Positions 1 to 64,000 of a stretch of DNA of 64,000 nt are shown here, in pieces. Numbering within the stretch: position 1 is the stretch's first letter; each line of letters begins with the position of its first letter. A model generated the notes under the pieces. The model was not told the DNA's origin, searched no databases, and saw only the letters and a list, made by a program, of their open reading frames with translations. The DNA is from Gentiana macrophylla. Taxonomy: Eukaryota; Streptophyta; Magnoliopsida; Gentianales; Gentianaceae. A program made the translations under genes and the position numbers. Location: positions 124,001 to 188,000 of the forward strand of contig JAOBSW010000948.1 in assembly GCA_026214975.1 (NCBI GenBank), in the 5' to 3' direction.

Positions 1-2983
<2,983 letters not shown>

Positions 2984-3072
2984 GGTCTCTGTGAGTGAGA
3001 GAGTGAGAGTGACGGTGAGGTAGGAAAGTGGGGAAGAAGAAAGGCTAGAATCGGGCGGGTAAAAAGACGGAC

Positions 3073-3086
3073 TTTTCCCGCCAAAA
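3073..3086 (-). promoter_or_regulatory. E2F/DP binding site in the MCM4 promoter
   Basis: The sequence TTTTCCCGCCAAAA contains a perfect TTTSSCGC E2F core and lies 90 bp upstream of the MCM4 start codon. MCM genes of plants and animals are classic E2F targets switched on at G1/S, so this site very likely gives MCM4 its S-phase expression. The match is seen directly; the regulation is inferred from the gene family. Confidence 0.8.
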
Positions 3087-3438
3087 TACGAGGAGGACGC
3101 TACTTCATGGACTGAACAGATTTGGGCTCGGGCTGAACGTCAATGGCTAACAAGATTGGGCTTTTCAAATTACATAGTACTATTTTGAGCCTGGAGGCAG
3201 AAGCGAACACTATTGACATCACATTTTTACTTTCGGGATTATTTTCTAGTAATAATGCAATACATTGAAACCTACATTTTCATTATTTGAGGCTGACAAC
3301 AAGACTTCCGATGTTAATTGAATGTTAGAGCAAACGTATTAATGCACATCAATTGGCTACCGTGGATCAGTAATTTAGGTGACATGGAAGAAATTTATTG
3401 GTTGAAAAATATAGAAGGATTGTGTGGGTGATGTATTA

Positions 3439-3511
3439 TTGATTAGATGGTGTAGTGGTTGTAAAAAGTAGATGGTATATAATTGATTTGATGGTGTAGT
3501 GGTTGTAAAAA
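3439..3511. repeat. Short tandem duplication upstream of MCM4
   Basis: Two nearly identical units of about 30 bp (3439-3467 and 3482-3511) share the core GATGGTGTAGTGGTTGTAAAAA. A second small duplication follows: a 20-bp GGCAACAGATCGAAGGGG-containing word at 3596-3615 recurs at 3670-3690. The 3.1-5.5 kb interval is AT-rich and otherwise holds only short open frames with no recognisable domain. Confidence 0.7.
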
Positions 3512-4171
3512 AAGTGAAATGTATTTAGTAAAATAATAATAAAAACCTATCAAAATAATTATAATTATAATAATAATAAATAAATAAAAATTAAAAAGGC
3601 AACAGATCGAAGGGGAGAGAAGAAAAATCCATTGATATGACTGAAATTGCAGAGATTGGCATTACTGTGAAAGGCAACAGATCGAAGGGGTGGGTGATGC
3701 TGTCTCTCAAGATGCCAGCTATTTTGGCCTCATTATTTTATGTTTACTGTTCAAAAAAGCAATTTTCTGAAAAAAAAAAAAATTTAAAGCCAGCTATTTT
3801 GTCCTCAGTATGTTTGCTCTTAGCATTGCTGGCGTTACAACTTGAAATTTAGGTCCATTGTGTTGATGTTCCCATTTTGACTCATCCGATGTTGTTCTAC
3901 AGGGTAACATCTCAATTGCATACGTTATCTAGTTTTGGTGATTCTATTAGCCCAATTATTAACATCAACTAGAGTGACGTTTATAGTGTGAGATTAACGT
4001 CAGATCGGTCGTTGTCGCTTCTGTTTTGATATTATCCTTTTTGGTTAGAGGATTTGCATCCTCTCATTTTGTCATTATTAGTCGCATTTGCTTGTACTGT
4101 TGAGTATTAGGTTAAGATTAATGTTTTACCCTTATACTAAGTATCTAGTATATATATTCTATCTTATCTAG

Positions 4172-4655
4172 GGGCGAACGCAGGATCTCGGATAAGGGGG
4201 CAGTAAAAATTTGTAAAAGCGCATAAAGAAATTAAGGGGGGGCAAACTATAAACATATTACATATATTAGTGTATATTTTTCGGATCAAGTGGGACGATT
4301 CTTTACTTTAGTTGTATGTGAAGCGAAGGAGTGGGACGCAGGATCTCGGATAAGAGAACATTAAATTTTTTTAAAAGCGCATAAGGAAATTAAGGGGGGC
4401 GAACTATAAACATATTACATATATTAGTGTATATTTTTCGGATCAAGAGGGACAATCGCACCTTTAGTTATATGTAGTCTGATATAGTCCTATTAGTGTG
4501 CCACATAGGTGGACACACATTATTGTAAATGGGGTCCGCGGACCCCGTTAAAAATAATAAAACATTACATTTTACTTATAGAAAAATATTTCGGACCCCG
4601 TTAAAATAAAAATAATAAAACACTACATTTTATCTATAGAAAAATATTTCGAACC
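4172..4655. repeat. Degenerate tandem duplications in intergenic DNA
   Basis: A unit of about 155 bp starting GCAGGATCTCGGATAAG (from 4172) is repeated from about 4331, both ending near TTTTTCGGATCAAG. Further right, a unit of about 75 bp containing GGACCCCGTTAAAA and TATAGAAAAATATTTCG occurs twice (4529-4655). Similar wording (GGATCCGCCCCTGA) occurs at about 35380. These look like fragments of an old dispersed repeat. From 4656 to 5553 there is one short frame (4904-5088) without any recognised domain; I do not call it a gene. Confidence 0.6.
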
Positions 4656-5558
4656 CGTTAAAAACCATTCATGAATCCGCCACCGGTGTGCCATATAGCT
4701 TTTAGTACAAATTGGTTAAATGATTAATGTATTTATCTATGATGTAAACAAACTTTCTAATCTGCGAAGAGTTGAATGCAAGAATCTGTTTTTTTTATCA
4801 TTATTATTATTAATTATCCGGCATAATGTTTTCATACGACATACTTGTTGTACATTCGTTCTAATATTCTAATTGTTGTCTCATGTGTTTGTGTCGGAAA
4901 AGATGGCTAGGACCGAGTCAGGTAAACAAGTACGGTTTGACGACAGTGCTAATGTAAGTGAACAAGGTATCGGGCGGATCAAGCAGTTTCGAAAGTATCG
5001 TCCGAAGCACATGTTGAACCAATTACTTAGAAATTTCATCAAACACTTGGAGTGCAAAGCAAGCATCAATATTGCGATAAATGAATGAACAAAAAATAAC
5101 ATCCCAAACAATAAAGAAAGAATCTCAAGTAACTCATACCTCAATTTAATGACAATGATTTTGAAAATGTGTCTCCTTCAAATCTCCTCTTTTCTTCAAA
5201 ATCAATTAAACTCTAAAAGTTCTTATGAACAATAGTAAATAAGAAGAAAAAAAATACTACAAGAACGGAAGAAGAGTATTTGAAGGAGAAGTTGAGAATT
5301 TGTGTCTAAGTACTAGAAGAATGAAGAGGTTGGGGAAAAAAGATTCTTGTTAAATTCGTATATATGAGACGGGGAGGGGGGTGGAGCTAAACAAAATTTA
5401 TTGAAAGATAGGGATTAATCTATAAAAGAAACGATTGGCAACGGTCAAAATGCTCTGGAAACAAATCAATTTGTTTTTTTACATGTGTGGTGCTTTTAGT
5501 AGGATTATTTAAAAACAAGGTACGTGGTGCTTGAGGTAAGAAACAAATTTAATAGAGT

Positions 5559-5885
5559 TGTTGATGAAATTGATAAAACTAAATGAACAAGAAGAACAAT
5601 TTGAACAAGAACAAGCAGGAAAATTATTAGAAAGTTTGATCATTTGGAAACTGAATTATTCTTCTAATTGATATTTACAGAATGGAATTCACAACTTAAA
5701 TAAGTAGCAGGAAGCTGTGATTACATTAGAAATCGGTTACAACTGTTCTAACTGGCTGATTAAGTTTCTAACTAACATTTGACTTGAGTGTTCGACGAAA
5801 TGCTCCTGTCAGTTTTTCCTTTCAATGCTAATGCAACTGCTTGTTGTTCTTGGAGTTCAGGTTGGATTCTTTTGATACTTCAACA
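5559..5885 (-). repeat. 3' LTR of the copia element (327 bp)
   Basis: Bounded by TGTTGA and TCAACA, so it has the TG...CA ends and a 6-bp terminal inverted repeat. Immediately outside the right edge is CCCCCTCTCAA, which on the minus strand is a typical copia polypurine tract (TTGAGAGGGGG) adjoining the LTR. Confidence 0.85.
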
Positions 5886-5939
5886 CCCCCTCTCAAACTG
5901 AACTTTGTGGTTGATAAATATTAGCCAAAGGATAGGAGC

Positions 5940-7140
5940 TCAATAGTGTTTGAAATATGCTCTTATCCTAGGGTTTGTGAACAAGTCATCTAATTGCATT
6001 TCTGTAGTGATAGGCAGTGGTTTTAGGAGTCCTTGTTGATATATGTCCCTCACCACATGGCAATCTATTTCTATGTGTTTAGTTCTTTCATGAAACACAG
6101 GGTTTTCCACTATATACAATACACTTTTGCTGTCACAAAATAGTGGAATTGGTTTTCCTTGTCTGACGTTGAATTCCACAAGTAAATAAGTGAGCCATTG
6201 TAGTTCACGTGAGGTCATTGTCATAGCTCTGTATTCTGATTCTGATGAGCTTCTTGAAGTTGTTGTCTGCTTCTTAGTCATCCAAATGATGTGTGAATCT
6301 CTTAGGAGAACTGAGAATCATATAATTGATCTTCTAGTGTCATTACAACCACCCTAATCTGCATCTACATAGCATTTCAGTTCTAAGTTGTCTTTTGCTA
6401 AAAAGAAGATGCCTTGTCCTAGTGATTTGTTCAGATGTTTCAGTAATTTGTGTGCTACCTGAAGTTGTAGTTCTGTAGGTTTATCTAGGAATTGACTAAG
6501 TTGTTGAGTAGCAAAGGTTATGTCTAGCCTAGTTAGCCCTAGATACAGTAGTTTGCCCACCAGACTCCTGTAATAACTGCTAGAAGTTAATGGTGTAGAA
6601 TTCTTGCTGTGTAACTTGGCAAAAGTGTCCATGCGGGTGTTGCTTGGTTTTCATTCTGAAAAACCCATATTCTTCAAGTAATTCTAGGCAATACTTTCTT
6701 TGTGATAGGACAATCCATTTCTTTGATCTTGCAACTTCATGTCCTAGAAAATACTTGAGATATCCCAAATCTTTTATACCAAATCTGCCATTCAAATAGT
6801 CTTTCAAATCTTTAATTTCATTCATAGTTGGACTGGTGACAAGCATCTACATACACCAAAACTGCAACAAATGAACTGTATGATCCTTTAATAAACAAGA
6901 TGTAATCTTGTTTGGATTGTCTAAATCCCCTCTCAAGCAGATCTTGGGATAACTTGATGTTCCACTATCTACTAACTTGTTTTAGGCCATATAGTGACTT
7001 CTTAAGTCTGTAAACCATGCCTGGTTCAGTATCAAAGCCTTGTAGCACTTGCATTTAAACTTCCTCAGTTAAATCTCTATGCAAAAAAAATCTTTTAGCA
7101 TTCTCTTCGTTAGCATTCTTGTGTTGGATCCCTTTTCTGA
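5940..7140 (-). pseudogene. Copia pol remnant: reverse transcriptase and RNase H
   Basis: Pieces in several frames give the copia RT (SLYGLKQ near 7000, GFGIKDLGYLKYFLG-like text at 6730-6800, YRSLVGKLLYLGLTRLDI near 6550) and copia RNase H (SSSESEYRAM, LFCDSKSV, HERTKHIEIDCH at 5990-6270). The catalytic YVDD box is damaged: at about 6845-6855 the reading gives VYVDA and then shifts frame into LVTSPT, so a short deletion removed the second catalytic Asp. Stop codons and frameshifts elsewhere confirm it is dead. Confidence 0.85.
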
Positions 7141-7159
7141 CCATTTCACATGTTTTATC

Positions 7160-8871
7160 TGATCGCGTGTGCAATTCACTAATACACACGACGTACTAGC
7201 AAGAGTACTAGGTCAATCGTAGTATAGCAAGGCCGAGTCAAGGTCAATCCCACAGCGACTATTATTTAATAATGCTAAACATAACCACAATTCATAAGTC
7301 AACCGGATAGGGGTGGTCATTGACCAACATAAAGGACAAGTAAATAAAAGGGATACAAATAAACCAATCATCAATCATGTATCGAAAAGGCATTAACAAA
7401 ACTATTCATAACTAATCTCCCATTAATCCTCATTTGATCCATAGTTGTAATAAAGCTACGGGTGCAATTCCTAACCCTATCTACTCCGACAATGGCAGTA
7501 GATAATCTATACACCAACTACCCTCCTTAATTGGTCCGTAATAGCCCATACGCATAAAGAACTAGAATTGCCGATATTGAGCGCTAACCCATACCGCTAA
7601 CCCGCCTGAAACGGTATCGACATTGACCAAAGACGTTCACAGGGTCCATTCTAGACTATGTCCTAATTAACACTTCACTAACAGTCCTTCATGTTAATTT
7701 ATGATTACAATAAGCAGATTGGCCAGATCTAACTTATTGTTAATTAAACTGGTAGATCAACGTAGCTGTCGCCTAACCACAGAATTAGGATTTACTAGGT
7801 ATTTAGATCTAGCGATAAAGACCGTCGCAGATCTGAAGAGCGTCTGCGTTTCATATTAACGAATTGAATAAATATTAAGGTTCGTTTAATTAATTCATAG
7901 ATGAAGCATAATCTAGATCTAGCACAAAAACAATCATGAATCTAAGAAAGAAATAAAACATTGGAATAGATCTTACCCATGACGAAGAACAGATCTACTC
8001 TTTTATTCTCTCTCCCTCCGGTGACTCAAGACGATCTATGAAGATCGTAAACCAAGCACAATTCAATAATGAAAGACTCATGACTTATTTGCAAGAAGAA
8101 AAGAAAAGAAGACTTTATTCCCAAAAGACTACATTGTAGCTGGTTGATGAAGAACTACAAAAGAGATGAGGAATGAATGGAATTGATGATGAATACAAAA
8201 TTCGCAGCTCTAATGGCTTTATATAGGTGTATAAACCGACTTGGGGGTAAACCCAATGCTTGGAGGACAAGAAAACACATTTCTGGAAGATTTTGGGCCT
8301 CGGTAAGTCGGCGGTACCTCCCGGGTTACCGAGGGTATGTTCGTCTTTTTCCTGCTGCCGACTTAACTTGGAATACCCTAGGTCCAGCTTCGGTATTTAG
8401 ACCATAACTTGGACTACGTAACTCCGATTTGGGTGATTAAAAGTGTGTTGGAATCCTTGTTTCAGGCCCTACAACTTTCATGAAGAAGTGAAAGCCCAAT
8501 TCGTCTTGTAAAGCTTTGTAAACCGCGTTGTAAGATCACCAATCAGATTCTAGGGTTCAATATCCGCTCGAAACACTTCAACCTTCAGCTCGGTTCAGTT
8601 CTCAATCGATTAACTCTTATATTCAGCCCAAATGATGCTTCGAACACTCGTCCATCTATCAATAAAACCATACCACACATAGTAGCTTCCATTTCTAGCA
8701 AATAACGCATAAAATACACGGTTAATACACATAATACCAATTTCGTCACCCTGGAAGTGGCTTAATGACATTTATCTAATTAACCCATGATTTCATACAT
8801 ATTATACCCATTGAGAACACAAATTCGGGGTAGATTGATGGTATATAATGGTACCAATTTGACCGTCATCA
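7160..8871 (-). repeat. LTR of gypsy element B1 (3' LTR, 1712 bp)
   Basis: Starts TGATCGCGTG and ends GTCATCA (TG...CA on either strand). The right edge abuts CTACCCCCCACTTTGC, the complement of a polypurine tract, so on the minus strand this is a 3' LTR. It is homologous to the split LTR B2 (9418-28663). It holds a TATA box (minus, near 8219-8226, TATATAA), with the inverted pair CCTCGGTAA (8298-8306) and GGGTTACCGAGG (8323-8334) upstream of it. The left flank is copia DNA, so B1 inserted into the copia element. Confidence 0.85.
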
Positions 8872-9417
8872 ACTACCCCCCACTTTGCTTTTGATCGTCC
8901 CGAGCAAAAACCAAATCAAACAAACCCCATAAACAATTACAAACTAATTAAGAACAGACTCATTCAAGAATGATAAATAAGATGAGGGTCAACACATATC
9001 CATCAGTAATCCATTAAGCACTGTCTCGTAGTAGAACCGACGTGTGAGTGCAATAACTCTCAAACAACAGTGACGCAGACAGAATCACATTATATCAATA
9101 AGGATTTCAGGCAAAACATGTATCATACAACAATTTATAAGTTCCCCATTAACCATCACCTACCAATGCATCAATGTGTCGTGTGAAAAATCTTTTGTGA
9201 TAGTGCATTCAAGAAAAGAATGAAGTTATAGAGACCCCACAATCCTTACTTACCAATGTGCACACTCGCTCCTCTCTTGCCTCAGGACTCAGGCAAACAA
9301 CATGAAACCTTACTTGGGCCAGGCGGACTCGGGGGTGAGCATCGCTCTTAAGTCCTCGTTTGTTTTTTTATGCGGTCGTGCCCTTTTTACACGAGTTCGC
9401 TTCCCTCATCGCTCGAT
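8872..9417 (-). mobile_element. 3' internal region of B1 (noncoding)
   Basis: Begins with the polypurine-tract block (complement TACCCCCCACTTTGCTTTTG, then GATCGTCCCGAGCAAAA) and continues with sequence homologous to B2 at 28664-29250, for example the shared ATATCCATCAGTAA word. No coding frame is visible. It ends where the B2 LTR begins, so B2 inserted inside B1. Confidence 0.75.
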
Positions 9418-9470
9418 CGATCGCGTGTAAGTCACTAACGGCGATATTACTAGCAAGAATACTAGGTACA

Positions 9471-11450
9471 TGACGTGGCCTTTTCTAGTGCTAATACCAT
9501 CCTTAACCGGCGATGGTGTATCGGGTCAAAGCTGTAGTGCTAGTATGGTGAGTCGAGTGTCGAATCCTCAGGGAACTTGGTAATTCTTCTAAGTGTGGTT
9601 AAACACCAAAGAAGTCACATTATTAACTCGATCTAAACCGCAATTTTATAACACGTATCACTACTATTCTACTTAACATAAAATAAATGCGTAATTTAAA
9701 AGTTATTCTAATATAATATATATAGATATATAAATATATATAGATGTACATAAATTGCAAAATATATATATAGATACCAATATATAGAACTAGCCAAAGT
9801 TTATATAATTGATTTATACGATCTTTTCGATGAAGCGGAATGTGCTCGATCTTCCCTTACATATTAAGTCCAATTGAGTAAATGAAACGGTGCACTCACG
9901 AGGTTAACAATTCCTTCTCATACGGGCGTATGAAATTGTCATATGTCATTGTCATCGATTCAATCTCCACAACTGCCCCATGCTAATCTCGGTTAGATGC
10001 GAGCAGTGCGAGTACAAATCTACCCCGGATAAAAGAGGTTATCCATTTGTCGACGGCCGATGTTATTCAAAAGGCTCCGGTTGTCGGCGGATCGATTTAA
10101 CTTTCGGTGTTAGTTTCAATTAAAGCTGTTGATTTTAACATTATTACGATCTCGAGCACAATTTTAACAAGATCCATCTTTCCCAAGACAAATCGCTTCG
10201 GTTTGGAAATAGGATTCCGTAGTCACGCGCCATGACGGCCAATTTTACCCTCCGGTTTTTCTATCTTTTATCTCATATCCTAACTTCTGCGGTCGGTTCA
10301 TCGTTAGGTTATATGGTGCGATTCATCTTGGTTAATTACGTCAATCCGAATATTATCAATACGTTCTGAGAATAGAAAAGATTCAATTAACTCAATTTTA
10401 ATCAATTTTACTTAGACGACATTCATTTACCGAAAAGATCGAAATAAAACAATTACATAACTTTGGCTAGTTATTAGATCTAGCCTAATAACATTATAAA
10501 AGATAAAAAAACAAACATAACAAACATAAATACTTAAGAAATTTTACCCGATTACAAATCATTGAATCGAAGTTTGTATTCTTCCGGATATTACAACGAC
10601 TTCAACAACACCGATCTTCGATAATTTCTCGAGCATTATAACGATACTACTTTATTTATGGCATACGGCCTATATACATACTACTACTACTTAAGAAAAA
10701 GAGGTTAAGGAAATATATTGGTACTCCTCGTGTATGCGCAAAGTCGCTCTTCTTATAGGCAAGATTTCGAGGGCGGATCGATCCGAGAAAGGGCCGGATC
10801 GATCCGGGAATAAAAATCTTATCCCCGAGGATTATTCTCTGCGGACCACATCTTTGGATAATCATTATGTTTCCTCGGATCGATCCGAGGTAAATCCGGA
10901 TTGATCCGGGTAGCTTTTTATTCCATAACTTGATCTGAAACTTGATAAAATCATAACTTGAGATCTGGATCTCCAAATGACATAATTCAAAAAGCGTTGG
11001 AAAGTTCTTGAAAAGATCTATAACTTCCATGAAGGACTCTTCTTCAGAAAATGCCTTTTTGATGGGCCATTTGTTCGTCGAAAATATAATTCGATAATGG
11101 TGTCACGAACCATTGATCCACTTGAATTTTAAATCTCGTGGCACTTCCTTACTTCCTTCAAAAGATACGATCTTACTTCAAAAAGTGTCATCACTCGGGG
11201 TCTTGGTTTACCTAAAATATGCAAATAAAATACCAAAAATACCCACGTAAATCTGACACGACACTCCGGTTATTAACCCGGTACAAAATTTATAACTTTT
11301 ATCACTTTTACTAGATTTTTATAGTATTTAGATTTATTCATAACTATTAATATTTTATAAGATTATCGTTATAATTTCTTATATTTTATATAAAAAAGTC
11401 GATAACGTATATAAAATATCGTAATTTTATCATATAAATGTTATACATCA
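9471..11450 (-). repeat. 3' LTR of element A (1980 bp)
   Basis: Begins TGACGTGGCC and ends TTATACATCA on the plus strand. It carries four copies of the palindrome CGGATCGATCCG: 10774-10785, 10794-10807, 10873-10890 (an 18-bp perfect palindrome) and 10896-10909 (one mismatch). On the minus strand a TATAAG box (10752-10757) follows 17 bp after the array, so the array sits in the U3 promoter. It differs from the partner LTR mostly by small changes at CG and CHG sites. Confidence 0.9.
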
Positions 11451-11482
11451 ACTACTCCCCACTTAGCTCTTTGATCGTCATA
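11451..11482 (-). promoter_or_regulatory. Polypurine tract of element A
   Basis: The plus strand reads ACTACTCCCCACTTAGC, then a TTTGATCGTC block, directly against the LTR edge. On the minus strand this is the purine-rich primer for plus-strand synthesis. The same block borders the 3' LTRs of B1, B2 and E. Confidence 0.75.
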
Positions 11483-14150
11483 AAGCAAAATAAGCGATAA
11501 TATATAAAAATTACAATAAAAATGATATACTTGGTAGATTAAATTTTAAGTTAGTAAAATATCATTTCAATATTATAAATATATTAATTATATCCTTCTT
11601 AGAAATTAACAAGATAAAAAGTGTATATAACTTAGATAAATTATCTATCAAATATCATTCAAATGAAATTTCACATAATCTACTCAATAAATATAATTAA
11701 AATTCTAGAATTATTCTCCTATCTCAACTTATATGAAATATTTGGAATCAAAGACTAAGTCAAGTAGTTGACAAAATGGCTTATACTTTTTAGGCTCAGG
11801 GTGTTGGTTAATCGGAAGGATAGAAAAGAAAATCAAAAGAGAGAAAAAGCAAGTAAATGCGTACTTACACCTTCATAATTTTGATCAAAAATACATCGAT
11901 TAATAACATTACGATATTATTTCACCCTCTTCTTTTGAGATTTTCTCTCTTCTCTTTTTTTTATTTTTTTAAGATTTAAGAACTAAAAGCGTGCGTGTGT
12001 GTAGAAAATCAAATTTACAAGCATTGCTTCATCAAGATTGATCGGAGTAATACTCTTTCGATCGAAAATTACAAGTCCGGTTTCCTTAAACTTGTAATCA
12101 TTCTTGAGATCTTATGATTCGACTTTTTATCGGGAGCTTTTAAACCTCATAGTGATATAGGATATTTCGAGATAACACCCTACTGCACTCAAATCATTGG
12201 TAGCTACAACCGATATTTTTATTTTTAATTTGTCGATCACAGATAAGGAAGATACCTGGTATTTGATTAATTCTGTGTAAATATGGTGCTTCGTTCTTAA
12301 TTCTTTTATAGAATATTAACATATCCGAACTTATTACCAAAATCGACTATCTTGCAAGCGTCATGAGGTAAGATCGAATATACTAATACTTATCTAATTT
12401 TTCCAATCTCAGCATACATCATTCTTAGCTTTTGTGTCATCATCTCCTCTCATAAGACGTACAAACTCGTGGGATTTTTAGGACATGTAGACCAAAATAG
12501 GCTAAGGGTCGGTTATAATCAAAATGGCTATTTCGAGTGAGGTCTTGATCACTCTAATCAAGGCTGTGGTAGGGACAAAAATTAGAAATTTATTTAGGTA
12601 GGCAATTTGGCTATAGTTTATATTTTTGTGGTGCCAAAAAAAATCGTCATCCCTAGTCCAATTCCAAACTCATAATTTGTTTTGAAAAGAAAATTATTCT
12701 AACATTTTATTATAGATATAAGTATATTTACTAAATTTCATAAGAAAGTTACTTGATAATATTTATGTATAGTTACATATACTTAAAATCTTATAAAAAT
12801 CTAAAATTGACATACATAGTATAATTATAATATATCTAATTTACTTCACTTAATTAAAATCTATTCTTACCAATTTATATTATTTTTATTCATATTTATT
12901 ATATACTATCTACTTATTTTTATTCAAGAAAAATTAACTAAGTATTAAGCACTTAAGTATAAATTTATATGAGAAAATTTTAATTTTTTTATTTACTAAC
13001 TTACCTCTACTCCCACTTACGAAGTGGCATCGTCCGATGATGGTGAGTAATAAAAAAAGTAGGTTCGAAAGAAAAAAATTAAAATTTTATACGATTTTGA
13101 TTTTATTGTTTTTCTCAACATATATTATGTTAAAAAATGACATATATATTAAACATTAAGAAAACTATTACAAACTTTAAAGAAAACTTAATTAAAAAGC
13201 GATTAAAAGACTAACTTACGACTACCAACTTAACAACAACAACTTCTAATTGATTTCCAACAACTCATCAAACCGTAGATGAACATCCGGGAATATCTAC
13301 GGAAGTAATCAATCGAGAATCACGAGATGGAAGGATCTCGCCAATTAGTAAACTTCAGGCACTTGATTGATTGGACACAAAGTTGAGAGATAACCAGGCA
13401 AGCGGTAGTGGTCTTCCCCTATTACGCCTCTCATTGCAAAATTAATTGCCGTTTTGAACATCAAAACCCCCAATCAATGTATGCCCCACGGTCAATGCAT
13501 ACAACGGCTGACATCTCATCATCCGTAACCCAAGGAAATCTCAGTTGGATAGGTCCGGGAGTTAATGAAAAGCGTTTCCACGCCGGATGAGGGGTAAAGC
13601 CAAAGTTGAAGAATCATAGTTATGATCAAGCGGTGGAAATACATATTGAAAGGCTTCTGCGATCGATTTACAACATTATAAAATTTCCGAGTTCCCAAAG
13701 AAACTCGAAGTGTGGGTTTTGTTCAAAGGTACATGGTGGAATTTGAAAGATTTGATTTATGATGGTAGCGAAAATGATATAACGATGCCCCTAACAAGTA
13801 ATGAGATGAGGCGAGGTTCTTTGTCGTTATATCGATAAGAGGATGCATAAAAATCTCGACAATTGAAATGTTAATTCTACCTCCGGGAGTCTAATCGCTT
13901 TTTCCATCCGCAACCTCGGATTAGATTTCGTCCCCATCGATCGATTTTTTCTGTATTCAATCCTTTTTCCATCGAGAATAGGAGAATGGGCGAAATTTAG
14001 GCGTCTCGGAACTTCATTATGAAAACACGAGGCATAGCTTTCGGGAACCACACCATCAGCGTATGTGGTTCGTAACTATTAACCGAGGAGAGGAGTGGTT
14101 CGACATTTTATCGATATCTGAAAATAAAGACAAATAGAGGTAAAGAAGGA
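11483..14150 (-). other. Long noncoding 3' region of element A
   Basis: AT-rich and without a convincing coding frame. It contains a second polypurine-like block at about 13007-13045 (CTACTCCCACTTACG followed by CATCGTCCGATGATGG) resembling the true tract. A short frame at 13827-14051 (minus, 74 codons, no recognised domain) lies downstream of a motif array and a TATA box and could be a remnant of a small gene; I cannot name it. Confidence 0.5.
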
Positions 14151-14182
14151 ATGAGCAAAGATGAAGGCTGCAGCTCTTTCCT

Positions 14183-14333
14183 TTTATAAAATGTATCCAT
14201 CAGGTAAAAGTAGGAAAGATCTCCTTTTTGGCGTTTTTGTACTTCCCGGATCGATCCTGAAATGTGCCGGATCGATCCGGCCTCTCAACTTGCAATCCTG
14301 TCAGGTCGGCATACCCACGCCGGATCGATCCGG
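14183..14333 (-). promoter_or_regulatory. Internal palindrome array and TATA box in element A
   Basis: Three copies of the element-specific palindrome occur at 14246-14257 (half-degenerate), 14267-14280 and 14320-14333 (both perfect CCGGATCGATCCGG). On the minus strand they are followed by TTTATAAAAG (14183-14190), repeating the layout of the LTR promoter. It lies about 330 bp past the end of the 3' ORF, so it may start a transcript towards the 3' LTR. Confidence 0.55.
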
Positions 14334-14665
14334 AAATTTACTATTCACGGACAAAGTTGTTTTGGCTTGTAAAATGCCTAGATTTTTTCTAGGTGATACG
14401 TTCTCTTCCTAACTTCGGTACATTTTTATTATGTTATAACGATAAACTTTACTACATGGTGTGTAATAACATAAAATCAAACGAAAGTAAAATAACATAA
14501 AATCGTAATGAAATAAAATCCTACTAAAATAAAATCAAAATAACCTAAAATTGTACGAAAATGAAGTAACATAAAATCGTATGAAAAATAAATTGTTTTC
14601 AATGTCAATAATCATAAAATGGTTGAAAATTAATCCTCCTCATCCCCATCTCGGCGTGGCTCGAA

Positions 14666-16128
14666 CTAGGCATGGCTCGAGGCGGCCGGATCATAAGTCG
14701 ATTCTTGGAATGGATCTTGAAAATGTGTCGACATCCGAACCGAGCTATCTAATCCCATCGAACTCATCTCTCTCGTAACATCTGAAAAAGTGCTTCCCCA
14801 TCCCATCATGGTATGGCCAAATGATCCAAATCCTGCCCAATCAGATGTCGCAGCTGCCGTAATACCTGTCGAAAAATCCCCTACACCACTAGTTTGAAAT
14901 CCGAAAGAATGTGGCATTTGTTGGAAATCTGAGCGAGGTGGCATTGGTGGAATAAAGTCGGGCAAGGTATATGGCTGGGATTGGCAATGCGGAATATCCA
15001 TCTCGGCATAGGTAGGGTTTTGCAGTATATTCATTTGATATATACCTCGCATGCCTTGACGTAAATCTTCAGACCACTGCATATTCCTTTGCGCAAAAAC
15101 AGCCATATTGGCATTGGCACGATGAACATCATAAGCCATGGATTGAAACATGTCGTATGTGATGGTATTTGGAAGTTGAGTTTGAGTTTGACTGGATGAA
15201 GGAGGGACAGTAGTGGATGGAGTAGGTTGAGGTCGTTGGCGGTTAGGGTCCATAAAATCTATTCTTCCTGCCGGCCTAAGTGGTAAACTAGGACCTATAA
15301 GTGTGTCATCCACCATCATCAAATTATCATTTGGGAGCTCAGGGACACCTATCTGGCGACATAAGGAAGAAATAAAACATGGAAAAGACATGTGACTGCC
15401 TGGTTTGGCAGTTGAGACAAATTCTTGGCCCTTCATACATTACCCCGCCTACATCCACGGGTATATCATTGACCATAGCCCAAGCAATACACAGATCCTC
15501 TTTACCAAAAGATGTAAAATGACGAGTAGGGTAAGAGTGTGGCTAATAAAGCGTTTAATAGCTCTCATATCCCGTATACATTTTCCATAGGAAAACTGTT
15601 TTCATGCCCAGGCGGCAAGTGGGATCTAACTCATTACAGGCTAGTGAAACAATATAGTCAAAGTCTGAGCTCATCTAAATTCCATACAATTATAATAATC
15701 CTCATTTTACGGTATATCGGGGATACCATAAATAGCATTTATAATCCGAGGATCAAACGGTACCGTCCTAGTTCTTAGGTTGTGAGGTTAACTCACCATT
15801 TTCGTAGCATTATGAGTTGCTACCAGAGAATAAAATTCAGCTACTAAGGTTGTGTTAATTTCACCCTCCCTTAAACTAGCTAACTCCAACCAACATCGTT
15901 TTCAAAAATTTCCTTCACCTCCTTCCCAATTATTTGAAATCTAAGCCCCTCTATTGCAACTAAACACTTTCCAAACTTATTTTTCAACGCTTCTTAGCCT
16001 GCAGCAGACGCGGTTCTTTCAAAACTAACATTCAACTCTGCTTCCGTTAAAGGCCTAGTCTCTATAAGCGGGATTTGGGTTGGGATATTAGGTTTACGTT
16101 TTTTAGTGACTTTTGACGATTCGGCCAT
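14666..16128 (-). pseudogene. Element A 3' ORF (putative plant transposon protein type), frame-broken
   Basis: Starts at 16128 with MAESSKVTKKRKPN, a basic possible nuclear-localisation stretch, runs to 15994, and resumes in another frame from about 15436 to 14666. The C-terminal 256 codons are rich in Pro, Gln, Met and Ser. Position (downstream of integrase, before the 3' LTR) and composition fit the extra ORF of Athila elements, whose function is unknown. The middle part (15440-15990) is shattered by indels. The two visible ends are supported; family assignment is partly from position. Confidence 0.65.
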
Positions 16129-16549
16129 TCTATGATAGTGACATAATAACAAAAGAACAAAAACAACAACAAAAAAAAACAACACAAATGAGTAACAAAA
16201 ATAGTGAAATTAAATAAAAAAAATTGCTTAAAAAAAACGAAATTAACAAAATAAATGACTACAATGTTACCTTTTAAAGCTTAAAAGGTTGAAATTTGGC
16301 CGGAAAAGATGAAAATTCGCCGGAATGAAAGTTGAAGTTTTCCCTTGAAAATTCTTCAATTTAATTGAACATTTGAAGAGAAGAGAGGAAAATGAGAAGA
16401 GTATAAGGATTGGGGTAGTTTAATAGTAATGTTATGTGATAATTTGAAAAAAAAATTTGAATTGGAGAGGAGGGGTAATTTGTTTGAAGAAAAATGAAAG
16501 AAGAAGAAGGAGGAACCCGTTCCCTTTTTTTTTTAGGTTTTTCAGTCTT

Positions 16550-16585
16550 CGGATCGATCCGGAGTTAGGTCGGATCGATCCGACC
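16550..16585 (-). promoter_or_regulatory. Internal palindrome pair upstream of the element A 3' ORF
   Basis: CGGATCGATCCG at 16550-16561 and the perfect 18-bp palindrome GGTCGGATCGATCCGACC at 16568-16585. They lie about 420 bp upstream (minus) of the ATG of the 3' ORF. The same motif is in the LTR promoter. No clear TATA box is visible between here and the ATG. The rest of 16130-17320 is AT-rich noncoding sequence. Confidence 0.6.
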
Positions 16586-17327
16586 AAAATTTTTTTTTTT
16601 TTTTTTTCAAAAACTATTTAAAACTCAATAAAAATTTTATAAAACCTTAATAATACTTCTACAAATGTTTAATTAAAAATTTATAAAAACTTTTAATAAT
16701 TTCATAAAGATCCTTTATATAAAATTTTCAAAAGTTATATAAAAATTTTATAAATATTACAAAACTCATAAGGGTCCTAATTCCATTATTTCTAAATCTT
16801 CCAGGGTTCTAACATAACGTTCTATCAACCTAACCTTAAGAAATGAGGCGTTGAATTTTCTCTTTGATCTCCATCGGGATTTTCGGATAACCACCTAATC
16901 GTTCCTTCTTAACAACATTCAAACACTCATCCAGGATTTGGTTGTGCTTTCCTGCATTTCTCATCATGCTCACTTTTTCCACAAATTCTGCATCTCCTTA
17001 AAAACTTTGCCCTTCTCTTTACCGAACTTCTCGATTTTCCATTACATACTTCGTTAAATCTGATCTCTCTCAACAATTGCTTGTTTTTCTCAAAAACTGA
17101 AGCTTCTATTTTAAACGCGACATCTTTATCCAGGCCTAATTTCAAAAGCAAAATAAAAACTCTTATTCTATCTAAAAAAGACATCCAGTTCTTTACGTCT
17201 ATCCGGTAAAAGAGCGAAACTAGTTCAAACATATAAAACACGAGAAAAGTAGAGTAAAGATAAATAGCACTTGATATTGGTGATTTCAGGTTCCTCTCGC
17301 TTTTCAAAATTTGATTTTTCTGCTTTT

Positions 17328-20300
17328 TCAATTTGTCGGGGGATCAGTCAGTAGCATTACTTCTCCCTTCAGTGTGATTCCTTCTCCCTCCACAAATAAC
17401 TTCACTCTGTGGCCATTGGCTATAAAAGTCGTATTTCCATCAGTTAGTTCAACAGCTCCAGATTTGTAAACCCGTGTTACTTTAAATGGACCTGTCCATC
17501 TTGATTTAAGCTTTCCTGGAAATAACTTTAAACGTGAATTGTACAAGAGCACTCGATCACTACATGGAACTCACGACTATAGATTCTCTTATCGTGAAAA
17601 GATTTCGTGCGTTCTTGTGATTCGGCGTTTTCATAAGAATCGAGACGAAATTCTTCTAGTTCATCAATTGAAGCAATCTATGATCACCGATGACCTTAGG
17701 ATCGAAATTGAAATTTAATAGCCGAGAAGGCTCGGTGTTCTAACTCAACCTGGGAGATGACAAGACTTACCAAAGACTAACTTATAGGGAGAACAACCAA
17801 TTGGTGTTTTAAAAGCTGTTCTATATGCCCATAATGCATCGTCCAATTTAACTGCCCAGTTTTTACGATTTGAATCAACTGTTTTTTCCACGATTCTTTT
17901 GATTTCTCTATTCGACACCTCTACCTGCCCACTGGTTTGTGGATGATAGGGCGTTCCTAACTTATGTGTTACACCATATTTTCAACTATCTTGGTAAATG
18001 GTCTATTACAAAAGTGTGACCTCTATCACTAATGATAGCCCTCGGAATGCCATAACGGGTAAATATATTCTTTTAAGGAATCGTATGACAACTTTGGTAT
18101 CATTAGTGGGAAGAGCTTCAGACTTTCTACCCATTTTGAAACATAATCTACCATTACAAGAATAAATCTTTTTCCAAAAGATATAGGAAAGGTCCCATGA
18201 AATCTATACCCCAAACATCAAATAATTCACATTCTAAAATAGGTTGCATAGGCATTTCATGTTTTTAGATACATTTCCCCATTTTGACAAGACTCACAAG
18301 ATTTAACATACTTATAAGCATCTTTATATAGTGTAGGCCAATAAAAACCACATTGTAAAACTTTAAAAGCGGTTTTCCAACCTCCATGATGACCTCCCGC
18401 CTCACGATCATGACAAAATGATAAAACACTTAAAATTTCATTATCAGGCACACATTTTTACGATTATCCCATCCGAACATTTACGGAAAAGGTCCTGGTT
18501 TCTCCCGGTAATAAAATTTCAAGTCATAAAGAATTTCTTTTCATTTGCCAAGTCCAATGAGACGGAATATAATCACAGTTAAGTAATTAATGATATCTCC
18601 AAACCAAGGTGATATTTCCTTAGAAGGAATTCTATTCTTTAATAACTTTGCATGGTTGAAGGAGTATCTATTTTAAATAGTTGTTCATCAGAAATGAATC
18701 TTTAATTTCAATTCCTATTTCTTCATCATTTTCCATTCTACTTAGATGATCCGCTACTACATTCTCACTTTCCTTTTTTATCTTTAATTTCAATATCGAA
18801 TTCTTGAAGTAAGAGAATCCATCTAAGAAGGCGTGGTTTAGCATCTTTCTTACTTAGTAAATACTTCAAATTTGAATGGTGCGTATAAATTATTACCTTA
18901 GATCCAACAATATACGATCTAAACTTATCTAAGGCAAAAATTACAGCCAACAATTCTTTTTCTGTAGTTGCATAATTAAGTTGAGCTGCGTTTAGTGTGT
19001 GAGATGCATAGTAAATAGCTTTGAGAATTTTGTTATATCTTTGACCTAAAACAGCTCCTACAGCTAAATCACTCGCATCACACATAATCTCAAACGGCAA
19101 ACTCCAATCTGGTGCTACTAGCACTGGTGCAGTAGTCAACCTCGCTTTTAAGGTCTGAAAGGCTTCCATACATTTACTATCAAAGTTAAAAGGTACTTCC
19201 TTTTCAAGTAAATGACTTAGAGGCTTTGCTATTTTCGAGAAATCGGCAATGAACCTTCTATAAAATCCTGCATGTCCGAGAAATCCTCTTAGGGTTCTTA
19301 AATTAACTGGTGGAGGTAACTTTTCAATTACCTCAACTTTAGCTTTATCAACTTCAAAACCTTCTTCAGAGATTACGTGACCTAAAACAATTCCTTCGAT
19401 ACCATTAAATGACATTTTTCCCGATTTAGTACTAAATTGGTATCTTCACTGACGTTGTAACACTCGTTCTAAGTGTAACACACAAACATCAAATGAATCT
19501 CCATAAACACTAAAGTCATCCATAAAAATTTCTAAGAATTTCTCAACCATATCAAAAAAAATAGCCATCATACATCTTTGAAAGCGTAGTTGGTGCATTA
19601 CATAAACCAAACGGCATTCTTTTATAAGCAAAAGTTCCATAAGGACAAGTGAAAGTAGTTTTTCTCTATCTCTGCTTTGCAATGAATATCTCAAATATCA
19701 CGAATAACCATCTAAGAAGCAATAATACTTATGTCCACTTAAGCGTTCCAACATCCGAACTATGAATGGAAGTGGATGATGATCTTTCTTAGTATGATCA
19801 TTTAGTTTTCTAAAATCAATGCACATTCGATAACTTTGTAATCTCTCTTGTCGGAATCCATTCATTCTTTTCATTCTCTTTTCTTTGTGAAACCTCCTTT
19901 CTTTGGTACCACTTGAGTTGGACTAACCCATTCACTATCGATATGGGAAAAATTATCCCCATTTCTAATAGCTTAATGACCTCTTTCTTAACAATTAAAT
20001 CGCAAATTTGGGTTGAGGCGGCGTTGCGGTTGAATACAAGGTTTAGCATCTTCCTTCAGAATTATCTTATGAACGCAAATCTCAGGGCTAATACCTCGAA
20101 TATCGGCAACTGTCCATCCAAAAGCTTTCTTATGCTTTTTCAACATTCTAAGTAATTGATCTTCTTGTTGCTCGATTAAAGATGATGAAATAATAACGGT
20201 AATAGATTATCGTTTCAAGAAAAGCATACTTGATTTAAAGGTAGCGGTTTCAATTCCAGATTCTTAGGTGGATCTTCCAGGTGACGGTTTAAGAACCCGG

Positions 20301-20460
20301 TCCTTCTAGTTCTAATTCCAAATACTTATGCCATGATGGTTTAAAAGTAAAACTTCCTTTATCTAGAGAAAGAATTATCTCTTTCATTTCAGTTGTCTTT
20401 CTCATCTCCCTTATAGATAGATAGAGTTAAGCATTCTTCTAATCTGTCTTCAAAAGTTGG
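17328..20460 (-). pseudogene. Element A pol: reverse transcriptase, RNase H, integrase
   Basis: From right to left: RT with the FMDD catalytic box (IFMDDFSVYGDSF near 19510), RNase H at 18765-19415 ([50 protein letters not shown]), integrase zinc finger at 18257-18451 (CHDREAGGHHGG and CESCQ), a broken catalytic core near 18030-18214, and the integrase C terminus at 17328-17552 ([13 protein letters not shown]). In RNase H the usual YTDHS motif reads YTHHS, losing a catalytic Asp. Several frameshifts separate these pieces. Gene order is that of Ty3/gypsy. Confidence 0.9.
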
Positions 20461-20470
20461 TAATCGATTA

Positions 20471-22144
20471 TCATAGAGCAGAATGAATATCTTCTATAAA
20501 AGAACATGATTCTGGTGATTTGTATGGATGGTTCATAGCTTTGAAAATATTGAAAGTAACTTCATCTTCATTGACTCTCAAAATTAACTCTCCTTTCTGG
20601 ACATCTATTAAAGTTCTTCCTGTAGCTAGAAACGGTCGACCTAAGATAAGTGGCGCTGAATATCCTTCTTCCATTTCCATAACTACAAAATCTACTGGAA
20701 AATAGAACTTGTCTACTTTAACCAATACGTCTTCAATAATTCCTTTAGGGTATTTAATCGATCTATTTGCCATTTGCAGAGTCATCTCAGTCTTCGTAAG
20801 ATTTCCTATGCCTAGCTTCTTATAATCCTCATAAGACATGAGATTTATACTAGCTCCAAGATCACATAAGACCTTCTTAAACAGAAATCCTCCAATTTCA
20901 CATGGAATGGTAAAACTTCCAGGATCTTTCAGTTTAGGTGGTAACTTATCTTTGCAAAAGCTACCAGAACATTTTTCATTTAGGCATATATTCTCATATT
21001 CCTCTAGTTTTTCTTGTTGTGAATATCTTTTGAAACTTTCCGTAGCAGGCATACTAATGAGAGCTTCGATAACAGGGATATTAACATGAATATGACGAAA
21101 AGTATCAAGGAAACGTGCATACTTTTGATCAGTTTTAATCTTTTTAATTTGATCTTTAGGTGGGTAAGGTAAAGATTCTAAATCTACAACCTTTGATCCC
21201 AAAGTCATTTTCTCTTTTCCTTTCTCCTTAAACCTTTGAGTATTACTTGATCGCCAAGTATCATGATCTTGAGTTTTTTCTTTTAAAACATTCCCTGAAT
21301 CTACTTCAAATTCCTTCAGTTCTTCTTGTTTCTCATCCTTGTTTTCATTATCCTCTATTCTAACATGTTCTTTGAATAAATTCCTTAAATCTTTATCCAT
21401 GGGATCCTTCAAAATCCTAGGGATTTTTACCCATTTTTCACCTTCATTCTCAGGTTCCAAACTTCTATTCCTTTTCAAGAAATTCTCTATGATTTCTTCT
21501 TCCTCACCAGTGAATTCAATTTCATCTTTAGTTTCATCATTTTTTCCATCTAAATCATTTTCTACCTCATTATTACCGAAGTTTTCTACTCCATTACTAC
21601 CACAGAGTTTTCTACTTCTCGTAACTACAACATTTACCTCTCTTGGGTTTCTTTCAGTATTGCTTGGTAATCCTCCAGGTGGTCTACTGTTGTTACGTTC
21701 ACCTTCCCTACTCAAATGATCTTCCATATTCCTCAATGAGGCTTCTATCGTTCTCATTCTGGTATCATGTCCACTCATAGATGTTTTCATTGTATTCATA
21801 TCTTTAGTGACTGTACCAATAGAAGTCATCATTGTTTCTATATTCTTAGCTTGAGTAGATACTACACCCATCATATTTTCCATTAGTTTTTCCCATTTTT
21901 CAACTCCTTCTGCAGGTTGAGTTGAACTTTGAGTTACTGGTATACTTTGAGTGGTATGTTGAGGATAGGATCTAGGTAATGATTGTAAATTCTGATTAGA
22001 TGTGTTTTCTTGATAGACTTGATTATTATGCATATTCCTATATGGGATTTGGATATGGCGGTTGTCCTTGCTTACTAGGGTTTTAGGACCATCGATAAGT
22101 AGGGTGATCTCTTCTAATAGCATTAAACGAGTTTGAGTATGCAT
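20471..22144 (-). pseudogene. Element A gag C-terminal part and aspartic protease
   Basis: One open frame of 557 codons. The N-terminal half is a charged, Asn/Glu-rich linker. The C-terminal third is the retroviral-type protease: CDLGASINLMSYEDYKKLG carries the DLGA active-site variant usual in Athila, followed by LILGRPFLATGRTLIDV, the conserved flap/ILG region. The protease would process the Gag-Pol polyprotein. The frame is intact here but disconnected from gag upstream and RT downstream by frameshifts. Confidence 0.88.
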
Positions 22145-22149
22145 TGTTC

Positions 22150-23305
22150 AAATTCTATCTTCTTTGAAGAAAACTCACCTCCTCTCTTGAATATCCTGTC
22201 GGTTCTTCAATCCCTAATGGCATATTATCTGATTTGAGTATTCGGTTGGTGTACTATTTTCTAAAATTTGGTTTTTGTTTGATTGTAGGCCATCAAATTT
22301 CCTACTCAAATTTTCTAAATGTGCTAGAACTTCCGTATTAGATGTACATTCTCCTGCGCAAAGCTACTTTTCCGGTGCTAGAACCGGTTTCCCACATTAC
22401 ATTATTTTTGGAAATCTTTTCTAAGGCATCGTAAACTATTTGGGCTTCACTCATCATTAAAGAACCACCACATGCATGATCTACATCCATACGTGAATCT
22501 TTTCTTAATTTACTGACAGAGAAAAGCTGAATTTGCATATCTAAGGAATAACCATGATCGGGACAAGCTCTTAACAATTTTTTAAATCTTTCCCAGGCAT
22601 TCCCGGGCGTTTCTTCAGATCCTTGTCTAAAGTTAGCAACCTCAACTTTTAATTCCAAATTTCGTCCAGGAGTGAAATATTGTTTCAGAAATTCAGTTTG
22701 AATCTCCTCCCAACTTGTAAGTGAATGATGTGGAAGAGACATAAACCAATCTCGGGCTCGTCCTTTTAAAGAAAAAGGAAACATAGTCATCCTCGTTAAT
22801 TCCTTATGAGCACCTTGACTTTTGGCTGTATTGCACAGTTCTTCAAAAAGATAGAGATGATGATGTGGATCTTCATCATCCTCTCCTAGGAATTGGGCTC
22901 TTGCGTCAATTAAACCAAAAAGATGAGATTTAATCTCGAAATTATTCGCTCCTTCATTAGGTAAAAGTATGGGATTATTAGTCTGGTTTCTTCTTATGGT
23001 TTGATCACGAGATAGTCTCGGGTTTGGTGGGTTATTACGATTATTACGGTTCCGATTCGATTATTTCTATTATTATTTTGATTATTAGGGTTAACGGGGT
23101 TTTGTCCATGCCTAGAGCATGTTCCGATACTTGTTCGGTGTTTCATCACCGATTTGACCATTCTCGTATTTTTGTTTGAAGATGATTCGTCGGGATTTCC
23201 ACGACTAGTATGACCACGTTTATTCTCTACTCTTAACTGCCTTTCGTAAGTGTTTATGTCAGACTTATAAGGAGTGAGCGGGGCCTTACCACTTCTGGTC
23301 ATCAA
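22150..23305 (-). pseudogene. Element A gag
   Basis: Starts at 23305 with MMTRSGKAPLTPY, an N-terminal style seen in Athila Gag. The core at 22338-22790 has MFPFSLKGRARDW, LTSWEEIQTEFLKQYF and NAWERFKKLLRACPDHG, the retrotransposon Gag signature that forms the capsid-like particle. Between them (22800-23000) the frame shifts but the text (LFEELCNTAKSQ) continues. As read, the gene is broken at least twice. Confidence 0.88.
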
Positions 23306-23481
23306 CTAACGAAAATAGAAAATACACGACTTTTGTAAAAGAAGAAAATCGGTAACTAAAAGAAAGTAGATACCAACGAAAAATAAAATAGAAATGAGAT
23401 AAGAAAAGTGTTGACTTATTCTCGAGAATTTTGAGCTAATACAAGTAGTAACCATAGACACAAAGAAAGAAATTAGCGACG

Positions 23482-23522
23482 CCCCGGCAACGGCGCCGAA
23501 AAGTCGACCCCGGCAACGGCGC
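23482..23522 (-). other. Primer-binding site of element A, tandemly duplicated
   Basis: The plus strand carries CCCCGGCAACGGCGCC at 23482-23497 and CCCCGGCAACGGCGC at 23508-23522, 26 bp apart. Both are the 3' end of tRNA-Asp, so on the minus strand both are binding sites for the reverse-transcription primer. The copy nearer the LTR reads CGCA instead of CGCCA, so its last tRNA pairing bases are altered; the farther copy ends CGCCG. Confidence 0.8.
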
Positions 23523-23530
23523 AGAAAGGC

Positions 23531-25502
23531 GACGTGGCCTTTTCTAGTGCTAATACGGTCCTTAACCGACAAATGTATCGGGTCAAAGCTTGTAGTGCTA
23601 GTATGGTGAGTCGATTGTGTGTCGAATCCTCGAGGGAACTTGGTAATTCTTCTAAGTGTGGTTAAACACCAAAGAAGTCATTATTAACTCGATCTAAACC
23701 GCAATTTTATAACACAGATCACTACTATTCTACTTAATATAAAATAAATGCGTAATTTAAAAGTTATTCTAATATAATATATATAGATATATAAATATAT
23801 ATAGATGTACATAAATTGCAAAATATATATATAAATATAAATATATAGATACCAATATATAGAACTAGCCAAAGTTTATATAATTGATTTATACGATCTT
23901 TTCGAAGAGCGGAATGTGCTCGATCTTCCCTTACATATTAAGTCCAATTGAGTAAATGAAACGGTGCACTCTCGAGGTTAACAATTCCTTCTCACACGGC
24001 GTATGAAATTGTCATATGTCATTGTCATCAGTTCAATCTCCACAACTGCCCCATGCTAATCTCGGTTAGTCCACGAGTAGTGCAGTACAAATCTACCCGG
24101 ATAAAAGAGGTTATTCCATTTGTCGACGGCCGATGTTATTCAAAAGGCTCCGATTGTCGAGCGGATCGATTTAACTTTCGGTGTTAGTTTCAATTAAAGC
24201 TGTTGATTTTAACATTATTACGATCTCGAGCACAATTTTAACAAGATCCATCTTTCCCAAGACAAATCGCTTCGGTTAGAAATAGGATTCCGTAGTGCCG
24301 CCAAGACGGCCAATTTTACCCTCGGTTTTTCTATCTTTTATCTCATATCCTAACTTCTCTGGTCAGTTCATCGTTAGGTTATATGGTGCGATTCATCTTG
24401 GTTAATTACGTCAATCCGAATATTATCAATACGTTACAGAATAGAAAAAGATTCAATTAACTCAATTTTAATCAATTTTACTTAGACAACATTCATTTAC
24501 CGAAAAGATCGAAATAAAACAATTACATAACTTTGGCTAGTTATTAGATCTAGCCTAATAACATTATAAAAAGATAAAAAACAAACATAACAAACATAAA
24601 TACTTAAGAAATTTTACCCGATTACAACTGTTGAATCAGAAGCTGTATTCTTCCGGATATTACAACGACTTCAACAACACTGATCTTCTGATAATTTCTC
24701 GAGCATTATAACGATACTAATTTATTTATGGCATAAGGCCTATATACATACTACTACTACTTAAGAAAAAGAGGTTAAGAAAATATATTGGTACTCCTCG
24801 TGTATCGCAAAGTTCGCTTTCTTCTTATAGGCAAGATTTCCAGGGCGGATCGATCCGGGAATAAAAATCTTATCCCCGTGATTATTTCTGCGGGACCACA
24901 TCTTTGGATAATCATTATGTTTCCTCGGATCGATCCGAGGTAAATCGGATTGATCCGGGTAGCTTTTTATTCCATAACTTGATCTGAAACTTGATAAAAT
25001 CATAACTTGAGCTCTGGATCTCCAAATGACATAATTCAAAAAGCGTTGGAAAGTTCTTGAAAAGATCTATAACTTCCATGAAGGACTCTTCTTCAGAAAA
25101 TGCCTTTTTGATGGGCCATTTGTTCGTCGAAAATATAATTCGATAATGGTGTCACGAACCATTGATCCACTTGAATTTTAAATCTCGTGGCACTTCCTTA
25201 CTTCCTTCAAAAGATACGATCTTACTTCAAAAAGTGTCGTCACTCGGGGTCTTGGTTTACCTAAAATCTGCAAATAAAATACCAAAAATACCCACGTAAA
25301 TCTGACACGACACTCCGGTTATTAACCCGGTACAAAATTTATAACTTTTTATCACTTTTACTAGATTTTTATAGTATTTAGATTTATTCATAACTATTAA
25401 TATTTTATAAGATTATCGTTATAATTTCTTATATTTTATATAAAAAGAGTCGATAACGTATATAAAATATCGTAATTTTTATCATATAAATGTTATACAT
25501 CA
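23531..25502 (-). repeat. 5' LTR of element A (about 1972 bp)
   Basis: Homologous end to end with 9471-11450. The inner edge reads GACGTGGCC beside the primer-binding site; the outer edge TTATACATCA is followed by the GTACA target duplication. It has three palindromes (24846-24858, 24923-24940, 24946-24958) against four in the partner LTR; the first two appear to have collapsed into one. Confidence 0.9.
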
Positions 25503-26226
25503 GTACATCACAGTATAGTAAATGAGAGTCAAGGTCGATCCCACAGAGACAATGCAACTTATACATATAAACGATTCTAACCTAATTAAGAAGCAACATA
25601 GAGGCGGTCATTGACCAACAATAACACAAAAAAAGAAAACAAATCTGGTATACCTCCCCCTCTCCTCACCGATCTACTAACTTGGATTAGTTAATCGTTA
25701 TGTTTACTTTCCCACATAATTTCCTTAAATTAATTGTGAGCATTTTATCATATTTATCAGCTATGGGTGCAATTCCTACTCCTATCTACTCTGACAATGG
25801 AAGTAGACAATCTATACGCAAGCTACCCTCCTTAATTGGTCCGTAATAGCCCATATGCATAAAGAACTAGAACTGCCGATATTGAGCGTTACCTCATACC
25901 GCTAACCCTCCTGAGCGGTGGCCGACACTAACCAAAGACGCGTTCACAGGGTCCATCAAGACTATGTCCTAATTAACACTTCACTTGCGGTCCTTCATGT
26001 TAATTTACGAATTACGAATACTAGATTGGCCAGACCTATTACTCGTTTTAATTATTTCTGCCGATCCACGTAGTTGTAGTGAATCCCAGTTTAGGTTTTC
26101 TAAAATATGCCTCGGTAAACCGGTATAGACCGCCGGGTTACCGAGGGCGGCTTTTCTTAATTTCTGGATCTACATTGCTCAATACGATTAAAATAAGTAA
26201 ATTATGGGGTTGTTAAACATGCAGAT

Positions 26227-27981
26227 TGTTGGAAATAAAATTTATGTTTTGATGATAATTCATCATATTTATTCAGAGTATTATCTTAACCTCATTGATG
26301 AAGTGTTGAATCTAGCTGTTATAGTGAAAAGCTAAAAGATGTCTAGAACTGAATGTTTAGGTTTTACTAGAGTCTGATATTTGTATAGGTTACATCAAAC
26401 AAGCACTGTAATAGTTAGTGTGTCGTAAAACTGAAAACTGGAAGTCATTTAGAAAACTGGAAATCATCAAGATAAACAAACCGACTCGGGATACACGAAT
26501 ATGGCCCGAAGAAGATAAGTTCATTTGAGGACACAGACTCGGTTGGCTTATCTAGAAGATGAAGAACCGAGGGTCTGACTCGATTATGGAAGATTATAGA
26601 ACTGAGGGTTCAAACTCAGTTATGAAGACTATGTCGAGACTGTAAAGTTAGACTTCAGGCAAGATTGTGGTGACCTGAACTGACTTTATGGATCTTATAT
26701 GAAGACCTAAGAATCATAAGGACAATGAATTCTTAGAAGACAATGAGTCATGGTGTACTCTGATTAAGTCAATTATAATCAAATGAAAAACTAGAGTACA
26801 GATATTTGAAGAAGAGTAAAATCTCAATTAACGCTCCAAGTCAGTCAAGAAACTGATAAGTGATAATCTCAGTACAAAACTGATAAGGAAACTCAGTTGT
26901 ATATATCAGTCATCCGATAAACTGATAGTACAGTCGAACGTTATAAAGGAAGCAATTTTATTGGATGAATTAGTGACACAGCAGAACAGTTAGAAAATAT
27001 ATCCGTTATAAGATAGACGTTGAGACAATTCGAATTCAAGCCAAATGAACGTTGGACCTCACACTATAAATAGATGACTTTGCACCAAGGGTTAAAAACG
27101 AAGATTTAACAGATTTACAAGAATATTTGTGCATTAGTCTTTCTATTCGAATTGCTATCACCTCTGTGCTATAACAAGATCACATTTAGAATTTCTTCAA
27201 GTGTTCAAGCTACAAAGAATTTATCAAGAATCAGACACTTTGAAGAACCACAAACAAGAATCAATTCATTGATTCTCAACCCAACTTTGATTCTTTATCA
27301 AAGGTTTAGACTGTGAAGCAAACCGGGAAAGTTTTGTCAAGGGCAGTTGTTGCAAGCGATCAGGTGATTTGTGTTTGTGGTGTTAGGTGGTGAAGAGGCA
27401 ATTCAAGCCTCCAGGACCAAGTGTTCAAGCAATTGAAGAAGCGACAATTCTACTGTTCTACAAGCTGTTTAGATAGTGAAGCTAGGTATTAGCCAAGGAC
27501 TATTGTTTAGGACTTTTTGTAATGATTCACCTCAAGAAGTTCTAGTGGAATTTTCCTCCGCACCACAGGGGAAGAGAGGACGTACATGATTACACCACCT
27601 GGAACCTCTATGATATTCGCCTTATTTACTTTACGCATTTATTTATTTACTCAGCACTTACTTACATCATTTTGATAATTGATTGTTATACACTTCACAG
27701 TTCACAAACTGACATTCATCAGAATTCAGTTTACCACACTCAGCTTTCATAAAAGAATAACAAGATCAAGAAAAAGGCTTGAAATATATCCGCTGCCGGT
27801 TGACTTAGCTTTTGCTTAAATCGGTTTGACTTAATCTCAGCTCAGTAGCTTAACTCCACACAAGTTTTAACTGAACCTTAATTTGTTTTAAAACCAGTTT
27901 AGGAAAGTTTTTGGTGACAAGTTTATTCACCCCCCCCCCCCCCCTCTCTAGACTTGTGTTAGCCTTTCCAAGGGACCAACA
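26227..27981 (+). mobile_element. Copia-type solo LTR (1755 bp)
   Basis: Bounded by TGTTGGAA and GGACCAACA (TGTTGG...CCAACA inverted ends) and flanked by a perfect 5-bp target duplication CAGAT (26222-26226 and 27982-27986). The C-run followed by CTCTCTAGACTTGTGTTAG near 27930-27960 and the closing AAGGGACCAACA are typical of SIRE-like copia LTRs. No internal region is present, so it is a solo LTR formed by recombination. It sits inside the B2 LTR. Confidence 0.92.
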
Positions 27982-28663
27982 CAGATTAACTAAAACACAT
28001 AAATACGAACAGATCTACCATATTGAAGACGATAAAGGAATGTTCAAAGCTTCATACCTTCAACAATGGAGATCTAGCTTGATCTACTCAAGCTAGAGAT
28101 GATGGAAGAAGGGAGGAAACCAAAAGAAACTCTCCAAAACTCAAGAAAACTTTATTTCATCAAAATATATAATGTATTGATAATAAACTATGAAGACTTA
28201 TGAAAACCTATGCAATAATCTGATAATGCGGCCTTATATAGATACAATGACCGACTTAAGACTCTCTAAAACCCTAACCGACTTAGACGATGCGGCTGAA
28301 TGAATTTTGTGTTGAATAAGTCTCCAGTTTACCGGGCCTAACCCTCGGGTTACCGGGCCTTCTATTCTTCATTATCTTCAGCAGGCTTCCTCTTGGACTT
28401 CAATCACTCAGCCCAATGCATTCCTTTTGGTCCATATCCGTTCTCCAATGCTCCAGTTTTGGTACATCATATAAAATACACAAAACGAGACAAAACAGTA
28501 CCAAAACATCGGGAAAATAGCATGAATGCAGAATTACGATCCTGGAAACACTCACATAGCATTTAACATATATTCCAAGAAATAACGAGCCTATATATCC
28601 TCCCTTGAGCAGAATTTAGGGTAAATGTAGGTACAATTATTGGTACCATTTAGAGTGTCATCA

Positions 28664-28702
28664 ACTACCCCCACTTAGCTTTTGATCGTCCTGAGCAAAA
28701 AG
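28664..28702 (-). promoter_or_regulatory. Polypurine tract of element B2
   Basis: ACTACCCCCACTTAGC followed by TTTTGATCGTCCTGAGCAAAA, directly beside the LTR edge at 28663; it is nearly identical to the blocks beside the LTRs of B1 and E. The 28703-29515 interval is noncoding and homologous to the B1 interior. Confidence 0.75.
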
Positions 28703-29518
28703 GCGAAAAGAAAATAACACTCTGATCAATACACAAGTTAATTAAAAACAACTATGCCTCACAAAGTCAAGATCAAGATCATGCCACTCATATCCATCAG
28801 TAACATATTAAACACTATTCACATCATGAGCCAATGTGTGTGTGCAATAACTTCCACAACCGCTTAGGAATGCAGGCAATCTCACATTACGTCAACCCGT
28901 AGTCGAACTAACCAGTCTTGAACATGTATTTGTTAATTAATTGAGCTAGCAAGGTGGATCGAGAACCGAGCATATATTACTCTTAGGCTCACGTTTATCG
29001 GTCTATGCAAAAGTCGTGCGTCTTACGCTCCATCGACTAAGATATTGCCAAAGAGAATATAGATATATATATTTCAATGCACTTCTCTTTCTTGGCGGGT
29101 GAACTCTCATTGATTTAACTATACTCACGGCCCCACTCATGATAAACTACCGAATCCGAAATTCCTTTGCCTTTCTAAGCGTAAGTGGAACATGATTCGT
29201 GATAAAGCCAGGGTCAACTCCAGTCAAAGCAATATGCTATTGACTACACACCAAGGGAAGTGAGTTATACGTGCTTAAAATGGTGGCTCATAACAGAATA
29301 CGCCCTTAATACGCCATTACTTCAGAAGTGGACACTTTCTCTTACTCGTACAAAGTAAAACAAAGATGAAGTCAATTAACTCGAAAGATCAAAGATATCA
29401 TAATTTTTCAAAATTCTGTCGAAAAGAATCAAAGTCTAAGTGGTGAATCGTTCATCAAAGAGAATCAAGATAATCACGCAATTCATAGAATATAATGCTA
29501 AAAAGCTAAGTGACGTTC

Positions 29519-29560
29519 CTCTACCCCCCACTTAATCGAAACATTGTCCCAAATGTGTAA
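29519..29560 (-). promoter_or_regulatory. Second polypurine-like block of B2
   Basis: CTACCCCCCACTTAATCG followed by AACATTGTCCCAAATG. It resembles the true tract 0.85 kb away but has no LTR next to it. Equivalent blocks occur in A (about 13007), E (about 40768) and the right-edge fragment (about 63650). Confidence 0.6.
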
Positions 29561-29887
29561 GATGAGAAATAAAAAACGAAAAGGAACTTAGCTTCGGTTA
29601 AGCATGGAACCAAAGAAGAAACGGATCATCGGATAAATCATCGGGCACATATAAGTAGTCCATGAGAATCTGCGCTAAGTAACTCAAGAAAACCAAGAAG
29701 AATAGTGGTGACAACAGCTGTATAACAAGAGTGCGGCAGTAAAAGAGAAAATAAATAACTCCAAAACAGTTTAAGCCGACAAAATCATTATAGAAAATTA
29801 TTCTGCTACATTAACTAAGTAGGAAAAGAAAATAAAATAAAAACAAGAAAAATGGAAAACAACAATAAGAAGAAATAAAAGCTAGTC

Positions 29888-30981
29888 CTAATCAGAATCA
29901 CCATCACAGCCGACTCCATGCTCAAAACCGGGAGGTGGTGCAGAACTTGAGGCGGCGGCGGCTGAAGATGATGCTCTACGATGTGGGGCAGTCCTAGGTG
30001 GCGGGGTAGAGGAAGTAATGCCAAAGAAGTCAATAATCCTATCCGTCTTGCTATGTAGACTCGCAATTTCTCGCGAGTGCTCCTCAAGCAAGGCTCTCTG
30101 AGTCTTCGGTGCACCATGCACCGGAGTACGCTCTCTCTCTGCTCTAACCCGTCTCTGAACTCTCGAAACTGACTATGAACTGAGCTGTGGCTCAGGATCT
30201 TCTCAATCATCACTGACAAGCATCTTCACCTCGGCCTCAAGAGCAAACATATCAATCATCGGCCCGTAAGGTAGCAGCTCTCGCTCAGAAGTGGCGGCAA
30301 GCTCATGAATACGGCTATGCATCAGTAAACCGATGTTGATAGGGGCACCCATCTCTAGATAGAAATCAACTCTGCCCTCGAAGTGGTGACAGAAACAGTG
30401 TGCTTCGTCGGAAGAAGGCGAGCACAAACAAATTGATTGACCATCTTCCGGCCCCAAGATAAATCTTTCTCTAGGAAGATGGTGAGGGCTCCCGCAGGAT
30501 TGTGCTTCCATTGCACCCCTAAGAAATCAGCAACCATATCCATCCTCTCAAAATCGGCAATGTTGCTCGAGGATGTGTACTCATCCGGGCCCACAGGTGG
30601 ATTTCTAACCCCAAAATGCTCGTTGATCCTCTCAATAGAGAAATCAACCTTGATACCGCAAACCATAGCAAATGTGGCTCCGGGGTTATGCGAAACGTAA
30701 GCATAAAACTCTCTTACCACCGTGGCATTGAATCTTGCCGGTGCCTCAGCCATGTCCAGTAAATCTTGTGGTTGTAGGGCCTCCGGCAATATCGACCCGC
30801 AGTCGTCCAAATCTACCCCTCGTTCTCGAGCAACCGGCCTTGCGTTCCAATGGCCTCGGAATAACTCGTAAATCTCTAAAGAATGGAATTGTTCAACCCC
30901 GTCGATTAAGGGATTAACATCTCTATACACACTCTGATAACCACTTGGCCGAACTGCTGAACGTTGATGCTTAGGACCCAT
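29888..30981 (-). pseudogene. Element B2 3' ORF (putative plant transposon protein), frameshifted
   Basis: Starts at 30981 with MGPKHQRSAVRPSGY. Residues 60-185 (RFNATVVREFYAYVS, SIERINEHFGVRN, RMDMVADFLGVQW, RLLPTKHTVSVTTSRAELI) match the domain named putative plant transposon protein in Athila-type elements; its role is unknown. Near 30360 the frame shifts and continues as FYLEMGAPINIGLLMHSRIHE; a further shift near 30120 leads to an Ala/Pro/Ser-rich tail ending at 29888 (FEHGVGCDGDSD). The text is well conserved despite the breaks. Confidence 0.85.
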
Positions 30982-31028
30982 CCTGAATGAGTACAGAACC
31001 TGATACAGAAGCTTTTTCTGGAAAATAA

Positions 31029-31064
31029 CCCTCGGTAAACCGAAGGTAGGGTTCGGTTTACCGG
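31029..31064 (-). promoter_or_regulatory. Inverted-repeat motif pair just upstream of the B2 3' ORF
   Basis: TCGGTAAACCGA (31032-31043, perfect 5+2+5) and TCGGTTTACCGG (31053-31064) lie 50-80 bp upstream of the ATG at 30981. The same motif family occurs in the B LTRs upstream of their TATA boxes. Confidence 0.65.
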
Positions 31065-31342
31065 TCTGAATTTTTTCTTTCAGGACTGTGCCTCTGATGA
31101 TAGAAGAAGAATTTTGGGCACTTCACCGTTGCAGCAGCACTTCAGAACAGCAACAAGGTTGAAGGAGGTGGTTTTTAAGGTTTGGAAAATGGAAGGATAT
31201 GGTTTGGCTATGGTGGTGATAGTGGTGGTGATGGTAGTGGTGATGGTGGCCAGATTTTAGAAAGGAGGAAGAAATGAGAGAAGTTTGGTGAATGAAAGAG
31301 ATGAAAATGATAAGAATGAAGATAATGGTGATGAAGGGGTGG

Positions 31343-31642
31343 TTTAAATAGGAATAATGGAGTGAATGTGGATGGTTTAGTGAGATTGTGGGTAGAGAAG
31401 TTATTAGGGTGAGGGATTTGAGGAGGTGATTGATGGGATTGAGGTGGAGTTATGGTGGAGTGTGGGAAAGGATTAAAAATTTGAAAATAGGGAAAATGGT
31501 TCGGTTTCTGCTGACTGACCGTATTTGGTGCAACGTGTGTCCTCAACGTGTCTCTAAAAATTCAGCTTTATGCACTGACGTTCAGAAATCTGAAAATCAA
31601 GCCTCGGTAACCCGGAGGTTACCCTCAAGATACCGGGGGTAT
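31343..31642 (-). promoter_or_regulatory. Internal promoter-like region of B2 with motif array and TATA box
   Basis: CCTCGGTAACCCGG (31602-31615), GGTTACC (31618 on) and ATACCGGGGGTAT (31630-31642) form the array. On the minus strand a TATTTAAACC box follows at 31343-31350, about 360 bp upstream of the 3' ORF start. 31065-31340 is a Pro/Ser/His-coding-looking but low-complexity leader; I do not call a gene there. Confidence 0.5.
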
Positions 31643-31961
31643 CTTTTCCCCAGATTTTTTATCTGCCTTTTCTGCACTTCTTACTTAACCTTTGTGCTCA
31701 ATTCTGACCTCAAATTGACTACCCTTCCATTCTTCAATCGTTATTTCCGACTCAAAACCTAACCTACTTCACTAGAATCCGCAACGAGGTAAAAAAAAAA
31801 ACCTTTCCACAACCATTCGGTTTCAAGCCTAAATTTGTGGTAGGATGAAAAAAAGCTCGTCCCTTCATCTGGCTACTTTTATTCAATCCTAAACTACCTA
31901 AGGGTTTGAAGAGATAGTTCTGAGTTTATAGTCGCCAGCTTGACTTTCTCCAGATCTCCGA

Positions 31962-33010
31962 TCAATCTAGTGTTGGAGCCTTAACTCGCCAAACTTTCGC
32001 TCCAGAGGCTTGTACCTTCACAGAACCTTTTTGAGCTCTCTTCCTAGCACGCCTTTCCCTTTTAGCTTCCGTACTAGGTCTGCCTCTGCGTCGAGATTTA
32101 AACCTTAAACTCAATGACTCCACGTTTTCTACTTTCAGCTCGACTCGTTCACTATGAAACACAGAAGGACTGGCTTTCGTGAGCATCTTGTCGTGGTCCT
32201 TATCTTCTTTCTCTCTCTGCATTAATCTTATAAACTCTTGATCAACGGTTTCTATGACAACCTCTCTATTCTTATGCCCCTCAATCTCCAAAATCTCTAC
32301 CTTCCCTGAAGCATATTTCATCTTACAACTCTCCGGTCGGTTTTCTAGGGGTTCTAAGATCCTAAAAGATACAGCATCATTATTCATCCTTAGAGTAATC
32401 TCCCCCTTATCAAAATCCATAACCGCCCTGCTCGTTGCTAAGAAAGGTCGTCCTAAGAGAACTGAGGCACTAGGGCCTCAGGTACGTCTATGACCGTGAA
32501 GTCAATAGGATACGTGAACCCTCCTGCCTTAATTGTACATTTCTTAAGAAAACCAGTAGGCATGTCTCTGGTTCTATCTATGAAGGTCATGGTCCTGGTT
32601 TGATTCATCACGACCGGAAGTTTGATCTTTGACATAGGGAAAAATGAAGAATATTGCAACTCGAGCCAGAGTCGTAGAGACCTAATCTTACGGATATTCC
32701 ATTGACAGAAATTGGGAGTCTGAACGTGCCAGGGTCTCCTAACTTCACCACGATATCTAAGTCTGGGTAATCCTCAGGATTAGAAAACATCGTGTTAGGA
32801 TCCTCTTCAGGATCATCAGAATCATAATGAAGATGATATATCAATTAATTCGCAAGGAAACTCACCCGGACGATACGTGCTGTACTCCTTCAGGTCATCT
32901 TCAGGCTCTTGCTTGATTGATTTCTCCTTTTTCTCCAACCGTTTCTTTATAGTCTCATAATGCTTCCGTGCTTCAGTTCCGGGATACATGGAAATTGGTG
33001 TGATGTTCAA
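31962..33010 (-). pseudogene. Element B2 gag/protease fragment
   Basis: Reading from 33010: NITPISMYPGTEARKHYE, an acidic linker, then the protease at 32608-32844 with LGDPGTFRLPISVNG and the active-site-like LYDSGSSCNIL. It continues in shifted frames to LATSRAVMDFDKGEITLRM (about 32400), the conserved protease tail, and ends in a strongly basic stretch (RRRGRPSTEAKRERRARK) with a stop at 31962. The upstream part is interrupted by LTR C1. The protease tail is not followed by RT. Confidence 0.75.
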
Positions 33011-33013
33011 GAT

Positions 33014-34942
33014 TGTTCTACGCGGGAACGCAACGGAATTTCAAAAACTTATTTCCTATCGACCCAAGATCGACTTCGTTTTATCAATAAACAACTAAGT
33101 AGTAGACGGTGGTTACCTTGGTTGATCTAAAAGATCGATGCTTTGACCGTCTAAGGAGAGTAGCGATGCACGGAGCCGCCCAAGCGTTCGGCCTCTACCG
33201 CTAGTCCATACGAATAACCCGCCGGAATCTACCATTGGATTGCTACTAGAAAAATCAGGTTGCTAGACCGGCCTTTTCTCTCTCCCAAAACTCTCTCTAA
33301 GGAGCTCTCTATTTTCACAAGAACTATTAGCTCTTGGAGTTATGATGTACAAAAGAACTTGACACCCACCTCTTATTTATAGTGAGAGGGGCGCCCCAAC
33401 TAGAGTGGAGAGGAAGAAAACCTTTTACTAGTAAAATAAGGAAAATATAATTGATTGATTTATCTCATTTAATTTAATATGCTATATTAAATATTTCAAA
33501 TATATTGTCAATATCTTATATTGACTATATTTATCTTATTACCATAAATCAATTTACACATGTATATATATCAAATATATATATTACAAATATAAATCTA
33601 TACATATATATTTATCACAATTGTGAACATGCATATCTTATATGCAATTCATGTGTGGTGAACAAATATATTCATATGTTAATATCTTATATTAATGTAT
33701 GGTAATATCATTAATTAAATTGCACAATCCAAGTGTATCATAATACACTTATTATTGGTGCCACCTTTAGCCTATTATTGACATCCGGAATATTCTTTAA
33801 TTAATATAATTAATATATTGTATTATATTTATTCATAATAAATAAATACCACCATATTAATTTACCACTATAACCTTTATAGTACGAGATAAACTTTCCT
33901 TATTTGGTTATCAACTATAACCACATTTTTTATCTGGCTAGATGTTCTTATGCGTGTGACCCGATAGGCTTCCGAATGTGTTGGCCGTAGACACAAAGTG
34001 CAAATTACAAAAATGACCTTCATGCCTAACGATCACGGGATAGCGTCTAGCAACACACCGTGACCCCAATCATCGAAAGAGTCAAATGCAATGACTACTA
34101 CCTTTCATGTGAAACAGTTACCGTGTAACTTACAATCCTATCGCTGTAATAATATCCATACGGTCGTTAGTCGAGTGTCAAAACATCAACGACCGTATCT
34201 TATAATCTGGATATCATGCTCTCTCGAAGTAACTCATTTACTTCCACTTTGCAAAGATTCACGAGAGTAAGGCATTCCTTATAAGAAGGCCCATTCAGAT
34301 ATTCACCCCTACTAATAGGGAACGCGATTCCCAGACGACCAAACATGTATACTCCGCATGCTTCAGTATCACACCCAATCACTACCGCATGATCACCCCG
34401 TGGCTAGGGGAAACCTCAATAGTGTCAAAGTATGACAATCCACACCGTGATGCCATGAAGACTCCGGTCATAAGGATAATTACACAACCGCCACATAGTG
34501 TGACACTTAACCGTGTAAGTGGGTCAGTCTAACATACGCATTCTCTAATACACGTCCATGTACAGTCCAAGTGTCTCCACACTTCGATAGACGAGATCTA
34601 TCCCTACCCTTAAAGACAGAAGACATCTAATACGTGCTAGCCTGTTCATACTATCAATGCCCTGTTTAATAATACATCAGCCTAGAGACATTTAACTATC
34701 AAACTTATTAAAGTGATTAGAGATCTCATCAACCATAATCGCCTATCATGGTTTCTCTATCACAGTTTAACACTAAGGACGTTATCATATAACAATTCAT
34801 GATTGGTTCTTTAAAAGAACATATATATATATGACAACAGAAAAGCCATTTAATATATGTATAACCATAAAGAAATAGTAGAAATGATCCAACCCGGTCG
34901 GATCATGTCCAACCCGATTGGGTTTAGGACACTATTCCAATA
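33014..34942 (-). mobile_element. LTR C1, probable copia solo LTR (1.93 kb)
   Basis: Plus-strand left edge TGTTCTACG; right edge near TATTCCAATA (minus TATTGGAATAGTGTCC, a common copia LTR start). The B2 coding sequence reads up to both edges (GLLLKI on one side, LNITPI on the other), so the whole stretch is an insertion. No clean target duplication is visible (AAGAT versus ATAAT). A 1.1-kb part is repeated in reverse orientation at 55949-57041. No internal coding sequence is seen. Confidence 0.75.
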
Positions 34943-35160
34943 ATTTTTAGTAACAGGCCAAAGACGTCGATAGAAAACTCGGGTTTAATACAGACATGCT
35001 TATTATCAAGCAATGCCATAGGACAAACATACTTAACCCTAGGCGAAGATAAAACTTACGCAAATATTCAAGGTTCGGCCTATAGACTAAGAACCTTGCC
35101 ATTAAGGATTTTGAAAGGGCTTTGCAATTTGTTGCATCTATTTACATGAGATTATGAATA
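34943..35160 (-). pseudogene. Continuation of the B2 coding region beyond LTR C1
   Basis: The minus strand reads PRVKYVCPMALLDNKHVCI and then KPEFSIDVFGLLLKI, ending exactly at the C1 edge; the other side of C1 resumes at LNITPISMYPG. The join makes one plausible reading, so I place this piece in B2. A stop lies a few codons upstream. I cannot name a domain. Confidence 0.55.
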
Positions 35161-35445
35161 CATGCTTTGCGAACCCAGACAAGGGTGGATCTACATAGTC
35201 TTGGAGGGGTCATGTGACCCCACTGTGATTAAGAGAATTTTTTTACTATTAAAATGATGTAATTTTGTTGTTAAAAAATGTAAATTTAGGCTGCGGTGAT
35301 CCCACTAAAACAAAATTTTTGACAAAAAAATGTAGTTTCATAGTCCGTGACCTCACTGGATAAAATTTCTGGATCCGCCCCTGAGCCCAGACTGTTAGGC
35401 CATGTTTATTATCAATTACTCGTATACTAAAATTATAGTAGTACT

Positions 35446-35481
35446 ATTATTGTCGTTGTTATTGTTGTCATTATTATTATT

Positions 35482-35517
<36 letters not shown>

Positions 35518-35524
35518 ATTATTA
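35446..35524. repeat. Trinucleotide microsatellite (TTG/ATT)n
   Basis: An ATT run followed by about ten TTG units and a further ATT stretch, directly beside the MITE. The 35161-35445 interval is noncoding and includes a degenerate dispersed-repeat end (GGATCCGCCCCTGAG). Confidence 0.9.
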
Positions 35525-35787
35525 CTCCCTCCGTCCCTATTTGTTTGGGACATTTTGGAACTAACAAGATTTAAGTAGACATCAATCAACGAGTTGTATG
35601 CTCATTTAAAACTTGACTAATTTACCTTTTTATATGTACCATTATTTTCAAAATATTTAAGGGGACATCAATTAATGAGGGCAATTTAGGTAATTAAAGC
35701 AAAAAATTGAAGTCTATTTAGAGTTATGAGACTTATTTTTAGACAGCCAAAAAAGGAAAAATCCCAAACAAATTAGGACGGAGGGAG
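35525..35787. mobile_element. Stowaway-like MITE (263 bp)
   Basis: Starts CTCCCTCCGTCC and ends GGACGGAGGGAG, a perfect 12-bp terminal inverted repeat that extends imperfectly inward (TTTGTTTGGGA versus TCCCAAACAAA). It is flanked by TA on the left and TG on the right, so the TA target duplication has one change. This is the typical Tc1/mariner-derived Stowaway structure. No coding capacity. Confidence 0.88.
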
Positions 35788-36058
35788 TGTTATTATTATT
35801 ATTATTAGTAATTTGGGAAAAAAGTAAACAAGATAATTCTATTTGTGTTTTTAAATGCTTTTTTGTTGGAAGGTTTAACGTGTGTATATGATTGACATGT
35901 TTATTTCTATCATTTTTTTAAGATTTAATAATTGATTCTTTTTAAGTATTGACGTGTTTTATTTTCCAATTAAATTATTGAAATAAATTAATGTAAACAA
36001 GATAGTTCCTTCACAAAAAAACAAAAAAACAATTCACATTTTTAATATAGTAGAGATG

Positions 36059-36061
<3 letters not shown>

Positions 36062-36128
<67 letters not shown>
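36062..36128. repeat. (AT)n microsatellite
   Basis: About 33 AT units without interruption, likely length-variable. Flanking sequence (35788-36430) is AT-rich with no recognisable gene. Confidence 0.95.
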
Positions 36129-36129
<1 letters not shown>

Positions 36130-36432
36130 TAATCAAAAAAACCCGATGCGATGATGCACGGGGATAACAATATAGAACATAAAAAATTATAATATATTTG
36201 TGTGAAGAACGATAATAATAAGTTAGAGATGGAATGTCGTATCATAGAAAACTTGGATAATTTATCCACACATTGCATTGGTTATCTTAAGAAAAAAAAA
36301 TTATTTTAAATGAATAAATCATGAAAAAAAAGATTAGTTTTGACCCCAAAGGAAAAAACAACATATATAAGAAACACGTTCCTACCACAGACTCCTACCG
36401 TAGCCTCCCTCCTACGCATCTTAATTGAAGGA

Positions 36433-38123
36433 TGCAGGTTCTTAGATCTAAACGAGTTAGATCTATGCGCAGCGGATGGATCACGATTTATATACCACAA
36501 TACATAATTAAAGGACTTAAACTACTACAAGGGGGTTAAGATCAAGTTACCAATAGTAGGAAGAGATGCCAAGATCTTCCGATGTGTTCTCCAAACGGCG
36601 GTTGGTGGACACCCTTCTTGATACACGAACCTCCTTGATATGCAACACCAAGAAAAACTCCAAGTTTTTTCTTCCTCTAAAAACCCTAGATGAGAAAACA
36701 ATTTTTCTCTCTTTTTAATGATGGTGGTGAAATTTTCACTTGCCCATATCCTTGGAATAACTCTCCTTTTATAGGAGAGTAAATCCTGGTCTCCAAGTAT
36801 TAATTAATTATATAAATAATTAATTAAACAAAATAAAAGATATTTTCCTTAATGACTAATTGTGACATGTATTGACCAATAGGAAATCAAATAACAAGTC
36901 ATCCAACCAATCACATAACAAGAATATCTTTTATTTTCCATAACACAAGAAAATCAATTCTTGTGCTAAAAGAGAACCAAAATGGCGCCACCTCCTAGGG
37001 TTTTAGCCCACATAAAATGTCTTTTATGTGTATTGTATTATTTAGCCCAACTAAATAATATCCATGCATATCAATTAATTAGCCCAACCAATTAATTATC
37101 ATGAGGCCCAAATAACAAGAATATCATTCAATTACGAAGCCACATCGGGGACCATGGACCTATAACCGGTAGCTCCAATAATTAATTATTAAATCGAGCA
37201 GAATAAGTACATTAATTATTAATTCCGGATTACGCCACCATAAACCCGAACTGAACTTTACCGATTATAGATGTATACTTATACTCAACCCATAGAGTGA
37301 ATAAGCGTCCATTGATATAATCACTACATACAGATTAACCCTCCATAGATCGTCCATTACGAGTGGGAAGTCTCCGTAAACCCAACTCGTAATATCTTAT
37401 CCTTATTTACCATCAACCCACGATGATCAATTAGTACACATATCGACTAGTAGCTAATTAGTCAAATGTGAACTCCGGGATCGATCACTTTCTTAGGGCT
37501 AACAAACAAGGGGATGTCTCTACTTCCCGCAGGAAGGAATGGATTCCATGTCTGTGAAAATCGAACTACTCACTCAAATCCGGAGATAGTGCCAATGAGA
37601 AGTGGCTTGGAACACATATTTAAGTGAACCGTAACTAACACATCAAACACTACCCGGGACAAGCGGCATCCGTGATCACCTCGGGATTAAGGTTGATCCA
37701 TATATGATCATCTAATGATTTAATAAGATTCCTCGATTACGGAATTATACCGAGAAATTCAGATTAAATCGGTCCGATCTATATGAATGCCATCATATAT
37801 AAATGCCCCACGTAGGTACCCTATACCGACAGTCCGGATAAGACTATCACACCCTAAGGTGTTCAGGCGCATTATTGGTGTTTTAATCAAGAGACCCTAA
37901 ACTCGATTAAGTTCACCACGGACTATCAGATTTAAGTATATCACCACTAACTCAATCCTCACGTGCATGCCATACCTTTGAGTTAAGCGATTACATCTTG
38001 ATATACTTAGGGTTTGCTTGCGATGTATTACTTACAAGCACAAAGCAAGTAATAAGGTGAGATAAATTACATCATCCATTAAAAACAATTACACAAATTG
38101 TCTTTCGGGCACTACACCTAACA
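36433..38123 (-). repeat. LTR D, copia 3' LTR (1691 bp)
   Basis: Left edge TGCAGGTTC; right edge CACCTAACA. The adjoining plus-strand sequence ATCTCCCACTTGCAC is, on the minus strand, GTGCAAGTGGGAGAT, the usual copia polypurine tract before TTGTTAGG. The stretch near 36465-36480 (ATGCGCAGCGGATGG) resembles the U5 end of such LTRs. Only the 3' LTR and a 100-bp stub of interior survive. Confidence 0.75.
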
Positions 38124-38225
38124 ATCTCCCACTTGCACGAAATGACAAGTAACGATTGTTTTTAGAGCACACCCTTTCTCATCTTATTCACAACACTCTC
38201 CCACTTGCTCTAAAAGCATATGAGA
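38124..38225 (-). mobile_element. Interior stub of copia element D with a duplicated purine tract
   Basis: Contains the polypurine tract at 38124-38138 and a second similar word (CTCTCCCACTTGCTC, 38200-38214). It stops where the LTR of element E starts, so E or a later rearrangement removed the rest of D. Confidence 0.6.
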
Positions 38226-39732
38226 TGTCCCGGATTTATCTAATGCGAATAAACAAGTAATAATATTTATAAACCGGTTAACCTCAAGTATAAGGATCGT
38301 AGTGTAGAGGCTATGCCGGGTCGATCTTACGGGGAACTAGACGAATGGGAATCCTAGCTTTTGTTTTTTAACTAACTATTTGTCACGATTACTAACCTAA
38401 ACAAATATGCAGAAAATAACTAGACAGAGGAGATTAATCCAATGCTAGGAGAGATTTGAAAGCGATAAAGATAAACTAAAAGTGCAGGAAAGTAAATTAA
38501 CTAATCTAAACTAAGCTACGAGGATTGTAAATCAAGTTTATAAAAGACAAACGAGGATTGATCCACCTATCAACATGCATTGATCTCCTATCTCGATTTT
38601 ACGTGGTATTTACTGAGGTTGTGATTCACCTTCTCTAAACATGAAATCCTAATTCCTTAGATATTTCGTCTATTAACCTAGTATCTTCCAATGCTAGTTT
38701 AACGCGTTTAAAAGACCAAAGATGTCAACTTTAATGTTTAACCTAGTGATCGAACCTATTAACTTCCGTTACTATAGATTCAAAGACTATTCCTATTCAT
38801 GGTGATCTAAAGGTTTAACATGACTCCCGTCAAGCATAAACACAATCAAAAACATGCAATCTTCCGATATAATGCACTAAAAACATGAGTAAAGCATGAA
38901 TAAGAAACAACCATAAATAAATACTCACGGTAATAATCGAGATAAGCAGACCAATTCACGTTGATGGCTTCACAACTCGTTTGATGGAGGTTTTAGCCTC
39001 TCGAACATCCTCAAGAACTCAAAGAATGTATAAAAACAGACATAAAAAGCAACCTAAACTAACCTAGATCTAATTTGCATAAAAGTAAAGGAAAAGATGT
39101 AAAAGCGCAGCCTTAGCCGCTTTAGGTATTAGGTTTTTGTGTGTCGAAATTCATCTCCTTGGAGTGCGAAAATAGCGGTATTTATAGAAGATTGAGTCGG
39201 TCTCGCATTTGAGTCGGGCGGACGGACGAGCGTTCAGGATGGCGGACGCTCGTTCAGTATCTTGAACTCCCCTCAGACGCCCGTTCAATATCAGTTCAAA
39301 CTCTCTGAATCACTTTTAGCACCTTGGACGCTCGTTCGATATTTCAGACGCTCGTTCGATATGGACGGAGCATGGACGTTCGTTCAGCATGACTTGAATG
39401 CGATTTTTGCATGTTTATCTCTTTTCTTCTCTCCACTCGATCATTATCTCTTCCTTAAACCTTTATAGCTCGAAATTTATCTCTTTTGATCATCATTTGA
39501 GCACAATAATCATACCTATAACACACGGAAAACATCGCAAACTGTAATAAAGTCCAATTAATTATAATTCACGATGAAAACACATAATTTATTCAATATT
39601 GAGATTAAGTCCTTAAAAACCTAGTATGCTCAATATTTCCATATAAAAGGCCGTTTATTATGCAATTAATCCAATTAAGAGGAAAATACCGTAAAATATA
39701 TCATAATAAAACATAGATTTTCACCCTTAACA
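38226..39732 (-). repeat. 3' LTR of element E
   Basis: TGTCCCGG to CCTTAACA. It contains six 12-bp GRACG-NN-CGTTC motifs between about 39210 and 39392, followed on the minus strand by TATAAATA (39179-39186). The right edge is bordered by the polypurine complement ACTCCCCCACACTTATC. Confidence 0.9.
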
Positions 39733-39772
39733 ACTCCCCCACACTTATCTTTTGCTCGTCCCGAGCAAAACA
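39733..39772 (-). promoter_or_regulatory. Polypurine tract of element E
   Basis: ACTCCCCCACACTTATC followed by TTTTGCTCGTCCCGAGCAAAA next to the LTR edge. A related block without an LTR lies at 40768-40803 (CCCTCCCCCACACTTAAA, then CAACATGTCCTCATG). 39773-41330 is otherwise noncoding as far as I can see. Confidence 0.75.
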
Positions 39773-41332
39773 AAACGAAAATTAGGCTCGAGAAAGGAAA
39801 GCATGCATCTAAACGAATATAACATACATCCAATAACTCAGATGTCCACCGGTGTGTGAGTGCATAGCCATAGGGAACTTCCACTAGATCCAAACTTGAC
39901 CAACTCAAGCAAAACTAGCTATTACCCCCTCGCAGAAGAGTAATAAATGACACTCATAAGGTGCACCCTACAAACGTGACATATCCCGAAAAGGATGATC
40001 GAATATATCTAGGGCCTTTCTGAAATACTCAGAGGATAATCCCTACATCATATCCATCGGTTTATACTGGGGATAAGATTAACGATAACTAAGTCTTATA
40101 TTCATTATAGTACCGATTCTTTAGTTAATTTAACTTATTTCACTTTAAACACACATTAGAAGAAGCTATTGCCCTCATAGCAGAATAGGACATTTCGAGA
40201 TAATCCCCCACCTTACTCAAATCATAAGGCAGCTTTTTCTAACTGTCGTGAGCTTTTAGTCATCATAGTGGAATAGGACATACGTGGTATACCCTACCTC
40301 ACTCAAATCATCGACTAGCTTCCGACACACCCTTATTAACCAACTATTAACTTATCTTTTTAATTGACATTAGCCCCGTGTTACTTATCACATTCAAACG
40401 TCTAGATATTCACAGTATAACGTACTACGGAACTAAATACAAACTATCATAAATCTCACGATATGCACGTAGCACTAAGCACATGACTTATAAGATAATC
40501 AAAAATTACTAATCCAAAACGGGGTATAACTTTATAAAAATAGCTCATCATTCACTATGGCTCGTGAAATGTAATTCTTGGTGAAACAACCAACTTACCA
40601 AACATATGAAATATCGCATAGATGACTGCAAAAACAACGAACTTCACACTGAATTGCCTACTCGGGACAAAATAAAAACACAAGTGTAGGAAAATTTTTG
40701 GAAAATTGAGCATATTTTTGCATAATAAACAAACTAACGAAGTAATTAAACGTATACGCATCGAACTATCCCCTCCCCCACACTTAAAAACTCAACATGT
40801 CCTCATGTGGTGCAGAAAGAAAGATGAGAAGAAACTTAGCTGCATTCGCGTAGAAAACCGAGCCGTTGGTCAGGCTGGAGCATGAAAAGGCCAACACTCG
40901 CAAAAAGCGCGGAAAAATGTCCCAAAATTAACTCAAGCGGATCTCGACAAAAACGATTGCTGCAAAATTCGAGAAACAGAAAACTCGGGGGAAACGGGGG
41001 ATAATACGGCAGTAGAGATAATAAATCAAAACGGAAGAAAAAGAAAAGATCACCGATAAATATGTCAACACAAGTCAAAGAACGAGAAACTAGAAGGTAC
41101 AAGAACCATGAAAAGTAACCAAAAGTAAAGTAACAAAATGTATAGGTACAGCCAAATTCAATGAAATGTATCAAAAAGTGCAATAACAACCGGAAAAAAA
41201 AAAACAGAAACTCAAGGCAGTCCCGGAGCATCAGCTGGAGAAGGATCTGAAGAAGGAGCATCACCACGATCACGATGCGATGTGGTCCGTGCAGGCAACA
41301 AGAGAGCGGCGGAGTGCCCGGCCCACCTCTCT

Positions 41333-42689
41333 CTACCCAGTAGGAACTCTCTCAGTCCTCGGATCCGCTGAAGTCTCCTCATCATCAGACTCGGGTTTTT
41401 CCTCCATCTTGACCACCTCGGCTATTACCCTCTCTATCTGCTCGGAGAAGACATAATCCATATTACTCGCATTGAATACCCTCCGATCTCTCGGTTGCCT
41501 TCCATCAACTAAACATTCCAAAACCGATAAGATATTATCCTGGCCATCCCGGATATCACTCAACATCGCCCTCAAACTATGAGCCATACTATGCCGAGTA
41601 ATCTCGGAAGAAGATAATCCAGAAAGAACTGAGGCTTGAGGCGGTGCCGATGTGGACCCAGGCTCGTAAAGCGGAACGGCCTCTCTCTACGAATAGGGGG
41701 TAACTCTTCGTGGTGGTCTCGATGTATACTCAAAGAACCCCAAAGATCCAAACATAAGCGATGTATCAAATGGGGCACTATCAAACTCCGGGTAGATACG
41801 CCCGATTTGCCGAACGTCATCAAACAAAGCTTGCCCAACATCAACATTCAACCCGAAAACCAACGCATACAACATCCCAAGATCAGCGATATAGAAATGT
41901 GTGAGATTATTCTTAGGAATCAACCGACTCTGGATAAACCGACGAGAGACCCGCCAATCCTCACCCAAGTCGTGGTGATTAACTCCTTCCTATCACCATT
42001 CGGTCTCAACACCCATGCCACATCGGACAAACTTTCAATCGCAGCTCCTCCATCGGATCCTTACCTCCTCATTTTGCCGTCTAGCGATCTCTCCTTGTAA
42101 TCCAAGCCGCTAAACGCCGGCAACTTATATTTCGGTTGATCACCTTGGCGGAAAAGGCACTTTGACACCTCGAACCATCACAAAACCGTCATCCAAATCC
42201 GTCTCGAGAACAATTCGCATAGAACTCTCTCACTATAGAATCATTGACCGGGGTAGGAGGATAATCCTTAGTGTAGGCACTATGAGCTCGTGGATTGACG
42301 AATCGACGGGGCATAGCAAGAGGGGCAACATTCTTAACTTTCTTCTTAGGGGGTGCATGTGTAGCTTCGGGTTCAGCCTCCTCCCCAACGACATTCTCCT
42401 CTCCACCCTCAACTCTAGATGGCTTGGCTTTAGAGGACTCCTCACCACGTTTACCTCGAGGCATCCTATTCAGGGGGATAGCATCATCATCCTCAGTATC
42501 GGAGTTGGAGGAAGAATCATCCCGTAAATTGGTCCTAGGCTGTTGAGATGTTCGGGGAGGTTGATCCCTAAGGACTACTCCTCTGTTAGGGTCCAATTGG
42601 GATGGATCAAACTCAGGACGCTTGCGTTTACCGCTCTCTCTAGCTACATCTTTACCATAACGCTTCACAACTTCCTTCTGACGCACCAT
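41333..42689 (-). pseudogene. Element E 3' ORF (putative plant transposon protein), frameshifted
   Basis: Starts at 42689 (MVRQKEVVKRYGKDV), with a charged, Pro-rich N-terminal 110 residues containing PPKKKVKN, a nuclear-localisation-like stretch, then VNDSIVREFYANCSRDGFG. After frameshifts it resumes near 41968 (RRFIQSRLIPKNNLTHFYIA, DVGQALFDDVRQIG) and ends at 41333 with a coiled, acidic tail. It corresponds to the 3' ORFs of A and B2. As read it is broken at least twice. Confidence 0.8.
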
Positions 42690-43243
42690 TGTCCACTTAT
42701 AACTAAACTAAACCATTCACACAAATGGTTACCCGTTTATCGTCCAAATCGGGATTTCAACAAAGCATACCACCAACAACCACCACATACGCACCACATC
42801 ATCATCACAACCAGAATTCGGGGAAGAAAAAGGGCAACAAACAGAAAAGAGAACAGTATGAGTGCATATTCAAGAAAATGAGTCGAGCCGAAGATCGAAC
42901 TCACAAAAACTTGAATGGAAACGAGAAAAGTTGCTATAGACTTACCCAACGCTATGCAAGGATGATGATCGAATGGATTGGAAGCCCAGAAACACCAAGA
43001 TTGGCACCCAAAATTGGAAATTTAGTCCAAATGGCCGCACTGAAAAATCTCTGATTCTTCAAATTCCGTTGATTGTTGGAGGGAATGGACTAGATAAATG
43101 AAAAGAAGGTGCAAGGACCGTTCTTTTGCAACAAGAATCGTTGAATTTGGTTCAGAAACGAAGATTTGAGGTTTGGAGAAGGGGAAAAGTCGGTTTCTCT
43201 TTTGAAAATCGCAGAAGAAATGAGGGTTCACGCCTAGAACAGA

Positions 43244-43515
43244 TATATATAGGCCCAGAGTGGACGCTCGTCCATCCTTACGGACGGGCGTTCACTAGTA
43301 ACCGCATGAACTGGACGGGCGTCCAAAAAGTCAGACGCTCGTCCATGGGGCAATTTTACATACAGGATAGGAGGGATGTTTGCAGACGGGCGTCCACCAT
43401 TTTGGACGAACGTCCATAAAAACAAGCAATATGGACGGGCGTTCATTATATTGGACGAACGTCCATAAAAACAGTAGTCCGGACGGGCGTTCATATTCAT
43501 GAACGGGCGTCCAGT
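43244..43515 (-). promoter_or_regulatory. Internal promoter-like region of element E: ten inverted-repeat motifs and a TATA box
   Basis: Ten copies of a 12-bp motif with consensus GGACG-NN-CGTCC/TTC fall between 43261 and 43515 (for example GGACGCTCGTCC, GGACGAACGTCC). On the minus strand the array ends 10 bp before TATATATAT (43244-43252), about 555 bp upstream of the 3' ORF ATG. The LTR has the same motifs ahead of its own TATA box, so this looks like a second promoter built on the same sites. Confidence 0.7.
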
Positions 43516-43681
43516 CAGGAAAAATGCAAAATTGTCTCTTTTTTTTTTCTTTTTTTTTTTATTTTGATAAAATTATCATATAAAATATCTAAATGCGAAT
43601 CTTTTATTATCGATAATTGAAAATTCAAAAGTACAATACGGAAAATCATGAAAGAACTGGAAACTAAAACAAATAAAACAG

Positions 43682-44307
43682 TGGGTTGCCTCCCACCAAG
43701 CGCTTCCGTTTTACGTCGGGGCTCGACGAGAACCAAACTAACTAAGAACGCACTAGTCTGCGTAGATTTCGTCCCAATCCACGACGCGAATGAGACGTCG
43801 AAGCATGTCGACAGCTGGAGGAAAGTCGTACTCATCTTGCAAACACCAATCCTCACCACCTACCTCAACACCTCTCGAAATGCTCGACTTGCAAAGACTA
43901 GTGCCAAATCTGTCGAAGATAGGATCATTAAGGATCGTGTAGGACGCCCTATGGCCTCCCGCAACTCCTCGATCGTGAAATCATTGCCTCCCGAACAAGG
44001 TGGAACTATGATAACGTACGTGATGGTCTTAACTCGAGTGCTAATGTCAAAATCTACATGAAGGACTATAGTGCCTCCCGGTCCATCATCTATCGTGATC
44101 GGCGGGATCCGACTAATGAGGGGAACTCCTCGGGGAAGAACTCCGTAATCCATACCTAAAAGCACACTAACTGACAGATAACAATAGAACAACTTAGTTA
44201 GCTAAAACTTCATCAAACTAAAACTTAAATAAATAAAACACTAATAGCGTGAACAGAACCTAGCTAATATAATAAGGGATATCTAGGATGCCTCCTAAGT
44301 AGCGCTT
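43682..44307 (-). repeat. Two copies of a conserved post-integrase motif
   Basis: On the minus strand, AAGCGCTTGGTGGGAGGCAA (43682-43705 region) and AAGCGCTACTTAGGAGGCAT (44286-44307 region) share the AAGCGCT..(T)GGGAGGCA core. From memory, this wording is common after pol in Athila elements; I cannot check that here. The surrounding 43520-44940 has no complete gene. Confidence 0.5.
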
Positions 44308-44946
44308 TTGGTTAATGTCGTTAGCTCGACACGATCTAAGCTCGGCTGGATCAGCCACTTGACTTTTTCTCGCCACCACTACCTCGTGTAAGCTTTGATC
44401 GGCAGGTGTGGTGCAGAAACAACATCTCACATATGGGGAAAAGTTTTAATAGCCCTCCACATACGCTTGAACCTCCCATGGGTGACCTCTTCATTCTCTC
44501 GGGTCCTCTCGATGATGCTTCAAATTGCCGCTCCCTTTCAAACTCTTCCATATCAAGACTACACCGCTAGAACTTCTTGAAGGATCACTACCGTCATCCT
44601 CGGAGAACAAGTCGGGTGATAACTCGTTAAAGTCTTCGACTCGCGGAACACCACATCCGAGAATATCGAGAAATTTAACAATCAAAGATGTCTCTTTAGG
44701 TTCACCGATATAGTGTTTGCACCTTTGACCGTTGACTCGAAACGGGTCACCACTATAACCACGAAGTTCTAGAACGCCTCCGGAATGATTTGGAGAATCT
44801 CGAAGGGGCGGACCAACGAGTCCTCAACTTCCCAGAAACAAATGTAACCTAGAATTGTAGAGGAGAACTTGTTCGCCGACTCAATTCCGCGCTTAATTTT
44901 TGCATCATGGAGTAGTTTCATCTTATCTTTCTTGATCCTGGCACTT

Positions 44947-47683
44947 TCATAAGCTGAAGTCCGAACTCGCCCGGCTCATGTAATCGCTGCAATCGATGCC
45001 GCCACAAGTTTGGGAATCAAAGTTTAAAAACTTTGTGGCCCAATAAGCTCTATGCTCTAGCTCGACAGTGCAAATGACATGGTTTCCGTAGACCATTTGA
45101 TATGGAGATGTACCCATAGGAGTTTTATAGGCAAATCCTATAAGCCCATAATACATCATCCAACTTCAGACTCGAGTCCTTGCGATGACTATTCACGATT
45201 TTCTCCAGGATCTTTTAATGCTTTGGTTGCTTCGCTCAACCTGACCGCTAGTCATCGGATGGTATGGGGTGCCGGTCTTATGGCGCACACCGTACTTTTC
45301 GAGAACTTTTTCTAGAGGTCGGTTGCAAAAATGCGTTCCTTCATCACTGATCAAGGCTCGAGGACACCCAAATCTCACAAAGATATTCTTCTTTAGGAAC
45401 TTCATGACCGTTTTATGATCATTGTGAGGAGTGGCTACTGCCTCCACCCATTTCGAAACATAGTCGACGCAGACTAAGATGTATTTGTTACCGCAAGATG
45501 ATGGGAAGGGTCCCATAAAATCGATACCCCATACATCGAAGACTTCGCACTCTAAGATGGGTTTCAAAGGCATGTCAAAACGCCTTGTCAGAGTTCCGGT
45601 TCTTTGACACCTATCGCAAGCTTTACTAGAAGGCTTCGTGTCCTTAAAGATCGTAGGCCAATAGAACCCGGATTGGAAGATTTTAGCAACGGTTTTCCAG
45701 GACCAAAGTGACCACTGTGGGTCCACTATGGCATTGCTCGATAACCTCACGTTGCTCGGATTCGAGAACGCATCTCCTAAGCAAACCATCTTTGCAGATT
45801 TTAAAAGATACGGTTCATCCCTAAACGAAATATTTCATATCGAGAAGAACTTCTTCTTCTCTCGATAAGACATCTCAGATCAAGGTAACGGGCATGAAGG
45901 TAGTTCACAATAGAAGAGTACCATGGAACATCGTGAGGACGACCGCCTATCAACATAATGTTTTCAAGAGGAAAGTAAAGATCTATATCATCGGGATCAC
46001 CCTTTTCCTCACTTATCATCCTAGAGACATGATCCGCCACTACGTTCTCACCGCTCTCTTATCTTTGATTTGAACGTCAAATTCTTGGAGGGTCGAGATT
46101 CAACGCAAGAAAGCGCGGTTTAGCATCCTTTAGTCATCGAGATACCGCAGCAGCGGCGTGATCAGTCCACACGATCACTTGAGCACCTAGCAAGTAACTC
46201 ACGGAACTTATCCATAGCAAAGACTACTACGGCTAATAATTCCTTTTCGGTAGTCGTATAGTTAACTTGCGAAGGATTCAACGTGTGGGTGGCGTAATAG
46301 ATAGTGGAACTTTCCTTCGATGCGTTGTTCTAAGATCGCACTCAACAAAGATAGTTGGATGCATCGCATATAAGCTCAAAGGGCAAGTTCCAGTCTGGCG
46401 ATATGAGGATTGGAGCGGATATTAACCGATTCTTGAGCTCCTCAAACGCGTGCTTGCAGCTATCATCAAAATCAAATTCAACGTCTTCCTTTAGTAGGGT
46501 AGACAGGGGCTTGGCGATCCTTGAAAAGTCCTGGATGAACCTCCTATAGAACCCGACATGTCCGAGAAAACCTCGGACTTCCCGAACATTCTTAGGATAA
46601 CTCATCTTCTCAATAGCTTCAACCTTTGCCTTATCTACTTCTATACCTTTTGCTGACACTCTGTGGCCAAGGACTATGCCTTCATCTACCATGAAATGGC
46701 ATTTTTCCCAATTAAGCACTAAGTCCTTTTCCACACATCTAGACAACACACATGATCAAGATTATCGAGGCAATCATCGAAGGATTGACCAAAGACCGAG
46801 AAATCATCCATAAAAATCTCCATGCACTTTTCAACTAGCCCGTCAAAGATTGCCATCATACACCTTTGGAAGGTGGTCGGGCATTACAGAGGTTAAATGG
46901 CATTCGCTCAGAGGCGAATGTACCATCTGGGCAGGTGAAAGTGGTCTTCTTGGTCAACAGGGTCAATGGGTATTCGGAAGTATCCCGAATATCCATCCAG
47001 AAAGCAAAGTAGAATCGCGCGCCCGCCAGGACGCCAAGCATCCGGTCAATGAATGGAAGGAAAATGATCTTTCGTGGTTACCTCATTGAGTTTTCGATAA
47101 TCAATACATACTCTATAACCGGTGAACGAGCCTCATGCTATCTCTTCTCCCTTCTCATTCTTCTCAATAGTGATTCCACCCTTTTTGGGGACTACTGAGT
47201 CGGGAAACCCATTCACTATCGACAATAGCGTAAATGATACCCATATAGAAGTTTAATGATCTCCTTCTTGACTACTTCTTGCATGTGAGGGTTAAGCCTC
47301 CTTGGGGGTTTTAAACACATTTAGCACCCTCACTAGTCTTGATCTTGTGCATGCAGATGTCTGAGATATTCCTTGATATCTCCCACCTGCCATCCAAAGG
47401 CTTTCTCATTTTTGCGCAAGACGTTTAACAGTTTAAGCTCTTCTATTCGAGATAGCTTGGCAGATATGATCAAGGGTAGCTTGTCACCTTCTCTTAAAAA
47501 CACATACTTAAGATGTTTAGGCAACGGCTTCAGTACCAAATCTACAGGAGGATCCTCTAGACTTGATTTAAGATCTCCACTCTTCAACTCAACATCGTTG
47601 AGTTTACTTAGTGGCCCTACTGCCAAGGCTTCTTCTCTTAGCTCATCCTCGAAATCAGCTGCTAATTGGTCTAGATTGACCAC
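44947..47683 (-). pseudogene. Element E pol: RT, RNase H, integrase
   Basis: Right to left: pol leader (47333-47683), RT with the FMDD box (MEIFMDDFSVFG near 46815), RT thumb/connection at 46342-46749 ([41 protein letters not shown]), RNase H remnants at about 46040-46340, and the integrase core at 45193-45789. The integrase frame keeps CDRCQ of the zinc finger and the DDE residues in [20 protein letters not shown] and QVERSNQ. Several frameshifts split the gene. It shares gene order with element A but the sequences are clearly different families. Confidence 0.9.
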
Positions 47684-47689
47684 ACCATG

Positions 47690-50068
47690 ACTATTCAGCT
47701 TATCAATTAGTCGCTCATATTCTCGATTTCTACAACCATGACTTGCTTATCCATGAAGTCATCGAAATCATCGTAAGTCTCTTCAACGGAAAAGCCGGTT
47801 GGAGCTCCAGAAGGTACATTGATAGATTTTGAGACACTATAGCTCACCTCCTGGTCACCAACTCGAATGGTCACATGCCCACCATCACAATCGATGAGGG
47901 CTCTAGGTGTAGATAGAAAAGGTCTTCCAAGAATTAAAGGACATTTTCACTTTTCTCAATATCTAAGACGCACTGGTCAACCGAAAGGTAAACCTATCTA
48001 TTTGAACTAATACGCCCTTTAAGATCCTCGAGGCTTTCTTAGAAGATCGATCAGTGAATCGCAAATTCATGGTCGTGGGTTCTAGAAGACTTTGTAAACC
48101 AAATTGCTTGCACACGCACAATGGCATCAAGTCGATAGATGCACCCAGTCACATAAGGAATTTGGGAAGACTAGGCCTCCCATCCGCAATGTGAGCACAA
48201 ATTTCCCTGGTCACTTCTCTTGATTGGTAAGCTTTCATTATTGACCATAGAACACTCCTTACCAACCGCTTGGTCCATTCCTCGCTAACTTCTTCTTGGA
48301 AGATACAACATCCTTGATGAACTTTGTATACTTAGGCATCTCTACCAAGACCTCGGATAATGGCAGATTTACTCGAGTAGTTTTTTGAAGGTTTAGCACC
48401 TTCTCATACTTTTTGTCTTCAACCAATGGAATGTTGCTCTTCCTCGGTGGAAACGGAAGCTTCTTTAGATCACTCGAAAAGACTTTCTTTGAGGATGCGC
48501 TACCGATAGCTTTGTCTTCCAAATCTTTCCACCGAACTTTTGAAGCTTTGAGTCGTGGATCACCACCGACTTTCTTTTCTTTTGACCCCTCAAGTCACCA
48601 CTTGAGGATTCCCAACTTGTTCGATCCTCGGGAACTTTCACGAGGATTTCCAACCTTTTCATTCCTCGGGATCACCCACCGAGTACTTGATTGCGCCCAA
48701 GGGGATGATGGGTGTTCAACTCCCCTCCCGCCTTATCAATGGCGGGAGGGCTAGTGGTTTTCCTGGAAGCCGTGGGGACCACTCGCTTGAGTACCGCTTC
48801 TTAAACTCATTGTCACCGCCTCTCTTGTCCATAATGCATTGTTGGTACGAGGTCAAGACATTGGTTGTCGCTCAAATCGGCTTGAGCAACATGACCACCC
48901 TTAGGATTTTTCTCGTAAAATCGCGGGCAGATGCCTGTGGGGTCTTGATGCTAATTGCTCACCAAATGCCTCTATCTCTCTCAAGATTCTTATTGGTACT
49001 CATTAGAGTTGAATATTCTTGTTTTGCTCTTCTTTGAATGAGTTCCATTCAGCCTTAAGATCATTTGAATTTGAGGGACCTTGAGAGTGCTGGAAGTTTG
49101 AAGAGTATGGCTGGCTGGGCCGATTTTGAAAATTAGAATTGGAATTAGAAGGCCAATTCTGATTGAACCTTTGTGTTTGATTGGAAAAATTAGAGTTTTG
49201 GTTTTGAGCGGAACCAGGGTTCTTATTGAAAACTTGAATTAAAATTGAAATTGAAGCTTGATTGAACCTTGGTTACGGAATTGATTCTCGCCCGATGGTT
49301 GATTAAATCTTTGGTTGTTCTCGCCATAACGCATTTACTTCAAAGATTCTCGCCCATTCATATAGCGCGTAACTGGAAGTATGCCCCATATTATCGCAGC
49401 TTTTGCATTGGACTGAGTGTACACGCCCATCATGGGCGAAGATTGACTTGGTATGAAGAATTGGGGTTTAATTGACATTGGCCATGAGTCCGGACAAAGA
49501 AGATTCGCAATACTGTAACCCGAGGGTTCTCATGGAAACGAAGGAGTCCGATTCATAGGATTCGGAGTTTGAGGATTGGCCATCTCGCTTCTGCAAAGAT
49601 GGCAATCGACTTTGAACATTTACTTCCTCCACCTTGTGAGGAGGAGGAGCTTGAATTGCCTCGATAGGATGGGGCATAGTTATATTTGGCAATGTCTTCG
49701 AACAATGCCCATCCTTCGTCTGAGTCTTTCTTCAAAAAATGCCCACTAGATGAACTATTGACCATGCCCTTGGTGAGCTCGGTCAATCCGCTTAAAGAAA
49801 GTAATGACTAACCTCTCCAAAGGCAAGCCATGATGGGACACCTTCTAAGAAGAGATTTAAACCTTTTCTGTGCCTCGAAAAATGATTCATTTTCCTTCCG
49901 AGAGAATGTGAAAATTTCATTTAAGCAATGGGCCGTCTTAGAGGGTGGAAAATATTGACTCAAGAACTCCCTCTCGAGTCCAGCCCATGTAGTGATGGAT
50001 TCAGGAGGGAGAGAGTGATACCATTCCTTCGCCTCCCCTCTTAAGGAAAAAGGGAAAACAATTCTCGT
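47690..50068 (-). pseudogene. Element E gag and protease, 5' end lost
   Basis: Gag core at 49800-50068: RIVFPFSLRGEAKEWYHSLP, SITTWAGLEREFLSQYFPPS and ENESFFEAQKRFKSLLRRCP. Then Ser- and Asn/Gln-rich linkers (NQNSNFSNQTQRFNQ near 49150), the pre-protease motif LPFPPRKSNIPL and EMPKYTKFIKDVV (48259-48522), and a fragmentary protease (47760-48200). The N-terminal gag codons and the leader are replaced by an LTR fragment joined at 50059-50068. Confidence 0.85.
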
Positions 50069-50350
50069 TTGAAGGAGGTTCTAGCCTCTGAGCATCCTCA
50101 GCAACCCAGAAAAGCAGAAAAATAACAAAAAACTAGCCTACTTTGATCGAATTTAAAGTTGCATAAAACTGGAAATAAAAGTGTAAAATCACAGCCAAAG
50201 CCGCTTCTAGGTATTGTGGGTTTATGTGTGTCGAATTGTTCGTGTCCTGTGTGCGTAAATAGGCGGTATTTATAGAAGATTAAGTCGGTCTCGGCTGAGT
50301 CGGCGGACGGACGAGCGTTCAGTCTGGCGGACGCTCGTTCACTTCCTTGA
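50059..50350 (-). repeat. 292-bp LTR fragment between gag and the primer-binding site of E
   Basis: Matches LTR positions 51163-51454 of the same element over its whole length, including the TATTTATAGAAG promoter part and the first motifs (GGACGAGCGTTC). The left junction to gag lies in a 10-nt word, ACAATTCTCG, present in both LTR (51163-51172) and gag. The right junction to the tRNA-like stretch shares TGA. Confidence 0.85.
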
Positions 50351-50404
50351 GTATATCCGCCTGTCACGCGGATGACCCGGGTTCGATCCCCGGCAACGGC
50401 GCCA
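50350..50404 (+). other. 55-nt tRNA-Asp(GUC) 3' segment with CCA, acting as extended primer-binding site
   Basis: On the plus strand this reads from the D-loop side (AGTAT) through the anticodon arm (TCCGC-CTGTCAC-GCGGA, anticodon GTC), variable loop, T arm (CCGGG-TTCGATC-CCCGG), acceptor 3' strand CAACGGC, discriminator G and CCA. Only the last 18 nt are the normal primer-binding site; the rest goes past A58 (50386) to the D loop. The outermost anticodon-stem pair is T-A; my remembered plant sequence has C-G. The 5' acceptor and D stem are missing, so it is not a tRNA gene. It ends 6 nt before the E LTR. Confidence 0.88.
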
Positions 50405-50410
50405 AAAACT

Positions 50411-51918
50411 TGTCATGGATTTTATTAATACAAAATAAACAAGTAATAAAACCGGTTAACCTCAAGTGCAAGGATCGTAGTATAGAGGCTATGCCGGGTC
50501 GATCTTACGGGGAACTAGACGAATGTTAACCCTAGCTTTTGTTTTTAACTAACTATTGTCACGATTACTAACCTAATGAATAACTAACTAAACAAATATG
50601 CAGAAAATAACTAGACAGAGGAGATTAATCCAATGCTAGGAGAGATTGAAAGCGATAAAAATAAACTAAAAGTGCAGGAAAATAAATTAACTAATCTAAA
50701 CTAAGCTATGAGGATTGTAAATCAAGTTTATAAAAGACAAACGAGGATTGATCCACCTATCAACATGCATTGATCTATTATCTCGATTTTACGTGGTATT
50801 TACTTAGGTTGTGATTCACCTTACCTAAACATGAACTCCTAATTCCTTGGGCAATCCATCTATTAACCTAGTATCTTCCAATACTAAATTAACACGTTAA
50901 AAAGATCAAAGGTGTCAACTTTTACGTTAACGATCTAGTTTTTAGACTTACTAACTTCCGTTAATATAAATCTAATGAACTATTCTTATCTATGGTGATC
51001 TATGCTATTCAAGATTTCCATCAAACAATAACATATCAAGCATACAACATATCTTCCAATATAATTGCATTAAAACAAGAATATGCATAGATAAGAAACA
51101 ACCGTAGTAAATACTCACAGTAAAAGTCGAAATAAATAGATCAATTCAATGTCGATGGCTTCACAATTCTCGCTTGAAGGAGGTTCTAGCCTCGAGCATC
51201 CTCAAAGAACCCGTAAAAGCGTAAAAATAACATAAAACTAGCCTACTTTGATCGAATTTAAAGTTGCATAAAACTGGAAATAAAAAGTGTAAAATCGCAG
51301 CCAAAGCCGCCCCTAGGTATTAGGGTTTATGTGTGTCGAATTGTTCGTGTCCTTGTGTGCGTAAATAGCGTGTATTTATAGAAGATTAAGTCGGTCTCGG
51401 CCGAGTCGGCGGACGGACGAGCGCTGATCTGGCGGACGCCGCTCACTTCCTTGAACTCTCCTCGACGCCTGCTCGCCTCGATTCAAACTCTCCGAATCAC
51501 TTTTAGCACCTTGGACGCTGCTCAGATTTCAGACGCCGCTTGATATGGACGGAGCATGGACGCTCGCTCAGGATTACTTGAATGCGATTTTAGATGTTTA
51601 TCTCTTTTTCTTCCCTCCACTCGATCATTATCTCTTCCTTAAATCTTTATAGCTCAAATTTATCTCTTTTGATCATCATTTGAGCACAATAATCATACTC
51701 TATAACACATGGAAAACATCGCAAATCGTAATAATATTCAAATAATCATAATTTAACCATGAAATCACATAAATATATTGATATTGCGATTAAGCCGTCA
51801 AAAATACCGTTTGCTCAATATTTTAATATAAAGACCAATTATTATGCAAATTATACAATATAGAGGGAAAAACATCGTAAAATATATCCTTATAATTCAT
51901 AGATTTTCACCCTTAACA
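50411..51918 (-). repeat. 5' LTR of element E
   Basis: TGTCATGG to CCTTAACA, homologous to 38226-39732. TATAAATA (minus) is at 51373-51380. In the motif array this copy differs strongly from the other LTR and from the 292-bp fragment at CG-rich words (for example GCGCTGATCTGG against GCGTTCAGTCTGG), a pattern suggestive of consensus error or heavy mutation. Confidence 0.88.
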
Positions 51919-52337
51919 CGCGTGTCTTTAATGGACGGTAGGGTATTTTTTTGTCAATTTTTTTTTTTTTATCCTTTTCAAACTAAAAAAGATTCGTCCC
52001 ATTTATTTATTTTTGTAATTGACTTTTCTTCAATCCCCTAAAAAAACACATATATTGGCCTGATGTGGCATTTTTATTTAAATAACCTATTAAAATAAAC
52101 CAAAAAGATATGCGGAAAAACGAAACTTAGTGTAGTATTTTTTTTTTTTTTTTAAGCCTAGTGTAGTACCTTAAACGGTCGAAAATATTTGAACTTTCCT
52201 ATCTCTTCTTTATTTTATGGAAAGGTTCCATAATATCGGAAAAATTATGGAAAATCAAGAACCGCATATAATACAAAATTATCAAATATCTTTACTAATA
52301 ATCTTATTTTATTTGGCTGCCAAGGCTGAAACCTCTC

Positions 52338-52347
52338 CTATATATAA
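52338..52347 (+). promoter_or_regulatory. TATA box of the RING gene
   Basis: CTATATATAA lies about 120 bp upstream of the ATG at 52469, giving a plausible leader of roughly 90 nt. 51919-52337 is AT-rich and noncoding. Confidence 0.55.
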
Positions 52348-52468
52348 TAAAAAGTGACCCACCAAAATCCTTTCATAGACGGTACTGTATTAGTTAAATA
52401 TACGTTCTATTCTTCTTCAATCTTTCTATGCTAAAACACTTTTCGTCCAATTTCTTTGTTCTCAGGCC

Positions 52469-53316
52469 ATGGCAAAATTGTGGAGTTTCCAATGTGAATT
52501 TGATGTGATTCATGTGAATGAGTGCGATGATTCTTTGTTACCTGAAAGGGCTGAATTTGGTTCCACAGAGGGGTTATTTATTCGGTACGGTGTTACAAGT
52601 TTCTTCAATAACTACAACAACGATCCATCTGGAGAAGGTTTACGCTTTCAAGGTTTATCAGTGGAATATTCATCTGTAATGCATCAAATACGCGACCTCG
52701 AGGAACTTCACGGATCACCCGATGCTTTATCAAGAAGAATTTTCAATAATATACGTATCCCGCTTGGTGTATGGATAGAAATCCGAGACGAAGTTGAAAG
52801 AAAGACTATTTCCTGGATGAATGATTATAATTATAACAACAACGCTGATCACAAAGTATTGCTCTACCACGTGAAAATCTCGACTTCGCTTCTCGATATA
52901 TAAATGATGATCAGGAGCAAGATCATGGACAGGATGATGGGATTGTGTATGTCATTGATGAAGATGACATGGAAGCTGATGATTTGGAAGATGATGATGA
53001 TGTGGAAGATGATGATGATGATGACATGGCTAGAGTTGTGACCAATTCTATGGAGGATGATAATCCTGGTACTTGTATTCCGGCAGCCCCATTTTCCATC
53101 GAATCGTTACCGAAGGCAACATATGAATCTGATAAATTCGAGATGAAAACATGTAGGGTATGCTTGAATGAATTTGAAGAGGGCCAAGAAGTGATCTTGA
53201 TGCCATGTGAGCATATTTATCATGGAGATTGCATTGTCAAATGGCTATTACCCAAGAATTTGTGCCCCTTTGTGTCGGTTTTCAATGCCTGTAGGTTACT
53301 AGATGAATGATGATTT
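52469..53316 (+). pseudogene. RING-H2 E3 ubiquitin-ligase-like gene with two frame breaks
   Basis: The first frame, 52469-52903, starts MAKLWSFQCEFDVIHVN and has no named domain. Coding sense then continues in another frame (PRENLDFASRYINDDQ on to MYVIDEDDMEADD), with a long Asp/Glu tract and a RING-H2 near the end: CRVCLNEFEEGQEVILMPC, EHIYHGDC. RING proteins of this class recruit an E2 and ubiquitinate substrates. The last zinc pair is spoilt: at 53269-53271 the text reads LCPFVSVFNAC, whereas one T fewer would give CPLCRFSMPVGY and a stop. No intron is needed. It may be a recent pseudogene or an intact gene with two consensus errors. The full C-terminal RING sequence argues it was functional until recently. 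Confidence 0.75.
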
Positions 53317-53656
53317 GGAGATCCAATTCAATTTGGAGTTGATCCTTAAACTTTTCTTGTATTCTAAATAGAACGATTTTTGTTTTGAAGGTAATATAAC
53401 GATATTTTGTAAAGTGTTATTTTCTTTTGTTAAGGTACGTGGCTGATTAGTATGTTGACATGTGGCATCATCTTGATTGTCCACCTAGATAATGTGTGTA
53501 TGGCTTGGATTAATTCACTAGATATGCTGTTAGATTTTGTTGGATGGGTGGTTAGTATATTCTCTTATTTTGCATTATATGTAGCTGTATCCATTGTGAG
53601 ACTCAGTAACAAGAATTAATGAAAAGCTTCAGATTTCTATCTTTTATGTTTTCTTA

Positions 53657-54650
53657 ACTTGGACTGGTGTCTCACTCTACTATTCAAAGCACCAGTCCAA
53701 GTCTTACTACTGCTGGTAACTCAAATTCTACAATTACAGCTTCAAACTCTGTAATTGCAGCTTCTACTCAAATGTTCATGTCTAGTTATTCACCTCTACC
53801 ATCTTTTCCGACCACTTTTCCGGCTGGTTTCACTTCTGGAGTCATCATGCCTTCCCTTGGCATGTCTGGTGTAACCTTTCCATCACAAATGACGCTATCT
53901 CCTACACCGGATCTTACAGCTTCCTTGTTTAGATCTACAACTTCATATCTGGGATTCATCTCATGCCTCCTTTTACATGTAATCTAAATCAGACCTGAAC
54001 TGTCAAACTTAATCGAGACAACTGTCTACTTTGGAAATACACAATTCTACCCATTGTTAGTGGGTACAAGCTTGAAAGATTCTTACTAGGCACCAAACCG
54101 AAGCCTCATGAGATTGTGTTTGAAGGAGGTGTTCCAAGGCACAATATTTTAGCCGTTGATCAGTGGATATCTACAGATTCCTTACTCATGGGATGGCTAC
54201 TAAGTTCAATGATTGAACAAGCATTGTTGGAGGTAATGTGCTACTCTACCTCATTTGAAGTTTGGACTACTTTAAAAACCTTGTTCAATAGTCAATCTGA
54301 GGCTAGGATCCTAGAGTTTAATGCATTAACCAAACCTGAAAAGGGAACCAGATCCATGGCTGACTATATTGCCTTGATGAAGTCCTAAAACACAGATAAA
54401 CTAGCTGCTGCAGGTCACCCTGTGTCCAAAACATAACTAATTTTGGCTGTCTTAGATGGTTTAGACAAGGAATATGAAGCTGTTATAGTCAATCTTACTG
54501 TTAGGGTTGGATCCATGAATTGGCAGGAAGTACATTCTCAATTATTAACTCATGAAAAGCTCATAACAAAATTTAATCTAGGTACTGTCTGGATTCTCCT
54601 CACTCTGCTGCTAATCTTACTTAGTTAACTCCTAGAGGTGCAAACTTCAG
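53657..54650 (+). pseudogene. Copia gag fragment (plus strand)
   Basis: Ser/Thr-rich N terminus (53667-53987), then, after a frame change, LNRDNCLLWKYTILPIVSGY, KLERFLLGTKPKPHEIVFE, DQWISTDSLLMGWLLSSM, FEVWTTLKTLFNSQSEARI and ADYIALMKS, the Gag pattern of copia elements. A stop near 54390 interrupts it; LAVLDGLDKEYEAVIVNL follows. It ends in an Arg/Gly-rich RGRCGRGGRGF near 54700. No protease, integrase or RT follows on this strand. Confidence 0.85.
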
Positions 54651-54754
54651 CTCAGATGTAAGACCGCAGTACCACAAGTTTGGAAGAGGTAGATGTGGAA
54701 GAGGTGGTAGAGGTTTCTTATTATATTTTGGGGGTGTAATATTCCATCATCCTC

Positions 54755-55948
54755 GTAAAGGTAAAGTCTTCATTTACCTTTCGAACTCCTTTGCCTTTAT
54801 TTGGTTTTGGATTGATGATTTACTCATTTGTTTCACTACACTAGGTTTTGACTTTAACAATGCAGGTGAGTGTTTGAAACTATGGTCCATTCTTTCGAAT
54901 TTTGGTCTAGGCTTGGTCCTTGAATCGTAATTGTGTTGTCCATTGTTTCTATTTTCATCCCGATATTTGTAGCCAAGACCAGATCTCGATCCAAAACTTT
55001 TTGGGGTTTGTAAGTGGTGCATTAAGTGGTCTTTGTGATGTTCTTAACTAGTATGGATATTTTATCGGTGATCTTTCAACATTAATGTGTGATCATCTAA
55101 CGCTTGTTGATCGCTTGAGTGAATCTCCTTACTAGTTTGTTTAGCTTTCACTTGATCCAGCTTCTTCTTTTAGCCTTCTATTTCCTCTCTCGATTCTCAC
55201 ACACACTGCTCTGAATTTCATGAGTCATCTCTATTTTTTCAAACTTACTCATAAGATTTTGGATTAGGTTTGCAGAATATAATAGGAGAATAGAGGATTG
55301 TACAAAGGTCGTGATGTGGATGCTCTTGATGATGAATATGAACTAGAAGTTACCTCTGCTTAATTTGATTCTTTAGCCATAAGGCATACAAGTAAGCCTT
55401 TTCATTGTCTCGAGTGCCAACTTCATCATCATCGTAATCATTTTAAGATGAGTCCATTCCTTTCACTTTGCTAGTTTCACTTTAAGTGCCTTCTTACTCT
55501 TTCTCTTTCGGTTGTCTTGTACTTATTATCCTCATCTTTGTCTTTTTCTTCAGGGAAATCAGCCTTGAAATGACCTTTCTTCTTACAGTTGAAGCATCTG
55601 TATTCATCATCCCTTTTCTTCATGTCTTTGCTTGAGCTTGACTTCTTATTTGATGATGAACCTTCTTTGAATTGCTTCTTCTTGCTAAGCCTCACAAACG
55701 CTTTTAACCAAGAAAGCTATCTGCTCCTTCACTCCTGTGTCTCTTTCCCGCTTGCATCACCTGCTTTGGTTTCTGTGTGATGCTACTACTAGTGCATTGG
55801 CCTTGTGTGTCTCTCGCAGTGTATTGCCTTCACCGCTCAATTCAAATTCATGAGCCTTTAATTGAGACATCAGAGTCAAGGTTTCGGTGTTTGCAAGATT
55901 TGTTGTCCCTCTGATTACTGATGTGATGATCTTCCATCTCTCAGGATC
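54755..55948 (-). pseudogene. Copia (SIRE-like) gag fragment (minus strand)
   Basis: Reading leftward from 55948: DPERWKIITSVIRGTTNLAN, LMSQLKAHEFELSGEG, then a Lys/Ser linker and a zinc knuckle at 55560-55600, CFNCKKKGHFKADFPEE. The final Cys of the CCHC knuckle reads Phe, so it could not hold zinc normally. Then a Lys/Asn-rich segment (SKSSIQNQIKAKEF near 54780). It lies head to head with the plus-strand copia fragment and is cut at 55948 by LTR C2. Confidence 0.8.
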
Positions 55949-57041
55949 GTTAATGTATTGACACTTGAGATACGATCGTATGGATATTATTACAGCGATA
56001 GGATTGTAAGTTACACGGTAACTGCTTCATATGAAAGGTAGTAGTCATTGCTTTTGACTCTTCCGATGATTGGGGGTCACGGTGTGTTGCTAGACGCTAT
56101 CCCGTGATCGTTAGGCATGAAGGGCATTTTCGTAATTTACACTTTGTGTCTACATCCAACATATTCGGAAGCCTACCGGGTCACATACATATGAACATCG
56201 AGTCGGATTAAAATGCGGTTATAGTTGATAACAAAATAAGGAAAGTTTACCACTAGACTATAAAGGTTATAGTGGTAAATTAATATTGTGAATATTTATA
56301 TATTATGAATAAATAAAATACAAGATATTAATTATATACAAATTATATTAATTAAAGAATATTCCGGATGCCAATTATTTGATATATGGGGCGCCACATC
56401 CTAGGGTATAAGATACACTTGGATTGTGCACTTTAATTAATAAGATTACCATAATATTAATATTGATATTAATTGATTTGGAAAATTGTTTTATGGTAAT
56501 AAGATAAATATAATCAATATATGATATTGACAATATTTAGATTTTATTTAATATAAGATATTATAATAAAAGAGATAAATCAATCTAATTGATTTTCCTT
56601 ATTTTATTGGAAAAAAGTTTTCTTCTCCTCCACTCTAGTTAGGAGCGCCACCTCCACTATAAATAAGAGGTGGGTGTCAAGCTCTTTGTACATCACAACA
56701 AGAGCTTATAGTTCTTGTGTAAAATAGAGAGCATCCTATAGAGAGTTTGAGAGAGAGAGGAAAAAGGCCGGTCTAGCAACCGGAGTTTTCCAATAGCAAT
56801 CCAAGGAGGATTCCGGCGAGGAGTTCGTGTGGATCAACGATAGAGGCCAGACACGTGGACGGCTTGCGCACTGTACTACTCTCCGTTGACGGTTAAAGCG
56901 ACGATCTTATAGATCATTCAAGGTATAACCGTCAAACTACTTAACGTGTTTATTGCATTAATTAAACGAAGAACAATCTAAAAAAGGAAATCAAAATTTT
57001 AAATTCCGCTGCGTTAAACTAGTGATTTCCTAACAGTTTGA
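55949..57041 (+). repeat. LTR C2, truncated, inverted relative to C1
   Basis: The reverse complement matches C1 (33014 to about 34190), for example CCGTGATCGTTAGGCATGAA, GATTGGGGTCACGGTGTGTT-like text and CACCTCTTATTTATAG. It ends TTTCCTAACA at 57041. The part corresponding to the first 0.75 kb of C1 is absent. The junction at 55949 lies inside copia gag. No clear target duplication. Confidence 0.75.
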
Positions 57042-57065
57042 ACATTCAAACAAGGAATTCCAACA

Positions 57066-57315
57066 TAAGTCATCCTAGAGGTTTTAATAAAAATTAAAAA
57101 GTTGTTGAATGTCATAACCGAAAGTTAATGTCTAAAATGCCCATTGATTATCATTAATACAATAGTTTAAGTAATTAGAAATGGTTGGATTGATAATAAA
57201 TGAAGGGTAAGATAGAGAAAAGAGTAATAAATGTTGCATTGACAATGTAGAATGACTTATATCAATGACAAATCTAAAAGTGTAGAATAACTTGTATTTT
57301 TGGGACGGAGGTGGT
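57066..57315. mobile_element. Degraded Stowaway-like MITE
   Basis: The right end ATTTTTGGGACGGAGGTGG resembles the terminal repeat GGGACGGAGGGAG; the left end is degenerate (CCAACATAAGTCATCCTAGA). No intact terminal pair is present. 57316-58010 is AT-rich noncoding sequence with a short homopolymer tract. Confidence 0.35.
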
Positions 57316-58039
57316 ACGCCCTAACTACTCATTCCACTTATGCGGCTCCTTCCGAATAGTTTATGTTGTCATGTGTAAAGTTGATCAAGTTTTACACACA
57401 GTTTAATTATGCCACAGAAAACAAGAATTAAAGAGAAGAATGGTCAGTTTTGGTTCCTAGCTTCCAGCTAGCCGGCAGCATGACTTGTCGTTGATCAAGT
57501 CGGTGAAGTTACACCTGCTCCTCAAGCGCTTGGTTAAGTCGTTGTTTTATTTGATTTTATTTAATAAATTTCCATTTTCCAAAATGTAATGTCATTTACA
57601 TTTTTGATTTTGTTTAATAATATAAGTGCATTTTAAAAATCAATGAAGAATTTATTAAAATCTTTTTTTTTTTTTATCCTTTTATCTTTCATTTATTAAT
57701 TGCAATCAAAAGTTATTTTAGACTTTTATATATCATTAAAATTAATGTTACATAACCAACTAATTAATTTTCTTAATTTGTGTAAAAAGTCCAAATAGAC
57801 TAATATTTTAGGACGGATGTAATATTTTGGCAACCGTTGTTTTGTAGAAACAAAAATAATTACAAAAATAAAATAGTCCCGTAAAAACACAGTTAAAAAT
57901 AGGGAATATTAGGTTTTAGTCCACTTTCCTCATGTATATAAATTTTAATCCACATTCATTTTTTAGTTGCAATAAACACAAAATAATTTGGTTTGGAATA
58001 AATTACACCTAAAATAATTTGCAAAGAAGACCATTTCTC

Positions 58040-59700
58040 ATTCACGACAACCTCCAACAGATCCCAGATCCTCAAAGAAAATCGACTCTCTTCTTCAATC
58101 GAACACCTCTACTCCTCCTCCAATTCCTCCCGCGCCACCGCTTATTGTGAAGACCAATGACAGAAGAAACACCAACAACAATTTTAGCTCCCTCGTCAAG
58201 AGATTGATTGAAACGAAATCCAATACTTCCAAGACCAGCAAGAAGGGATCTGGTGCTGAACAAGTGAAATTGATCCCTTCACCGGAGCTACGTTCCTTCG
58301 CTAGAGCTCATCAATCGAAGGTAGCACCAGCAGCAGTTATTCAAATGGCAATTTTATTTAGACTCAGAAAAATTATGCAATATCATACACCTAATGAAGT
58401 TAGGTCCGTTAATTATAGAATTTCAAGGTAACCATAACAGCCCCGCTCGGTTTTATGTTTTGTGACGAAAGCATCAAAACCAGTTCTATCTCCATTTTTT
58501 AACATCTTGGCTGCTCTAGAAACATAAAAGCAGGAGCTAGCTTGACATTTCTAAAATAATATCCCGAAAATGTTTTCTTTGTTCCCCACTTGGTTTATGT
58601 TGTGGGTCAACTTTGGTGATTTTTATTTTCTCTTTGGTACTTGTTAGAAGCAATTGTTGAGCTGCTTATTGGGTTGAGCATTGAAACTGCATATAGTTTT
58701 ATTGAATGAAAACCTTAAAGAGTTGTTCAATTGAATGAAATTTTGAATGACTGATTGATGCTTATTCTATTTGTTCATTTTGCAATTGTACAATATGTAA
58801 AAGAATCTGATTATTTCTACTGTTTGTTTGTCTTCTAATTAAGAGAGTTGCTTGATATGTGATCTCTACGATTTTGCTTTAGGTCGCCACTTTTCCACTT
58901 TGATAATTTGTTTTTCTAATTTTGATATTTTAACCAGACACCAATACATTATAAAAAAAATATTAGCAAAAAAAAAAAAAAAAAACACACAACACAAAGT
59001 TCTAATTATAATCAATGCTCAAATATTTCCCTTTGAAACGTGTCTTTATTATGAAACTGGTTTTATTGTCTTCCAATCCTCCCATTTCAATTTGTGTATA
59101 TTTTAACAAGTAGAGATTTGTTCACGTAGATCTAATGATGTGGGAGAAAATTAGAAAAAAGTGTTAAAATGTGAAACATAATGTTGTTTTTAGGACATGG
59201 ACATGAAGGTTGTTTGTCCAAAGCCTCAAGAATTAATAATTTCGATGAACCCATCTTCCCAGATCTTCAAGATTGTTTCATAATGGTATATTTTCTTCCT
59301 GTTATTCAAATGGAGTAGTTGTTTCAAACGGGCATGGTCGACTATCATGAAGCTTCAAATATGGCATTTTGAGAACAAATTCGAGTATGTACAGGGGCTG
59401 TTGCTAGTGGAAATGACAATTCAGAGTATGCTATGCGTACATTTTTGACTAATTCAAAGGTAAATAACACTTCTAATGTTTCTGTTTTGGACATTTCGAG
59501 TGTTATAAATTCGAAAATTCACGATTGAGTCCAGAATTCGGAAATTCACGATTGAGTCCTGGGATCGTTTTGGCAACTGGGTCGGAGGGATTCCCAAGGA
59601 AGGTTTGAAACTGCCATGGTAGATATTTAAGCTACAATTGTCAACTCTTTTGATAACCATGGAGCTAAAACTAATAGTTTCGTGAGAGAACACAAATGAT
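58040..59700 (+). pseudogene. Unrecognised, decayed multi-exon gene
   Basis: Exon-like stretch 1 (58040-58430) reads QPPTDPRSSKKIDSLLQ, a Pro run, VKTNDRRNTNNNFSSLVKRL, then SFARAHQSKVAPAAVIQMAI, and ends at a good donor (TTTCAAG then GTAACC). Stretch 2 (59193-59282) follows a TTTTTAG acceptor: KASRINNFDEPIFPDLQDCF. Stretch 3 ends at 59460 before GTAAAT: MVDYHEASNMAF, an in-frame TGA, then EQIRVCTGAVASGNDNSEYA and MRTFLTNSK. A fourth (about 59600-59697) has TAMVDI, a stop and ATIVNSFDNHGAK. The frames do not join without a 1-nt correction and no start codon is obvious. I do not recognise the protein. Confidence 0.4.
59510..59560. repeat. Two-copy 25-bp tandem repeat
   Basis: AATTCG(A/G)AAATTCACGATTGAGTCC occurs twice back to back inside the decayed gene region, likely a recent slippage duplication. 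Confidence 0.75.
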
Positions 59701-60819
59701 GGTAAGTCCTGTTGTGGTTGATAATATTGTTGATCCCACAGTTTAAGGGTTGGTTTAAGGATGCATCTATGATGTTTTAAAGAAAATTGATTGTGTTGTT
59801 CACTTGGTTCATATCATTAAGCTTTCTAATACACTAGTTTTGGGGGTGTTACTGTGTTACTGTTAATATCACTATGTGTTGTGAGATTTTCATCCATATA
59901 TACGCCAGGAATAAGGCTGAAAATTAGATTTTGGAGCAAAAAACCAAGTGTTTCAGGTTTGAAAAACTTCAAATACTTTTATTGACTTCATGTTGTTGCC
60001 TTCTTCTACTTTGTTCAAATATACAGAAATATGCAATGTTGGCGATGTTTTTTTTTTCAAAAACGAATCGGTTGTAGTGTGCTCAAACCCCCTCCCTCAC
60101 ATTGGGAAGCATACTAATGATGATATTTCAGTCATTAATGGATAAGAAATGAAATGTATATTTGTTTTCTGTGGTTATTAGTACTGAAAAGTGTTTTGAC
60201 AAGTTGAGGAGGAAAACATAATTTGCTGTGTTACTGTTAATATCGCTATGTATTCTTCGTAAAAGATGTTATTGCAAGCATATGGTGTCTTTATTTGGTT
60301 TTAATCTTCTTACATTCCACTATTTGTTGTGGTGTGGTTTTGGCCTAGGTGATTGAAGGTTGTTGATTCAAATGGTGAGGCAATGTTGGTGGTTTTGTCT
60401 TTAGAAAAATAGAGGAGCCTAAATTCTCTATTGATGAGGCCGAGCAGCCGCTATTTAATGCATTTTTCGCTTCATACGCCTTTTATGAAGTTTGATGTAG
60501 TAGTGTAGTTTGAAGGATAATGGTCTATGATGGTAAAATATATCGCTTTGGTCTTCAACAACTTGAAGAATGTTTTAGTTCCTTTGATATGCTTTTTGAT
60601 TGTATTCAATAGTATTTGGCTTTTATTCTCTTGATTCCCCGGGAGTTGCATCTCCATAATGCTTTGATAGATTGTTTCATTACAATATCCACCATTTTTT
60701 GATAGATTGTTGTATTACGCAATGTTAATGGTGATATTTTGTCTGTTAATAATAAGTGTTACTGTGTCACTGTTACTGTATTACGGTTACTCTGTTAGTG
60801 TAAACGCTGTGATAAAATT

Positions 60820-61120
60820 CGGGTTTCAAATGCTACGTCGAAAAGGTATCAAATGAGGTCTCAAAATGAAGATAAAAAAATAAGAACTTTGGTGAAACAA
60901 TTTAGATGATCTGTGTTCTAAATCAAAAGTTACGGTCGTTTATAAGAAAAACGCTCCGATTAATGCAAATATTTTCTCGGCTTTCAAAATTTACGCGGAA
61001 GGGTATCGATTTGGGCTCAAATTAAAGAGCAAAAGATATATGAATTTTGGTGAAAATTTTTCATGATCGGAGTTATAAATCAAAAGTTACATTTGTTTGA
61101 AAAAAATCAAACCTTGGAAA
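60820..61120. repeat. Old tandem duplication of about 150 bp
   Basis: 60820-60950 and 60980-61115 share the order of words TTTCAAA, GAA(A/G)GGTATC, TTTGGTGAAA, ATGATC and TAAATCAAAAGTTAC at about the same spacing. The remainder of 59700-61390 holds T-rich noncoding DNA without a recognised gene. Confidence 0.55.
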
Positions 61121-61394
61121 CGGAAGCAAGTGAAGATATGCGCACGGCGTTATTAAAAGATTTTCGTCCGCTTCAAATTTATTTGTCTCTTTTGTAATTA
61201 AAAAAAAGTGAGTCATATTTATTCGTTTTATAAATATTTCTCTGATTTTCCTCAATCCTCATACAAATAATGGTGTAAATCATACATACATACATACACC
61301 ATATGTATGTGGTTATAAATAACTTTCTCCAAAATTGACGCAAGATTTTGTAATAATAAAAAGGGGGAGTGATTTAAAAGAGAGAGTGAATTTC

Positions 61395-61457
61395 AAAAAA
61401 AAAAAAAAAAAAAAAAAGTGAATTTCAACAAAAAAAAAAAAAAAAAAAAAAAAAAAA
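61395..61457. repeat. Poly(A) tracts
   Basis: Two long A-runs separated by GTGAATTTC. They may mark an old retroposon tail; no source gene is visible beside them. Near 61548-61600 a TTTTTTTTGAACGGCAA word, common at the ends of plant non-LTR or MITE copies, follows. Confidence 0.5.
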
Positions 61458-61989
61458 CAGCTTTTTATCTACATAATTTAAAATAATTTAAAGATTATCG
61501 AGAAACTCTAATTAAAGGATCCCTGTTTATAAAGTTTTGACTTCATTCTTTTTTTTGAACGGCAATTTTTTTTATTAAATAAGAATTGACTTATCAAGCA
61601 AGACGGTAGATAAGATTAGGCAAAAGAGTTTTAGAGAAAGCTCAAAACGCACGCCAAGACACACCTTAGCCTGTGAAACACGCCGCAAGATCGAGCACTT
61701 GATTAGAAAGCAGAAAGCAGAAAGCATCAGAGCCATATGAAATATAAAGTTTTATAATTAATATGACACACAACACATCACTAAATTTTTTGTTTCACAT
61801 AATTCCTACATAAAGCTTTGAAAAGAAAAAGAAAAAGAAAAATCTAAATTGTACGGCCGATAGACGGGACGAGATCACCTGTCTATTTGATTTTTCACAC
61901 ATGAAACGACGTAGTTTTTACTTAGACACCGAAATTAGACACACATCTTAGACAGGTGATCTCATCCCTAGACGGACCTGTTGTTATTT

Positions 61990-62691
61990 CTAAAGCCATT
62001 TTTCATGCACCAATGGGAGGCACTTTAATAATGCACACAATATTGTAAATCTAAAACGCTCTCTCGACTGAATAGATTCGTAATTATACTGATCAGTAAG
62101 AGATGATCTGCACAAAGGGCATGAATCCTTCTTCTTCTTTACCCACCCGAGAATGCATAGACCATGAAAAACGTGATTGCACGGCGTGAAGATGACATCG
62201 ATACCCTCTGTGTATTTTTCTAAGCATATCGCACAGCTTTTAACCTCCTCGTTGCTTGCATCAGAAGCTTTAAACCGTTTGAATGAATTAATTGCAAATC
62301 TAACAATTTCGACCTTATCATCTAATAATAGATCAATCATATTGTCGTTGAAGATTCCATAGCGCAGCCTGTTCAATTCATCATCACTTGTCTGTAGTTC
62401 CTGACTTGCCGCAGCCTCTGGAATATTAATAGCTCTCTCACCATTATTAGTGTTTTCCACCGCCTCTGGAATAGTGCTCTCACCATTAGAGTTTTCCAAG
62501 GCCACTGGAACATCTGCGGCCTCACCATTATTAGGGTTTTCCAAGGCCTCTGGAATATTGCTCTCACCATTAGAGTTTTCCACGGCCACCGGAACATCTG
62601 CGGCCTCACCATTATTAGGGCTTTCCGAGGCCTCTGGAATATGTATAGCCCTCTCACCATTGTTAGCGTTTTCAGCGTGGTTTGATTCCAT
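61990..62691 (-). CDS. RING-H2 finger protein, probable E3 ubiquitin ligase (233 aa, intronless)
   Basis: Complete open frame from ATG at 62691 to the stop at 61990. Residues 6-96 are an imperfect repeat array in which units such as NNGEAADVPVA(V/L)ENSNGES recur twice, with flanking NGERAI(H/N)IPEA copies; it is acidic and probably disordered. A helical segment (DNMIDLLLDDKVEIV) precedes a complete RING-H2: C143-x2-C146, C161, H163, H166, C169, C181-x2-C184. The conserved Trp before the last Cys pair (GWVKKKKDSCPLC) fits E2 binding. It likely transfers ubiquitin to unknown targets; no membrane segment or signal peptide is visible. The TATA-rich stretch at 62738-62765 could be the promoter. 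It is intact, unlike the RING gene at 52.5 kb, and their RING domains are similar in layout. Confidence 0.88.
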   Translation of the reverse strand: MESNHAENANNGERAIHIPEASESPNNGEAADVPVAVENSNGESNIPEALENPNNGEAADVPVALENSNGESTIPEAVENTNNGERAINIPEAAASQELQTSDDELNRLRYGIFNDNMIDLLLDDKVEIVRFAINSFKRFKASDASNEEVKSCAICLEKYTEGIDVIFTPCNHVFHGLCILGWVKKKKDSCPLCRSSLTDQYNYESIQSRERFRFTILCALLKCLPLVHEKWL

Positions 62692-62737
62692 TGCTATAGA
62701 GAAAACCAGATCAGATAAAATCCATTAAATAGTTGTG

Positions 62738-62765
62738 TTTATATATTATATATATATCTATACTT
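62738..62765 (-). promoter_or_regulatory. TATA-rich promoter region of the intact RING gene
   Basis: On the minus strand, TATATATATAATATATAAAC lies about 50-75 bp upstream of the start codon. It is the only TATA-like sequence close to the ATG. Confidence 0.45.
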
Positions 62766-62868
62766 GTAAAACCAAAACAAAGTAGGAAAAAGAAATTGGC
62801 CGAAGTTTTGAAAGTAGGGGATTTGCTTGTAAAACCAAAACACAGTTTTACAATAAGTTAGTATTTTC

Positions 62869-62872
<4 letters not shown>

Positions 62873-62902
<30 letters not shown>

Positions 62903-63151
62903 GAAGGAAGGTGCGCTCAAAATAAAACAAAAAGAAAAATAGTAGATATCTTATTAGTACGAACGTTTAACATTTTTTTTTTAATTTCCTAAAGAAAACA
63001 TATTTTTAAAAAAGGTTTTGAGATTATGATCAGTACGAGTTTGGGCTTTTATTTGTTACATACATCGGTTACAGCATCTGTAGTATTTGTTAATATATAA
63101 AAGTTAAGTCATATCCAATAAGGATTATTATTATTATTATTATTATTAAGA
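62873..63151. repeat. (ATT)n microsatellites
   Basis: Two ATT/TTA runs, at about 62873-62903 and 63127-63150, about 230 bp apart in AT-rich noncoding DNA. Confidence 0.85.
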
Positions 63152-63539
63152 TTAAAGTTCTATCGACCATATTTTTGCTTATCGACATCACTTTTTTCTT
63201 GAAGCAATGCATCAGACACTAAAAAAGTTACTTTTGGCTTTTGTGCAACATAATGTCTGTGTCAGACGTTTTTGTCGGTATGCACGTCACTGGCATTGAC
63301 GTTGGTTTTCAATATCAACGTCAGCGGCAATGATATTATAGTTATAAGGGAATCAGTAGAACTTATTGATCTTTTAGCATATCTTCCCGATCTTTTCTTG
63401 GGTACAGATCATTCGGATGCTCCGTCTAGGACCTTTGATCCCCGTGGTGTCTTCTCCCTTGTCAGATTAAAGAATTTGATGTTGGAAACTGATGTTCCTC
63501 GCTTGATGGGTGCATTGAATATGCTATAGCTCACTTCAA

Positions 63540-64000
63540 TCTGAACTTGGGCTCTTTTCTACCGATTCCTTACTCAAAACGCAAATAGCAAGCTTAATAA
63601 AGGTGTAAATTTTTAAAAATATTCCCTTTTCGAATAATCACTAAGACGCCTTATCCTCACTTATTATAGACATTGTCCCCAATGACTAATAATAAAGAAA
63701 AGAAAAAGTACTTAGCTCTAGAAATGGCGGCTGAGTCCAAACGAATTCCGGAGCGTAATCGTTAGCTCCTAGGTTATTCCTCTTCCAAGTTATTACCTAC
63801 ATTCCAAATGCTTCCAAAAAATGTGAGTGACATGCGAAGGGCAATAAGAAAATAAGATGGCGGTAATTGTGCATACCAAAGGAATGCGCAAAAACAGTTT
63901 AAGCCACTTTATTCTGTTATCGACCTAAGCAAGACGCGAAAAATTTTACGAGGGTATCACATGAGAATCGTGAAGGAAATAACCACATATATCTCTAGCC
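63540..64000 (-). mobile_element. Edge of another Athila-type gypsy element
   Basis: The block TTATCCTCACTTATTATAG then ACATTGTCCCCAATG (63650-63695), followed by AAAGTACTTAGCTCT, matches the second polypurine-like blocks of B2 (29519-29580) and E (40768-40840) in order and wording. It therefore belongs to the 3' noncoding region of a related minus-strand element that continues right of the window. A plus-strand frame at 63272-63529 has no domain I recognise. Confidence 0.5.

Follow-up and report, generated by a model that had tools for sequence, protein, structure and literature searches.

The window considered here, a 64,000-nt stretch of the Gentiana macrophylla genome (assembly GCA_026214975.1, contig JAOBSW010000948.1, positions 124,001-188,000, forward strand), contains LTR retrotransposons designated A, B and E, which we take to be Athila-type Ty3/gypsy elements, following an earlier note on this DNA. 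Athila elements have their genes in gypsy order, an extra ORF between pol and the 3' LTR, and LTRs 1.5-2 kb long, and elements A and E fit the type in all three respects; element B is too broken for such an assignment. The genes of both A and E run gag, PR, RT/RNaseH, IN and 3' gene; in Ty1/copia elements IN comes before RT.

The 3' genes resemble Pfam family PF20167 (Transposase_32). The family cut-off of 45 bits is exceeded by the B gene and by relatives of both A genes (L013:8481-9332 for ORF1, E 1.5e-26, 93.8 bits; L002:5897-6745 for ORF2, E 1.4e-21, 77.6 bits); the window's own E and A ORF pieces score below it, at 13.4 and 11.7 bits. The second PF20167-like gene of A had been overlooked in the earlier note, and it is because of this gene that the array at 14247-14332 comes to lie upstream of an ORF. 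Family A carries two tandem PF20167 genes, with pairs of palindromes upstream of each.

Table 1. Features of elements A, B and E; coordinates are window positions, and every feature lies on the minus strand.
Feature	Positions	Strand	Remark
Element A 3' LTR	9472..11450	(-)	94.3% identity to 23531-25502
TATA-like box TATAAG	10752..10757	(-)	17 bp downstream of A 3' LTR pairs
Two CGGAT-NN-ATCCG pairs in A 3' LTR	10774..10908	(-)	spacing 21 and 21
A second 3' gene (ORF2), PF20167-like, broken frame	13274..13990	(-)	tblastn 7.9e-10
TATA box TATAAAAG	14181..14188	(-)	between array and ATG of A ORF2
A ORF2 upstream array	14247..14332	(-)	one pair (spacing 21) and one further palindrome
A first 3' gene (ORF1), PF20167-like, broken frame	14669..16113	(-)	PF20167 match of its relative
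Palindrome pair upstream of A ORF1	16550..16582	(-)	spacing 21
Element A 5' LTR	23531..25502	(-)	three CGGAT palindromes at 24846-24957
B LTR pair, degenerate TCGGT-NN-ACCGA type, left copy	8301..8333	(-)	spacing ~21, by eye
B LTR pair	26112..26144	(-)	spacing ~21; first member counted, second degenerate, by eye
B LTR pair, degenerate	28325..28358	(-)	by eye
B 3' gene, PF20167, broken frame	30209..31122	(-)	Pfam E 1.9e-16, 60.9 bits, for 30358-31122
B pair ~50 bp upstream of 3'-gene ATG	31032..31064	(-)	spacing 21
B distal array, degenerate	31602..31642	(-)	by eye
Element E 3' LTR	38226..39732	(-)	82.2% identity to 50411-51918
TATA box TATAAATA	39179..39186	(-)	38 bp downstream of E LTR array
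E LTR array, GGACG-NN-CGTCC type	39224..39385	(-)	within-pair spacing 20
E 3' gene, PF20167-like, broken frame	41273..42707	(-)	tblastn 2e-90 to L030
TATA box TATATATA	43244..43251	(-)	11 bp downstream of E internal array
E internal array, five pairs	43262..43512	(-)	every pair spaced 20 bp
Element E 5' LTR	50411..51918	(-)	partial copy of its array region at 50064-50350

The earlier note had proposed that each element carries its own short inverted-repeat word, both in its LTRs and around its 3' ORF, and these words were found where it had placed them. Compared with 20 dinucleotide shuffles of the window, the A word CGGAT-NN-ATCCG occurs at 11 exact sites (shuffle mean 0.00), or at 12 when up to one mismatch is allowed (0.90). 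The E word GGACG-NN-CGTCC has 16 sites at up to one mismatch (0.20), ten of them within the internal array, and its palindromes consist of two arms around a free 2-bp centre, the sites having been selected by arms and not by centre; this form agrees with the putative dimer-binding sites of the earlier note. The B word TCGGT-NN-ACCGA is the weakest of the three, with five sites at up to one mismatch (0.55), two of which (30322 and 44697) lie outside the B arrays. A genome-wide count gave 15,938 copies of the A word and 26 of its reversal, a control of equal composition that is itself palindromic.

The main regularity, overlooked in the earlier note, is pairing: one palindrome follows another at a distance of about two helix turns. 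A genome-wide search allowing a spacer of 1-30 bp between palindromes returned 6,545 pairs for A, 7,582 for E and 13,435 for TCGGT-NN-ACCGA (these last probably belonging mostly to a related family, C), and none for any of the three reversed words. Among the 50 pairs listed per word, with spacings of 13-42 permitted, the spacing is 19-22 bp in all 50 for A (19:3, 20:9, 21:32, 22:6), 20-21 in 36 for E (20:33, 21:3, 23:3, 24:1, 28:6, 32:2, 39:2) and 22 in 47 for TCGGT (22:47, 23:2, 24:1). Over the range 13-40, spacings of 20-22 account for 63 of 75 pairs with A words and for 23 of 35 without them; the sample is biased, loci L001-L018 having been selected at the first sites listed for the A word. 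A further 45 pairs fall at spacings of 41-80, with 21 clustered at 48-54 and 23 at 68-80, which are probably the distances between adjacent pairs.

Arrays of this kind could in principle be of selfish or mutational origin, functionless products of slippage in which short units duplicate, and the copy number does differ between the LTRs of A itself (four sites in the 3' LTR, three in the 5' LTR), just as family C has runs of three palindromes at 22 bp. Yet the spacers vary in sequence from pair to pair and hardly at all in length, one word recurs at two or three separate places per element, and the arms are conserved above their flanks across diverged subfamilies. In alignments of four A subfamilies, conserved positions make up 36/41 of the arms versus 112/237 of the rest in the LTR (P 5e-7), 29/42 versus 100/283 in the ORF2 array (P 4e-5) and 19/20 versus 296/589 in the ORF1 array (P 3e-5). 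A slippage origin is disfavoured, and we regard it as highly improbable. Palindromes have also been reported as insertion targets of LTR elements, a conceivable source of the arrays (PMC6911290, as far as the available part of that paper goes).

The spacing also bears on a model in which the palindromes act through structure or small RNA, their transcripts folding into hairpins that supply the host silencing machinery or serve it as decoys. Palindrome clusters of maize Sireviruses are indeed hotspots of small RNAs (Bousios 2016, as related in the available parts of PMC10760457 and PMC5311732), but in a single unit of 12 bp a loop could hardly be accommodated, and a spacing near two turns, to judge from the pairs above, would be a property of duplex DNA rather than of a hairpin. 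Any hairpin effect may be a consequence of the arrays and not their purpose, and this model appears decidedly improbable.

Sharing of a word between LTR and 3'-ORF region, as the earlier note had claimed, was borne out in a swap test with one element for each of five families (L023, L024, L029 and L033, for which no LTR sequence was available, and L026, which has no word, were omitted). Elements paired with themselves give a total of 16, against a permutation mean of 4.8, and only 2 of 120 permutations reach 16: the identity and the exchange of B with C, which have equal arms. Given the word of its interior, an element's own LTR is thus predicted much better than are the LTRs of other families. 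The further claim that the words are unrelated between families does not always hold, since B and C have arms in common. These common arms were considered as a failure of family specificity, a reading that was dropped, since the B and C proteins are sisters in the protein tree; B and C may form one old word group.

Many of the arrays are placed as promoter elements would be. Among 27 hand-picked arrays, some of them copies related to one another and one (L018) a lone palindrome, a TATA-like box lies within 120 bp downstream of 18 and within 120 bp upstream of 8; three of the 18 matches (L012, L015 and L017) are TA runs, and nine arrays have no downstream box. The TATA boxes described in the earlier note were recovered at the arrays in the A and E LTRs, at the ORF2 array of A and at the internal array of E; the ORF1 array of A and the distal array of B have none within 120 bp downstream, and TATTTAAA lies some 250 bp beyond the latter. 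From LTR array to box the distance is 17 bp in A, 38 bp in E and 101 bp in C, whereas L034 and the B array at 26112 have no such box. When 12 LTR copies of A are aligned, the box reads TATAAA in 10, both exceptions being the copies in the window, and the ORF2 box reads TATAAA in 4 of 4 aligned copies.

A wider sample consisted of 12 PF20167 loci, hand-picked for varied match length from the best-scoring list; 150 of 17,504 candidate places had been scored. With a strict finder, pairs at spacings of 19-23 were present in nine of the 12 (shuffle mean 0.05 loci), five of these nine being family C, with five word groups altogether; the other 5-bp spacing bins gave 0, 2, 1 and 0 loci. A strict pair lies upstream of the gene match at six of the 12. 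A finder allowing two mismatches reached all 12 loci, yet it also gave 1.75 loci on average in shuffles and 3-8 loci in the other bins, so the strict count is used here. The arrays of L023 and L024, which the strict finder does not return, show up under looser settings or on visual inspection, and were accepted by eye. Near the L026 gene there is no array; the only pair at this locus is of a different kind, at about 6170 and seemingly within another element. L033 repeats the plan of family A, two genes with pairs upstream, using another word; in L024 the array lies between two PF20167 genes, and L024, L029 and L034 also have arrays 3' of the gene. A CGG-CCG core is present in the words of A, B/C, L024 and L033 and absent from those of E/L030, L029 and L034, examples without it being GGACG/CGTCC in E and TGGTG/CACCA in L023/L029.

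Taken at the level of sequence, the arrangement looks like a family-specific switch in which paired mirror-image words mark both the terminal promoter and the extra 3' genes. The preferred model supposes that each palindrome of 10-16 bp would be bound by a protein dimer, and that two palindromes about 20-22 bp apart, hence on the same face of the helix after two turns, would act as one unit bound by a pair of dimers or a tetramer. With like units at both the LTR promoter and the PF20167 genes, one factor would be able to switch the mRNAs of the 3' genes in concert with the genomic RNA. That the arrays are family-specific operator or activator sites of this kind, read by one factor probably made by the element, is a proposition to which we give an even chance. 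The PF20167 protein would be the first candidate for the factor, and an element-made factor would create a feedback switch comparable to that of foamy viruses, whose Tas protein is encoded in the 3' part. In the accounts available, Tas is one element-encoded regulator acting on an LTR promoter and an internal promoter; the likeness is one of analogy only, with no sequence link, and binding in the present case is putative. The model is built on the words, their pairing and spacing, the sharing between LTR and interior, the conservation against flanks, the gene order and the many TATA-like boxes; from these we infer binding, the dimer or tetramer form, the identity of the factor and the direction of its effect. 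Several observations count against it: the empty surroundings of the L026 gene, the arrays 3' of the gene in L024, L029 and L034, the nine arrays lacking a downstream box, and the single word shared by two A genes of different clades.

Host transcription factors might bind the arrays instead, each family having recruited a different one, with the internal copy placing the 3' gene under LTR-type control. The promoter-like anatomy would be the same, and Sirevirus palindromes matched mainly stress-related plant sites in the PLACE database (Bousios 2010, PMC2829016, sections available). Furthermore, in three A relatives with two LTR-like copies and an interior (L008, L011 and L015-L016, from the biased set L001-L018), the LTR pairs are kept and no PF20167 gene was detected between them; this is equally compatible with trans-activation and with a host factor. 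At least six different arm pairs in this one genome share nearly one spacing, however, which would require many host factors of equal pairing geometry, and we consider this explanation rather unlikely.

Instead of activating a promoter, an element-made factor might serve mainly in anti-silencing or as an autorepressor. In B and C the pair next to the ATG lies downstream of TATTTAAA, which counts against the preferred model, and it is placed as an operator would be. For anti-silencing the model is provided by the VANC proteins of VANDAL (MULE) DNA transposons, which bind short family-specific motifs, dense in the non-coding parts of their own element, with a specificity that varies by family (PMC5735166, parts available). 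In that system binding and demethylation are proven and the motifs are tandem repeats of one orientation (same source), whereas here the elements are LTR retrotransposons, the function is putative and the words are paired palindromes, many of them close to TATA-like boxes. We judge a mainly anti-silencing or autorepressing role to be improbable.

The closest precedent is provided by the repeated palindromic motifs of Sireviruses. As described in the available sections of PMC2829016, these are element-specific palindromes, many copies of which stand in the LTR shortly upstream of a TATA box while others precede the ENV gene; the authors took the latter to support an internal ENV promoter, not conclusively identified, and stated that the motif is absent from classic elements. 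The likeness extends to several palindromes upstream of the LTR TATA box in A, E and C, and to additional copies upstream of the 3' gene in A, B and E. The differences are that Sireviruses are Ty1/copia elements whereas A and E are gypsy-like, with RT before IN; that the 3' genes here are PF20167-like and a CGG-CCG core is not general; and that the constant part here is the pair spacing of about 20-22 bp, which the available sections of PMC2829016 do not mention. New here are the gypsy-order host elements, the pair spacing and the link to PF20167. Retand and Grande elements likewise carry an extra gene between pol and the 3' LTR, and TRP28 was judged probably DNA-binding; TRP28/PF04195 is antisense there, whereas PF20167 is sense here (PMC11963269, parts available).

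What the 3' ORF does in plant retrotransposons of the env class is described as being without experimental proof (Bousios 2010, PMC2829016, sections available). A tentative generalization, which we think somewhat less probable than its contrary, is that PF20167 proteins are sequence-specific regulators encoded by retrotransposons and form a large class. Each would read its own palindrome as paired dimers two helix turns apart, at the LTR and at the promoters of its own one or two genes, and the many families of one genome would run separate, non-crossing feedback switches with one grammar. On this view the "envelope-like" ORF would encode a transactivator or an anti-silencer instead of an envelope protein, and the words would mark which element controls which, non-autonomous passengers included. 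A family word beside the 3' ORF and in the LTR, at nearly fixed spacing, offers a direct and cheap test of protein-word specificity; if the ORF protein binds the word of its own family only, plant genomes would hold many parallel, self-made regulatory circuits.

The co-evolution of factor and word that the earlier note had suggested may go no further than common descent: proteins with the same word adjoin in the tree in two cases (B with C, L023 with L029), but words differ within the ORF1 and ORF2 clades. The wordless L026 falls next to L030, a long branch of unsure placement. A database search for PF20167 relatives outside this genome gave no matches with the B ORF; with alignment A1 it gave one potato protein, from which a further search returned that protein itself and one more Solanum protein. 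An AlphaFold model of the B ORF, computed with both Solanum proteins, had a mean pLDDT of 36.7, with no usable fold, the relatives being too few. The two PF20167 genes of family A fall in different clades of the tree and have one word in common.

A putative intron lies in the 5' leader ahead of ORF1, with AG-GTAAC in 4 of 4 A copies and AG-GTAAT in L033, and with TAG directly, or one base, before the ATG. Such a leader intron would be expected if ORF1 has a separate mRNA.

The palindrome arrays of these LTR retrotransposons are real, frequent in our sample and strongly non-random, and the short palindromic words of elements A, B and E lie at the positions that the earlier note had assigned to them. 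The word of A (CGGAT-NN-ATCCG) has 11 exact sites in the window and none in shuffles, and that of E (GGACG-NN-CGTCC) has 16 sites with at most one mismatch against 0.2; the word of B (TCGGT-NN-ACCGA) was also found where expected, although its count within the window is by itself weak (5 against 0.55). Across the genome (1.79 Gb, 1,264 contigs), the A word occurs at 15,938 places. Its control, the reversed pattern, is likewise palindromic and equal in composition, and it occurs at 26.

The main regularity, overlooked in the earlier note, is the pairing of palindromes. Consecutive palindromes are paired with their centres about 20-22 bp apart (21 bp in A, once 20; 21 in B; 20 in E), and the spacers are variable in sequence and almost constant in length. 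Genome-wide, pairs with a spacer of 1-30 bp number 6,545 for the A word, 7,582 for the E word and 13,435 for TCGGT-NN-ACCGA, with none for each reversed control. We counted spacings manually from the coordinates of the 50 pairs listed per word, the first to occur on contig C1, with some related copies and overlapping runs among them: the A pairs fell at 19 (3), 20 (9), 21 (32) and 22 bp (6), the E pairs at 20 (33), 21 (3), 23 (3), 24 (1), 28 (6), 32 (2) and 39 bp (2), and the TCGGT pairs at 22 (47), 23 (2) and 24 bp (1). A word-blind finder, applied to the window and 22 loci fetched from the genome (L001-L022), placed 63 of 75 pairs with spacings of 13-40 bp at 20-22 bp, or 23 of 35 with the A words excluded, and returned 45 further pairs at 41-80 bp; five shuffled replicates gave 2.0 pairs each over spacings of 13-80 bp and none at 20-22 bp.

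Alignments of four subfamilies of A show higher conservation in the arms than in the remaining columns, for the LTR (36/41 against 112/237), the array of ORF2 (29/42 against 100/283) and that of ORF1 (19/20 against 296/589), a comparison somewhat biased towards the arms in that word columns were set from word-carrying sequences. Across 15 sites of E, both central positions are free to vary (A3 C5 T1 G6; G7 T6 A2), and the arms are constant except for column 11 (T8 C7) and, less so, column 1 (G12 A3). These sites were selected by their arms, so the information lies in the free centre, which marks a putative dimer site. A relatives in which coding sequence is scarce or absent still have, in the LTR, a pair followed by a TATA-like box.

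The elements of the window (contig C105, 124001-188000) are carried on the minus strand. A and E have the gene order gag, PR, RT/RNaseH, IN and 3' gene; the order from gag to IN is that of Ty3/gypsy. These elements are provisionally called Athila, a name adopted from the earlier note. The LTR of B looks split by an insertion. Between the protease and the 3' gene of this B copy neither RT nor IN was detected, so it is possibly non-autonomous while retaining the 3' gene.

Elements and other repeats in the window
Feature	Positions	Strand	Remarks
LTRs of element A	9472-11450 and 23531-25502	-	94.3% identical
LTRs of element E	38226-39732 and 50411-51918	-	82.2% identical
Apparent interruption in the 3' LTR of element B	26228-27990		~1.8 kb not belonging to the LTR; a poly-C run stands close to the end of this stretch
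Element B	28700-32500		protease (31965-32477), then array, then PF20167 gene
Partial copy of the E LTR array region	50064-50350		91% to 51163-51454; just inside the 5' LTR
Another repeat	33027-34192 and 55947-57015		copies as an inverted pair, 79-86% identical

The 3' ORF of B fits PF20167 (Pfam Transposase_32; 1.9e-16), as do ORF1 (1.5e-26) and ORF2 (1.4e-21) of A relatives, and tblastn ties that of E to the PF20167 locus L030. Candidate PF20167 places number 17,504 in the genome; 150 were scored, and 12 were fetched as loci. A strict finder placed a pair at 19-23 bp in nine of the twelve, against a mean of 0.05 loci in shuffles and 0-2 loci in the other bins of spacing. These nine represent five word groups, and five of them belong to family C. 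In six loci (L025, L028, L030, L031, L032 and L033) this pair precedes the gene match; in the other three it is found within the LTR or 3' of the gene. L023 and L024 also have arrays under looser settings and by eye; L026 has none near its PF20167 gene by these means. At two C1 places (705400 and 910786), the only ones within its first 3.7 Mb among the 150 scored, a TCGGT pair stands 244 bp ahead of the PF20167 match. Palindrome pairs of a different kind, with a spacing of 20 bp and apparently in another element, occur at 34892-34923 and in L026 (sense, ~6166-6200), with no PF20167 gene linked at either place.

The proposal that words are unrelated between families and alike in spacing stands for several arm pairs of near-equal spacing and fails for B and C, which have common arms. 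The E word recurs in L030; the others are TGGTG-NN-CACCA (L029 and, loosely, L023), CCGGT-N4-ACCGG (L024, loose settings), CCGGCG-TA-CGCCGG (L033) and TGGCG-NN-CGCCA (L034), and L008, L011 and L017 carry other pair words. In L011, an A relative in which no PF20167 gene was detected, the word has moved towards CGGAC-CG-GTCCG in both pair members of both LTR-like copies (1730-1762 and 7409-7441), a possible word switch.

That LTR and internal region of one element share a word was borne out by a swap test with one element from each of five families, in which the half-site came from the internal region only and LTR sites with at most one mismatch were counted. The own total was 16 against a permutation mean of 4.8, and 2 of 120 permutations reached 16: the identity and the B-C exchange, between two families with common arms. 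For B and L034 the diagonal count is a single site (four and three, respectively, if two mismatches are allowed), and off the diagonal there were lone stray sites, of the A word in the C (L028) and E (L030) LTRs and of the E word in that of C (L031).

Such sharing had been attributed to a factor co-evolving with each element, perhaps the 3' ORF protein. In a tree of 13 PF20167 proteins, two groupings unite proteins of equal word (B with C, which are 33% identical, and L023 with L029); the two genes of A fall in separate clades, ORF1 and ORF2, each with several words. The tree is compatible with candidate factor and word changing together, and would fit equally well with common descent and words changing under any factor.

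The arrays are regulatory in appearance, the mechanism being one that we infer. Family A has tandem PF20167 genes, with a pair ahead of ORF1 and an array ahead of ORF2 (window, L002, L010 and L013). L033 follows this plan with its different word (a pair before ORF1, and two pairs before ORF2, the latter gene being at 3515-4393), and L024 (sense) has an ORF1-like stretch (5-708), an array and ORF2 (1428-2369), making it a further family with such tandem genes. The suggestion that a TATA-like box also follows internal arrays holds for E and L030 (TATATATA 11 bp downstream) and for ORF2 of A (TATAAA downstream in 4/4 copies, at 59 bp in the window), but not for ORF1 of A, where none lies within 120 bp downstream of the pair, nor for B, whose proximal pair, like that of C, lies ~50 bp upstream of the ATG and downstream of TATTTAAA. 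In front of ORF1 there are a leader rich in pyrimidines and a putative intron, with AG-GTAAC in 4/4 A copies and AG-GTAAT in L033, and TAG directly before the ATG or one base ahead of it. Overall, a TATA-like box lies within 120 bp downstream of 18 of 27 arrays and upstream of 8, which is moderate promoter evidence because the motif set is loose, the background AT-rich, three matches consist of TA runs and the arrays counted include related ones.

The same layout is already known from Sireviruses (Bousios et al. 2010, PMC2829016), in which palindromic motifs precede both the LTR TATA box and ENV, linker copies are missing from the four elements without ENV, and an internal ENV promoter is thereby supported; here its counterpart occurs in elements of gypsy order. 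Such palindromes were later tied to small RNAs (Bousios 2016, as described in PMC10760457 and PMC5311732). Among titles and opening lines of abstracts we found no description of this layout for Athila; the subscription literature is mostly uncovered, and we claim no priority. Titles on the "putative plant transposon protein" (PF20167) pointed only to association studies. L025, L028 and L031 (sense, ~2850 and 3790) contain, within the element and ahead of the 3'-LTR tract, a second stretch resembling a polypurine tract (AAGTGGGG), and L026 and L034 likewise have an extra internal stretch before the 3'-LTR one; additional polypurine tracts are noted for Athila4 and Calypso in PMC2829016.
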